Source: Chondrosia reniformis
Taxonomy: Eukaryota > Porifera > Demospongiae > Chondrillida > Chondrillidae
NCBI GenBank assembly: GCA_947172415.1
Contig: OX359190.1
Coordinates: 4,278,001 to 4,342,000, forward strand
Direction of reading: 5' to 3'
Length of the DNA: 64,000 bases
In this document: in pieces, positions 1 through 64,000 of the stretch
Layout of the letters: every line of letters starts with the position of its first letter
How positions within the stretch are numbered: the first letter of the stretch is position 1
Notes under the pieces: generated by a model
What the model was told of the DNA's origin: nothing
Database searches by the model: none
What the model saw: only the letters and a program-made list of their open reading frames with translations
Translations under genes and position numbers: made by a program

Positions 1-459
1 CCTTAGGGGAGACTTAGACCTCAAACTGAGGCTCTGATTCTGGTAGCCCAAGATGACGTGCTGCACACTAGGTGGTACTAAAATAGGATTCTGAGGAATT
101 GTAGCCTCCTAATGTGCAGAGAATGTGACAAGGCTATGGAAACAGTCAAACACATACTAAACATGTGTGAGCCCAAGGGATTTTCTCTCTGCAAGGAGAG
201 GCATGACCGGGCAATACTGATAGTGTTGTGGAGATGGTTGAAAGAATATAGATTCAAGCAGGAAGCGCCCTGGTACAAACTAGAAGCAAAACCAGTCTAT
301 GAGAATAGGTCTGTCAAAATCTTGTGGGATCCTAGTATCCCTACAGATGAAGAAATGACAGAAAGAAGGCCAGATTTAGTGGTTGAGGATCAGCTACTGC
401 TGACATGCGATTGGGGTAAAGCTTTTTCTTATAGTAACGATGGTCACCTACACAATTAG
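1..459 (+). pseudogene. LINE (non-LTR retrotransposon) ORF2 C-terminal tail
   Basis: The frame starting at base 1 encodes the typical end of a non-LTR reverse transcriptase: an upstream stretch resembling 'TEALILVAQDDVLHTRWY', then a C-x2-C...H...C knuckle ('CRECDKAMETVKHILNMC') and a tail with 'RPDLVVED' and 'CDWGKAF'. In full elements this zinc knuckle follows the RT domain. The frame has stops at codons 2 and 28, before the knuckle, so this is a dead 5'-truncated copy or one running out of the window. Family (RTE/CR1-like or other) cannot be set from this tail. The RT domain itself is outside the window or lost. Confidence 0.6.
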
Positions 460-484
460 ATGTAGTCCCTTCTCTTTTACTGTA

Positions 485-1035
485 ACATCTCTACACCAGT
501 TGGACAGCCAGATTCTGCCTGGAATTTGATTGAATGTAGCAATTATCAATAATATTTTGTTTAAACTTGTACGGAGGGCCAAGGTAATAGTCATCAAACA
601 GTTCCTCAAAATCAATGCAATCATTATCATCATCCTCATTTAAATCTTCAGCTTGGGGATTCAACTGGCTCGGAAGGGCAGTAGTGAGAGGATGTCGGAT
701 CTGGCTGGCTTGGGTGACTGACAAGGACTGTGGTGTCATGTACTGAGCAAATGCAAACCTCTGCTGTTGAAAAGGATAGTGGTATGGTGACTGCAAAGCT
801 GCTGCAGAGCCATTAGCGGTTGCTGAAATGATTGTCCATGGAAGTCACCATATGGTGTAGGCTGAGGTAAATTGGATGGATGGTTGACATATCCTGAAAC
901 TGATATGGGTTCATCAGAGGAGGTGGATCAAGTGAAATGTTGGATGGTTGCTGTGAAGTAGCCTGCTGCAGATGCTGTCCCTCATAAATGCTAGTTGCTG
1001 AGTAGGTGGATGACTGTATAATTGCAGTGGCAGCT
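485..1035 (-). pseudogene. decayed Q/P-rich protein gene (unrecognised)
   Basis: On the minus strand a glutamine/proline-rich, low-complexity protein can be followed over about 550 bp, but in more than one frame. The best block (about 825-491) begins after a plausible acceptor (TTTCAG|CAACCG) and reads through 'SPYHYPFQQQRFAFAQYM', then an acidic run 'NEDDDNDCIDFEELFDDYY', and stops at 491. Upstream blocks (850-1035) are also Q-rich ('QHLQQATSQQPSN') but lie in other frames. No domain is recognised. It is divergent from the repeat arm that starts at about 1063. It could be a decayed host gene or a transposon accessory ORF. Confidence 0.35.
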
Positions 1036-1062
1036 CACTGATTCTTTTTTAGACAAAGGCTG

Positions 1063-1560
1063 TAATGGGCTAACCCGCTTCAAACTTTGTCAGATGGCTG
1101 CCTCGGATAAGTGACAGGAGGAACACAGAACTTGGTGAGTGAAACTACAGCAATCGAGTTAACAGAAGCGATATGCATGTGTCTAAACAGTGTATCTGAA
1201 ACAGTTTGTTAGGGTAGGGTGTGGTTTAACAGAGGCATTCTATTGTTCTATGTCATTTATTTGTGTAGCTTTCTGTCAGTCATTACATTAAACAGTTTAA
1301 GTCCTTTTTCAGATGCGTTTATATGTGCAAGTCTTTTAAGCGACTCATTACAGTAGAACGCTAAGAAACACCTTAATTTGTAAAAGAGATAAGCTTATCA
1401 CTAGTGTTTGTTACACAGTATCAGTTAACAGAAAACCTAGGCTACGTTACTGTGTAGGATTCTTGCAATGACATACTTTGGTAGAAGTTATTTAAAGTTT
1501 GAAGTCCAAGTAGTGATAGCATGAAAGGTGTTAAGCCTTACTAAAAAGAAAACATTAACG
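1063..1560 (+). repeat. left arm of window-spanning inverted repeat
   Basis: This stretch matches the reverse complement of 63370-63812. Shared blocks include GGCTAACCCGCTTCAAA, CAGATGGCTGC, GTGAGTGAAACTACAGCAAT, GAAACAGTTTGTTAGGG, AAGCGACTCATTAC and CTTATCACTA. By eye identity is high (roughly 80%) over the first 370 bases and falls after about 1425. The outer boundary is sharp at GGCTAACCC. Each arm has an ATG GCT GCn TCG GAT AAG TGA start followed 11-20 bases later by a good donor (CTTG|GTGAGT), as if it were the 5' end of a multicopy transcription unit. Confidence 0.7.
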
Positions 1561-2540
1561 TTTGTCTATTAACAGAATTGCAGATAAGTGAAGGTTTGGA
1601 TTCTATTGCAAATAGTGCTGCTACACCATCTCCTATAATTATCTGTGTTGAAGACATCAATAACATTTACACCTATTATTTGATAATGGAAAAGATAGCA
1701 TTGGTTTCAGGTATATATTTTGAGATTCAGTAAAGCTGTGATGTTATGGTTCTCAGCCCACTACATACGTAATCTGGAGTATGAGAAGACCATTAGTGAA
1801 GTGGCTTTGTTTATTCAAGAGTTTGTCTTTGGTCTTCCAGGTGTTACCATAAAAAAGAGTGCTACTTATCTAATTATCTCGCACATAAAGGATTAAAAAT
1901 CTAGATTAGACTTGCAATATGATTCAACCTAAAAATGAATACTGTGTAATTCAAGTGAAGAGAACAATGTACTGAGAACTTTTATTTAAATACTAGACCA
2001 AAAGGAAGTTCTCAATCTTTGCTTGTTATTGCCAAACATTTACAGCCAACCATTTTGTATGCCTCCTTAGAAAGTACGCACAGTGTAACCCAGATAATTC
2101 GCCACAATTCGTTCAAGCACTTTTTGGCGGAATATTAAGTTTGATAGATGAACCAAATATCGTCAAAAATATATATTACGGAATAATATTTATAGCCAGT
2201 TAACATAACGATAAACGATGTGTTCCTGAGTTGCCGTCAAATGTTTCCTCTTATACTCACATATTGTTTTATTTTGGGCGATTTTCAAGTCAGTTGTGGA
2301 ATGCTAAGAGGCCATCTCATAGATCTACCTTGTATAATTAAAATCTTGACAAAAGCGGTGGCTTACGAAGGCTCTTACGACTGGCTCTCCTCCAATTGGA
2401 GGCTGCAATTAGTTACTATCTTGGAGAAGGGTTCGCCCAGTCTACAGTCAATACCTACCGTTCCCGAGAGCAGCAAGTACCTGAACTTTTGCCAAATCAC
2501 GGCTCTGCCCCCAGCACCAGCCTCTGAACACACCAGCTCA
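1560..2540. other. no gene seen
   Basis: AT-rich sequence without a convincing exon, strong repeat or RNA gene. The upstream edge is the fading end of the inverted-repeat arm. Confidence 0.5.
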
Positions 2541-3400
2541 AGCTATTTGCAATGTTCCAGGCTACAAAGGGTCTGCGATGACAAACTATCAAGACCTATC
2601 TGGCAGCAGTACGACAACTCTACCTCATCAGTTACCCAGATACCCCATTTTCAGATGAGAAGCGCCCTCACCTGCAGCTACTCCTGAAAGGAATAAAAAG
2701 AGCCACTTCTACATGCCCCAAGAAGGCTTGTCTTCCTATCATGCAATCCATACTACATAAGGTGTGGCAAGTGGTGCAAAGACTCCCCACCACAACTGAC
2801 ATATTGATGATTTGGGTAGCTATGTGCACCTGCTTGTTTGGCCTCTTGAGGCAGGGGAAGTTTGTTACCCCTCACCTAACAGTTAAAACAGTTTGTAGCA
2901 TTTGTGTCTGAGAGATGTAGCCATAGATTCTCTGGCAAATCCCATCAAGGTTTTCTCACCATTAAAGCCTCTAAGACACACCCACTGAGGTAAGGTGACA
3001 CCATTGCAATGGGAAGATAAGGCGATCTCTCTGCCCATGGACTGCCCTGCTTCCATGTGTGGCATTGAGGGATGAAACAACAGGCCGGCTGTTTATGTTC
3101 TCAGATGCTTCCTACCTGACCAGAGATCAGTTTGTCTGAGAGGTACGACGACTGCTAACGGAGGCAGGCATTGAGTCATCCCTGTATTCAGGTCACAGTT
3201 TCCCGATTGGGGCAGCTACAACAGCTGCACAGGTTGGCATGGAGGCAGCATTAATTCAGACATTTGGTCGTTGGAAGAGCTCAGCGTACCAACTGTACAT
3301 CAAGATCCCACCGGAGTATTTGGCATCCATCTCACTGGCTCTTGTCAATCAATCTCAGAGACCACTTCCAACATGATGCTAGTTCCATGTATGCAGATAC
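2540..3400 (+). pseudogene. fossil tyrosine recombinase (DIRS- or Crypton-like)
   Basis: About 860 bp keep the order of parts of a phage-integrase-type tyrosine recombinase of the kind found in DIRS retroelements and Cryptons: an N-terminal core-binding segment, a 'CLFGLLRQGK' block around 2845 (the first catalytic Arg region) and a C-terminal 'YSGHSFPIGAATTAAQ' block with 'FGRWKSSAYQLYI' (the His-x-x-Arg/Trp/Tyr region) at about 3190-3310. It is an old, broken copy with several breaks. No RT or RNase H was seen next to it, so DIRS versus Crypton cannot be settled. Confidence 0.65.
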
Positions 3401-3499
3401 AGACATTAGTAGCTTGGTTACTCTAAAGAACTGCTACCCAGTGCTACTGATGAGGAGTGGTATTCTCAGAAAAGGCCTTATAGCACAGTGGTAAACTTG

Positions 3500-4640
3500 A
3501 GTTTTCTGACACTTTTTACTACGAATTACCAAGGGGGGCGCAACCCTTTCTTCAAAGTCACGATGGCAAGACTATGTGAGTCCAATGTAGGTGTTAAAAC
3601 AGTTTATAATTTCCTTGTTTATAGCCACAATGTAAGATAACTACTTATAATAGCTAATAAGTATAGAGCCAGGCCCTACTTGGTCCGTGCCATATTTCAA
3701 ACGAACAACCTGGTAACCCAGATCATAGGGGAAACTCTTGATTCTAGATCGGGTGACTAAAGGTATATATATTTGGATAAAGATAATTATGTGAAGTAAA
3801 TATATAGGTATAAGGCTAAAAATGGCCACCTGGGAGATTTTATCGAAGATCAACAAAACATCAGGATTTAACATTAATTGGATTAGAGTGCAACAAGTAT
3901 TAATAGAACTAACTTTGTGTTCTCTATACATACATTGTACATCTGCTAAATTTTATAACGCAATAGAGCACTGTAATGAAAGATTATATACATACTGTAT
4001 ACTAATTTCTGAATAATCTGATTACGCAAGCATAATTGTTAAATTCTTTCATAAAATAACTTTAGAAAAGCCAATGCAAAAGTTACTTTGTCCGGAAAGC
4101 AATTATGACTATGCATATTGTACCATCTTTGATGTCCAAGGAACACACAAAACAACGATACTTCATTATGTTGTTCCAAAGAGCTACATCCAAGTCAGAA
4201 ACAAACTCCATAATGGGTTGAATTAAATGAAACTTGAAATCCCTATTTATATAATATATGTAAATTCACTCTTGGCTATATACTGTAAAAAAACTTTATA
4301 TTGTAACCACTCTCATATTTTGTTAGTGAAACATCTAGCCATTGCAATCCCATAGAGTACAGATCATAACAAAGGTTATGCAGTTAATGCTTATCAATTA
4401 CCGGATTTCAATTAACTTTTAAACAAAATAAATAAAAATATCAATGGCTGTAGTGACAAATAAACGTACAACAATTCATGAAGCACCTGTACCAAAGCCT
4501 ATATCATATTGCACACACAGGCGCCATTTGGCTGTTCCGCGTTAAATTGTGTTAATTTCTAATATCTAAGTTAATTTCTCAGCATAGGAATAACTAATGC
4601 CTTTAAAATTTATATTTCATGTCTTTATGGTTAGAATAAT
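3500..4640. other. no gene seen
   Basis: AT-rich spacer. Short ORFs on both strands around 3641-4016 show no domain, no good splice context and no repeat partner in the window. Confidence 0.45.
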
Positions 4641-4666
4641 AGTTTTATTATGAAGGGCATCGAATA

Positions 4667-4735
4667 ACAAGTAGTTCGAGTTTAAAAACTCGTGGGGCTG
4701 CCGCCCCCCAAATTTACTCGAACTACTTGGCCGCA
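4667..4735. repeat. hairpin repeat copy 1 (CAAGTAGTTCGAGTTTA family)
   Basis: The arms CAAGTAGTTCGAGTTTA and ...TACTCGAACTACTTGG face each other around a G/C-rich centre (GGGGC..GCCCC). Related copies lie at 13026-13072, 17990-18055, 40085-40150 (opposite orientation), 52474-52545 and 54704-54775. In copies 1, 3 and 4 the arm is followed by a shared tail containing ATTCTTAATCCTAACGATTG (extending here to about 4782). It behaves like a small MITE or a mobile foldback module. Confidence 0.75.
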
Positions 4736-4994
4736 TCGTTGGGCTTTGATATACTATTCTTAATCCTAACGATTGAGGACGCTTAAGTGTCCTGAAAATT
4801 ATAAATAACGACAGAAACGCTTCGTTAACTAAAGCTTCCTGAACGCCGCCATTTGCAAAAACGATGTATTGACGTATAAATTAAGTGTTACAAAAGTTGC
4901 GTATGAACTCGTATTATACATAATTCGACGTATAAAATGTGTTATAATAGTTGCGTATGAACTCGTATTATATATATATTTATATATATATATA

Positions 4995-5640
4995 TATATC
5001 AGGGAGTACGGTAGTACTCCCTATGTAGGGATGACACGGTTTTTTTCGTTTTCCCCATACATTGGTATAGGAGCGAAATCCCGAAATAGGCCGAAAATCG
5101 ACAAAACAAGGCTATGTATAGCTAAATATACAATATACATACTCTAAATAGACCTTAAAAGCAAGCGAATATGTCCCGCTGGCGAAATAATAAACTTTAA
5201 AAATTCCCATTTTCGTCTTCTTCATATTCTTCTTCTTCTTCTTATTCTTCGTCAGCCATAACTAAAAAACTATATAAGCTTTTGGACTAATTGTTACACG
5301 AAACTACTGCAAATTTTCCGAGCTGTATTCTTTTGTAGAAGCGAGAGCGATAACGCTATTATTGAGCATGGCGGTTTTCATGACCCTAGAGTCAAGGCCT
5401 CAATAAAGTCGCCATTTTAATGACGTCATAATCAGTCGAAGATTGCGAAACCAAAATGATTTTAATTATACGAATCTAATTCCTAGCCCATGCTCCATAA
5501 AAAGTACAGAAACTAGAAATATTAAAAATTTTCTACAAAAATAGTGAAGATGTAGGGATGGTATAAAAAGTAGAGAAACAAGAAAGGGATGTTACACAGT
5601 GAAGCATTAGCTATACATGAATCCTACAAGCCATACATAA
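4995..5640 (+). repeat. foldback/MITE repeat R1, full-length copy
   Basis: About 640 bp, from CAGGGAGTACGGTAGTACTC to the block GTGAAGCATTAGCTATACATG. It is matched in reverse orientation by 11806-12418, including the run AATAAACTTTAAAAATTCCC, the TTC-rich microsatellite and GTAGGGATG near both ends. Partial copies are at 11683-11805, 18828-18975 and 20680-20850. The 92-codon ORF inside is not conserved as protein and is not a gene. Confidence 0.75.
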
Positions 5641-6290
5641 ATCGCGTTATGAAAACAATAGAGACCCTAAAAAGTTTTTCTTTCGAAATTCTCTTCCGAA
5701 TTAGCACCTGTTTACAACACGCATGTGGTTTGTGCTTAGTTCTTAGAAGAGCTACAGCCAATTTCTGTACATCATTGGAATCCTTATAGGTTAAACTGAA
5801 AATTTGTTGGCCTCTGTTTTCATACAATTTTTCTTTCTTGAAATAATAAAGAAAATGTCACTATTAAGCATAATTAACAAGCACAAATTCGGCCACAACA
5901 TTTACATGTATATGAAGGAAAAGGACTTTGTAAAACCAAATATCTGGCTATCTTGAACTATTCTATAGTGCATTTCATTCAAAACTTCCACATTCATATT
6001 GCAACCTAAAATTAACTAACAGCTCTGATAAAATAGAAATATTTTGGTTTTGGTAACGTAGAATCCAAATCTGTCATTTTAAATCAAAAACGATTGGTGT
6101 TAAGCATAGTTTCGTTATTAGCCATTAAATATTTTGATAGCTATGACATCAGGATGCGTTGCTACGGTTATGAATGACGTCAAACCGCAAAATCCGGATA
6201 TTTCTGCCATATTTTGAGACATCAAAGTCCTTCGTCTATTAATATAGTTTATTTCGCTGGCTTTTATGTCATCGTTCGTAGTCATTTCAA
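5640..6290. other. no gene seen; possible promoter of the next exon
   Basis: AT-rich spacer upstream of the exon that starts at 6301. No unambiguous core promoter was found. Confidence 0.35.
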
Positions 6291-6300
6291 AGCTTTAATC

Positions 6301-6596
6301 ATGCTAAAGAAGACACAAAGAAGTTTAAAGAATAAGATGGAACAGATGCCCGAAATAAAGAAATTCAGACCAAACAAAGAGGAAAAAAATCCAAGTCTTG
6401 CCGATTTGTCTCTACAAAGTAATTCTGAAGTGTTTATATCTACAATGCCAGTTCCAGAAAATGTCGAAAATGAGAGCTATGTTAATGAAGACTCAGACAA
6501 GGAATTGACACATGCAGAATCCCATAAAATAATTTTTGAGGCAATCACTGACAACAATAAAGACGTTTTAAGTGAAAATATAGATGGCAACATCAG
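6301..6596 (+). CDS. first coding exon of an unrecognised host gene
   Basis: An open exon with an ATG at 6301 ('MLKKTQRSLKNKMEQMPEIK') and a good donor at CATCAG|GTATGT. The encoded ~98 residues are basic at the start and acidic and polar later, with no domain that I know. A pogo-type element lies in the sequence after the donor. A possible continuation starts after the acceptor at 7731-7733, but neither frame there is convincing, so the rest of the gene is unassigned. The open frame also extends upstream to 6214 from a non-ATG start; the ATG at 6301 was preferred because exon-like composition starts there. Confidence 0.4.
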
Positions 6597-6679
6597 GTAT
6601 GTCATGAAATTATTCTTATCGAAGGGATTTGTAAAGCCTGCTTTGAATTACTGTCTTTACTGTCTTTAGAAGTGAAATA

Positions 6680-7549
6680 CAGTCAAACTCTGATAATGAG
6701 TACCACCTTGGGGAACCAAAAAAGTACTCATTATCCAAGGTAGTCAATATCCATAATTCTAAATTAATACAATGTTCATGCATGCAGTATAACAACGTAC
6801 ATTAAGCAGGGAAATAGTCATCTAAAGTTGTTTGCTTCTGTTTGAAAGTAATAAAGAATTTTTCAAGCCTGTATACTGCTTGGATATCTTCTGAATTATC
6901 AGAGGTGTTGTTACAAATCGTTTGTTAATGTCCCAGTATTTTGATAGTCAGAATTGGTTGGGCAAATAAGCATCAGCATCATCTCCTTCAACAACAATAG
7001 AGCCACACACACTGGCAACGATGTCTTCATCAGTTAAAGTGCCAGCAGTCTCCAGATCATTGGCAATGTTTGTAAAGTCATCTAATTGGCCTTCAATATG
7101 GACACCACTAGTCCTCAAATCATCTAGGGCTCCAGCAAGATTGGGTGAAGAATTGTGTTCGTGCAGAGCTCCAGGGATTCGTACTGATGCTTAAACATTT
7201 CTCTTAGCTTTCGAATTGTGTTAAATGTTGTCTTCAGTAGACCTAAACTATGGCATTTGTCTATTTGTTTCTCTCCTTTTTATCCTTCAATACAATCGAA
7301 TTCTTCTTGGATTTACTTGAGAAGTAGCCATTCCTTTTCTTTCAGTTGCAGAAGTACGCATTAATCAAAAAAATACCATTTTATTGAATTTTACAGTATG
7401 TGTTAACTGAAAATACGCAATATACGGGTACGCACTATACGATGAAATTCATTAATCACAGAATAGGAAGTGATCCTTGTTCTTAAGATACAGTATGTAT
7501 TAACCGAGAGTACGCATTATCCCAGGTACCTCCTAAACGAGTTCAACTG
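6680..7549 (-). mobile_element. pogo/Tigger-like DNA transposon remnant
   Basis: Ends CAGTCAAACTC (6680) and GAGTTCAACTG (to 7549) form a terminal inverted repeat flanked by TA on both sides (6678-6679 and 7550-7551), the target-site rule of the Tc1/mariner-pogo group. The interior minus strand has a decayed frame resembling the C-terminal part of a Tigger DDE transposase ('EDIVASVCGSIV', 'LDDLRTSGVHIEGQLDD'). Subterminal GTACTCATTATC-type motifs recur near both ends. At 870 bp it is internally deleted and not autonomous. Confidence 0.7.
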
Positions 7550-7659
7550 TATGAGTTGATTGACTTTTAAATCGAAAGCCTGTAGTAAACTTTAATCTTA
7601 CTGTTGAGTTTGTGTACCTGTTTCCTCCATCTACGCATGTATTAAAGTCTAAAATGGTT

Positions 7660-9700
7660 TGTGTGTGAATATGTTTTGTATCCAAAGGTAACTATACTAT
7701 ACTGGCATCCTACTAGCTTTGAATTAACATTAGAAGATGCTATAGTAAATTACAAAGACTGGATAAGGGATCAATCAGATCAGGCCTTACTAAATGCATA
7801 CCCTATACACATTTCACGAGTTACAGCCTGGAATTCGTTAACCTAAGTATACTAAGGGCTATTTGGATTGCCTCGAAAGGGAAGATGTAGTTAAGGATCA
7901 CAAAATATTTCTACAAAAAAGTGAAGATACTAGAGGACACACACTTCTCACCACTACCATGCTCAGATGGCATTCAGCCATACACTATGGGCATTAACAT
8001 TACACCTACACATATAGTTACAATTAACCATGATGAAAGAGCGTTTCACTCAAAAGAAGGTATAGCACAAGAGGATGGATAGAGAAGGGAAAACAACCAC
8101 TATTTCCTAAGGGAAAGGGAAGGGGACTTATGATAAGTGGTTTTATGATAGAGAGAGTAGAGGACAAGACTAATTCGGTGTCAAAAGCTGTGGTTAACCA
8201 CAATGTTTGTTTAAACGCGGAGCACAAAGGACTAGTCCGGCCCTAACCCCTAGGTATTGCAGCAATGTTTGTTTAACAGCGCAGAGGTCAAGCAGAAATA
8301 GATGACAATGTTTACAAGCATACGATTAGCACCAAAAGCTACAATAGTTCTAATTTCGAAGTGACCATACTATCCTGCGCAAATAGATGGGCCAAATGGG
8401 ACTGGAAATAGGAAATTTGCAGCAGTGATTATGATATTAAGAAAACAGAAAGTCTCCTGTTTTTGCTCCTTAAATACAGGCTATATCGGCTATTGTAACG
8501 TTTGTAAGTTGCTAAATTTAGTCACCTTACCATGCATAATCTTATGCCTTCACAACGATGCAGTACAACTGTTACAGTGCCTTAAGAAGATGGTGGCATC
8601 ACTGCTATTGGTTCCCCACTGCAGTAAGTACTCTAGCTATGCATATATAGGTTACCATTACCGGACTTCTCTTTTTTAGATTAAGCAGCTGCAAACAACA
8701 AATCAACTTATAAACTTGGCTAACTTTTAAAGATTTAAACATTTTATTTTCACCTTTCCCTTTTAATATGATGTTAATGCGCTAACTAATTTCAAGATTA
8801 AAGGCTCCATATTCAAACCTTCTTCAACAAATCTAAATACAATAACTTTTCTAAGACTCAACTACCGCAGCCACATTTTCTTTCAAAGTCATCATCCCTT
8901 CCTACACTAATAATTGGGACCAGAAGAGACCGGAAATATGAAGTCTGAAAATATCAAAATGACGAGGAGAAGCCAAAACCTGCTTCTTATTTTAGACCTA
9001 GTAGCGTCAGTGTAACAAAGTAACTTAATGATTTTAACATTTTATCCAATTTTCATGTTATTTTTGTCTGTTTGCCTGTCTGTTTGACTGTTATGAACAA
9101 ATAAAAATAAAAACAATTCTGAATTTCGCTAGTTTTTATTTATGGTTTGAGGTTTCTACTTTCGCTATCATTTTTGTATAAAAAATTGCTCTAGTGTATT
9201 GCAGAGAAGAATGTTTTATCATCTTTCAAAAAATGTTTAAACAATAAAATTTTGTATTTTAGAGGACTACGTAATGAAAGTAAAAAAGTACGATTTCAAA
9301 AATAGTTCAGGAAAATATTGTCCCTGTCGGGACCCACAGTTCTTAAAATATTAAGGATAACATGCTGCAATTGCTGTGTACGCTGTGCGTTAAAAAGAGC
9401 TTAGACACATAGGCAGGTATGACATATACAAACCACAGCCGAACACAAAATGGTGGTCAGAAACTACTGTCTTTAACCATATTTCCTCATTTTGCTTTAG
9501 ATTGGAGATCAAAAAAAGTTATCTTTAAGAATTATAACTTTTACAATATGTCAGTTTTTTATTGATTTTATTTCTCAGTTATTCTTAGATCAAAATACCG
9601 AATCTTCAGTCAGGCATGCATAAAATGTTTCAGTTGAATAGGCGGATATGTAGACATCATTTTAAAGGGGAAATGACATCAAAATTTTTTGTTACTATTT
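7660..9700. other. no confident gene
   Basis: AT-rich. A 61-codon open frame at 7661-7846 may be an exon (acceptor TTAG at 7731-7733) but shows no domain. A ~30-bp fragment of repeat R1 lies near 7905. Nothing else is supported. Confidence 0.4.
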
Positions 9701-9895
9701 TTTGCATAAATTGGCAGGGGTCTGTTAGTAACAAGGAATAGTAGTGTCAGTAACAAAATTACTTACCTGGAAGAAGAATACGGAAGCGTCAAAATCAACC
9801 ATCGTGGCAGGCATGTTTTTTTGCGGTTGCACGTAAAAAAACCTCACTGATAGCCTTGCGTTACAGCCGTGGTTAGGTCATATCAGTTCGAGTTG

Positions 9896-10480
9896 ACTTA
9901 TAGTGGCAGCGAGGCCGAAGAAGACTCAGAATTGACTTCTTCTGTGAACGAAACATAGACAGAACAGAACGGGAGTGAAGATGATGTTTCGATTTGGTGC
10001 TCTTGTGGCAAATGTTCGAGAATGGAACGGCAAATAGAAAACTTTAGTTGCCAAGCGATTCCAGGAGTGCAAGCTAAAGTGGAAGCCACACACAGATGTA
10101 TTACGGAAGGGGAGGCTTTTAGCGCAGTCGTTTTGAATGAAGCTGCTCTTGAAACCGCACTTGGGGGTATGATGGACGTTGGATTTGCCCCATTACCCCA
10201 ATAAATATACATATAATTACGTATAGGTGTTTAACTGATTAAATATTCTTCTTCGATGCCCATACCCACAAGTGCTCTTTCTTCAATGCCTTTAAGATCC
10301 TATCGACTTGCTGCATACAGACAGTTTACATGGCACACACATTCCAAGGTGGGGATAAAAGTCTGTAAAGTAATACCATCTTACGCTGTAATAGCCATTA
10401 GGAATTCCTTTCCAGAGCAATCAGGAGTATATGTAGGATTTAAAGAACATTTAGTCAATCTAGAATATCCATGGTAGTGT
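9896..10480 (+). pseudogene. P2X7-type C-terminal zinc domain protein (two-part)
   Basis: Two blocks match the P2X7 intracellular (ballast/zinc) domain that in invertebrates also occurs in stand-alone or transposon-borne proteins. Block 1 (about 9896-10204) has an acidic lead, 'WCSCGKCSRM' and 'HRCITEGEAFSAVVLNEAAL'. Block 2 (about 10290-10477) has 'YRLAAYRQFTWHTHSKVG', 'VIPSYAVIAIRNSFPEQSG' and 'YVGFKEHL'. The gap between them may be an intron, though block 1 reads into a stop at 10202-10204. The acidic lead contains an in-frame TAG near 9956, so the copy looks inactive or is spliced around it. No P2X channel domain is present. Confidence 0.6.
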
Positions 10481-10741
10481 AGTATGTCCCCTCACTGACC
10501 AGTTAGTGTATGTGTTCACACTTACATGTTAGCTTAATTATATGATTATGTTATTAACAGAAGTAACATGTTTTAGTGTCCTCGTGTTAGTAATCGTTTT
10601 GAGTTCTTGTAGCTGTACCTTGATTGAATAGTATTGCTGTTCATCGCGGTGTTGTCGGACGCTAGTTATATCCTCTGCCTATCTCCAAGTAATCGTTCGT
10701 CCCCAACCTTTTTACACTGGTGCCGAAACCCGGGAATGGCA

Positions 10742-11524
10742 GCAGATTATCATGGTTATTTTTAATGCCCTCTTTGGTCAACTTCTTTGTGACACTTTTG
10801 CTAACATGCCAAACATCAAATTGATGGTCGATATTTGGGTAATCTGCTCTTACAAAGGCAGATATTTGTTGTGTCTATCAGTAGCAAGGGTACCAACATT
10901 TAAATTAAATTCATTAAGAACCTTGTTAAGGCATCGTCTCAAGCCCTCTTTCTCCATAGTTCCTGAGCTGCCAGTGTCAGTGACCTATACCATACTGTAA
11001 TCTAAGATGAGACCTGATGAATTGTCCATTAAAGAATATGTACAATACTTTGCACAATATCCAGGACTATCACAACGGCCATCACCAGATAAATTGAGAG
11101 CACCCTCATCTTGTAGTATTTCAGTTATTACTATGTGGGTCTCTTTGTAGAATGAATTTACTATAGGGAATAATCGTGCCTCTTGTATTCTGTAAAAAGT
11201 ACGTTCAGTAAATAATTTAAGATTCAGTAAGTTGGCTATAGTGACACATTTGATATATGTTAGCCCAGAGAACAGTATGGCACCTGCTAACAATAAATCA
11301 CCTGCAGGTGCCTTACCTACAAGAGGTTGAACCTGCCAATATAGTGTATGGTCATCAGGACAATTTCCCTTGATAACCAGTAGTGTACCACACAAAGAAG
11401 TGCTCAAAGCGGTATCCTGCCCACATGATCTACAATATCTTAATAAAGGGACCAAGGCTGATTCGAATACAGTGAACTTGCCGACCATGCGTCTCAGTGT
11501 AAGACCGACAGCAATTGGCCTCAC
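10742..11524 (-). pseudogene. DDE transposase fragment, probably Kolobok-like
   Basis: The minus-strand block 11524-10985 contains a DDE-type core with 'LSGDGRCDSPGYCAKYCTYS', matching a family of animal transposases with GDGRCDSPGxSAKYxTYT. Downstream (10980-10745), in a shifted frame, come 'GTLATDRHNKY' and pieces of the expected xHQFDVWHxxKS block, so first- and second-Asp regions are both represented. N-terminal blocks ('LFTERTFYRIQEARL', 'LYWQVQPLVGKAPAGDLLL') also fit. It is broken by at least one frameshift and a stop. I assign Kolobok only tentatively; no TTAA-flanked TIR was identified. Confidence 0.55.
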
Positions 11525-11682
11525 ACCTCCATCTTCTTGGATAGTGCAGTTAAGGAGGTACCAAACAGAAATTCATGAATGCCCGGGGGTATGTTGCCAG
11601 ACAACAGTAGATTGATGAATGATGTCAATGATGAATTTGGTGGATATATAAACATACACCAACCCAAAGGAAACTCATAAAG

Positions 11683-12418
11683 AATTAGAAATATTAAAAA
11701 TTTTCTACAAAAATGTGAAGATGCGGGGATGGCACAAAAAGTAGAGAAACAAGAAAGGGATATCACACAGTGAAGTATTAGCTATGCATGAATCATATAA
11801 CACCCTTGCTTGTAGGATTCATGTATAGCTAATACTTCACTGTGTATCATCCCCTTCTTGTTCCTCTACTTTTTGTGCCATCCCTACATCTTCACTTTTT
11901 TAGTAGAAAATTTTTAATGTTTCTAGTTTCTAGTTTCTGAACTTTTTATGGAGTGTGGGCCAGGAATTATAATTTTATACAATTTTGGTTTCACAATCTT
12001 TGACTGATTATGACGTCATTAAAATGACGACATTATTGAGGCCTTGACTCATGGGACCATGAAAACCGTCATACTCAATAATAGCGTTATCGTTAAAGCT
12101 TGGAAAATTTGCAATAATTTTGTTTAACAATTAGTCCAAAAGCTTGTATAGTTTTTTTTAGTTATGGCTGACGAAGAATAAGAAGAATATGAAGAAGATG
12201 AAAATGGGAATTTTTAAAGTTTATTATTTCGCCAGCGGGACATATTCGCTTGCCTTTAAGGTCTATTTAGAGTATGTATATTATATATTTAGCTATGCAT
12301 TAGCCTTGTTTTGTTGATTTTCGGCCTATTTCGGGATTTTGCTCCTATACCGATGTATGGGAAAAACGAAAAAAACGTGTCATCCCTACATAGGGAGTAC
12401 TACCGTACACCCTGATAA
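11683..12418 (-). repeat. head-to-head R1 copies forming a palindrome
   Basis: A partial plus-oriented R1 tail (11683-11805) abuts a near full-length minus-oriented R1 (11806-12418). They share the ~110-bp tail (ATTTTCTACAAAAA.., GATGGCACAAAAAGTAGAG, GTGAAGTATTAGCTAT) in opposite directions, giving an imperfect palindrome centred near 11805. The distal end carries the GTAGGGATG/GGGAGTACTACCGTAC block seen at 4998-5035. Confidence 0.75.
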
Positions 12419-12429
12419 ATATGCCACGA

Positions 12430-13300
12430 CTATCAGCTTACACGAGGAAGCAAAAACAGCAACTAACTGCAATATACAACGCTGTCTTGCAGAGGAAGAG
12501 ATAATTGTATTGGCATACCTTTCAATTGTTGCCTTTTATAGAATTTCTCATGTATCAAGCATGCTCGACTTTTACTTGCAAACTTCTTGATCTGTCATAT
12601 CTCTCGATTTCACTTGAACCACATTTTATGAGGTACATCATATGACGGCACCCTTGTCTGTAATAAATGGGAAAATACCAATATCTCTTCAAAAGTGCCC
12701 CAAGTTTTATATTTATCCATTTGGGTGTTCATCCACACTGCTTTCAGTTGTATGAGGTCCAAGGTATATTGTATATGTGACTGATAATTGTCTCACGCAT
12801 TTGCATGTTAGTTTGCTACTCCTGTTAAATACACAATTTCCATCTCCTTAAACGGCTGCTCACCCCTTTATGGCTCCTAGGGGTAATTGACGGTGGCCCC
12901 GAGAAATGGCCATATTTTGACAAAATTTATATTATTCAATAGGTTATATCATTTGTCCAACAATTAGTTACTTATTACCTCAAAAACAAGCAGTGTTTTA
13001 TGTATGAATACAAATAAAACAAGCATTTAGAGTTTAAAAAGTCCCCCCCCCCCGAATTAACTCGAACTACTTGGCCGCATCTTTGGGACTTAATGGAAAC
13101 ACATAATTCACTGTGGGCTAATTGATTCGGTCGATTCCACGCCATCCAAGTTCGTAACCAAGAAGCAAATGAAGGTGGAACGGTAAGTTGCACCAACCCT
13201 GCACGCTATATAGCTGGAAATAGTACTAAAATGGGTTTTAGTTAGCTATATCTAGCTAGCTAGAGTTATGTAGATAGTTGGGAATAGTTTCCCATTTGCC
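12430..13300. repeat. spacer with a partial CAAGTAGTTCGAG hairpin repeat
   Basis: Only the half-hairpin at about 13026-13072 (poly-C centre, then AACTCGAACTACTTGG) is recognisable. No gene was seen in the remainder. Confidence 0.5.
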
Positions 13301-13357
13301 TTCAAATTAACTTAGCAATACTGTATTTTCCTCTATAGCAACTTCATTCCTTGCAAC

Positions 13358-13819
13358 TTGTGGCCATTTGAACGTTATAAGGATGACAGCATTAGAGTCA
13401 AGCAGGAAGATGGCAGCATGGATATCAAGCAGGAAGATGGTATCATCGAAATCAAGTCTGAAGATGATAGCAGTGAAATCGAGCAGGAAGATGGCAGTAT
13501 TGAAATTGGGCAGGAAGATGGCAGCAACGATGTCGAGCAGGAAGATGGCAACAACGATGTCAAGCAGGAAGATGGCAGCAACAATGTCGAGCAGGAAGAT
13601 GAGAGTATCGAAATTGGGCAGGATGATGGCAGTAACCATGTCGAGCAGGAAGGTAGCATTGATTCTAGTGACAGGGAGCCACAGTATCCAACAGAAGACG
13701 TAGTGTGCCACATCCTTGAAACCAGTGAAGCTAAAATTTGTCAAGAGAAGCCACTTGGTTGCACGGAGACAAAGGCATTCATAATAAGCACTGATGCTGT
13801 AGACCATCCGAGCCGATGA
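13358..13819 (+). CDS. acidic repeat protein ORF over a 30-bp minisatellite
   Basis: The plus frame encodes about ten tandem decapeptides of the type 'QEDGSNDVEQ' and 'IEIGQEDGS' (13390-13660), then a non-repeat tail 'SDREPQYPTEDVVCHILETS' and a stop. A splice acceptor (TATAG at about 13339) precedes the frame. The repeat unit is a multiple of three, so other frames and the opposite strand are open too; the plus frame is preferred only because a non-repetitive tail continues from it. No known domain. It could be an exon of the gene next door or a chance ORF. Confidence 0.4.
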   Translation: MWPFERYKDDSIRVKQEDGSMDIKQEDGIIEIKSEDDSSEIEQEDGSIEIGQEDGSNDVEQEDGNNDVKQEDGSNNVEQEDESIEIGQDDGSNHVEQEGSIDSSDREPQYPTEDVVCHILETSEAKICQEKPLGCTETKAFIISTDAVDHPSR

Positions 13820-13981
13820 TCTAGGAGTCTGGATTAATAATGCAGTGCGAAAGGAATATTGCAGCGGGCACTATGATAGTGACCAGCACAGAATGCAGGG
13901 CTCGTGATAACGTCCGGTCATCGGACAATTTCTGGTTAATTATGCTGCGTGACCGATCAAACTCGTACACGTGCGGAAAAA

Positions 13982-16230
13982 ATGTCTGGTCAAAAGCGTG
14001 GCGTAGTTGCCTCTGAAACGGACGAAGTACCAGCAAAGAAGGGCGGAGTAACGGTGAAAACCATTGATAAGTGGATCTCAGAGAGCGACAGAATTATGGA
14101 TACGTCTGTGTGGTTAAGGTACGAGAAGGTGGATCGCGAGTATATCGCAACGCTGAAGTGCTGTGTGTGCGCCGAGTTCGATGAGAAACTTCTAGGACTG
14201 CGCAACTATAACCCTGCATTTGTTGTTGGTTCCAAGAATCTGAGAGCGTCCAGCTACAAAGACCACGCTGCTACCGACATGCACAAGCAAGCAATGCTTC
14301 TTTTCAAGAAGCAGAGCTCCGCTGATGTGACCGAATACGCGCCTATCGCTAAGGCCCTGTACAAGCTGGACACTGATGCCGAGCTGAAGGTAAAGCGGAA
14401 ATTTGACATTGCTTACCTGATAGCTAAGGAAAATCTGTCATTTTCAAAGGTGAAGCCTCTGTGTGAGTTGGAAGAGAGGCATGGGGTGGACTTGGGCCAG
14501 GGGTACAAGAATGACCATGCATGCGCCACCTTTGTAGACTATATCGCAAAGGAGCAGCAGGAGATTCTGGTAGGTGCACTGACATCAGCTAAGTTTTTTA
14601 GCTTACAAGCTGATGGTAGCATGGATGCAGGCAACGTGGAGAATGAGCTTTACCTTGCCCTGTACTTTGATCTACGTGCTAAGGATGGCAAGGTGCATGT
14701 CCGTAACAGATTTCTGTCTGTTAGGCACCCCAAGCGTAGCACTGCTGAAGGTTTGTTTGAGTGCTTCCAGAGAGCTGTCAGTAATGTGGGTATTGTAGAC
14801 TGGGAGGACAAACTGGTAGGGTTTGGGTGTGATGGTGCCTCTGTTAATATAGCAGCTGGTGGATTGAGGGGCTACCTTGAGCAGTCTGTTACATGGGTGG
14901 TAGTTTTCTGGTGTCTTGCACATCGACTGGAGTTGTCTTTGAAGGATGCACTCAGTGGCACACTGTTCTCTTCAATAGATAACATATTGATGAGATTTTA
15001 TTACCTCTACAACAAGTCCCCAAAAAGTGTCGCGAGCTTGAAGATGTTGTTGATCAGTTGAAGGAGTGCTTAGAGCCAATGCAGATGCCCACTACTGGTG
15101 GTGATAGACCTCTTCGTGCCTGTGGTACACAATTTATAGGTCACAAGGTGGCTGCTCTAGAGAGAGTAGTTAACCGGTTTGGTGCATACTTCAACCATCT
15201 GATCAACTTGAGTGAGGATCCTGCAGTCAAGTCTGTCGACAGGCATAAACTAAAGGGTTACCTCTTGCAATGGCGGAGTGCAAACATGCTCCTTGGCTGT
15301 GCTCTATTTTATGATTTGTTGAAGCCTGCTGCCTTCCTGTGCAAGGTCCTTCAACAGGATGTGTGTGTTGTAGAGGCAATTGAGGCCATCCTGAACACAA
15401 GCAAAGCTATTGAGAAACTAACTTCCACCTTGTTTGAGAATCTTCCTACAGTGAAGATGGTTAGCTCAAGGATGGTTCACAATGCAGATGGTAGCACCAC
15501 CTATCAGGAAGCCAACCTTACCAAACACAAGGAAGGTGTCACTTACCTGAAGAATCACAAAAACGAATACACAACTTCTGTTTTGGCCTGCCTAAGGGAT
15601 CGTGTGAAAGCACAGAGTACGGATCTACTCACTCATACCTTGACCATCCTCGCTCCTCAAGGGTGGGATAAAGCAGAAGATGCTTCCTTTGGATATGGAG
15701 CTCTAGATAGCCTCAGCACCAGGTTCAGGGTTCCATTAGAGAAAGCAAATGTGAACTGTGCCCTTCTCATGGAAGAGTGGAGTGATATGGTAGATTATGC
15801 TAAGCGTTATCTCAATCTTGTCCAGGTAGAGTATCAAGTGTTTTGGTGGAAGCTCTTCAATGCAGTTGATGCGAAGAAGTGGACTAACATTCTGTCACTG
15901 GTAGAGCTTCTTTTCTGCCTCCCAGTGTCCAATGGACATGTAGAGAGGGTCTTTTCTCAGTTGAAAATCATCAAAACTGAGAGACGTACCTGTCTTGGTG
16001 AAGACCGCCTGGAATCTTTGCTGCGGATTGTAGCAGATGCATCCTCACTATCACAGTGGGATGCCAGTGGTGCTGTAGAACGCTGGTGGAATGATAAGAC
16101 ACGACGATCAGTGAAAGACTCACGAGCACCTCCCAAGAAGAAGGGAAGCAGTTCCATTACTGAAGATGATGGCATCATTGATGATCAATACGAAAATGGC
16201 GGCAACCCAGTGAACTTTAACTATCGATAA
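13982..16230 (+). pseudogene. hAT-superfamily transposase, one frameshift
   Basis: Starting at ATG 13982 ('MSGQKRG'), a ~750-residue hAT transposase of the ZNF862/ZMYM-like branch. It has an N-terminal C-x2-C...H-x5-H zinc finger ('CCVC'...'SYKDHAATDMHKQAM'), the first-Asp region 'FFSLQADGSMDAGN', the second Asp 'GFGCDGASVN', the hAT signature 'CLAHRLELSLKDAL', and a C-terminal dimerisation region 'LFCLPVSNGHVERVFSQLK' carrying the catalytic Glu. The frame changes by one base in a CCCCAAAAAG run at about 15013-15022; otherwise it is open to 16230, so this is a young or nearly intact copy. An earlier in-frame GTG exists at 13949. I could not find TIRs or an 8-bp duplication; CAGGGCTCG at 13895 is a possible left end without a partner. 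Confidence 0.85.
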
Positions 16231-16625
16231 TTTAGGATTACCATAATTTTTTTATCATTTACACAGTAAATCAATAAAATAACTAATAGGTAATAATCTA
16301 TAAACGATTCAGACAAATCCCTTCAACATTGTGTCGATTAGCACACCTTTAACGGCTATAATTATTACTTGATTCCGTCGGCCATATTGAATAGAGGGTT
16401 AATGTGATATGGTGCGGTGATTAGAATATGTTGAATTATCTAGTTACAGATCTTGATTTGATAGGATTGACATGTCTAGATTTGATAAGTTTGATAGGTT
16501 TGGGTAGTTCAAGATGCTCTAATCACAAGTTATAGATCTCAGTTGGTTATATTTGAACACATGTGTATACTAAGGGAGTTAATAAAACACGAAATTAGAA
16601 TAACCTAGTGTCTAAGTATGCGCAT
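16231..16625. other. no gene seen
   Basis: 3' flank of the hAT gene, with AATAAA-like signals just after the stop (AATCAATAAAATAA at about 16270). Nothing else was recognised. Confidence 0.4.
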
Positions 16626-16636
16626 GCTTACTTAAT

Positions 16637-17030
16637 CATTGTTCTCTATGTAATGTTCCTAGTTCTTTGCAGTTACTAGTGCTTTGTTGGAGACTTGCAA
16701 TCATTGTTCTCTTTGTAATGTCCGTAGTTCTTTGTAGTTACTAGTACTTTGTTGGAGACTTGCAATCATTGTTCTCTTTGTTATGTCCGTAGTTCTTTGT
16801 AGTTACTAGTGCTTTGTTGGCGACTTGCAATCATTGTTCTCTTTGTAATGTCCGTAGTTCTTTGTAGTTACTAGTGCTTTGTTGGAGACTTGTCATCATT
16901 GTTCTCTTTGTAATGTCCGTAGTTCTTTGTAGTTACTAGTGCTTTGTTGGAGACTTGCAATCATTGTTCTCTTTGTAATGTCCGTAGTTCTTTGTAGTTA
17001 CTAGTGCTTTGTTGGAGACTTGCAATTGTG
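16637..17030. repeat. 65-bp tandem repeat, ~6 copies
   Basis: Units start CATTGTTCTCTTTGTAATG and continue through TAGTTCTTTGTAGTTACTAG and TTGTTGGAGACTTG. The first two starts are 16637 and 16702, spacing 65. Later copies differ by single bases, so the array is recent. Confidence 0.9.
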
Positions 17031-17136
17031 AAATTAGTGCTGATATCTGTGTAAATGGCCGACGGAAATATTGCAAAATTGCTGGCGATAGCTGTGCAAA
17101 TGGCCGCCGGAAATGCACATTTACGTACATTTTAAA

Positions 17137-17207
17137 ATGCATAATTATATTCATTATCCTATCTGTGTTTATGTATACACGGATAGAATAATGAATATAA
17201 TTATGCA
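17137..17207. repeat. near-perfect hairpin
   Basis: The arms ATGCATAATTATATTCATTA and TAATGAATATAATTATGCA pair around a CTATCTGTGT/ACACGGATAG stem extension, about 32 bp per arm with an 8-base loop. It lies just upstream of the small gene at 17271. It may be a MITE or a transcript hairpin. Confidence 0.75.
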
Positions 17208-17270
17208 CTTATATAAATATCATTTTTGTATTCCTACCATCCACAAAGTGTGTGCTGGAATTTTTCAAGA

Positions 17271-17950
17271 TGTCGCTGTCACAAAAAGGAATTACTGAGG
17301 AAGATGTAAGTCACTTTAAATTGTACCCTAAGAGATTGGCAAGAACTTAAAAATTGTATTTTCGTCCTGCTGTAGTATCTACAATTTGACGATGCAATTT
17401 GGCAGAATGGACAAGGGTCCATTCCCGGATCAATAAATTTAGACAGTATGGATTCTGAGCAAATGCTGCCACAACCGCCGCTACAACCGCCGCCACAACC
17501 GCCGCCACAATCGCCGCAACAATCGCCACCAACACCTGTAGAACAACGGCTATATTACAAAAAACCGTCAAGGTTCTGGAGGAACAGAAGGACCAAAAGG
17601 CAACGTCGAAACCCTCAGCAAGAGGTAAGGTTTTTCTATTAATTTGACACCTCATGCAGTAATTCCATTCACTTTCAAACTACTGTAGTTCTATAAATGT
17701 ATGCGTGGTATTTAATTATGCTATATATGCAAGTGACTACCGAAGCGTATAATTAAATTTCGTACTAGAATTCACCCCTCAAAAAACAAATTTTTACATC
17801 TGTTAAGGTGTTAAAAAAGACGCATTCAAGAACGATTCATGATGGCATTCCGAAAAATATTTTAAGACCATGCTACGGACTGCAAAAGAGACAGGAATCG
17901 GCAATAAAGATACGAAGGAAGCAAATGCTGCCGTATCACGATTGACAAGT
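17271..17950 (+). CDS. small Pro/Gln-rich three-exon gene (unrecognised)
   Basis: Exon 1 starts at ATG 17271 ('MSLSQKGITEED') and ends at a strong donor (GAAGAT|GTAAGT). Exon 2 (about 17375-17622) follows TGTAG and encodes 'YLQFDDAIWQNGQGSIPGSI', then a proline-rich stretch 'QPPLQPPPQPPPQSPQQSPP' and a basic tail 'RFWRNRRTKRQRRNPQQE' before AG|GTAAGG. A third block after GTTAAG (about 17808) starts 'VLKKTHSRTIHDGIPKN' and stops near 17947. Phases are consistent. A relative of the third block and its upstream intron lies inside the giant element at 45437-45710, where the frame reads 'VLKEDHSKTIYDATSKVF'. Function unknown; the basic RGG-poor tail could bind nucleic acid. Confidence 0.4.
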
Positions 17951-17989
17951 CCACAGAGAGATCTTTCAAATCGCATATTTGTAAAACAA

Positions 17990-18115
17990 GTATTTCGAGT
18001 TTAAGAACTTGTGGGGTTGCCACCCCCCCCCTGAATTAACTCGAACTACTTGGCCGCATCATTGGGCTTTAGTATATATATTCTTAATCCTAACGATTGA
18101 GGACGCTGTGCATCA
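17990..18115. repeat. hairpin repeat copy 3 (CAAGTAGTTCGAG family) with tail
   Basis: Same layout as 4667-4735: TTTCGAGTTTAAGAACTTGTGGGG, poly-C centre, AACTCGAACTACTTGG, then the tail CATTGGGCTTTAGTATATAT and CCTAACGATTGAGGACGCT. Confidence 0.7.
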
Positions 18116-18184
18116 CAAATCAGCCTATGGTAAAACACTGAATTCCAGAATTGGCATTCTAATGGAATTATAGAACAGCATTGA

Positions 18185-18332
18185 GAAAAACATGGATGTC
18201 CTATTCAATTTACGTACGGGTTATCACCTTAAAATCTACAATAGTTTACCTTATGTGTTAGTTAGAAATCTATTCGTTATAGATTTTAAGGTGATAACTC
18301 GTACATCAATTGAATAGGGCATCTATGTTTTT
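18185..18332. repeat. ~50-bp-arm hairpin (MITE-like)
   Basis: The left arm (GAAAAACATGGATGTCCTAT ... GGTTATCACCTTAAAATCTA) is the inverse of the right arm (TAGATTTTAAGGTGATAAC ... TTGAATAGGGCATCTATG), with a ~40-base loop. No TA or longer duplication could be set with confidence. Confidence 0.75.
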
Positions 18333-19447
18333 CTTGGTTGTATTCTCTGATTATAATAATAACTGTATATCAGAGTAACACATGCATGTGTATGCACTAG
18401 GCCAAGCTGGACCCAGAGTCACTAGTTTAGGAGTTGATTATGGAATTGCACATTTTACCATAGGCTTCACTATCCCACGGCAGCAATTAGAAATGTAAAA
18501 AAACTGAAATGTATAATCTAATTTTTGATTAAGTAAATCATCCTAATTCTAGACAAACTTTTGTTCTTCCCTATATATCTCTCCCTATGTATATTCCCTA
18601 TATAGAAAATAGTATACAATGTGCAGTGGGATTTACATAACCATTATGGAAGGGGTAGGAGGGGTGAAGAAGGTAGAGGTGAGCAAAAGGTTTCCACCTC
18701 CAATAAACAATAGTAAAAGCAACTATATACGTTCAGTATATAGTTGCTTTTACTATTGTTTCTGCTGATTGCTGAACTGATTTTAATTTTTATTTTGTTG
18801 TATTGTATATTAATAGAGAACAATAAAAATTTTCTACAAAAATAGTAAAGATGTAGGGATGGCACAAAAAAGCACAGAAACAAGAAAGAATGTTACACAT
18901 TGAAGTATTATATAGCCATGCATAAATTATACAAGCAAGGATGTTGCACCATATCCCTACATATGGCAGCATTTTGCATGTTGTGCCTCCACTAGAAACT
19001 GGTGTCTACTTCCCATGTACATAGGTAAACAGGTAGCCTTGGTCCTTCCATTCTTATAGCTATATAGTGCAAACAAATGTTTTATTCCTTTGAACCACTT
19101 AAATTTTACACATAACGTGTAACAAAAATCTTCTTTGCTCTACTCAAGAGAAATCGTGACTCTGTCCTAGTTCCCCTATATACTTATTTGCAGCCTATAT
19201 ACTTGCTGATAATTTCACTGCATGTCTTTGCGTGGAGTGAATTTGTAATGATAATACATTAATAACCTCTCATGGCTTTTAGCTACATATACAGACCTTT
19301 TTTGCTATGTTTACATATGAAAACACCATTTGCAGTGGTTCATTCCTGAATTGTTATATCCAAGTATACATGAAAAATCTTAGATACTATTTTCCTACAT
19401 GCTATGCCTATAATGGAATAAGGATTTCTTCTAACTGCGTCGAACTT

Positions 19448-19995
19448 ATCTTTGTAAAGGTTCATCTTTCGACTTTTAGAGCATCTAGAGACGCAGTTTT
19501 TCCGATTCTTCTGTTCTGCCAAACGTTTCGACCCTGGGGGTCTTCTTCAGTGACTGGTGTTGGTCTTCAAGGTGACTTCATTTATAGGCATCTTTTCCCG
19601 CCATTTTCGATTACCTCATCAGTGATGTCATCGGTTACATCATTTCCGGAGGAAGGAGAGGTGGAGGGAGTATTCATAAAAAAGGGTTTCCAACCACTTC
19701 TTAGTACAATTCCTTGATCTAAGTTCATTCTTACCTGACATTGTTGGATCTTCCGGGCTTCCTTAATTCTTCTTCTGTACCAGTTCTCTTCCCTCTCCAC
19801 CACTCTGGCTTGGCTCCACTCAATTGGATGACCAGTTTTTAGGGAGTGAACAGCTAAACCATTGTTCACATCCCCCATCCTGACAGCACGTTTGTGCTCC
19901 GCCATCCTGACTTTTAGTGTTCTTCCAGTTTCTCCAGTGTACACTGCAGGGCAACTAGAACAGGGAATCTGGTAAACGACACCTTTAATATCCAT
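19448..19995 (-). mobile_element. Penelope-like element 3' tail with GIY-YIG nuclease (minus copy)
   Basis: 137 codons on the minus strand (19995-19582) encode a GIY-YIG endonuclease of the Penelope-like type: 'GVVYQIPCSSCPAVYTGETG' (the GIY-YIG-equivalent pair of Tyr with a Cys pair), 'LKVRMAEHKRAVRMGD', 'LAVHSLKTGHPIEWS' and 'RRIKEARKIQQ' (the Glu region). The 3' UTR to 19448 contains ACCCCCAGGGTCGAAACG. No RT domain is attached, so the copy is 5'-truncated. It faces a second tail at 20023. Confidence 0.85.
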
Positions 19996-20022
19996 GGTAG
20001 GCTGGGGTTGTTTAGGCCTAAA

Positions 20023-20470
20023 CGTGCTGTCAGGATGGGGGATGTGAACAATGGTTTAGCCGTTCACTCCCTAAAAACTGGTCATCCAATTGAGTGGAGC
20101 CAAGCCAGAGTGGTGGAGAGGGAAGAGAACTGGTACAGAAGAAGAATTAAGGAAGCCCGGAAGATCCAACAATGTCAGGTAAGAATGAACTTAGATCAAG
20201 GAATTGTACTAAGAAGTGGTTGGAAACCCTTTTTTATGAATACTCCCTCCACCTCTCCTTCCTCCGGAAATGATGTAACCGATGACATCACTGATGAGGT
20301 AATCGAAAATGGCGGGAAAAGATGCCTATAAATGAAGTCACCTTGAAGACCAACACCAGTCACTGAAGAAGACCCCCAGGGTCGAAACGTTTGGCAGAAC
20401 AGAAGAATCGGAAAAACTGCGTCTCTAGACGCTCTAAAAGTCGAAAGATGAACCTTTACAAAGAATGCTA
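20023..20470 (+). mobile_element. Penelope-like element 3' tail (plus copy)
   Basis: Near-identical inverse of 19448-19893, starting inside the nuclease at 'RAVRMGDVNNGL' and running through the same 3' UTR. It lacks the N-terminal GIY-YIG part, so it is the shorter of the pair. The two copies form a head-on palindrome with about 130 unpaired bases in the middle, an arrangement Penelope elements are known to produce on insertion. Confidence 0.8.
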
Positions 20471-20859
20471 TGCCTATTCTGTAAAAGAGCCTATAAGGAA
20501 CTATAAACCTGAGGAGAGCTTTGGATAGGAGTCTTTTCTTCCTTCTCTTCCCATCTTCTCCACTGGGTCAGACAGCCGTTTCTGGGAATTCCACCCTTCA
20601 TCAGTGATCCTGAGAGTCTTTGTCTGTGAATCCTGTTAGGGTTACTGCTGCTTCATTTGCCCCAGTCCCTATGCCAATGCTGCCATATGTAGGGATATGG
20701 TGCAACATCCTTGCTTGTATAATTTATGCATGGCTATATAATACTTCAATGTGTAACATTCTTTCTTGTTTCTGTGCTTTTTTGTGCCATCCCTACATCT
20801 TTACTATTTTTGTAGAAAATTTTTATTGTTCTCTAGTTTCTGTACTTTTTATGGTGCAC

Positions 20860-21560
20860 AAGCTGATATATAATTTAGGGTTAACCTCCATGCATACCCT
20901 ATAATTAATTCTTCATTAATTTACATCTTAAATATTTAAATATAATAAACTTTGTGGCTTCCAAATGATTCAGATTAACAAAACAAAAGTAATTTAAGTG
21001 CAGTCGAATGTCATCTGTATATTGTCAATGCAGTTAGTAAAGGATAGTGAAAGGTGCACCATGTTCATGGTGTAATTGTAAGATGTACTTGGCGTCAAAT
21101 GTTTGACTCTTAATTAAAGGAATTTTTCTTCATTTCACGAAACTTCATTTATAGTAGGAGAATTCTGCAAGGACAAGAGTGAAAAGTGTCTATCAACATT
21201 TGATTGTGAACCAACATATGATAATGGTAATTATAATAGAAAATTTAATGAGTTCTTACCCTTTCAATTGGAGTCTATGGGCACTTGAGAACTTGCAAAT
21301 TGTGTAAAATGTATGTAAACATTATTGTAGAGAATGTATAAAATTAATATTATAAGCAATAATAGATCAAAGGCTCAAGTAGGCAGAGCATTCACTGTAT
21401 ATAGGCAAATTTACCATCTCTCTATCCCAGCCAAAGAGCAAGCAATGCACCAACGTCACTGTGTACACTATACTCCAGCCACCCATTTACAACTCCAGCC
21501 ACAGAGTTAACCACCTCAGTCACAGCCCTATAAACATGCACAATACATAAACCCTGTGTG
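20860..21560. other. no gene seen; Helitron 3' flank
   Basis: AT-rich sequence downstream of the Helitron OTU ORF. I looked for a CTRR end with a preceding hairpin on the minus strand and could not place one reliably. Confidence 0.35.
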
Positions 21561-21564
21561 TGTC

Positions 21565-22212
21565 TCAAGTCGCTGCCTTCACCACAGATGAGACTACCTC
21601 AAAATGCTGTGGAAAATGCACAATGTACATTGACTTTGCACTGCTGTCAACTGGCAAAGTATGGTCCAAGTGGTAAGGACTATACAGTAGCCAGCTATCA
21701 GAACTGGTGTCAAACACATAAATATTAGTCTGCAATAAATGAGCCAAAGTGAGGATTTCTACATCTGTACCCCATGCTCCATCCCTGTCCATGTGTATGT
21801 CCTGTATGTACTCAGCAATGCTATCCTGAGTCACATGTGCTCCTAATAGAAGAGGTGCAATATTTTGCATGTGATTCAAGATTGCTCTTCGTACTGCAAG
21901 ATGACCTTCTTGTGACCCTGTAATGATCATTGAGAAAGAACGGAAAAGGCAATTGCCATCTGCAAGTATCCGTCTCACTGTCTGAAAATTGGGCCCTGTC
22001 AGAAGGCAGTCTGGACTGCCATACCCAAAATGACAGGGACGTTGATATTGGACACCAACCTTACTACATGCTTCTTTTTGCCACTTAGAGTCAACTGGAT
22101 GGAACCGAAAGGAAGATCGTTCCAATTGATTCCAACCTCCGTTATTGTTTTTCTTTGCCTTACGTGCACGTGTTTTTTTGCAAGTTGCCCTTTGTCTTGC
22201 TTTGTTAGGCAA
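21565..22212 (-). CDS. Helitron OTU-type cysteine protease
   Basis: 215 codons. A basic leader ('KARQRATCKKTRARKAKK') is followed by the OTU core 'RILADGNCLFRSFSMIITGS' (Asp and catalytic Cys in xDGNCLFR), 'LQTNIYVFDTSSDSW', and near the C terminus 'YIVHFPQHFEVV' carrying the His. OTU domains are common Helitron passengers with suspected deubiquitinase activity. All catalytic positions are present. Confidence 0.85.
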   Translation of the reverse strand: MPNKARQRATCKKTRARKAKKNNNGGWNQLERSSFRFHPVDSKWQKEACSKVGVQYQRPCHFGYGSPDCLLTGPNFQTVRRILADGNCLFRSFSMIITGSQEGHLAVRRAILNHMQNIAPLLLGAHVTQDSIAEYIQDIHMDRDGAWGTDVEILTLAHLLQTNIYVFDTSSDSWLLYSPYHLDHTLPVDSSAKSMYIVHFPQHFEVVSSVVKAAT

Positions 22213-22240
22213 AGTGGCCTTTTTTGAGAATGTTTACTAC

Positions 22241-24400
22241 TCACATTTTTTCTTTCAAATGCTCCTTTTGCTTCTTTGGATCAGGTAAAATCATACAAGT
22301 GCCACGGAGTTTTCGCTTTCTATTAGCACTTTGTTCATGTGGCAAAGCGTAGACCATCAAGTCTGATCTATGCAACTGTCGTAGCCGATTGATTTCCAGT
22401 AGAGACTTGGAACTAACCATAATTGACTTTTGGTCAAAGGCAACCAGGTGCACCCCATCAAGTGTTCTTACACGTGATAGTGCAACATAAGCCATGCCAG
22501 AACTGAAAACCTGATCAGAGAGGTCCATCATGGCACAGTCGAGTGAAAGGAATTGACACTTGTGGATGGTAACAGCATAAGCCAAAATTAGTGGAGACTG
22601 TACCCTGTAAACGTACACTCTTCTCATGACAATAAATCTACTCTTCACCTTTTCAACTTCATACTCTGTACTCATATGATCAAACTTCACTGTAACTTTG
22701 TGTGCACCAATGGCCACAACCGTACCAAGGGCACCATTAACTAACCCCAAGCTTGTATTAGTATTTCTGCGTAACATGACTCGTGCTCCAACACCAATAT
22801 GAAGCATAGCTTCTAAACCAGCAGTTAGATTGCAGTCTTTGTTCAGCCTCTTTAGCTCTTCTGCTTCTTTTTTGCTCCATTTATGCATGCCCTTAGTTTC
22901 GTCCACTTCGTCAGTACAGCAAATTTCAACAGTCTTGCACTGTAACTTGCTGAGCATTTTACTATTGAATTCTTCACATGCCTTTCGTGTAGAAAATAGG
23001 CACACAGGTGACTGACCAGACTGCATCAGTTCCTCAAACCTATCTGCTATGGGACCCTGGATAACTCTCTCTTCCAGAATCCTAATACATTCTTCAGACA
23101 CACAACCACGTCGGACTTCGTCCAAAAGTACACAGAACTGTGGGTCTTTTTTCTGACGCTCATTAATGGTAAGCTCATTATATACTATAGTTTCCTTCCA
23201 TATGTTAACAGAAGTCATGCAACCTAGCTTTGATAAAACTTCTTTGGTATTCAGTTTATCAAACACAGGTGCACCATTGACAGGAGGCAGTTGCAAAAGA
23301 TCACCCACAAAGAGAATACTAATGGACCCAAACCAGTTGTCAGTCCCAAAAACTTCTTCCAGGCGCAAATGAAGGTAGGCCAGGTTCAGACTGGCTAGCA
23401 TGGACACTTCGTCAATAACAAAAAGTTTCACATCTCGAAGTGTTGTTCTCATGATCTTCAATGAGTCTCGTGGCAGTCCCCAATAGCCAGCTTCTTTACC
23501 TTCATGCTCAATGGGTAACTGAAATAAACGATGCACAGTGACACCCCCAACATTAAAGGCTGCGAGCCCTGTTGGTGCAGCTACAGCACAGAGAAGTGCT
23601 TCATGCTTGTCTTTCCATATTGCAGCCACCTGAGCTCTGATGGCTTCAATGAGGAAAGACTTTCCAGTCCCTCCAACTCCACTAACAAACATATGCAGTG
23701 GTTGCAATTGTGAACATTCACAAACTCCCGACTCATGCCGCTGTTGGTGAAGAAGGTGTTCAGAAATGCGTTTAAAGACACGTGCTTGGTCTACATTCAA
23801 CATTTCAATTCGCTTTTCAAGACTGAGTTCATCAGCACAATTTGCTTGCAACTCCTGCACATCATTCATAGCTGCTGTTGCTTCCCCAACAATTTGGGGT
23901 CCATTGCTACAGTCTTCTTTCTCATTGATGACCTTTGCCTCATCTTGTCTAGCTTCATTTATCTCCTTCACTTTGGCATGTACTTTCAACATCTGCTGCA
24001 ATCTGTCATGATGCTTGTACATGCTAGAGTTGGCCTCTATCAAGCGATTAAAGGCTTCTTCAGCGGTTTCATTTTCTGCAAGCAGAGTACCTTCATTTCT
24101 GAAAGGCATAAACAACAACAACATGGAGTAGAAGTAATCTTCTCTCTGATTCTCTTTATTAGGATCAAAGAGCCTGTGATTAGGGAGGCATGGCTTCACA
24201 AGTCTGTGATACTTGCGCTGTCCTGAATTGTTGTCTCTGCACTTTGCATAGTCTTTGACAAAATCATAAAGGCAAACCTCCTCCATTTCTTCTGGCCTTT
24301 GTGGGTAGTATGTGTCAATAAGACTCTCTTCAAAGATATCAGTTGAATTTGGATCATTTTTCCAAGCTCCTGCAGCTTGCTGTGATCCTTCAACCTGCAT
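22241..24400 (-). CDS. Helitron Pif1-family helicase
   Basis: 719 codons continuing the Rep polyprotein. Walker A is 'FVSGVGGTGKSFLIEA', Walker B 'LFVIDEVSMLAS', and motif III-like 'SILFVGDLLQLPPVNGAPVF' and motif VI-like 'SGMAYVALSRVRTL' are in order. The usual TIHKCQGLSLD reads TIHKCQFLSLD, one substitution in a conserved glycine. SF1B 5'-3' helicase for strand displacement during Helitron transposition. It ends at TGA 22241, where a GTGAGT donor-like sequence suggests possible splicing to the OTU ORF. Confidence 0.9.
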   Translation of the reverse strand: MQVEGSQQAAGAWKNDPNSTDIFEESLIDTYYPQRPEEMEEVCLYDFVKDYAKCRDNNSGQRKYHRLVKPCLPNHRLFDPNKENQREDYFYSMLLLFMPFRNEGTLLAENETAEEAFNRLIEANSSMYKHHDRLQQMLKVHAKVKEINEARQDEAKVINEKEDCSNGPQIVGEATAAMNDVQELQANCADELSLEKRIEMLNVDQARVFKRISEHLLHQQRHESGVCECSQLQPLHMFVSGVGGTGKSFLIEAIRAQVAAIWKDKHEALLCAVAAPTGLAAFNVGGVTVHRLFQLPIEHEGKEAGYWGLPRDSLKIMRTTLRDVKLFVIDEVSMLASLNLAYLHLRLEEVFGTDNWFGSISILFVGDLLQLPPVNGAPVFDKLNTKEVLSKLGCMTSVNIWKETIVYNELTINERQKKDPQFCVLLDEVRRGCVSEECIRILEERVIQGPIADRFEELMQSGQSPVCLFSTRKACEEFNSKMLSKLQCKTVEICCTDEVDETKGMHKWSKKEAEELKRLNKDCNLTAGLEAMLHIGVGARVMLRRNTNTSLGLVNGALGTVVAIGAHKVTVKFDHMSTEYEVEKVKSRFIVMRRVYVYRVQSPLILAYAVTIHKCQFLSLDCAMMDLSDQVFSSGMAYVALSRVRTLDGVHLVAFDQKSIMVSSKSLLEINRLRQLHRSDLMVYALPHEQSANRKRKLRGTCMILPDPKKQKEHLKEKM

Positions 24401-27400
24401 TTCCTTTTGTGTGGAAAGGTCGCATCAATCCACTGGATTGTATCTGACTTTTCACACAAGTGATCACCAAGCAGCAGGTCACTTGCCTCATAGAGTCCAC
24501 ATTCTCGAGAACGTAAACTTCGGATACCAAAGCTCCAAAGTCGACTGTACACGCTCTTGTTGGAGCCAATTTCCTGCCAGAGATCCTGCATGTTGCTTCT
24601 TTCTGCCTTTGTCACATACCCAGTCACATAATGAGTAAGGGCTAGTGATGACTCAGCAATGAATTGTATATCCATGTTTGCCTTCCACAACAACAGTAAA
24701 AGAGGATTGTAATCATTCACTCGTGTCTCCTGTTCTGCTCGTGGAAGGTGGTATATTTTTTTCCTTGACTTGAGGCAATCCTCGACACTGTTCAATGAAC
24801 TTGTGTCAGTAACTTCGCGTGGAAATCCAAACTTGCATCTGGTCACAAATGCTCCGTGGTACTTTGCCTTTCGCTTGCAGTAATTGCTGCATTTATGCAT
24901 CTGGTACCTAGTGACCAGCCTGTGCAAATCTGGATTGGTCTCCACTTCTGGTATTCTACAAGTGATTCTTTGTTCAATCCAATCTAGCACTAGTTTTGGC
25001 TGATCCTTGCCAATTACAGGTGCACCTTGTAACCAAAGGACAACATGATAGTGAGGTGCACCTCGTGTCTGATATTCCTTCTTGAAGAAATAATGTTCTA
25101 CCTTACCAAGAACCTGTCCCTTCAGTATGACAGTATTGAATATTGCATGGAATTTTAGAGAACACTTTCTCGATACTGATATGGGATCTTCACAGCACAG
25201 CTTTCCAACTGGATAGTTCTCAGGTACCTGATTCACCTTCTTCAGGTAATTTTCAATTTCTGGAGACTCATATTCAGCACAACTGAAAGTGAGAAATAGG
25301 GTAGGAGTACCCCACTCTCGAAGCATGCAACGCAGTTCACTGGACCTCAAGTACCAGTACTGCTTTGTTCCTCTGATGGACTGGAATATTGTTGACACAT
25401 TTGCTTCAACAGATTCATCAGAGTGTGACACCTTGTCTAGAAACAGCTGAACAGACATTCTTTGCTGTTGTGTTCTTTTCATCAAATTGTATACCCCTGC
25501 AGAGAGCTGCCGTAATTCTTTCTGCCACAGGAGAAAGAATACATACTGAGGGTCCTTTCGGAACCTAGAATCCTTATTAAGCAGCCTAGATTTGGCATAC
25601 TCACTGGAGGAGATTTTCACATCACGTGTGTGAAACTCACCAAACCTACCACTTGGAAATAGATGAGGAAAGCACATAACATCCAGGAATTTCTGGCGAT
25701 TATTCAGTACATCCTCATTTATACTAAGCAGTTTATATTGTTCAATATCAGAAAGTGTAGACTGCTTTTGATTCAGTGTACGAATCGTATACGACTGAAA
25801 GCTGGAAACATCTTCCTTGCTAGCCTTCACCAACATGGTACTGGTTGCACTGTCTGCAGATTTAATGACTTGTTTTGCAACATTATCAATGCTTGTGTCA
25901 TCAACATCTTTGTAAAGCCAATTAATTTCCCTTAGCTTCTGAATGGCACCCTTGACAGTATTCACGTCGACTATGCTGCGCCAAATGACCTTCTTTTCTG
26001 AAGGTATTCCATTGACCATGATGTACAATTCAGGGTCTGGTAATGGCACGTGTGGGTCTATGTCACCTCTCTGTGAGAGTGAATAATTACCTGGGTTTAC
26101 ATCACCTAATGTTTCCAACGTCTTTTTCAAAGGTAGAGGAAGAAAAAACATGATTCCCTTACAAGCCTTTAGCGAATTATAACGAGGCACTTTAGCTGTG
26201 TATGTGCCTAATCGTACAATTGTCTGAAATGCTTTTGCTCGTTGTATAAGCTGTCTGCTCAAAGCATCCAAGTTAGATAGTTCTGCAGGCAAAGACTCAG
26301 TCATCAAACCATTCAGAATACAGCGTGAAGGTATCTTATTGTCATTAAGAATTGGCCTGCAGTATTGGCACACGTACATGGAGTAAATGTCAGCTTCGCT
26401 GTCCTGCTGGCATATGTGCTGCTTTAATTGTTGCCAGACTTTTGTTACAAATTTTTAGTCACTATTCTTCATGCTTGTGACACTTTTTCTTTGGTGCAAA
26501 CGTTCACAACAACAGCATGCATACTCTGGGTCATCACTCACCTCCTTGTCAAGTTTAGTAATCAGGGTAGCATGCTTAACTTCAAGGAAGGGTTCCAGAT
26601 TTGGAAGACCGGCTGCCAAATTCTCTTGACGTGATTCACACTCACTCTGGCATAGCTCCTCACAGTGACTGATGCCAGCAGCCTCCATTAGTTGATCAAA
26701 ATCAACTAAATGGAGTGCCACATCAATGGTATAAATTTGACGATGGTGGTTTCTTGCAGAATATAGCAAGACCAGAAACCTTCGCAACTGTGGGTAGTGA
26801 GTGGCAGCAGCTCTAATTGTTTTAAGCAGACTATTGCACATTCCAATAGCACATGGAAGTGGGTGACCTAGCAGCTCAGGGAACTGCTCTTGCTCATCTG
26901 CTTTACTGTCAAATTTAGTTACAAAGGACTGATCTGTGTGGTGTCCATGCTGACAGCCCTTGTCCATGAAATCGAGTGTTTTTCTGAGCTCTTGCATGGG
27001 TGTCTTGAACAGTTCCTTTGCTGCAACAATGGAACTGAGCTCTTTATTTGTGGGTAGCTTGCACTCTTCTGTGCACTTCCACTTTTTTGGGCGCATTGTA
27101 TTCTTTTCTCGGTCACCAACTTCCTCAGCAATGCAACACTTTCCATACTCATCCACTGGTATGGCAGTGTCTCGCTTGGTGGGTATATAGGTAGAGTCAT
27201 AAAAGAATGGCTCAGACGAAGCAGTATGCCATCTTTCTCCCAAATTTAATATTGACATTTCAAAGGAATTTACCATCCGAACACACTTGAGCAACTGTCC
27301 CACTCTCTCTCTGCGCTTCTTGAAGACCCTGTCGAGTAATCTTCGTGCAGTGATTCTACATACTGTTTTTGTAAAGACACATTTTGACATTTTCTTTGCA

Positions 27401-27552
27401 ATGCTTTCATGACTTTGTTTAAAGCCTTTTCGTAAAAGCAGTTTCAAGGAAAGCTTTGAAAATAGCTTCTTCTGTAACTCTACTGTATACTGGTGTCTAG
27501 CATATGCCTTTGGTTCATTCAGGGCATATTTACCTCTCCGGTAAAGGTTCAT
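24380..27552 (-). pseudogene. Helitron Rep (HUH/Y2) region
   Basis: Two same-frame ORFs separated by one TAA (26455-26457). The upstream part (27552-26458, 'MNLYRRGKYALNEPKAYARH') is the Helitron-like N-terminal region with Cys-rich pieces ('CCCCERLHQRKS'); the downstream part starts 'YVCQYCRPIL'. The HUH motif is 'TRGAPHYHVVLWLQG' (His-Tyr-His). The Tyr pair of the nuclease sits in 'ALTHYVTGYVTKAERSN'. These residues nick and join single strands in rolling-circle transposition. The frame shifts near 24380, after 'FPHKRKCRLKDHSKLQEL', into the helicase frame. Confidence 0.85.
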
Positions 27553-27568
27553 ATGCTCCCTTTTCTGT

Positions 27569-28816
27569 TCATAATTTACCTTTGATGCAGCTATTTTTAA
27601 CCATCTTTTTTTTAGTATAGTTTGCTCTTGAGGCTGCTTTTACCACACTTGATTTACATTTATAGCTCAATCTAAAGGCAGCTTTCATGGATTCAGTATT
27701 ACTATTGTATTTTGCCATAGAAGCAGCCCGCTTGGCTTCAGGATTGGCAGAGTACCTTATTTTAGCAGCAGCCTTCTTGGCTTCAGGATTGGCAGAGTAC
27801 CTCATTTTAGCAGCAGCCTTCTTGGCTTCAGGATCGGCAGAGTAGCTCGCTTTAGCGACAGCCTTCATGGTTTCAGGATTAGCAGAATACTTTGCTCTCG
27901 AGGCAGCCCGCTTGGCTTCTGGATTCTCTGCATAATCCAGCTTTCGCTTTTCCAAAATTTCGTCTCTTTGCAACAGATAATTTTGTTTTTTGGCCTGTTT
28001 CCTAAGCCATTTCTTTGAAGGCCCTGGGTTTGATTCTATGTCTCCTCCAAGGAGCAATAACAAACTAAACACTTTAGCTAAAGTGTAGTTATGCTTACAA
28101 TAGCGTCTTCTGTGAAGTAGCAACTGCAGTATGCATCTAAACCAGTGCTGCCTCTGGCAAGTGAACGTACGCATACCATTATCAATGGTACTTAAAATAA
28201 ATGCATAATTCTTCAATGTCCTACCATCAAAGTTCTGAAATATAGCAGTATAATGGCTATGACTAGTTCTATATGCAGCAGTCACAGCAATGCTTACATA
28301 ATCATTCTGCACTGCTGCAACATACTCTGGTATATCTCCAAGAATATCACAAGCACTGCATCTATGGGCCTTATGGTCACATTCCCTAAGACTAAGATCC
28401 CATGTATAGTCCCAACAATAGGACCAATTGCCCCAGCCACAGGGCCTGTCCCAGCTGCAGGACATAGTGCCCCAGCAACAGGGCTGGTCCCAGCTGCAGG
28501 ACCAATTCAAATTCAATAATTCATCAATGAAATAGTCATATGTAACTATATAAGGTATATATAGTGTCATTTCTTCAACTCCATGAGCAGGAACTACTCT
28601 GTTGTGTTCTATATCCAATTCAGCAGGTGGATTCCAGCAGAAAATGGGCTGCTTCAGATAACTGTAACCCTGATCAAAAGACAGAAGTATAGCTAACAGA
28701 CATGCCAGTAACCACAACAAACATCCATGATGCACAAAACCATGTGTATGAATTTCAAACAGCTTATCTGAACTTTGATCCATATGTATGGTAGTTTTCC
28801 GTTCTCTTGTCTTCAT
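27569..28816 (-). CDS. Helitron leader ORF with 2A skipping peptide and 14-aa repeats
   Basis: 415 codons. Residues about 28-47 are hydrophobic ('HHGCLLWLLACLLAILLSF'). A Cys/Trp-rich minisatellite-coded part follows ('SWDQPCCWGTMSCSWDRPCG'). Around residues 250-265 comes 'LLLLLGGDIESNPGP', an exact fit to the 2A consensus D-[VI]-E-x-N-P-G-P, at which ribosomes release the upstream chain and continue. After it come about eight repeats of the type 'YSANPEAKKAAAK' (42-bp DNA repeats, 27700-27940), basic and helical. The repeat series continues in the next frame ('AASKVNYEQKRE') into the Rep ORF, so the 415-codon stop is a frameshift in an A-rich run rather than the true end. Confidence 0.8.
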   Translation of the reverse strand: MKTRERKTTIHMDQSSDKLFEIHTHGFVHHGCLLWLLACLLAILLSFDQGYSYLKQPIFCWNPPAELDIEHNRVVPAHGVEEMTLYIPYIVTYDYFIDELLNLNWSCSWDQPCCWGTMSCSWDRPCGWGNWSYCWDYTWDLSLRECDHKAHRCSACDILGDIPEYVAAVQNDYVSIAVTAAYRTSHSHYTAIFQNFDGRTLKNYAFILSTIDNGMRTFTCQRQHWFRCILQLLLHRRRYCKHNYTLAKVFSLLLLLGGDIESNPGPSKKWLRKQAKKQNYLLQRDEILEKRKLDYAENPEAKRAASRAKYSANPETMKAVAKASYSADPEAKKAAAKMRYSANPEAKKAAAKIRYSANPEAKRAASMAKYNSNTESMKAAFRLSYKCKSSVVKAASRANYTKKKMVKNSCIKGKL

Positions 28817-28819
28817 ATT

Positions 28820-29320
28820 TCCATATTTCTTGGCCTGAATTTCATAAACATGTTATATAATCAACATTAATTAAACATCATATAACATTTAAATAATTAA
28901 AAATTAATATTAGACTGTGTCCATGCCCCGACAGAAGGTTTACCTTAGGAATTGTTTTGCGGCTGCTGTTCTTCAGAAGAGCAGTTACCCAGCGTTGCAC
29001 TCTCTGTATAAATAAGGAAGGTGTACACACATGAATATTATACTGAGAAAGCATATATATTCAGGCAATGTTGTTAATATACATGTCAACATTACAAAGA
29101 CATATATATGCACTCAATACGGTGGCCATATATAGGACACAGGACTGACACACCCTTTCATTATTATTGGTAACATCATTATTATTATGACATCAGGGAT
29201 GTTATTGCACCCTTTTACTTAAAGTTTACACATACATGCAGGGTGGAATTTGTAAAACAATAAAGAGCAATGCATAAGAGCAATAAACATGGCATATACA
29301 TTAAACTAAATCCTTAGCTT
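28820..29320. other. no gene seen; Helitron 5' flank
   Basis: AT-rich, no ORF or strong repeat. It separates the Helitron from the satellite array. Confidence 0.4.
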
Positions 29321-30030
29321 TTCATAAGTGTAGATCAAAGGGTAACATTAAATGCTATAACCTTTAATTTAGTGTATAGATCAAAAGTAGCGTATTTAAG
29401 TTAGCATGAGTGTTTATGTAAGTGTAAATCGAAAGGGTGTATAATTATGAAGTTATTGATCGTTTATTAAACTATAGATGTAATGATATTTTAATCATAG
29501 GCATGAGGTTTAAGTGAGAGCTGTACTGCAACGCAAAAGTAGCGTATTTAAGTTAGCATAAGTGTTTTGTAAGTATAAATCGAAAGGCTGTATGATTATG
29601 AAGTTATTGATTGTTTATTAAACTATAGATGTAATGATATTTTATTCATAGGCGTGAGGTTTAAGTGAGAGCTGTACTGCAACACAAAAGTAGCATATTT
29701 AAGTTAGCTTAAGTGTTTTATAAGTATAAATCGAAAGGCTGTATGATTATGAAGTTATGGATCGTTTATTAAACTATAGATGTAATGATATTTTAATCAT
29801 AGGCGTAAGGTTTAAGTGAGAGCTGTACTGCAACGCAAAAGTAGTGTATTTAAGTTAGCATAAGTGTTTTGTAAGTATAAATCGAAAGGGTGTATGATTA
29901 TGAAGTTACTGATCATTTATGCAAACTTATATGTAATGTTTAAGAAGATAGAAGATATTCTAAGCGTACGTAGCTGTACTGCAACACAAAAGTAGCGTAT
30001 TTAAGTTAGCATAAGTGTTTTGTAAGTATA
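29320..30030. repeat. ~151-bp satellite array, left half
   Basis: Five copies marked by AAAAGTAGCGTATTTAAG at about 29383, 29535, 29686, 29837 and 29988 (spacings 152, 151, 151, 151). Units also contain TGATTATGAAGTTATTGATC and GTGAGAGCTGTACTGCAAC. The last unit is cut at TAAGTATA by the giant element and resumes at 60098 in the same orientation. Confidence 0.95.
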
Positions 30031-30099
30031 GGCAATGGTCTCATTCTCCCCTGCCCGAAAAGTGCTGACGTGTTCGCAATACAATGGTATAGGAAGGAT

Positions 30100-33000
30100 T
30101 GCATAATGCTGCTGTGATGATTTTTTTGTCATGAAAGGTAGTAATCTATGATGTAATCGCTTCCCGTAGCTTCGATACTTCGTGGCACGGAAATAATGAC
30201 GTCTCAAAGGTGGTTTTATGTGGTAGGTGCTATAAGTGCACGTGTTTGTCGAGATGTAAGTATTCAAAGGATTTATTGTAACAGTGACAGTAAGTTATTA
30301 TATTACGTAAAGGTAAATTTGGCATTTATACTAAGCAATCAGTAATTTGACGTTCGTATGTTGAAAGCTATCAAATTTCTACGAGAACTTTCTTTACTCA
30401 ATCTAGGGTCTCTATGTTGTCGAAAGTTTCGTATATGCGATTAAAGTATTGTATTAAAGGAATGGTTGGCAAATCCTCTCAATGTATAGTTGTATATGGC
30501 TGCGTTAAAATGTATAAAATACAGACTGATTATTTATTGGTTACTCTGGTATTTTTAAGGATTGGTTAATATACAAGTTTGTCCTTTTAAATAAGTAAAT
30601 GTTTTTTTGATAGGTTATGAATGTACTATGTAGTGACATTTTAACAGAATAAGGTAAAGCCATGCATAAGTAAAACACTGTAATTGTTGACACTTTATAC
30701 TAAAATGTATATCACCGGATGAAGAAATAATAAACCACCTATGTTCAGTTATAAAATTGTTATATACTTAGTGCTTGTTTCTAAAGTAGGCTGTAAAACT
30801 TTGATAAAATTTTAGGGTTATCCAATTTTTGGTTAAAATAACGAATGCTGATTCAATATTTCTTATATGGGAATAGAGTTTTTATGCTTCTAATGATATT
30901 AGGCCCTGAACATTATGTATGTTTACAACATTATAATTGTATATTTGTGTTATACGCTGTTAGAGTAGTACAGCATTTTCTCATTTCACATCAATATGAG
31001 AAACCAATGAAATTCTTAATTTGTTTTACTTAGGGAAATCCCCTAGAGCTTTGAATGAGGATACAGATTTCTTCCCTTTCGACTGGACCTACTGCACCTA
31101 ACAGGTAATCTGGGAACTCCTCTCTCCAGTAATGACAATTTAGTACCTCTATGTACCTCTGTAAGTTTGTATGTTAATGTTTCCAAATTTGAAAAAAAAG
31201 AAATGATGAATTTTAGAATTCAGAATTTGGTGTATTTAAGTTTAATCACTTTTTGAAAATTGTAGAGCATTGAAACTTATGTTGGCATTTAGGAAAATAT
31301 GGAAAAATGACTGGAAACATTTTAATGCAACTAAAAATGCTATTGTTATAAATTTATGTTGTTTATTAAAAATACATTTAATAGTACAGCTAAGTTTATT
31401 GAGCATATGTATATGGTGAGTAGTACTGTACTCTGTGATAAATGATGTTTATAAATTGTTTGTTATGCACTTGTAATGTGTAATATGTGGAAATTGCATC
31501 ATCATTTACAGTATTATAGTTCATTACAGGTAAATTATAATTAAAATGAGATTATGAGTATAAATATAATTTTCTAATTCAGTGTTGGCATTTATTAATA
31601 GATTACAGTATATATATTTTTGAAGTTTATGATCTGGTGTTTAGAGGTAAATACTCTTCATATTTCAATTGGAGTGTCCATCTTTATGTTTGTATTACCT
31701 GTAAAAATTTTACAGTTAAAAGATCATTTAATTGCTAATATTCATATTCATATGGTACATATATGTGGTACTCTTGAAATGAACCTTTCATATAAAGATC
31801 AAAGTTCATGTCCAGAGATTTTGTTTAGTTGTGTGTTTTGTATGAAAAAGTTGTAATGTAGTTTAAGAAATTTTGTAATTAGATACATGGTATAGAATGC
31901 TTTTGAATAATTTGAAAGTATTTTTCAAATTGTTAAATTACATGATCATGTGTTGTATTAATGAAGTGGAGTATAAAGGAAAATAAACAATGTTTGAACA
32001 AAATTATTAGGTTGATTAAAAAGGTATGTTCTCAAACAATTATATTGGTTTATGTAATATTTCATGTTTCAAAAAGTGTGAACTAAGTTTCATAACAATT
32101 ACAGCATATGGTACAAGACAGGAAAAAGTTAATTGCATTGATGGTATACATGCGTATTATGTATGTGCCTGCATGTCTTCCTACGATTTATCTATGGGTG
32201 TAGAATCAATTCACTACTCCTCTCTTATGTTTATTGCTACGGGCATACTCATTATAAAGTAGTATTAATTGACAAAATTGAAATATTGAAAGAGATGTTA
32301 ATGTATACTTGTCCTAAGTGTAGAATCTAGGATGATTTGCTAAATAGTTAATGTATACAATGCTTATTCAATCTACAGTAAGTGGTTATATTATGTATGT
32401 ATGTGTCTATTGGTTATCTACAGATGTAGATAAAAATGAATATTTTTTGTTATGTATTATATTACTGGTTAATCTATGGATATAATATGTCAACTTTCTT
32501 CTAAGTTTTACCACAAGCATTTAGGAAATAAAGTATTTTGTTAAATTCAATCTTGAATGGAAAGATCTAGAAATATAACAGTAGGTATGCAGGAGTTCAC
32601 AAATATAACTGGGACCTAAGGTATTATGTATTTAAGTGCTACTATACACTGTTTTATTGTACCTTTTTTGCCACAAAGTGTAAGATACATTGAATGTTGA
32701 TAGGTGATGAAAATTTTTCCTTTTCTTGGGAAATAAACAATATTGTTAGGTCCATCAACAAGATATATTTTCTTCAGAGGATATAATGTTGTTAGCTTGT
32801 CGGTTGTAAGATCGTCTAGTGACCAGATGGTTGAAGGATGTTTACTGCCAGCAAGGTATACAATAAAATACCTTTCCATATTTTTAACTTCTTTAGTTGA
32901 CTCTATTTGGAATAGTATAATTGAAAATAGGTAACTTTTAATCTAAAAGTAAAAGTTTTTGTTGACTTTTGTAAATATAAGGATCCTTAACTTGTTGTCA

Positions 33001-33990
33001 GCTGAACTTGACCCATGTTCAGGTTACAGAAGAGGTCACTGTCAGCTGAGTAATAGTTTACTGATAAATGTTTGACACCTGACTATTATGGCTGGGTGGC
33101 TGATAAGATTTTGATGCTTAATGGTGTATATTTACAGTGCAAATGATGTGTATTGCACTACCATTATATGTTAATCTGCACTATACAGTATCTGAATAAT
33201 TTCAATTTGTAAGAGTCAGACTTTTTAATGGAAGTGCTTAGTTGATGTATTTTTTGAATGTAATTCTTTTATGTTTATGTAGTTACTCTTTTAATAGACT
33301 TATTTTCAGAAGTGTGTTTATGATTGCATACTTTGTGGTTTAGATGTGAATATGTTGATTTATATAGATTTAAGGGAAGAAGTGAGAGTATCTATTAACG
33401 TAGGATCCTACAAATAAATGTCTACTTAAATGTATTGAGGTGTAAAATGGCTGCTTTGCAGTCAATATGTAATATGGTACATAAATCTATGGCAAATCAT
33501 GTTTCTTAGAATCTATCTACTGTGATGGAATGGATCATGTTGTTTTTGATGGAGGGTAAGAATATCTTTCAAATTATGAGATCTTTGGACTTGCGAGGAT
33601 GGTGGAAAACTAACTGTAGGCTGCATTGTCAGCATTTTTGTTGATGACAGAACTAGATAATTTGAAAGTTGCTGTGTACCATATAATTAGTTTTCATTAT
33701 AGATATCATATGTAATGAAGGTGATATGTTTGCATTCTAATTTATGAAAAGGTAATTAATTGAGAACTTTTCTGAATAACTATGGCTCCAATTTGTGGGA
33801 CACCCATTTTTATTGTAAAATAATTTTAAATTAGTAGGTACAAATTGAAAATTATTTTGTAATGAACACAAATTTTTAAGAAAAAAATGATTTGACAAAT
33901 AAATGAAACAGCTAGATACTAAACTAAGTCTGTAAAGAATGTTAAAGATGTAACAGAAAAGTTTCAGTTTGTGGATGGTATTTTTGATTA
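30100..33990. other. left interior of the element, almost no coding signal
   Basis: Very AT-rich; several stretches are T/G-rich on the plus strand. The only exon-like piece is 31034-31102 on plus, preceded by TTACTTAG and ending CAG|GTAATCT, reading 'KSPRALNEDTDFFPFDW' and stopping just before the donor. Its partner exons are unknown. ORFs at 30845-32934 look like chance frames. Confidence 0.4.
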
Positions 33991-34005
33991 CCAGTTTAAC
34001 AACTT

Positions 34006-34435
34006 TTAGACTAATGTGCCATGTAATGATTCTTCTTCAATATCTTCGTATGTATCTGGAGTGTTTTTAACTAATAATTCTTCAATTTTTCTTAGTTCTT
34101 TTTTGAGAGAATTGTGCATGTTATCCATTTGCATTTTCAAGGAAACAATTTCTTTTTGTATGATTTCTCCAATTAATTGTATTTTTTGATGACTTGTCTC
34201 TTTGTTTGATGTAATCTTCTGATTGGCTTGAAGGCGTTTTCTATATGTCCTTGTATGTTGCTTTTGTTGTAGGTTTCTTCTTTTTTCTTTTAAAGCAAGT
34301 ATATGGTCTGAATAGCTTGGTAGTATTTTACTTAGTTGATTGAATTGTGTACCTGGTATAGCTAATAGAGCAGCTTCTGGAAGATAGGTAACTAAACTCT
34401 TACTTTTCGCATCATTTACTTTTGGAACAATGATG
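34006..34435 (-). CDS. terminal exon of a basic/coiled-coil protein
   Basis: An open minus-strand exon of ~143 codons without an initiator, entered at AACCAG|CATCATTG and closed by TAA at 34006-34008. It starts 'IIVPKVNDAKSKSLVTYLPE', has a short conserved-looking segment 'LLAIPGTQFNQLSKILPSYS', a basic helix 'EKRRNLQQKQHTRTYRKRLQ', a probable coiled coil 'QLIGEIIQKEIVSLKMQMDN', and ends in an acidic tail 'DTYEDIEEESLHGT'. The layout is reminiscent of a basic-zipper or DNA-binding coiled-coil protein, but I recognise no family. The upstream exon was not found. Its length and lack of stops in an AT-rich region make it real coding sequence. Confidence 0.55.
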
Positions 34436-36182
34436 CTGGTTGTGAGTTACTGAGTATTAAGCTGTCTTGGTTCATAGCTCACTATATAAACTAATATGTA
34501 GTTAGCTGCAAAATATCTCTTTATATATATGGCTGCAGTATATATGTCCTGGTTAATATTAGATTGAAGATACATGTAACCCATTGCCATAGCAACTGTG
34601 AGAAAGTATATGACGTAAATAAGCCAGCTATGAGATTTATCACTTAGGTATATAAGATATTCCAAATGTGTTGTTCCCTATTATATAAGTAAAGGTCTGT
34701 TCACTTAAGTGATAATTGTTGGGTGGCTAGTACATAGAAGGCATTTATACAAAAGTGTGAAGCTTATAGTTGACACTGTATTGTAGTTTTAGAAACTATA
34801 AATGCTGTATATATACTGTACATTCTATTATTTTTGTCTCCTATAAAATTTAGTTATATCAACTCATTTAAGTGGTTTATTTTGAGTCTTAAGTTGCCAT
34901 TTTGTTTAGACATTTAAAACACTACAATTTGATTGTAGTCTTGGATGCTTAATGTTCAAGTAATTTGAACAAGGTTGCTCCAAGATGACTAATGATTTTT
35001 AACTGATATTGCTTGTTTATTTTATGTTTTGTTTCTGTAGTATTTGCTAGTCCTCTCAGGAAATGTCTGTCTGGAGAGGAAAAGAAGAAAATGAGTATAT
35101 AATGTAAGTTGTTGATAAATCCCTACATCTTACTAGTCAATGTGAGTGTCTTGCAGTCATTGTCATATATATATACAGAGTTTCCACAAATTTCAGTGAA
35201 TGAAAGGTAAAAAGAATATGCTATGGAATGATGTAAATTTTAATTATCTGATTTATATTTATGGGAAATGTTTCAATTTAAGCAACAAAGAAATACCTAT
35301 GTATATATATATATACTCTTAGATAGGATGGGCATAGTATAGTGGATGTTTGTGTATATACTTACTACATTGGATATAGTATATTAGTCTTGACAGGCCA
35401 CCCAATATGATTTATCACTTACATGTAGTCAATTGCCATGGCAACTGTGAGATGAGGTAAACAAGCCAGCCAGGATATGATAGGAGCTAATAAGGTATGT
35501 ATATGTCATCATGGGGTCTGTTAAATTCTAATGTACCCTACTTAAATATTCTGTTTCCATGAAAAATAGAAAGCATGTTTTTGGATAATTCTCATTGTTG
35601 GAGTTGTAGTGTCTTACTGTTTGTAATCTATATCCTAATGTTTCTTCTTTTTGGGTGGAGGAACAGTTATGTTTACACTTCCTGCAGCTAGAATAACCCA
35701 GACGAGAGCAGTCCAGGAAGTCATTGTTTGTGCAAAGATAAAAGAAACTAGTAAAAGATGTTGCTGCTGAAGTTGCTATGAAGACACATTAAATCACTTA
35801 AACTTGCTAAAAATGTACATAAATGGTGGATGTGGCATGTAGTATATATGACTTTTTCTATGGCTCTTTGGTAAGTTGTATATAACAATTGCCCAAAAAA
35901 TCCATAAATGTACATCTTAGTTCAGTTAGATAGGTATATACTGTACTGTAATATACCACTACAGAAGATATTGGGTTTGGTCTGTAGTATATGTCAGTTT
36001 ATTTCTATGGTGCTTTGGGAAGGTGTATATGACACTTGCTCAGAAAATCCATAAATGTACATTGTGCAGTATATAGTTTGTGTTTGAAATGCCTTCGAAG
36101 TTTTTATATAAGTATTAAAATCATTTATATAATATAAAAATGTAATAGTACTGTATATAGCAATCTTAACTGTTATTATTGT

Positions 36183-36590
36183 TTAAGTTGTACTGTGTGG
36201 TTCTTCATTATGTTCTGTCAAATCGATGATGCAGTTTTCTTCTTCATTTTCGACGTCGTCTTCGTCGTCACTTATAATATTGATGTAGCTGTCTTCGTCT
36301 TCGTCTTCGTATTGGTATTCGTCTTCTTGGTCGCTAAGGAATCGAATGAAGTCTTCTTCTTGGTCATTGGAGGCTGGAACATTTCTTTGGTAAGGAATAT
36401 AGTCTGATACAGGATCAAACGGCAGCGACTGAGTTTGCGTTGAAGCGTCATAGTAGTAAATCTATATTTTCAAAACATGTAGTTAGTATCTTTAGACAGC
36501 ATTGCAAGTAAAACGTATATAGTTTGATGAAAAACTTACTATTTTTGCTACAATTTCACATTTAGAAGGTAGTTTGTTGTTTCCAGCCAT
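36183..36590 (-). CDS. small acidic two-exon protein, 109 aa
   Basis: Exon 1 is 36590-36540 (ATG, 'MAGNNKLPSKCEIVAKI', donor ATA|GTAAGT). Exon 2 is 36461-36183 (acceptor ATATAG|ATTTAC), reading 'IYYYDASTQTQSLPFDPVSD', 'FIRFLSDQEDEYQYEDEDED', 'SYINIISDDEDDVENEEENC' and stopping at TAA. Both exon lengths are multiples of three (51 and 279). The protein is strongly acidic, with no domain known to me. The start 'MAG' in similar context is shared with the RPA-like gene. Acidic tails of this kind often contact DNA-binding proteins or nucleosomes; that role is inference only. Confidence 0.6.
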
Positions 36591-36999
36591 CCTCGTTATG
36601 CAAATTTGGGTTCAAATTTGCCGAAATTTCGGTGTAAATCCGTATTTATACGTACATAAAGGCACGCCTCTTTTTGTGTTTAAAAAAGAGAAAATTTAGT
36701 TTAATATCGCGATTATTGGTAGGATAATCAATACGAACTTCGAGCATAGACTACCACGTATGGATCATAAAACAAAAATGATGGTTGCCGAATAGCAATT
36801 CGACAGGAGACTTGGAGTTCTTCGTCATAAGCCTCGCGTCTGCTATTTTGATTACAGTAAAGCTTGTCATTATTGACAAGTAGAATGGGTAAGTATTACA
36901 GCATATTTAAATTGGCTCTTTTTAGGATAATAAATGAAAGAGGATGGGTGAAAGTAACAATAAAATTTTAATAGTGATTTGGATGGGTGTGCAGTGATA

Positions 37000-37800
37000 G
37001 TGGTAGACAGAAATAATTAATTTAAACAGGTTTAATATATTTTTCCATAGATGCCTCAAAAAGTACTTTAAAAATTGTGTATTGAATAATTTATGATGAA
37101 GAAGTAAGGGATTACATGATTGAAAGCTAGTTTGTGGCTTTGAAAACTAGTGTGCCTGATTAGAGTGATATCTATTTGTCAGTTAGGAGACTTGTAGCCA
37201 GGTCTGGATGGCTAATCATAGGACCACTATGTATACTGAGACTCTCCAAAAGAGCACCTATTCCACACATGTGTAACATTTGAGGATAGTTTTTGTTACA
37301 TACAGGTGGCACTTGTTGCTATCTTGCATGATATTATGTATATGCAGAGATGCATTAGATATCTACTCTGCCATCTATAGATTCAATTGTTTGTGTCTTG
37401 TGTTATGGAAGAGTTCAGGTGGACCATTTACAAGGTTATGTACTAAGGTCCCTTTTGCTTTGTAATTAGAGTGGAACTGCTGGAAGAATAGAAAGTGTCA
37501 AAAGTGTTCTTCTATAAATGATCTATTCATTGATATCCATTATTATATACCTTTCAAAAAATTCTTGTAAAGAGTTAATTGGATGTTTACCAGAAGGTTC
37601 AACTGTGGTTGCTAAGCAATGTGGGTATGTATGGTACCATGTGCCCTCTATTTGACTATTCAGAGGAGCATAAACTGCCATCAAAATGTATTGTTGACTT
37701 GTTAGACATTAGGTAAGACAAATTATATTATTGATTAAGGTTTATGAAATGTGTCATATTTAGAAGATCAACTCAGGGCACTTGGAATTCAATTATCATA
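37000..37800. other. no gene seen
   Basis: AT-rich sequence inside the giant element with no convincing exon. Confidence 0.4.
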
Positions 37801-37819
37801 GAACGTCATCCCTCTAATA

Positions 37820-38550
37820 TATACTAGTACACACCTCATCTTGGTAGTACACACCTCATCTTGCTAGTACACACCTCATCTTGCTAATATACACCTCATC
37901 TTGCTAGTACACACCTCATCTTGTTAGTAGACACTAGTACATACTAGTACACACCTCATCTTGCTAGTACACACCTCATCTTGCTAGTACACACCTCATC
38001 TTGCTAGTACACACCCCATCTTGCTAGTACACACCCATCTTACTAGTACACACCTCATCTTGCTAGTACACACCCCATCTTGCTAGTACACACCCCATCT
38101 TGCTAGTACACACCCCATCTTGCTAGTACACACCTCATCTTGCTAGTACACACCTCATCTTGCTAGTACACACCTCCTCTTGCTAGTACACACCCCATCT
38201 TGCTAGTACACACCCCATCTTGCTAGTACACACCCCATCTTGCTAGTACACACCCCATCTTGCTAGTATACACCTCATCTTGCTAGTACACACCTCATCT
38301 TGCTAGTACACACTAGTACATACTAGTACACACCTCATCTTGCTAGTACACACCTCATCTTGCTAGTATACACTAGAACACATCCCATTCTTTTAGTACA
38401 GACTAGTACACACCTCATCTTGCTAATACAAGCCCCATCCCTGTAGTACAAATTAGTACATACGCCATTTTGCTTTTACACACTAGTACACACTGCATCT
38501 GTCTAATATACATTGGTAGACATCCCATATTTCTAGTACACAACAGTACA
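37820..38550. repeat. 20-bp minisatellite CTAGTACACACCTCATCTTG
   Basis: About 30 head-to-tail units of CTAGTACACACCTCATCTTG with C/T variants (CACCCCATC), degenerate at the right end. It lies inside the giant element next to the Penelope fragment. Confidence 0.95.
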
Positions 38551-38739
38551 CAGCTCTTCTGAGTCAGATTGAAATGTTCTGTTTCTTCTGACTATTAAGT
38601 GAGTGTAATTATAATGCGAATTTAACTGAAATTTAGCAACATTTAAATTACAGTTTGGGTGAAAATCATTGTAGAGAACATATGCTTAAAGTGACAATGA
38701 GGACTGTCAATGGGTGTACAACCTGAATATTATATATAT

Positions 38740-39930
38740 CTTAGTTTAGGTAGCAGTGACCTTTTTGTGGTATCTGTTGGCCTAGAGTACCTCTTTCAAG
38801 TGCTCTTTTACCTCACACTGGAGGACACTGGATCCAGCACCACAGATCTTTTCCACTCATTCCCTGAGGCAAAGGGCAATGCCATCTTACACCCTAGGAT
38901 GGTGATGAGACGAGAAGTGAAGGTATCTATCCATGTGGGTTGGTTTTCTGTACACGGATGTACTCAAACTTCCTTTGTTCTTCTTCACTAGCATGTCAAG
39001 AAATGGGATAGAGCTGTCTGTCTCCTCTTCCATGGTGAACTGGATGTTCTTGTGTCTTCCATTAAGGAAAGACAGAAAATCCTCCAGCTGATCCCTACTC
39101 TGGCTCCAGATGACGAAGGTGTTGTCTACATAATGTAGCCAGAGCCTGAGTTTAGAACCAGCCTTTAGGAGGTTTCTTACATGAAGATGTTTGCCACCAC
39201 TGGAGAGAGAGGAGAGGCCATAACTGCCCCATCCTTTTACTCAAAGAATGCGTTACCATACTGGAAGTATGTTATCCTAAGATAGAGTTCTGTAAGTGTC
39301 GTGATGGTGGGAGGGTCCAAAGTGGTCTGGTCTGATAGGATGTTGTCTTCCCTCAGCCTCCTATTAATGATCTGTAAGGAAAGATCTATAGGTACCTTGG
39401 TAAGTAGGCTCTTCACATCAACACTGATTAACTTATCTTTGTTCTCTACTTGTAATCGTGTGATTTTCTTCACAAAGTCCTCCGAGTTGCTCACAAAGTG
39501 AGGAGTGTTCCCCCACAAGGGTGACAGGATATTCACCAGATATCTGGATAGGTGGTAGGTAGGGGAGTTTATAGAGGAAACAATAGGTCTCAAGGGGCAA
39601 CTGGCCTTATGGATCTTTGGGAGTGCATATAACTGGGGGGTGGAGTTTTGTTGGTTCTGAACCGTCTTCCTCAGATCATTGGGGAATTTGCCAATTTTCT
39701 CCAGAGACTGTAGAACAGCAGTTACTTTCCATTCTATTTTCAATATTTGGTTCTTTTTTATTAGTTGATAGCTAGTATCATCCAAAAGTTCCCATACTTT
39801 GCAGTCGTACTCTTCTTTGTCCAGGAGGACTGTAGCATTTCCCCTATCTTCTGGAAGAATGATGGTATCAGAGTCTGACTTGAGCTCCTTGATGGCTGCT
39901 GTCTGACTAAGTCAGACAACTATTGTAACA
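38740..39930 (-). mobile_element. Penelope-like RT fragment inserted in the giant element
   Basis: The minus strand encodes a Penelope-type reverse transcriptase: 'PQLYALPKIHKASCPLRPIV', 'SSINSPTYHLSRYLVNILSP', 'DKLISVDVKSLLTKVPIDLS', then in further frames 'GAVMASPLSPVVANIF' and a thumb-side block 'LEDFLSFLNGRHKNIQFTME'. No GIY-YIG domain follows, and the copy is broken in more than one place. It is a nested insertion, unrelated in sequence part to the nuclease tails at 19.4-20.5 kb, which lack an RT. Confidence 0.85.
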
Positions 39931-40019
39931 CTTCACTTATACGTCAATACACTGTTTTTTTTACAAATAGCAGTATTCAAGAAGCTTAATGAAGCTTTTC
40001 TGTTGCTATTCATAATCTT

Positions 40020-40150
40020 CATGACATTTATGTGTTCTCAATAGTTAGGATTAAGAATATATATATTGAAACTGAATGATCCAGCCAAGTAGTTTGAGTT
40101 AATTTGGGGGATGGTAGTCCCATGAGTGTTTAAATTCAAAATACTTGTTA
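40020..40150 (-). repeat. hairpin repeat copy 4 (CAAGTAGTTCGAG family), reversed
   Basis: Reverse-oriented tail (AGTTAGGATTAAGAATATAT) followed by CCAAGTAGTTTGAGTTAATT, a G-rich centre and TTAAATTCAAAATACTTG. It is the same family as the host copies at 4.7 and 18.0 kb, here inside the giant element. Confidence 0.7.
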
Positions 40151-40244
40151 AGTATTTGTACTTAAGATTCTATTTATGATATTTTTAATTATTAGTAAAA
40201 TGTATAATAATTAAAGTATGGTATATGGCAATATATTTTGAAGG

Positions 40245-43200
40245 CTATAGATGTTTAAATTGTGATTGAAAAGATAATCTGTTAAGAGCTCTTGTTATTT
40301 CTTTTTCAGATCGTTCAAAGCAGGGTATGTTGATGGCAATGTTCTTGCGAAAGACTATGCATATGTTAAAAACTCTGGTTATGTCTGGTACATTGCTATT
40401 GAAACTGTTGTACTCATTTAGTCCAAATGCTTCGTTTGTTATTGTACTAAGCAGGAAGTATTCTGTTTGGCTTAAATCCCCTGTAATCACAGTCTGTTTT
40501 TTCTCATGAAGAAATTGTTTTGAAGTTAATGATGTTGTTTTATGCTTAGTAGAATTATTATATGCTGAATATAGTCTTCGCTTTTTTGGTGGGCATTCTT
40601 GTTGTGGTTCAGATGAAGTATTTTGGCAGTTAGTGCATTGACAGAATATGGAACAGGGTGTTTTCTTTTTTTGGCAAGGACATCTGGACTTGTATGCTGA
40701 ATTTCCTGAGCAGCAGATCTGTTGTTTTTTATGGCCTCTACCACATTGACAAGTTGATTGGCTTTCAGGTTGATTACATTGGGAAACTGTTGTTTCTGGA
40801 TTTGTTACAAACTCTTGAGTTCCTGTTTGTGTTGATAAGCTACTGGTTTGTATGATTTGGTTATCCTTAGAAACAGAGAGTAGATTGTTTTGCTTTATAA
40901 GGGTCTTATTTGCAGTTTGTAAGCATTTTCTGAAAAGTTTGTTTTTTTTGTTGCAAAATGCCAAAAAAGTAGATCTTCAGCAAATGTTGAAAAGTTGTTG
41001 GGAAGGTAACTGCAAAACGTTTCAGTTGGTCTGGGTGTATTAAGAAGTACTACTATGTGGATGCCAAACATGTTTGCAATACACTGTAAGAGAATGTCGT
41101 AATACTCTGGATTATTCCATTTGTGGTTGTTTAAACTGTTGGCTATTTCAACTTGAGTGTTAAAGCTTGCATCAGTTTCCATGCAGTTTCCTAGTAATGT
41201 TGCTTGCAATACTTCTTTCAGAGCTAATGTCAAGTTTTCAGGTGATTCTGGAATCTTCTTGGTGTAGGTCTTGAATGTATCTGAATTCAAGATAGAAGGT
41301 AAAATATTTGTAAACAAAGTGTCTGCAATTATTGGCAAAAGTGTATCCTCTTTGTCAGCCAAATCCAAGTTCCATGCTTGTTTTATCTTGTCTGGATTGA
41401 AGGTTTCTTCATGATTGTCTTCCAAAAGATACATTGGATTTAACAATTTCTTGAAAGGCAACTTCAAATAATCTACGAGTATCTTTTTTGTTTGCTTTTC
41501 CAATAAATCTTTGTGATGTTGAAGTATTAGTGCCTTAATTGACATCTCAAAAACAGTGTCTGAATTTTCAGTAATTTCATTAAAAGACCCTACTTCATCT
41601 CTAATGCTATTAGCCTCATTTTCAGATAATTCGTTGTCTTCTAGAAATGACGATTCTGAAATTGGAAATTCATCTGGATTGTCAAGTTGTGTATCTCTTT
41701 CTAGTTCTGTTGGATATGTAGCAATTGTCTATTAAATGATTTAGAAGTAATTTTATAAAGTCTTTACTATAAATAATATCATAGCTTACTTGTAAAATAG
41801 TCCATGCATCTGTTTGATCAATTGTCTTTAGTTGATTGGAAGTCTGACATTGATCATTAGTGCTTCTTGTATTTGTTGAAATTAGACCAAATTCTTCTGC
41901 TTCAGTATTTAACTATAGTATAGAAGATTATTAAAGTATTTTAATATCTATTAGATGTCTCATTTATTGCTCACATTTGTGTTGGTTACTAAGCAATCTT
42001 CTGCATTCAGCATTCCCAGAATCTGTTTTTGACTCATATCATGGTTGTGTTTGTGTAACTTGCTGCTAATTCTTGCAAATGAATATTGTATACCATACTT
42101 TGATCTTGGAGATGACAATGTGTTCATAATTCTATGTAACTGTTCGTTTCGATTTGTTCCTTGTCCTGGTTTTAGCCCTATGTACATACACAGAATATTA
42201 AGGTGGCAGGTGATGAATCATTTTCTAACTCTCAACTTATAATAAATATCATAATAAACACGATGAATGTAATTAATTTGTCATATTCATATTGCTGAGT
42301 TGTAATTGAGTAATATTTTGCAATATGAAGTTTGTTCTACCTGTGTGCCATTGTAATTGTATGTGAGAATGTGGCTATGTAGCATTTACCACTAAATTTC
42401 TAAATCTAATCAAGTTACTATATGAAAATGTCTAAACTGTAAAGGTGAGACATTTCAGATACTGAATGCTTTTCTTGTATGGTAGATAACACAGAAAACT
42501 TAGATTTTTGTACAGACACTCTGTGTTGGTCTTTTGCAGTTAGCCTCTCAGTAATACGTGGGTGCTGTGCAGCAATGTATGGACTATTCACACAGATGTA
42601 TAATGGTGGAAGAACTTGGGTGTTGGCTACTGAATCAGTCACAGTGATGAGGCAGGTAGTAACTTATACTTATATTGAATGCAAAGCTAACATTAACCAT
42701 CCCTGGCCAAGTGCCTCTTGTTGTGAAATGTGTTTTGTTTGTTTGTTCAGTTAGGATTATGGCCTACAAGTATGTAAACGTCGAATTCACTTGCAAGCAC
42801 GTACACAAGTACTACATTCCATCACTTTCCATGTGGATTTGTATGGAATATGTGTAAGCTACTGTGTGGTTGTTTGTGAATGTCTGCAATAGATATACAC
42901 GGAATTCTACGAATCTGAGTAAGTTTTCTGCATCATGTACTGTATTTGTTTATATTGGTAAAAGACTAACCTGATAAGCATCCAAGTTTTATGTGTTTCC
43001 TTAGTTTCTGTATTTCTCTCAGTGCTGATTGTAAAAGTATTTTGCCTCCATGTTTACTCTCTTGATCTGTCCATTTAACTAAAAAGTCATCTAATTGTTT
43101 TTCCATCACAGCTGTATTTACGAAATGGAATACAAATTATGTATATATAATAATACTTTTTAAGTCATGATGTCATCATTCTAATAGTCTTACCACTAGA

Positions 43201-44781
43201 AGGAGTGTTCTGTGTTCTTTCTGTGCCTGAATCTGTGACATCATGGAAAACTAGACGGAAATCGTGGCAGCACTTTTGCCGTAAGGGATGCCTTTTTGGT
43301 ATTTTTACTATAACTCTTTGAATAGCATGAAACAGATCAAGTAGAACTTTTATGTCTTCTCCAAAGATTTGTTGTATTTTTTTACGCCAATGGCAGCAAT
43401 TATCAATGACAAACTCTCTAAGCTCCTGGTTATTTTTGTTTAGCTGTTCTTTGATATTTTCCAAAATATCTTTGCAATTTTCAAATGCTGCTGATTTTGT
43501 TAACTTCCAGGACATTACTTGGCCACTCGCATTTAAGACACAGAATATGGCATTAAACTGCTGTGTCCACTTTTGATCACCTTTTCTCATATAGTCTATA
43601 TTTGCTAACATAAAAGAATAAGTACTAACCAGGGATACAAGAAATTAGGAATAAAATACTTTATGTATTTTTAAAATATCCTTTAACACAAAGCTTTAGG
43701 CTATTATTATATATTTTTAATGCTAGATATCATTGTAAGTTCAATTTTTGTATAGCATACAAAATGATATATTCTTTTACATGGTTCAACTTTGCAAGTT
43801 AATTTGGGGGAGCATAAGAGATATACGTAGCTGGTCCAAAAGCTCCAGCTTTTAAATTACTTATTAGTTTTCTTTTAGAAAAGGTAAAATACAAGCAAAA
43901 TATTTGAACCAACCATATCTTTGAATTTTAACTGTAAGATGTCAGTAAAATCCTAATCTAAACAATGGTTAGCCCTTGGAATGATAACATATTGCAACAA
44001 GGTTACCTGCAATCCTGAAAGTATGGTCGCATGTTATCCATGGTTTTTCCTGGTTCAGCTTAATTGTAGACATGCATCTTTTGTAGGATAGCTCTCTAGT
44101 AGAAAATGTATGGATGTAAGCAGAGGCAAGTACATTATAAGCTGTTGATAGTTGATGTTTCCCAAACAGATTGGTCCATTGATCATATGAAATATTGCAT
44201 TTTGTTGAATTGGCCAATTGAAAAAGTGATATTCTTTTCAGATAAAAGTGTCGCTTATTTTTTTGAAAGATTTCAAGTATGCTTCTTAAGCTGAAGGAGC
44301 TTTCTACAAGGTGATACACCTATTGAGAGAGTGCTGTGGTGAAACCACTTCTGTGGGAAAGGTTGAAGGGTATGAATGCATTTGCAATGTTACTATTATG
44401 ACTGGATACAATATGTCCAAACTTGCATTTATACTGTCTGGTCACTAGAAGTACAGTGTTATTGATTCCGTGAATGGTTCTTAAGTGTTTTTTGTGACTT
44501 TTCCCACCTAGATTCCATTCAAGCTGAATTAGTTCACTATGTTTTTCTTCTTTCAAGCATTCTGGGCAATAAGCTTTCTCAGTAATAAATTGTTTCAAAC
44601 TTGTTAAGGGGTCCCAAATTATTACAGGTGGTATCAAATATGCTATAGGATCCTCTATTTCTTTTTGTTCTCTTGGTAGTATTTCAATTTCATGAATAAA
44701 AGTCTGAGGTGTTTCAAGGAACTTTGAAATCATTGTTTGCCATACCTCTGGTATTTCAAGGCCTCCCTGATGTACTGACAT
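40245..44781 (-). CDS. DDE transposase with DUF6729-like, OTU-like and CXC regions
   Basis: Exons: 44781-44007, 43604-43194, 43111-42971, 42177-41975, 41912-41790, 41728-40245; phases agree. Order of parts: DUF6729-like zinc region ('PPVIIWDPLTS', 'YCPECLKEEKH', 'RQYKCKFGHIVSSHNS'); first catalytic Asp 'KPWITCDHTFRIAG' (~252); second Asp 'FVIDNCCHWRKKIQQIFGED' (~326) with 'DLFHAIQRV'; Glu in 'GQGTNRNEQLHRIMN' (~454); a weak OTU-like region ('FGIHIVVLLNTPRP'); a tesmin-type CXC domain ('SRCPCQKKKTPCSIFCQC'). The set resembles the KDZ-related transposases with CXC domains. This copy has an in-frame TAG at 44320-44322 and a one-base frame change in an A8 run near 40945, so it is probably inactive. 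It should cut and join the element's TIRs. Confidence 0.85.
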
Positions 44782-44944
44782 GTCTTTGTATTTTGCTTCA
44801 AATCATCTTAGTGGTTTTCTCAAACTTTGTTTTGATATAGCAAGTTGTTTAAATTCATTGATTAAATAGAGGAACATAAGCAATACTTATTGTTAATATG
44901 AAAGTTTACTGAAGTGTGCTGTTTAGTCAGTTGATTTTGGTATA

Positions 44945-45195
44945 TAGCTGATTAAGCATATTTGTAACGTGTCAGCTGATTTGTAACCTTTCAGCTGATT
45001 TGTAAGGTGTCAGCTGATTTGTAACCTTTCAGCTGATTTGTAACGTGTCAGCTGATTTGTAATGTTCAGTTGATTTGTAATGTTCAGTTGATTCAGCTGA
45101 TTTGTAAGGTTCAGTTGATTCAGCTGATTTGTAATGTTCAGTTGATTCAGCTGATTTGTAATGTTCAGTTAATTTGTAACTTTTCAGCTGAATTC
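44945..45195. repeat. ~18-bp tandem repeat CAGCTGATTTGTAA
   Basis: More than ten units of TCAGCTGATTTGTAACNTT, later shifting to a GTTCAGTTGATT variant. Each unit contains the CAGCTG palindrome. It lies directly upstream (on the minus strand) of the transposase start, so it might include a promoter-side protein-binding array. Confidence 0.85.
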
Positions 45196-45436
45196 TTAGG
45201 TAGACTGATCAGATAAGGTGATTGTTCTTTTAGAATTCAGCATTGAGTATATTTATTTATAGTATAATGATTTCAGAAGCAGGTCTCTGTGTATATCAAT
45301 CTGAATAAATTTAAGCTTCTTTAATATTCCTTTTGCTCCTCTTATTTTGAGTTAACAGAGATATTTCTGATTTAGATTGCAATTGTCTTCACCCCTTTTC
45401 AGATATAGTGTATACTTAATATTCCACCAGATAATA

Positions 45437-45710
45437 CTGTAGTTCTATAAATGTATGTGTGGTATTTAATTATGCTATATACGCGAGTGCCTACTGAAGT
45501 ACAATTTAATTTCACACTTGATATAATTGCTAACAAAAATTCTTATCTGTTAAGGTGTTAAAAGAGGATCATTCAAAAACAATTTACGATGCCACTTCTA
45601 AAGTGTTTAAAGACTGCATTACTGCCTGCAAAAAACAGGAATTAGTGAGAAAGCTATGAAGGAAGTGAATGCTGCTGTATTATGATTCACAAGTCCACAG
45701 AGAAAATTGT
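45437..45710 (+). repeat. copy of intron and exon 3 of the 17.3-kb small gene
   Basis: Matches 17685-17970 from ACTGTAGTTCTATAAATGTA through ATCTGTTAAGGTGTTAAAA to TTCACAAGTCCACAGAGA, including the splice acceptor. The open frame here is 'VLKEDHSKTIYDATSKVF' then 'KDCITACKKQELVRKL', longer in the conserved frame than at 17.8 kb. It shows shared ancestry between a host locus and the giant element. Confidence 0.75.
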
Positions 45711-46286
45711 TAACAGAAGGCTTATTTATATGGCCTTTGTATATATCCTCCAACAGTGACCCTTTTGACTTTGATGAAGACATTAATGACAACTTTTTAA
45801 CTTTATTTTGCCACAATTTTCTGGTGTGAATTCATCAATATGGGGAAAGTATACATATATTGCACCAAATTAACTATCAAATGTTTTTTGGTGTATTTGT
45901 ACTTTGAGTATGTGTTAGGTAGTACGTCTTAGGCTAGAACTTTTTGACTTTGATTCCAGAGAGATTTCAGATATTTGTTTTAAGCAGAGATGGCTAGCAA
46001 GCACAAAACAAACTTGACACTATTACTGTGTAAAATTAACTGTGTACTGTGTAATTAGTACAAAATTGAACATTAGTCCAAAACATATAATAGGCTAACA
46101 TTTTCCAAAACAAATTGTGGCCAATCAAGTGGGTGGCACTGTATGTGATATTATATGCAATACCTCCACATTCAAATCATTTTACATGCTACATTTTTGC
46201 AACATTATATTTCTGCAGAACATTCTTTGCATTTTTTGTATTAACAAAGTCAAATAATGTTCAAAATTTAGCTTACAGTACCGTAA

Positions 46287-49200
46287 TTATAGTGTGTTGG
46301 CAGTTGTAGGGAGAAACTCTTTCAAGGTTTCATAACTAGATGAACTTTGTATCACTCTTTCAACTTGGCATCCTGTAGCAATTTGCTTTGGTGTTTCTTC
46401 TGCAAATGCTGCTTTATACCTCTCCCAAGTTGCTTTTTTTGTTGAAAGTATAAATAAAATTAATTCTTTCTTTTCTTCTATTGGGTGAGGTTTATAATAT
46501 ACTATTTGATTTTTTGGTAATGTTATTACACATCCCAGGGATTCATCTTGTAATTGCTTAAAGGCTTCCATATGTGTTTCTGAAACAAATTCTAATTGGT
46601 TTCTGGGACAGATTCTTTGTATTCCTCTTGCAGTAACAAAAGGTCCTTTAATCATAAGAATAAAGTACTTTAGATCAAGTAGTTTCCACAGTTCATATCC
46701 TTGAGAGCTGTTCCAATCTCTGTCTAATTCAATTTTTGCCTATGCCAATTATAAATTGAAATGAATTTATTGTGTATTACATAAACTGTTTAAAGAACAA
46801 TGTGTAACTGTGGTTCTTAGCTTTTTTACCTGGGTAAATATATGCTGCTGAACTGCACTGTACTTTATGAGCTTAATTGCTGTATTCATTGCTTCCTTTG
46901 TTACGATTTTCATACTGGTCACATCAACTTCAATTTTTGCATCTGGATCTGTTTGTGCAAGTAATGCATCAGTGATATATTTCAGCACTTGAAGGATTGG
47001 TGCTAATCTATTAATTACAAAGAAAATGAAATTATTGAAGATAACCATTTTGTAGCAGTTATGTGTAGATGATTTTGTATTAGTGATTAAAGGAAGAAAG
47101 TTGGTATTTCTAAAAAATATGAAAGTACCATTGTATTAGAGCTTTTATGTTAATGTTTCAATATATACAATAGATAAACTATCACACTTTGTATTTAGTG
47201 TATGCACCATAAATCTGCAGCTAAGAGCTTCAGTTGAAATACAGCTGGATTTTATTTAACAGAGATGCCATTTAGCTATGATTTTTTGTGATTTATATGT
47301 ATCAGTTTTTAATCAATTATGTATACAAATTGTATAGGTCATTAGCTAATTTCCTGTGGTGTTTTCTTTTAGTAGCTAAGAGTTTTAGTATGTTTTGTAC
47401 CTCCTATAGGTATTTTTGTCTTAATTTAATTGCTAAACCAAAGTTGGCAGAATCATTTGATACACAGGTGCCATATGACTGATCTGCGTGTTTTTACGTT
47501 TTTTTATAAACACTTTTAAAAGCAAGTTTCGTTCTAACAGAAACGATTTGCTAACTTAAACTGGTATACATCGAAGCGCTTATTTAAATGTCAGCGAAAT
47601 CAAAAATTTGAGCGAGATTGAACAACCAATATCGAAGATATAACGTGTTAAAAAGGGCTGATTTTAAAACTCTCAGACACTATGCGCTTAGTCTAGGAAT
47701 AAGCTAGAACTACGTTCTATACTTTATTGGAAAGGTTACAATGTATTCTAACAAAATTAAGAAGTCCGTTTCGATTCGCCCATCCGTTGAGAAGAAAACT
47801 GTGAAAATACACTTTTAATAGATTAGTAAATGCTATTTAATCTTTCATATCTTGGGAAATAAAGCTCAGACGCAAACGGACTTCTTAATTCTTACTAAAT
47901 GACACTCACTGAATCCATTGAAGCTGACTATGCGACTATGAGGATCTTCTAACTTAAGCGCATAGGCAATTTTCTTTCACTTCTGCAACAGATGCCATTT
48001 CTTAACATTTAAATCATATTCATTAGCAAATAAGTTTATTCATGGGATGATTTACACATTTGAAACGCAAACGGTGAAATTTTATAGCCGGATGTTAATA
48101 TTGCACAAATCCTAAGTTGTGTAACTGGTATATATACATGTATGTATGTATGTTGACGCAAGTGATCGAGGATCGCCGTAAGGTTTTATTCACACTAAGG
48201 ATTGCCAATTTTCGAATTTTCGTCTACAACAGAGAAGATTATGCCCCCCAAAAAGGCAAGAGGGATATCAGTCGATAATCAGATTGCTCTGAAGTTCAAC
48301 TGCGGCTTTGCAAGAGTTGCTGCATACGAATTATTCGTTAACAAAAGGTACGTAAAAAGTAAGTATTCGACGATAGCTAGAGAAGTGAATCATTTTATAG
48401 CTTTACATTAATTGTATAATACAATACGTACGAAGTGAGACGATTATATAAAACATTAATAGGATACGAAGTGAGACGATTATAAGACAATGATACGAAG
48501 CGAGATGATTATATACGATATGTAAATCAATTAAGCCAAAGGATGCTATAACAATGGACGATTTTAAATTCCTTCCGGTGTGTAACCGATAACACTAAAT
48601 GACGCATTCACTCTTAACGATTGAAAACGAAAATTCTTTATTAATTATCGCTTGTTACGTGTTGATCGCTATAAGGCAGCCTATCCCTAAGGAACAGTCA
48701 TAAGGTACCAGTGTATTTTTGGACAATGTATGAATATTAATAAAACTATACTCACCTTAATACGAGTCTTGTACATTTGCTGCTTGTATCATATAAACCA
48801 TCAGCTACTTCCCAATTAGAGATGTAGCTTTTTGTGCATTCATCATGAAATAATTCATACTCCAATAATGCATCCTTTGATAATGTGTATAGGTGGTTTC
48901 CTGTGCAATCATGGATGTCATTGACTATTTGTAAAATTTCTTTGCAGTCTTTAATTTTTTTATCTTTTAGATTTGCCCTCTTCTCTTTCAAAGTATTACT
49001 AAGAAATTTGCTAATCTTTGGACAACACATCATAAAGCGGTCTAGTAGTCCATCCTCTTCTTGCATTATACTTGGCAATGCCTTCATAAAAAGTGGTCCT
49101 GGCTGAATAAATCCGATGATTACACAATGAGTTGCAGCTATTTCTTCTTGATGAAGTTTGTTACCTTGACCTATGGTTACAGATGCAATTTATGTATGCA

Positions 49201-49966
49201 TGTTATGCAACTTGTATTTTTGATACTATGTACGTACAGTACATGCCATAATAAAAGTAATTGTTAACTATTAACAGTTAACAACTAACAGTTAACTGTT
49301 AACTGTTACCACTTATCAGTTAATGGGTAAAAGTTAAAGTGTAGTTAACATTACCTTTATAATGACGCATACCATAGATAAAAAAGATAAATATTTTATA
49401 ATGACATGATTCTATACTTTTTTACCTGTAGATCTTAACCATGATGGAGCATCAAATAGTTTACAAAGCAATCTTCTGTCAGTCTGGCTACCTTTTTCCA
49501 TGGCTTCAAATAATGAGGTAATTTCATCACTAGCAATTAATGCTCGCCCATACTTCTTGGTCATAACTTTTCTGAGGCCTTCTCTAGTGAAATCCTCTAG
49601 GATGATATGTTCAGACCAGCTACTAACTAAAGCCTCTATTGGCTCTGTCACTGCTAGATGTAGAGCTGTTGACTTTCCTGACATGGGTGGCCCAATACAA
49701 AGTATGTAAATGTTGAGTGGTACTTCATATCCTTCAAACGGTGTAATTTTTGAATGGGTACCCATTGCTACAGATATAGATGCAAGTAATCTTGTTAATA
49801 TGAATTCTGGTGGAATATTGGATGCATCAGCAATAGTAGACATAGTCTCCTTCACTGTGCTGCCTAAGTATTGCTCCCAAGGGAACAATTCTTCACCTGC
49901 TGAAATTACTGCTTCTTTAATTGCACTTGTTGGGTATTCAACTAATGTTTTTCTTTTTTTTGACAT
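46287..49966 (-). CDS. DUF3987-type P-loop ATPase, four exons, intact
   Basis: Exons 49966-49426, 49170-48756, 47007-46830, 46739-46287; lengths 541+415+178+453 give 528 residues with all junctions in phase and no lesion. Walker A 'GPPMSGKST' at residues 92-100; Walker B 'ALIASDE' at 142-148. Later blocks fit DUF3987: 'THCVIIGFIQPG', 'EEDGLLDRFMMCCPK', 'RLAPILQVLKYITDALL', 'AIKLIKYSAVQQHIFTQ'. DUF3987 proteins in phages and mobile elements are helicase-like ATPases that often accompany primases. The C-terminal exon ('GPFVTARGIQRICPRNQ') is of unknown role. Intron 2 is long (1.75 kb) because it holds a TA-flanked insertion. Confidence 0.85.
47463..48713. mobile_element. TA-flanked TIR element nested in an ATPase intron
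   Basis: Ends CACAGGTGCCATATGACTG (47463) and, reversed, CACTGGTACCTTATGACTG (from 48713) match at 18 of 22 bases and sit between TA dinucleotides (47461-47462 and 48714-48715). The length is 1251 bp. The interior has more CpG than its surroundings, an inner inverted pair (AATTAAGAAGTCCGTTT at about 47755; inverse at about 47876) and short tandem units TACGAAGTGAGACGATTATA (48430-48520). No transposase was seen. It is probably a non-autonomous Tc1/mariner-type element. Confidence 0.8.
48241..48350 (+). CDS. exon-like ORF inside the TA element
   Basis: ATG at 48241 begins 'MPPKKARGISVDNQIALKFN', continues 'CGFARVAAYELFVNKR' and meets a donor-like AAAAG|GTACGT. No downstream exon was found in the element. 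It may be a captured first exon of a host gene or a relic of a transposase N terminus. The Lys-rich start resembles DNA-binding proteins but is not diagnostic. Confidence 0.3.
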
Positions 49967-50625
49967 AATTTCTCTAAAACGTTTTATTTACAACTATTTT
50001 TTAAAATAGTTGATTATATAAAAGCAGAAGAATCAATGTGTGTCCTATGTGGCATTATTTTTGTATATCAGATATACTAGCTGATGTGTATGCATAATAG
50101 ATGTGTCAGATGATTTTGTGTGTCAGATGATATACAAATAATCTTAAAATGTTTGACATGTGTAATATTACTCCATCTATGATACAATAAAATTAAAAAA
50201 ATAATGTTAAGGTAATCATTACCATTAAACTGTTAAGAGTTAATGGTTATTATTTATCAGCAAAGGTTGTCAGTTAACTGTTTCTCTTGCTTATAGGCAG
50301 GCACCATTGTACAAGAAGATGGGTACACCTAATGTATGTATGTATAGCTAATTTTAAATTTTTATTGTACATGTGCTGTAAAGCTGCTGAACATCAAAAG
50401 AACTACAGGCAGACTCCAAACAATAACAGTATTTGCTGCATTAAATTCAAATTTGGAGTATGTATATGTATATACTGTATGTGTAGATATTTGTACATGT
50501 ATCTAAACTTTTCTGGTAATGCATTACTTCTTCAAATCAACATTTTTTTGCAAATTACAATCATATGTATAAAGTGACAAATGATTTCAGGAGCTAGGAT
50601 TGAAGTGAAATTTCATTCTTAGTGT

Positions 50626-51693
50626 TCAGTAGTCTTGATTGTCTGGGCTAGTGTTAATTTGAAACACATCTTGTATGACTTCACTCTTTGCACTTAAGAT
50701 GGCATTAAATGGGTCACTATTCAAGATATCCTCTCTGCTTATTTCTTCTTTTTTTTGCTGTACTATCTTGGCCAAAGTTTCAGTGAATGCTGTTACATTC
50801 TTTGGTACTTTCTCTTTGTCTGTTTTAAGGAGAAGTCTTGTTGATTGTGCTTTTTTACAAAAATAAATCTTTTGCTGGGTAAGACACTTTCAACAAATGG
50901 CCATGTCTTCTTTGAATGGATCAACCTTTCCTTTGCATGAAACACACATTCTATAGTCCTTTAAATCTAGAACAGCAATAACAAACGCATTTTCTAATAA
51001 AACTGTAGATGGTGAAGCTTCAGGGGTGATTATATTTTCTAGATCAGGAATTTCTGTAAAATTTGAGAGATGTTTTTCCATGTTTATAACTCGTTTTCCC
51101 TTGAATTCAATAATGTTTGTATTTGTAAAAAGATAAGATTTACTTTGGATAAGTGTGTTGACATTTTCTTCCCAAATACTCATCTCACAATGACCAGTTT
51201 CATCTGCAACAATAACTTCTTGCTTTTGTTTCTTCAACTGATTTATAGTAAATGTAGGAGAAAGTGATATCACTTTTGCTTTAAAGTTAATTGATGTATA
51301 TAATGTCGTTTCTTCCAATTGGTTTATCTTGAAATTGATTATTGGAGTATCTTCAGCTTTTGAATTTTCATTTTTCATCTTTTTTGGAGAAGGAAGAATT
51401 GTTGTTGTTTCTTTAAGGATAATTTCTGGCCTGGAACTTCTCTTTCCTATTTGAATTTTACAGTGATCAAGTGTTGCCGTTGACTTCTTGTCGTGATATG
51501 TTTGAATGGCCTCATGTTGCTTCTTATTCCATCCAACAAACCTTAGGATATCACTACTTTCAGTCTGTATTGTACCATAAAAATAGTCTTTGCCTTTGCT
51601 TTTAGTCATCGGAGAAACTGCTTGTATGACTCCATCTATAGTTGTATCTGCTGCTAAACTAACTTGGGAATCTATGGTTTGTTTGCCAGCCAT
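50626..51693 (-). pseudogene. RPA-like ssDNA-binding protein (two OB folds and zinc ribbon)
   Basis: A single 356-codon reading frame from ATG 51693 ('MAGKQTIDSQVSLAADTTID') to TGA 50626, with one internal TGA at 50890-50892. OB fold 1: 'KDYFYGTIQTESSDILRFVG'. OB fold 2: 'FKAKVISLSPTFTINQ', 'VADETGHCEMSIWEENVNTL', 'SYLFTNTNIIEFKGKRVINM', typical of RPA70-like folds. Then a Cys pair 'MCVSCKGKVDPF' and a second pair 'IC-stop-KC': the internal TGA lies exactly inside the second C-x2-C. After it the frame continues sensibly ('KCLTQQKIYFCKKAQSTRLL'). The TGA is most simply a CGA-to-TGA change. Expected role: coat single strands for the primase and helicase. Confidence 0.75.
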
Positions 51694-52212
51694 CAGTGGT
51701 TATTACTGTTTTGGTTTAAAGCAATATATCCTATGGCTCCTTGGAATATAGGAGTAAGTTTTTATAAAGTATACTGTGTTACTTTTTGTAATATTATTGT
51801 GTTCAAATTTATTGATGTAAGTCAGCTTACCAATCTTTATCATTGTTTTGAACCTAAATACAAGTCATATGATTTTTCAAATTTTTAATATTAATGTTGA
51901 ATATCAGCTGATTTATACCTATTCATAATTAAGTTATGTCACCCTTATCACCCTTATTAGAATTTGTGGTTTTTGTTGGCATATATGTAGAATCAGCCTA
52001 CACACTAATTTCTGATGATAACACAAGTGTCAGTTGATAAACAGAATACTTTAACACCATTTTTATATCTTACTTATTGAATGATTTTTTAAAATTCACA
52101 TTGAAAATTTACCTTACTCAAGTTTTATGACATAGATATTAATGATTGTTGGGGCGCCACAGGCGCCCCTATATTGTTTTCAGAAATTATGTTAACGTAT
52201 GGCTTCCTGTTC

Positions 52213-52545
52213 GTAGTCTTGTATATATATATATATATATCTGTCAAAAAATGGCGGACGTTCGGCTAGCTTTCGTTTTCTAGCTTAAAATTAGCTTTCT
52301 CTTCCTTAGCATAGAACAGTGAACGAACGAAATGGACTTAAAAACCACCCTTACTAATACTATGTAACGTAAAGCTTGCGTAAAAACGTTTTCTACGAGA
52401 TATGGCCTTGAAAAATTGACCGTCAACAAGAGTCGATCGGAAATCGGTTAACCGGATATCTATGAGAAGCAGCCAAGTAGTTCGAGTTTACTTAGGGGCG
52501 CCTGGCGCCCCACGAGTTTTTTAAACTCGAACTCCTTGTTTCACT
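52213..52545 (+). repeat. ~330-bp MITE copy A ending in the CAAGTAGTTCGAG hairpin
   Basis: From a TA microsatellite through CTGTCAAAAAATGGCGGACG, TTCGGCTAGCTTTCGTTTTC and AAAAACCACCCTTACTAATA to a hairpin ending AAACTCGAACTCCTTG. It is about 90% identical by eye to 54443-54775. A further G/C hairpin GGGGCGCCACAGGCGCCCC sits just upstream at 52152-52170. Confidence 0.85.
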
Positions 52546-53003
52546 GTGTCCATTTTTAAATTTCATCAAAAAGTTTCCAATCTTAAAAAGCTTCAGTCAA
52601 AACATAGTTTATAAAATCAGAATTGAATCATAAAAATATGCATAAAATGTAGTATGGTCTGATCCTTCCTCTAAAAGTTAGTGCTTGCTATTTGTACTGT
52701 CTAGTGATACAACCATAGGAAAATTGCTTTTGTTGCCTTTTTTATATTCTCCCAGCAATACCTATTCTCCTTATGTATCTATATATTAAGTTCCTTAAGA
52801 ATTAAATAGATTTGTAGGAAGAATAGGTACAGAACTGGTTAAGAAACCACTCAAAGCTGTTTTGCTGAGTTGTGCAATGGTTATATAACACAAGTTAAAA
52901 TATGTCATATGATTTGATTAGTGTCAGATGAACAAAGTAAACTTAGTAGTAGGTATAATGCAAGCGTAAAAATGTTGCAGTCAATGTATGAAAGTGTCAT
53001 ACA

Positions 53004-56000
53004 ATGGCAGCCTGCTTAGAACTAGTTTTAGAATCTCAAGACAATTACAAAGAGCTAATGGACTACTACAGTTGCATATTTCCATGGAAAGTAGTTGCTA
53101 GCTGGCTTGAAAATTCCACAGGTATTTTCATATTAATGTATTTATGCTAACGTTTTTGGTGGGAATGTGTCTTTAAAATAGCACTATTTTTAAATGCACA
53201 GATGAAAAAGCTTTTAAGAATAGAGAATTTGCATTTCAAATGAATGATGGATCCTTTTGGAGATACCTATCTTTTCATTCTTATACTGATTTGAAGCAGA
53301 CTGTTCTCAAGAAATGTCCCAGAAGTATCAATGTTGGTGGCTATTATTCAACTAAAGTAAATTTGAGAATTCTTTTTCTATAATATGTAGTATATCAAGA
53401 CATATAGATTATATATACATAGTTCCAGTCCCTAAACTTGCTGTTTCATAATATTTTGCAGCCTAAACTTCATAATCAGAATTCACTGAATTATACTTTT
53501 GTTGGGAAAGAGTTGGTGTTTGATATAGATGCTGATTCTTATGATGAAGTCAGGACTTGCTGTCAAGGGAAGAGAATTTGTCAGAAATGTTGGATATTTT
53601 TTTCGGTAGGAATAAAAGTCATTGATAAATTGCTAAAAGGTTTGTTATATACATATAAAAATGAACAACATGCAGTTCATTATGTACTCACCATATTTAT
53701 ATATTATATACTCACCATATTTACATATTATATATAATTTGCTACATTACCAATTTCTTCATCCATATATACTGGAGTTAGCAGATTGATCAAATGTGTA
53801 TATATAGCATTCCTATGACCATTTTACTGGGCAACCATTTGTCAACATCTATGTATACATTTTACATGTATACATAGATGTTGACTGTAAAAAGAAAGTT
53901 CAAACAACTTCAACTTGTTAGCCTATGTAAGTCAATTCTAAAAGGTATTTAAGTTATCTCTTCAATTTATTTATATATGAAGATGATTATATATATGAAT
54001 GTGAAAAACACTGTAAATATATATATAATCAAAGTGAGAAAGTAATCAAGGATGCCAGATTTGGCAGTAACTTAATTACAAAAATCTTCCTACTATATTT
54101 AAATAAATTTGTTCCTATTAAAGTATATTTGGCAGTTTGGCAAATTATAAATGGGGCATGGAGTTTCTTGGGTTATACTGTATTTTGTAATGATTGCAAA
54201 TATATAGAAGACTTTGGATTCAGCAAGATACTGTGGGTCTATAGTGGATGTAGGGGTGTTCATTGCTGGGTCAGTGATAACAGAATTATTTGTGCTGATG
54301 CTGAAACAAGAAGTGCTATCCTTAGCTATTTAACAGTAATTAAAGTAAGTAAGGAAATATCTCATTCAAAACCTGATTATTTGCCTAACTTTTAAGAATT
54401 ACAATTTATTTTATGTGACATTAAAAGATAGAAAGAAAAAATGTTTGTATATATATTATATATATGTATATATCTGTCAAAAAATGGCAGATGTTCGGCT
54501 AGCTTTCGTTTTCTAGCTTAAAATTAGCTTTCTCTTCCTTAGCGTAGAACATTGAACGAATGAAATAGACTTAAAAACCACCCTTACTAATACTATGTAA
54601 CGTAAAGCTTGCGCAAAAACGTTTTCTACGAGATATGGCCTTGAAAAATTGACGGCCAACAAGAGTCGATCAGAAATCGGTTAACCTGCTACCTATGAGA
54701 ACCAGACAAGTAGTTCGAGTTTACTTAGGGGTGCCTTGCGCCCCACGATTTTTTAAATTCGAAATACTTGTTGTACTTTATTCTCATTTTACTTATTTGT
54801 ACTAGAAATAGTCATAGATAATCTCCTTTCTATCCTCACTTGTTATAGACATATGTAGTACAAGATAATGTAAAGCTTATGCAAAAAAAAAAAAAAATCT
54901 TTATATAGCCTTGGCTGCCTTGCAAGCGCATGATAATGCTTTGTATGTACATGTTCAGGTATATGTATATATATAATCCTGTGCTATTTTTACAGTATAT
55001 AAATAGGTTATGTGTATATTAATACTATATGAACTCAATCAGTATATATCAGTGCAACTTTTAAATTTGTTTAATATTACTTCCATGTACATATATCTGT
55101 ATCTCACCATTCATGCACATTTTAAAATTACATGTATTATATATGTTTAGACTTCATGCAAAGACATACTAGCAATTGTTACACAGGATGATGGTTCTTT
55201 ACACTGGTCTTTGAGGTATGGAATGTTGTCTATGGATAATAGTGAAAGTAAAGGCAAATGAAAAAATGAGTTGTTCATTGAGTGCATATACGTACACATA
55301 TGCATATACGTATGCAGTTTAGTCTTATATTGGATAATTTTATAATAGTCAAACCTGCTTGCATCCAAATCCTTCACACCAAATAATTACAGTAACATTA
55401 CCTTTCTAATTAGTGCAAAGCAAATAATCTGTAGCTCTGTGATCTATCAAACATAAGCATTCATTTTGTTTTCAATACTGTAAACTATGATTTGGTCTAA
55501 TAAAAACTTTAAAATATGCTCTTACATTCTATACCCTGTCAATAGATAAAAGGGTGCATGTTAAAGATGCTCAGTCAATAGTTTCATGCTGTTTATACAT
55601 TAGAATGTTCTAACAGAGCACTCTTTCAGTCCCCTTAAAGATTTATATTAATATTCTTTCTTTCAATTGTATACGTACATAGGAAAGCAGTAGCAATAAT
55701 AAAAGAGCATTTTCATGAAGTCTTGAAGTGTCATGATTTACTGGATGATAAAAGACATTTAGTAATTGATTTGTTGCCTGATATGTTGAAACATAAAGCA
55801 AAGGATATATTTCAGAAGAATTTAAGTTCCATAGATAAATGGAAAAATTTTACCAATTATGTAAGTATATAGTATATAATTTATATGTATAATAATTGCC
55901 TAACCCTATGGAGAATCCTGAGGGCTTCTATATAGTAGACATATTACATTAATTTGAAGGTATATTAAGTGTTTTAAACAGACCAAAGTTAAATCGAATT

Positions 56001-56675
56001 CTTAGAGTTAATTTCTATTTAAGCAAATTTGGAATATAAAATGAAATTTTATGCAACTTTTAACAATGTCATAGGATATGAACCATTTTGTAACTCATTG
56101 TCAAGGTCACTGTATAACCTTTGTGTACAATTTACAAAGTGTTTTTATAATCTTATATATGCATGTGAATGCATGCAATAACAATGATCTAGTCTGATAG
56201 AATATATATTTTCAACCTTTGTTTGCAGACAAAGTGAAACCTTAGTTTAAGTAATAGTACTAGTAATTTAAAACCCTTAAAATAGAACAAGTTGTTATTT
56301 TATTAATTGTTGTATTAATTTAAAGGGTTACTATTACTTAAACTAAGGTCTCAGTTTTCTCTGCAAACTAAGGTACCTATCTGAGTTTACTGAATTGAAT
56401 CTTGTTTATATTAATGATCACAGTTTCATAAACCCTGTGTGAAAACATTCCATCCAGTAATAGAAGAAAAATTACTGTTAGCTCTTTGCTATCCAAGGTT
56501 GGATAATGCCGTAAGAGCTGATCCCAAACATCTATTGAGACTTCCATTTTCAGCTCATCCTCTAACATTACAATTAGCAGTTCCCATTCAAAATCTGCAA
56601 ACATTTGACTTCTCAAAAGTACCTACAATTCAGTTAGTACAGTTCACTAACATGACATATACATATGAGTCATAG
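53004..56675 (+). CDS. PRIM1-like: eukaryotic-type DNA primase small subunit (PriS/PRIM1-like)
   Basis: Seven exons: 53004-53121, 53202-53356, 53462-53639, 54208-54344, 55151-55215, 55683-55860, 56424-56675; every boundary is GT-AG and in phase, giving 360 residues and no lesion. It follows human PRIM1 closely: 'REFAFQMNDGSFWRYLSFHS', 'INVGGYYSTK', catalytic pair 'ELVFDIDADSYDEV', zinc Cys 'RTCCQGKRICQKCW', 'LWVYSGCRGVHCWV', third Asp 'CYPRLDNAV', and 'LRLPFSAHP', 'FDFSKVPTIQL'. Both DxD Asp and the distal Asp are kept. PRIM1 has SGRRGVH at the nucleotide site; here it is SGCRGVH. The C terminus is ~60 residues shorter than human. It makes RNA primers; no large subunit is encoded nearby. It lies well inside the TIRs. 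Confidence 0.9.
54443..54775 (+). repeat. ~330-bp MITE copy B (in primase intron 4)
   Basis: Second copy of the 52213-52545 repeat, same orientation: CTGTCAAAAAATGGCAGATG to AAATTCGAAATACTTG. It sits in the intron between exons 4 and 5 of the primase gene and so was tolerated. Confidence 0.85.
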
Positions 56676-56679
56676 TTGT

Positions 56680-58130
56680 ATCTCACAATTCATGATACTT
56701 ATATTTATATATATGTATATAAATGCCTGAATTTTAGGATAAATATATCAAACAGTACATGTTTATGTTCTACTAATTACATATGTATACAGTGCATGAA
56801 ACTATAGGTTATATGACACCAGATGTATCTGGAAACCTTACTCAATGTTGAGTAATAAGAGAATGTCACTCACCATTCTTAATAAATATTATAATACGCA
56901 TGGAAATTAAGTTTACATTCGAAGATCATAGTACACAAATTTCAAGTAGTTTTGAAACTTCAATAGGTAGACTGAACTTTGATTAAAGTTTCTCAAAGAT
57001 TCAAAAGTTGTTAATAATAGTTCAACTTTGATCAAAGAATCCTCGTATTTCTTCTCATAGAGAACTTTAAATGTGAACTAAATTTCTGTGTGTACTGTAT
57101 ATACAATCATGGCAATTACAGATGGATTGATCAATTCTTATATTTAATAAATTAGAATCCTTTAGCAAATCAACTAAAAATGGAGTGATGTATCATCATC
57201 TCCTATACACGCACTAATTAATATAAACCAGATAAATATCTTGCTTCAATATGTACGTGCTATAATAAATACAACTTTTATATACTAATCTGCATGCAAG
57301 TTTTGATCAAATCATTGTGTATCTAAACTATATAGCTATTCTTTGAGCAATTGCCTGCAATCATTCAATGATTAATTTTGATAGATATGCATTGAAACTT
57401 CATGTGGGTATTTCTTATTGTTTTTAAGACATCTATGTTATGTGTTCAAAAAAGTATCATTTTCCTTTCATGTGCAAATAGTTCAGTATCAAAGCAACTC
57501 AACACAATGTCAGAGGCTGAAAGTAGAGTAGTGTTTATTACAAGTATGAATAGTTAGAATGCACAACAGTTACAAGGACAGTAAGCATTTTCTTATGAAT
57601 TTGCTTTTATTGCTTAATAACTGGTGTAACACTTCATACACATATCCCTAGTATATACAAACTATTAACACTGACTAGATATAAAAACAACTATTATACA
57701 TTCCTATACAATATATATATTCTCTTTATGTATAATGAATGCACTGTTCATTTAATTAATATTGTTCCATCATCATATTATTTATATAGGAATTCAGAAA
57801 GATGTTCTTGGACCATATTTAAAAGAAAGTGGCTCTCTACTTTGAACATTACATTCAAATTATATTTCATTAGAAACAGTGTTCAATGCTTACATTTTGT
57901 ATTTATAAATATATAATAGTGATTTTTGTAATTTTTACATTATCAGCTCTTTAATTTAGAAATAATATCAAATGTTAATATGTTGTAATATTAATTATTA
58001 ATTTAATTTAATTTGAGATAACCGACTTCATTTTTAATTTAAATTATATGTAGCAATTGTATTTATGAATATCTATTGCATTCAAAATTACTTAATGATT
58101 TAAAATTCTACATGTACTGTATCAGTAGAC
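56680..58130. other. no gene seen
   Basis: AT-rich 3' flank of the primase gene within the giant element. Short ORFs only. Confidence 0.4.
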
Positions 58131-59715
58131 ATCTTTAAATGCTAGAAAGTCTGACCTGTCGTTCTGGCACAGCGACGGGTAAAGAGAATACAAACAATTG
58201 CATCACAACAGCTAACAAATAATATTACAATTTCATTCAATATACAATAATGGCTATAGGATTACATCACAACATAACTGTGGCCATCTTTAAATGCTGG
58301 ATAACCTGACCTGTCGTTCTGGCGCAGCGACGGGTAAAGAGAATACAAACTATTGCATCACAACAGCTAACAAATAATATTACAATTTCATTCAATATAC
58401 AATGATGGCTATAGGGATTGCATCACAACATGACTGTAGACATCTTTAAATGCTGGATAACCTGACCTGTCGTTCTGGCGCAGCGACGGGTAAAGAGAAT
58501 ACAAACTATTTCATCACAACAGCTAACAAATAATATTACAATTTCATTCAATATACAATAATGGCTAGGGATTGCATCACAACATGACTGTAGCCATCTT
58601 TAAATGCTGGATAACCTGACCTGTCGTTCTGGCGCAGCGACGGGTAAAGAGAATACAAACTATTGCATCACAACAGCTAACAAATAATATTACAATTTCA
58701 TTCAATATACAATAATGGCTATAGGGATTGCATCACAACATGACTGTAGCCATCTTTAAATGCTGGATAACCTGACCTGTTGTTCTGGTGCAGCGACGGG
58801 TAAAGAGAATACAAACTATTTCATCACAACAGCTAACAAATAATATTACAATTTCATTCAATATACAATAATGGCCATAGGGATTGCATCACAACATGAC
58901 TGTAGCCATCTTTAAATGCTGGATAACCTGACCTGTCGTTCTGGCGCAGCGACGGGTAAAGAGAATACAAACTATTGCATCACAACAGCTAACAAATAAT
59001 ATTACAATTTCATTCAATATACAATAATGGCTATAGGATTGCATCACAACATGACTGTAGCCATTTTTAAATGCTGGATAACCTGACCTGTCGTTCTGGC
59101 GCAGCGACGGGTAAAGAGAATACAAACTATTGCATCACAACAGCTAACAAATAATATTACAATTTCATTCAATATACAATAATGGCCATAGGGATTGCAT
59201 CACAACATGACTGTAGCCATCTTTAAATGCTGGATAACCTGACCTGTCGTTCTGGCGCAGCGACGGGTAAAGAGAATACAAACTATTGCATCACAACAGC
59301 TAACAATTAATATTACAATTTCATTCAATATACAATGATGGCTATAGGGATTGCATTACAACATGACTGTAGCCATCTTTAAATGCTGGATAACCTGACC
59401 TGTCGTTCTGGCGCAGCGACGGGTAAAGAGAATACAAACTATTGCATCACAACAGCTAACAATTAATATTACAATTTCATTCAATATACAATGATGGCTA
59501 TAGGGATTGCATTACAACATGACTGTAGCCATCTTTAAATGCTGGATAACCTGACTTGTCGTTCTGGCGCAGCGACGGGTAAAGAGAATACAAACTATTG
59601 CATCACAACAGCTAACAATTAATATTACAATTTCATTCAATATACAATAATGGCTATACGGATTGCATCACAACATGACTGTAGACATCTTTAAATGCTG
59701 GATAACCTGACTTAA
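58130..59715. repeat. ~155-bp tandem array with a hairpin in every unit
   Basis: Ten units (GACCTGTCG starts at 58153, 58308, 58464, 58618 and so on, spacing 154-157). Each unit has an inverted pair CCTGTCG / CGACGGG around an 11-base loop containing TCTGGCGC, the only G/C-rich piece in an otherwise AT-rich unit. The array ends ~380 bp inside the right TIR. No match to the flanking satellite. Confidence 0.95.
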
Positions 59716-59719
59716 TGTT

Positions 59720-60060
59720 TACAAACAGTTCCCTATATTTCCTAGCTAAATAGAGTCCTAATTTAGAAGTTCCAATTTACTCTTACAACTGTTTAGCTAT
59801 ACACAGCTTCATTTATGTATACAGATGATTACATTTTAATCCAACAACATGGGGGGCTAAACCCTCCATACCCTCCAGCAAATAATACGGTTCAACATTA
59901 TATATATTTAACTTTGATATTCTTTTCAGATGGACTTACATTTTGGCATCATGATGCTTTAATCACAGTTCAGGAAGTAATTATGAATAACATCCTACTT
60001 CAGGAAATTAATTAAACTAAATGTCATAAAGCATCATGATGATGCCTTAAGTGATTGTGC
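59720..60060. other. subterminal region of the giant element, no gene seen
   Basis: The 66-codon ORF at 59815 has no features. An inverted pair AAAGCATCATGATG near 60030 (and GGCATCATGATGC at 59945) is visible and could be part of a subterminal structure. Confidence 0.4.
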
Positions 60061-60097
60061 AACTCATTTTGGGGCAGGGGAGAATGAGACAACTACC

Positions 60098-61245
60098 CAA
60101 GTATAAATTGAAAGGGTGTATGATTATGAAGTTATTGATCGTTTATTAAACTATAGATGTAATGATATTGTAATCATAGGCGTGAGGTTTAAGTGAGAGC
60201 TGTACTGCAACACAAAAGTAGCGTATTTAAGTTAGCTTAAGTGTTTTATAAGTATAAATCGAATGATTATGAAGTTATTGATCGTTTATTAAACTATAGA
60301 TGTAATGATATTGTAATCATAGGCGTGAGGTTTAAGTGAGAGCTGTACTGCAACACAAAAGTAGCGTATTTAAGTTAGCTTAAGTGTTTTATAAGTATAA
60401 ATCGAAAGGCTGTATGATTATGAATTTATTGATCGTTTATTAAACTATAGATGTAATGATATTTTAATCATAGGCGTGAGGTTTAAGTGGGAGCTGTACT
60501 GCAACACAAAAGTAGCGTATTTAAGTTAGCATAAGTGTTTTGTAAGTATGAATCGAATGATTATGAAGTTATTGATCGTTTATTAAACTATAGATGTAAT
60601 GATATTGTAATCATAGGCGTGAGGTTTAAGTGAGAGCTGTACTGCAACACAAAAGTAGCGTATTTAAGTTAGCTTAAGTGTTTTATAAGTATAAATCGAA
60701 AGGCTGTATGATTATGAATTTATTGATCGTTTATTAAACTATAGATGTAATGATATTTTAATCATAGGCGTGAGGTTTAAGTGGGAGCTGTACTGCAACA
60801 CAAAAGTAGCGTATTTAAGTTAGCATAAGTGTTTAAATAAACGTTCGGTTTCCCTATACCGTAACACACTTTCTTACCACATGTTCGATTTCGCAATCAC
60901 CCTATAGGTGATAAATTAATAGGATGTTTATATTATGCTTACTCGAAACGTATTTAACCTAGCGGAAGTTCTTCGTAAGTGTAGATAGAAAGGGTATATA
61001 ATTTTGACCTTAATGATCGGTTATTCAACCTTATAGATTTAACGTTTAAGAAGATATTTTAAACTTAGAGGCCTACAATGAGAATTACGTGACGTTTATA
61101 TAGCAGCCACATGGTATTAGGCTTAGCTTAAACGTTTTGTGACTATAGACCGAAAGAAGATATAATTACGACCTCACTGATTTTAGATTTAATGTCTATG
61201 AAGATATACTTAAAGCGTATATAGACCCATACAGTAGGACTTACG
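60098..61245. repeat. satellite array, right half (alternating 143/151 bp)
   Basis: It resumes the unit broken at 30030. AAAAGTAGCG starts at about 60214, 60357, 60508, 60651 and 60802: spacings 143, 151, 143, 151, because alternate units lack AAGGCTGT, so the array grew as a ~294-bp dimer. From 60850 to about 61245 more diverged units continue. Confidence 0.9.
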
Positions 61246-61655
61246 TAAAAGTATATTTCTGACCTATTCAAGGGCAATTACATCTTATTTAACCGTTATC
61301 CTCACAAACTTACTTTTATATAAGGTTTAAACACAGACACACACGTACACCTAGTCTACAATATAAATAAACTCACTGTAGAGGAATTTAGGTGTCTACA
61401 TAGGGATTCCTCAAGGAAAGTTCTATAGAGAACTGCAGCGCTGAAAAACGCTGTTGTAAGAAATAGTCCGAAGGCTATTTCGAAGTCGCTGAAACAAACA
61501 TTCATCTTTGCAGTCTACTGTAAAGGCGAAGGTTATCACCAAAGTGATATTAGGTACCGCCAAAGGCTCATTTCGTGCGCCACATTCTCTTGCATACGAA
61601 GCAATTGATTGAGTCATTTAGTCGCTATAACAACGAAAGTCTTAGCAAGGCGAGG

Positions 61656-62598
61656 ATGGCAGACGAATTTGTAAGTTATATGCCTGACACATTTAAGGCT
61701 TACGTGGCCGAAAGTTATTGAATTTCTCCTAAGCGAATTCAGCTTAAAATAATTTCTTAGCCATACGTTTTTAGACACTCCGAATAAGTAGAAATTTTTT
61801 AATTATTAATTAAAACAAATTAAAACAAATTGTTTTTTTACAGTTTTAACTCTCTATCTTACACAGGATGAACTAATGCTGATGGAGGAGGGGCCCATTG
61901 AAAAGGGGCTGCAAGCTGGGGCCCAACCTGTCTCCCAGCAACCCCAGCCAGTTCCTCCAGAGGGGGTGCAAGCTGGGGACCAACATCCAAAACCCAAACC
62001 CGTTCCTCCAGAGGGGGTGCAAGCTGGGGGCCAACCTGTCCCCCAGCAACCCCAGCCAGTTCCTCCAGAGGGGGTGCAAGCTGGGGGCCAATGTGTCCCC
62101 CACCCCAGAGAAAGGACTAGGGGATGGACCTGCCAAAGGTAAGTCATGTGTTGTCCATTAGTACATAATCTAACATGCATACATTTGTATCTAAACATGT
62201 ATATATATACTCTTTACTATATATATCTTCTCTTTTATATGCAGCTGCAGGTTTTCAGGGTCGCGGTCGTGGTCGAGGTCAAGGTCGAGGCCAGAGGCCT
62301 TACACAAGGGGAAATGTGAGTTTAACTTCCCTTACAATATATGTACATTAATATGCATTGCATTGTTTTAATTGTTTCTAATTTTTATAGACATATAACA
62401 ACATTACAGTAATGGGGGGGAAAAGTGCAGTTTACTTAATTAACTTAACTAAACTCTATCTATTTATTTATTTGTTCGTTTATTGTCTTATCATCTGTAT
62501 TTATATACATATATATAATTTGTTTGTTGATATTATGTACATTCAACACTAACCAGAAAGCAAAGAGGGATGCCAAGACTTTGTTAAATAATCTTTAA
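61656..62598 (+). CDS. small Q/P-rich, GRG-rich four-exon gene (frame uncertain)
   Basis: Exon 1 61656-61670 (ATG, 'MADEF', donor GTAAGT), exon 2 61867-62138, exon 3 62245-62315, exon 4 62558-62598. Exon 2 encodes repeats 'PQPVPPEGVQAGGQPVPQQ'. Exon 3 in the next frame encodes 'AAGFQGRGRGRGQGRGQRPY', an RGG/GRG-type RNA-binding motif, and exon 4 'KAKRDAKTLLNNL' and stop. Exon 1-2 and exon 3-4 favour different frames, so this copy either has a one-base change in the repeat of exon 2 (around CCCCCACCCC at 62095) or is spliced differently. First exons of this short type recur at 17271 and in the inverted-repeat arms. Function unknown. Confidence 0.45.
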
Positions 62599-62764
62599 TG
62601 CATATCCTCATTACCAACAAATTAGTGAAGTCTCGCACAAAGAAACGCTTTCATTCTATTGCCAACCATAATTATGGATGTCTACATCAACTAATCACCG
62701 CAAGAATACTACATAGAAACACATGCAGTCGTACATTATATCATACATGCTAGGGATAAGCTAA

Positions 62765-63370
62765 AGAGCTAAGCTACGCAGCCCTAGGCCTCCTAATAAT
62801 TCATTCACGCTACTGATAAGCTCGAGTTAAAGTGTTTCTAAACAAACTCTAATGTTATCTTTCTAGTAAGGCTTACACCTTTCATGCTATCACTAATCTG
62901 ACTTCTAACTTAGGCCTTAGGCATTCTAATAATTCATTTACGATAGCGATAAGATTATCTGTTTTACAAATTAAAGTGTTTCTAAAGAACTAAGCTACGT
63001 AGCCCTAGGCCTCCTAATAATTCATTCACGCTACTGATAAGCTCGAGTTAAAGTGTTTCTAAACAAACTCTAATGTTATCTTTCTAGTAAGGCTTACACC
63101 TTTCATGCTATCACTAATCTGACTTCTAACTTAGGCCTTAGGCATTCTAATAATTCATTCACGATAGCGATAAGATTATCTGTTTTACAAATTAAAGTGT
63201 TTCTAAAGAACTAAGCTACGTAGCCCTAGGCCTCCTAATAATTCATTCACGCTATTGATGAGCTTAGCTCTATTTCGAATTAAAGAGTTTATAAACGTAA
63301 CATTGTAATGAGTCGCTCAAAAGACTCGCACATAGAAACACCCATCCATCCATTCCACACATTACTTTTA
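62765..63370. repeat. ~221-bp tandem repeat, ~2.5 copies
   Basis: CTAAGCTACGNAGCCCTAGG recurs at about 62771, 62990 and 63211; units also share TCATTCACGCTACTGATAAG, TTAAAGTGTTTCTAAA and GGCCTTAGGCATTCTAATAA. It grades into the inverted-repeat arm at 63370. Confidence 0.9.
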
Positions 63371-63812
63371 ATAATGTAAGCTTGTAAGGTTTACACCTTT
63401 CAAGCCACCCCTAACCTGACTTAAAATGTTAAATAATTTTGACCGTAGCCTTAGGCATTCTAATAATTCATTCACGATAGTGATAAGATTATCTCTTTTA
63501 CAAATTAAAGTGTTTCTTAACGTTCTACCGTAATGAGTCGCTTTAAAGATTTGCATATAGAAACGCATCCGAAAAAGGAGTTACACTGTTAATGTAATGA
63601 CTGACAGAGACCTACACAAATAGACGACATACAACATAGAGTACTTCTGTTAGGCCACACCCTACCCTAACAAACTGTTTCAGAATACAGTTTAGACACA
63701 CACAGATCGCCTCTGTTAATTCAATTGCTGTAGTTTCACTCACCAAGTTCTGTGTCACTTATCCGAAGCAGCCATCTGACTAACTTTGAAGCGGGTTAGC
63801 CTAGTCTGATGA
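63370..63812 (-). repeat. right arm of window-spanning inverted repeat
   Basis: Reverse complement of 1063-1560 (see that entry), ending at GGTTAGCCTAG. It carries the same ATG GCT GCT TCG GAT AAG TGA and CTTG|GTGAGT on the minus strand. The arms are ~62 kb apart. No target duplication was found beyond the boundary, and sequence outside the arms is unrelated. Confidence 0.7.
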
Positions 63813-64000
63813 AATCAGACCCAAAACTTACGCAATACTTGCTCCAGTGAGGGTCTGACAACTTATGGCCGGTTTGCTGTTGCACGGTCGCAGTTAACAC
63901 CGACCATTCTGTGGTCAAACACCTTCCATATTTGGTAACTGGAATGTAAACATTTCCGTCCTTATTAATAATTAACAAGTGTGTAAAGTACAAGACTAAA

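What the first reader, a model, noticed from the sequence alone, without database searches (positions are those of the whole stretch)
30031..60097. A 30-kb TIR transposon inserted in one satellite unit, carrying its own replication genes
Boundaries are defined three ways: a 26-bp imperfect TIR with a 19-bp exact core, a 7-8 bp target duplication, and restoration of a ~151-bp satellite unit when the element is removed. Inside are a DDE transposase, a DUF3987 ATPase, an RPA-like protein and a primase small subunit. I know of no described eukaryotic transposon family with this exact set that lacks a capsid and polymerase.
Basis: partly seen in the sequence, partly recalled or inferred. Interest (0 to 1): 0.92.

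Follow-up and report, generated by a model that had tools for sequence, protein, structure and literature searches.

The report
Sponge transposon carrying replication genes
A 30-kilobase jumping gene in a sponge chromosome carries, besides the enzyme that moves it, a predicted DNA-unwinding enzyme, a single-strand DNA-binding protein and a captured copy of the animal DNA primase gene, which suggests that it may help to copy its own DNA.

Summary
The insertion is real. In Chondrosia reniformis chromosome 2, a 31-nt imperfect TIR (30031-30061/60067-60097) is flanked by an 8-bp TSD (7/8 match), and removing the element restores a 151-bp satellite unit. The termini recur: 7 of 12 non-MITE copies with both ends, window included, have 8-bp TSDs with at most one mismatch (control 0 of 132).

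It encodes a DDE transposase (IS256/Mutator-like fold in a homologue, plus OTU and CXC), a DUF3987 ATPase, an RPA-like OB protein and a PRIM1-type primase sharing host PRIM1 intron positions. No other copy with all four was found. A decayed relative keeps OB-DUF3987-transposase in order; a separate 8.7-kb family (two near-identical copies, perfect TSDs) pairs an intact transposase with DUF3987 alone. dN/dS between copies is below 1 for all four genes of the window lineage, so they look like working parts.

This copy has in-frame stops in transposase and OB genes and a nested retroelement, so it is probably not autonomous now. Likely mechanism: DDE transposition plus element-assisted replication (inferred). 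Ten paper searches showed no such gene set; Repbase was unavailable. New variant of a known kind.

The parts
29382..30030 (+). 151-bp satellite array (4.3 copies), left target flank
60099..60834 (+). same satellite array, right target flank
30023..30030 (+). target-site duplication, left (TAAGTATA)
60098..60105 (+). target-site duplication, right (CAAGTATA)
30031..30061 (+). left terminal inverted repeat
60067..60097 (-). right terminal inverted repeat
58125..59711 (.). subterminal 156-bp tandem repeat (10.2 copies), also present beside the right-type end in the 11 other non-MITE pairs fetched
40248..44781 (-). DDE transposase gene: exons 44781-44007, 43604-43194, 43111-42971, 42177-41975, 41912-41790, 41728-~40898, and the CXC-bearing ORF 40976-40248 (last junction unresolved); in-frame TAG at 44322-44320
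   Evidence: relatives
46287..49966 (-). DUF3987 ATPase (predicted helicase), 528 aa uninterrupted over 4 exons (49966-49426, 49170-48756, 47007-46830, 46739-46287), Walker A GPPMSGKST
50629..51693 (-). RPA/SSB-like OB-fold protein with C-terminal zinc-ribbon-like cysteines (by eye); in-frame TGA at 50892-50890
53004..56632 (+). PRIM1-type primase small subunit; open exons 53004-53121, 53202-53356, 53462-53639, 54208-54344, 55683-55860, 56424-56632 (one small internal exon and the 3' end not placed)
38890..39911 (-). nested Penelope-like reverse transcriptase fragment (identified by eye, motif recalled; no Pfam match)

Best explanation
A Mutator/IS256-like DNA transposon of a lineage that travels with a DUF3987 ATPase. 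The window copy belongs to a branch (F1) that also gained an RPA-like ssDNA-binding protein and a captured intron-containing PRIM1 gene. Shown by sequence: TIR ends, 8-bp duplication on insertion, a transposase with an invariant D/D/E set in its homologues, recurrent linkage to DUF3987, constraint on all four genes. Inferred: the transposase excises and inserts the element, while DUF3987 unwinds DNA as a helicase, the OB protein covers the single strand, and PriS, working with host PriL and Pol alpha, primes synthesis. The element is thus copied during or after excision instead of relying only on host gap repair. Internally deleted copies with the same ends are probably moved in trans.
Against: F2 looks recently active yet shows no OB or PriS, so these are not needed for movement. 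No polymerase or PriL match in the element. The C6 PriS copy lacks exon 3 with the DID residues and has a frame break, and copies with truncated or stopped PriS exons have spread. 4 of 10 DUF3987 loci have no transposase found within 10 kb. No activity of any kind is shown; the DUF3987 model was too poor to use (pLDDT 44.8).
Confidence: 0.5

Rival explanations
1. DUF3987 is not a replicative helicase here but an ATPase partner of the transposase, like MuB, TnsC or IstB: it activates the transposase or picks targets. OB and PriS are side acquisitions.
For: DUF3987 + transposase is the minimal recurrent pair, divergently transcribed in the 8.7-kb F2 elements, where no OB or PriS was seen; the pair recurs in families 34-45% alike in protein.
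Against: DUF3987 in prokaryotic elements is fused to primases in place of known helicases (PMC5862659, passages); in F1 it is co-oriented with an ssDNA-binding protein and beside a primase, both with dN/dS below 1. The bacterial analogy is recalled, not tested.
Confidence: 0.25
2. PriS and OB are passengers: host or other mobile genes carried by chance in a transposon lineage prone to gene capture, with no part in its life cycle.
For: Mutator-like elements tend to acquire host gene fragments (PMC6446971, start of abstract); PriS keeps host PRIM1 intron positions; OB-like ORFs exist at 15 other loci of the genome; of 14 non-host loci of the best-kept PriS exon only the window and C6:6.057 Mb align over its full length without a stop, and the C6 copy lacks exon 3; PriS dN/dS against four short copies is 0.46-0.56 over 55-76 codons.
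Against: PriS 0.29 (242 codons) and OB 0.43 (78 codons) with bootstrap limits below 1; catalytic residues kept in the window PriS; OB stays in the same gene order in the C2:4.76 Mb relative.
Confidence: 0.2
3. A remnant of an integrated DNA virus or plasmid-like element mobilised by a transposase, as in Teratorn.
For: A set of replication-like genes inside TIRs; one sub-threshold capsid-scaffold match (PF14265, 0.015).
Against: No capsid, polymerase or packaging match over a curated cut-off among 37 of 37 ORFs of >=80 aa; two viral-contig scans with transposase homologues found no relative; PriS is of eukaryotic type with introns placed as in the host gene.
Confidence: 0.04
4. Chance nesting: two solo ends of different copies and unrelated genes fell together, with no single 30-kb element.
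For: Nested repeats occur inside; 5 of 12 end pairs have no matching TSD, so mixed ends may occur in this family.
Against: The window pair has a 7/8 TSD and restores the 151-bp unit; the two ends are the left and right types of one family; conserved gene order in a relative.
Confidence: 0.02

Closest known systems
Mutator-like element group MuDR-6_HM (Cnidaria), listed with an 'Ovarian Tumour Gene' motif in Table 1 of PMC6446971 (passages seen)
   Same: OTU domain in a Mutator-type element of an early-branching animal; MULE TSDs are 8-11 bp
   Different: The table lists one ORF and no helicase, primase or ssDNA-binding gene; the sequence itself was not available for comparison
ISCth4 / IS256 family transposase
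   Different: About 11% identity; bacterial; OTU, CXC and partner genes absent (single-gene organisation recalled)
Prokaryotic mobile elements with archaeo-eukaryotic primase plus DUF3987 (PrimQH, All3500 families; PMC5862659, passages seen)
   Same: DUF3987 together with a primase, predicted helicase
   Different: Different primase families in one fused protein; here separate genes, a eukaryotic PRIM1 with introns and a DDE transposase
Helitrons with RPA and Helentrons with OTU (PMC6431247, passage seen)
   Same: Eukaryotic transposons that carry RPA or an OTU protease
   Different: Rolling-circle Rep/helicase protein, not a DDE transposase with TIRs and TSDs
Polintons/Mavericks and Teratorn (PMC6431247, passages seen)
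   Same: Large elements with replication genes
   Different: They carry viral polymerase and structural genes; none found here over cut-off

Membership tests
Mutator-like elements (MULE/IS256 clan) | 8-11 bp TSD | tested here: met
   8 bp, <=1 mismatch in 7 of 12 non-MITE F1 pairs; control 0 of 132; F2 GTTTTTCC and GAATTTTC perfect in 2 of 2
Mutator-like elements (MULE/IS256 clan) | IS256/Mutator-type DDE fold | tested here: met
Mutator-like elements (MULE/IS256 clan) | Significant Pfam MULE or Transposase_mut match | tested here: inconclusive
   1 of 26 homologues each, E 0.039 and 0.04
Mutator-like elements (MULE/IS256 clan) | Place inside the MULE tree | not tested
   No MULE reference sequences at hand
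KDZ (Kyakuja-Dileera-Zisupton) | KDZ transposase domain | tested here: inconclusive
   Not among matches of the F2 transposase at E <= 0.1 nor among the 25 families shown for 26 homologues (a capped list)
Polinton/Maverick | Protein-primed PolB, capsid proteins, packaging ATPase | tested here: not met
   None over cut-off in Pfam scans of 37 of 37 ORFs >=80 aa; shorter exons not scanned
Helitron | Rep/Hel protein, no TIR or TSD | tested here: not met
   TIR and TSD present; no Helitron domain in the element's 37 ORFs; a separate Helitron lies at 21568-26454
Teratorn-like | piggyBac transposase plus herpesvirus genes | tested here: not met
   No such match over cut-off in 37 of 37 ORFs >=80 aa

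The most novel reading that the evidence does not exclude
A eukaryotic TIR transposon that carries a primosome-like set (helicase, ssDNA-binding protein, primase) and replicates its own excised or strand-transferred DNA, so that it multiplies by element-driven replication without a polymerase, capsid or rolling-circle enzyme: a mode of DNA transposition that I have not found described for eukaryotes.
Probability: 0.3. Interest if true: 0.9.

Novelty: new variant of a known kind. Interest (0 to 1): 0.72.

Why it matters
Eukaryotic cut-and-paste transposons are thought to depend on host replication and repair to gain copies (general knowledge). A lineage that keeps a predicted helicase, and in one branch adds a primase and an ssDNA-binding protein with signs of purifying selection, makes it testable whether some DDE transposons copy themselves. 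It would join plasmid-like replication with DDE transposition without a virus, and it shows a PRIM1 gene taken over as a transposon component.

Tried and rejected
Virus or provirus origin: disfavoured on gene content and on two viral-contig scans without relatives. KDZ/CXC transposase: not supported; fold points to IS256. TIR core in eight stretches (four other transposase loci, two DUF3987/OB stretches, two at the C5 primase gene): best 3 of 15 mismatches, in L069 and L062, not convincing. DUF3987 fold: AlphaFold model pLDDT 44.8, not searched. DUF3987 homologue in the PDB by sequence: none. Rfam: none in the window. DUF3987 homologues: only 8 proteins in two searches, the first scoring a capped candidate list. 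Donor of PriS: about equally distant from host and human PRIM1 by eye, so the donor is open. PriS dN/dS against host PRIM1 and the C5:3.726 Mb gene is not usable in 4 of 5 comparisons (dS saturated; the fifth, L064, has dS 2.6). Not seen: the carriers of the other OB ORFs and the surroundings of four DUF3987 loci (C2:6.807, C3:4.790, C4:2.698 [under cut-off], C5:4.246 Mb). VIA-align rows other than IS256 and OTU were not interpreted; families not listed there are not excluded.

Papers: 10 searches used. DUF3987+transposon+primase gave one phage paper (listing only); DUF6729+transposase and DUF3987+transposable element gave none. Passages only were seen of PMC6431247, PMC12181767, PMC12062965, PMC5862659 and PMC6446971; a term search in PMC12730594 gave no passage. 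The statement that no such set is in print rests on these searches; Repbase, preprints and subscription papers were not searched.
Full report
Where it is. The genome has 117,379,552 bases in 15 contigs and the window is contig 2, 4,278,001-4,342,000.

The element. TIRs of 31 nt, 87% complementary, end at 30031 and 60097. The flanks are 8 bp, TAAGTATA and CAAGTATA. Cutting the element out with one TSD copy gives a satellite unit that matches a neighbour 88/91 without a gap. From that call's anchors (29992 and 60218) the repeat spacing across the empty site works out at exactly 151.

The family (F1). The TIR core occurs 51 times at up to three mismatches, against 7 for the reversed pattern. There are two end types, left and right, each with its own subterminal sequence. 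I fetched 14 other pairs of ends, 3 of them MITEs of about 260 bp; most unpaired ends were not followed. With the window, 7 of 12 non-MITE pairs have TSDs with <=1 mismatch (L031, L032, L033, L037, L038, L039, window); L034, L035/36, L040, L041, L042 do not (4-7 mismatches), nor do the 3 MITEs (2-4); the cross-pair control is 0 of 132, or 0 of 210 with the MITEs. L035/36 has two right-type ends. None of the 14 pairs gives a tblastn match to window ORFs in the transposase or DUF3987 genes. L040 is an internal-deletion relative, 97.6% identical to the first 3 kb.

Genes. On the minus strand: OB protein, DUF3987 ATPase, transposase, in that order from the right. DUF3987 is an uninterrupted 528-aa reading over four GT-AG exons. 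The transposase has an in-frame TAG at 44322-44320 and the OB gene an in-frame TGA at 50892-50890, so this copy is probably not autonomous. On the plus strand is a PRIM1-type primase with six recognised open exons. Its exon ends agree in aligned position and phase with the host PRIM1 gene on contig 5 at the ends of exons 1 to 4, both ends of the next one placed, and the last end seen (by eye). This points to capture of an intron-bearing gene. The best PDB matches are eukaryotic DNA primase small subunits (E 2e-63). Pfam scans of all 37 ORFs of >=80 aa found no capsid or polymerase over a curated cut-off; one sub-threshold capsid-scaffold match (PF14265, 0.015) lies in the end of the OB gene. 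Shorter exons were not scanned.

Primase in other copies. The best-kept PriS exon occurs at 14 loci besides host PRIM1, window included. 11 of 14 have a TIR match within 10 kb, two of these (C9, C3:1.885 Mb) resting on three-mismatch matches; 3 do not (C5:3.726, C1:4.624, C3:4.979 Mb). Only the window and C6:6.057 Mb align over the whole exon without a stop; 6 of 14 have an in-frame stop. Between the window and the C6:6.05 Mb copy, dN/dS is 0.29 over 242 codons in 5 of 6 exons (bootstrap 0.19-0.44). That C6 copy lacks exon 3, which holds the DID residues, and has a frame break, so it is probably dead now and the constraint is older. Against four short copies the value is 0.46-0.56 over 55-76 codons.

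Relatives with the core genes. At C2:4.758-4.763 Mb a decayed relative keeps OB (55-82%), DUF3987 exons 3-4 (56-69%) and transposase (66-72% in its two best stretches) in the same order and strand; DUF3987 exons 1-2 were not found, and no PriS was found there. Against it, dN/dS is 0.18 for transposase (3 of 4 exons tried aligned), 0.27 for DUF3987 and 0.43 for OB, the last on 78 codons only. A second family, F2, has two copies at C2:1.951-1.960 and C2:3.090-3.099 Mb, 99.5-99.9% identical over most of the coding part and 97.1% over the right end, about 8.7 kb, with about 850-bp TIRs and perfect 8-bp TSDs GTTTTTCC and GAATTTTC. F2 copy A encodes an intact 1038-aa transposase and DUF3987. No OB or PriS match lies in either copy. 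A third copy lies at C2:7.28 Mb (94% to copy A over 1.2 kb of the transposase region), where dN/dS is 0.37 for DUF3987 (501 codons) but 0.64 with limits 0.28-1.72 for transposase, not distinguishable from 1. A fourth, older pair is at C1:5.009/5.017 Mb.

Linkage. Ten transposase loci were found with both exon queries (two further matches at E 5e-4 and 1e-3, C8:0.816 and C10:0.345 Mb, left out). DUF3987 is within 10 kb at 6 of 10. Of 10 DUF3987 loci (one, C4:2.698 Mb, under the cut-off) 6 have the transposase within 10 kb; 4 do not. The chance per locus is 0.0017. Three of the six are copies of F2, so the independent cases are fewer: F1 with its relic, F2, and C1.

Mechanism. Shown: a TIR element of DDE type inserting with 8-bp duplication, recurrent DUF3987 linkage, and dN/dS below 1 for all four F1 genes, each against one other copy. 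Inferred: DUF3987 as helicase (predicted for mobile-element replication in PMC5862659, passages), OB as ssDNA cover, PriS as primer maker with host PriL, together copying the element during or after excision. Against: F2 looks recently mobile without OB or PriS, so those two are add-ons; no polymerase or PriL was found; nothing is tested at the bench. The main rival is a MuB/TnsC-like role of DUF3987.

Novelty. The Mutator-like OTU transposase has a probable known kin, and captured genes are usual in that group. A conserved helicase-like partner, with primase and ssDNA-binding protein in one branch, was not found in the ten paper searches listed. I therefore file it as a new variant of a known kind.

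Noticed in passing
window 21568-26454 (-): A Helitron: Helitron_like_N (4e-26), PIF1 helicase (1e-21) and a neighbouring OTU ORF (1e-11).
   Followed up: partly
window 13940-16227 (+): hAT-like transposon: C17orf113-type zinc finger (just under cut-off) and hAT dimerisation region.
   Followed up: no
window 19585-20055 (-) and 19918-20328 (+): Penelope-like GIY-YIG endonuclease fragment (0.0019, under cut-off) present as a close inverted pair.
   Followed up: no
L068/L069, C5:3.726-3.728 Mb: A second primase-small-subunit gene, 55% like the transposon PriS in one exon, six exon matches without stops, no clear F1 end nearby; either an older transposon relic or a domesticated copy.
   Followed up: partly
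L078, L079 and other loci: A multi-copy family of RPA-like OB ORFs (16 loci with the window; L078 364 aa and L079 311 aa open) whose carriers were not identified.
   Followed up: partly
G000:C10:345120-345452: A 711-aa open frame weakly like the transposase catalytic exon (E 1e-3); possible domesticated transposase.
   Followed up: no
window 58125-59711: 156-bp tandem repeats beside the right end, with varying extent among copies; could be transposase- or helicase-binding sites.
   Followed up: no
L032/L033, C1:9.2389-9.2526 Mb: Two F1 copies as an inverted pair about 5 kb apart that align to the window with the same stretches and identities, as if one were a duplicate of the other.
   Followed up: no
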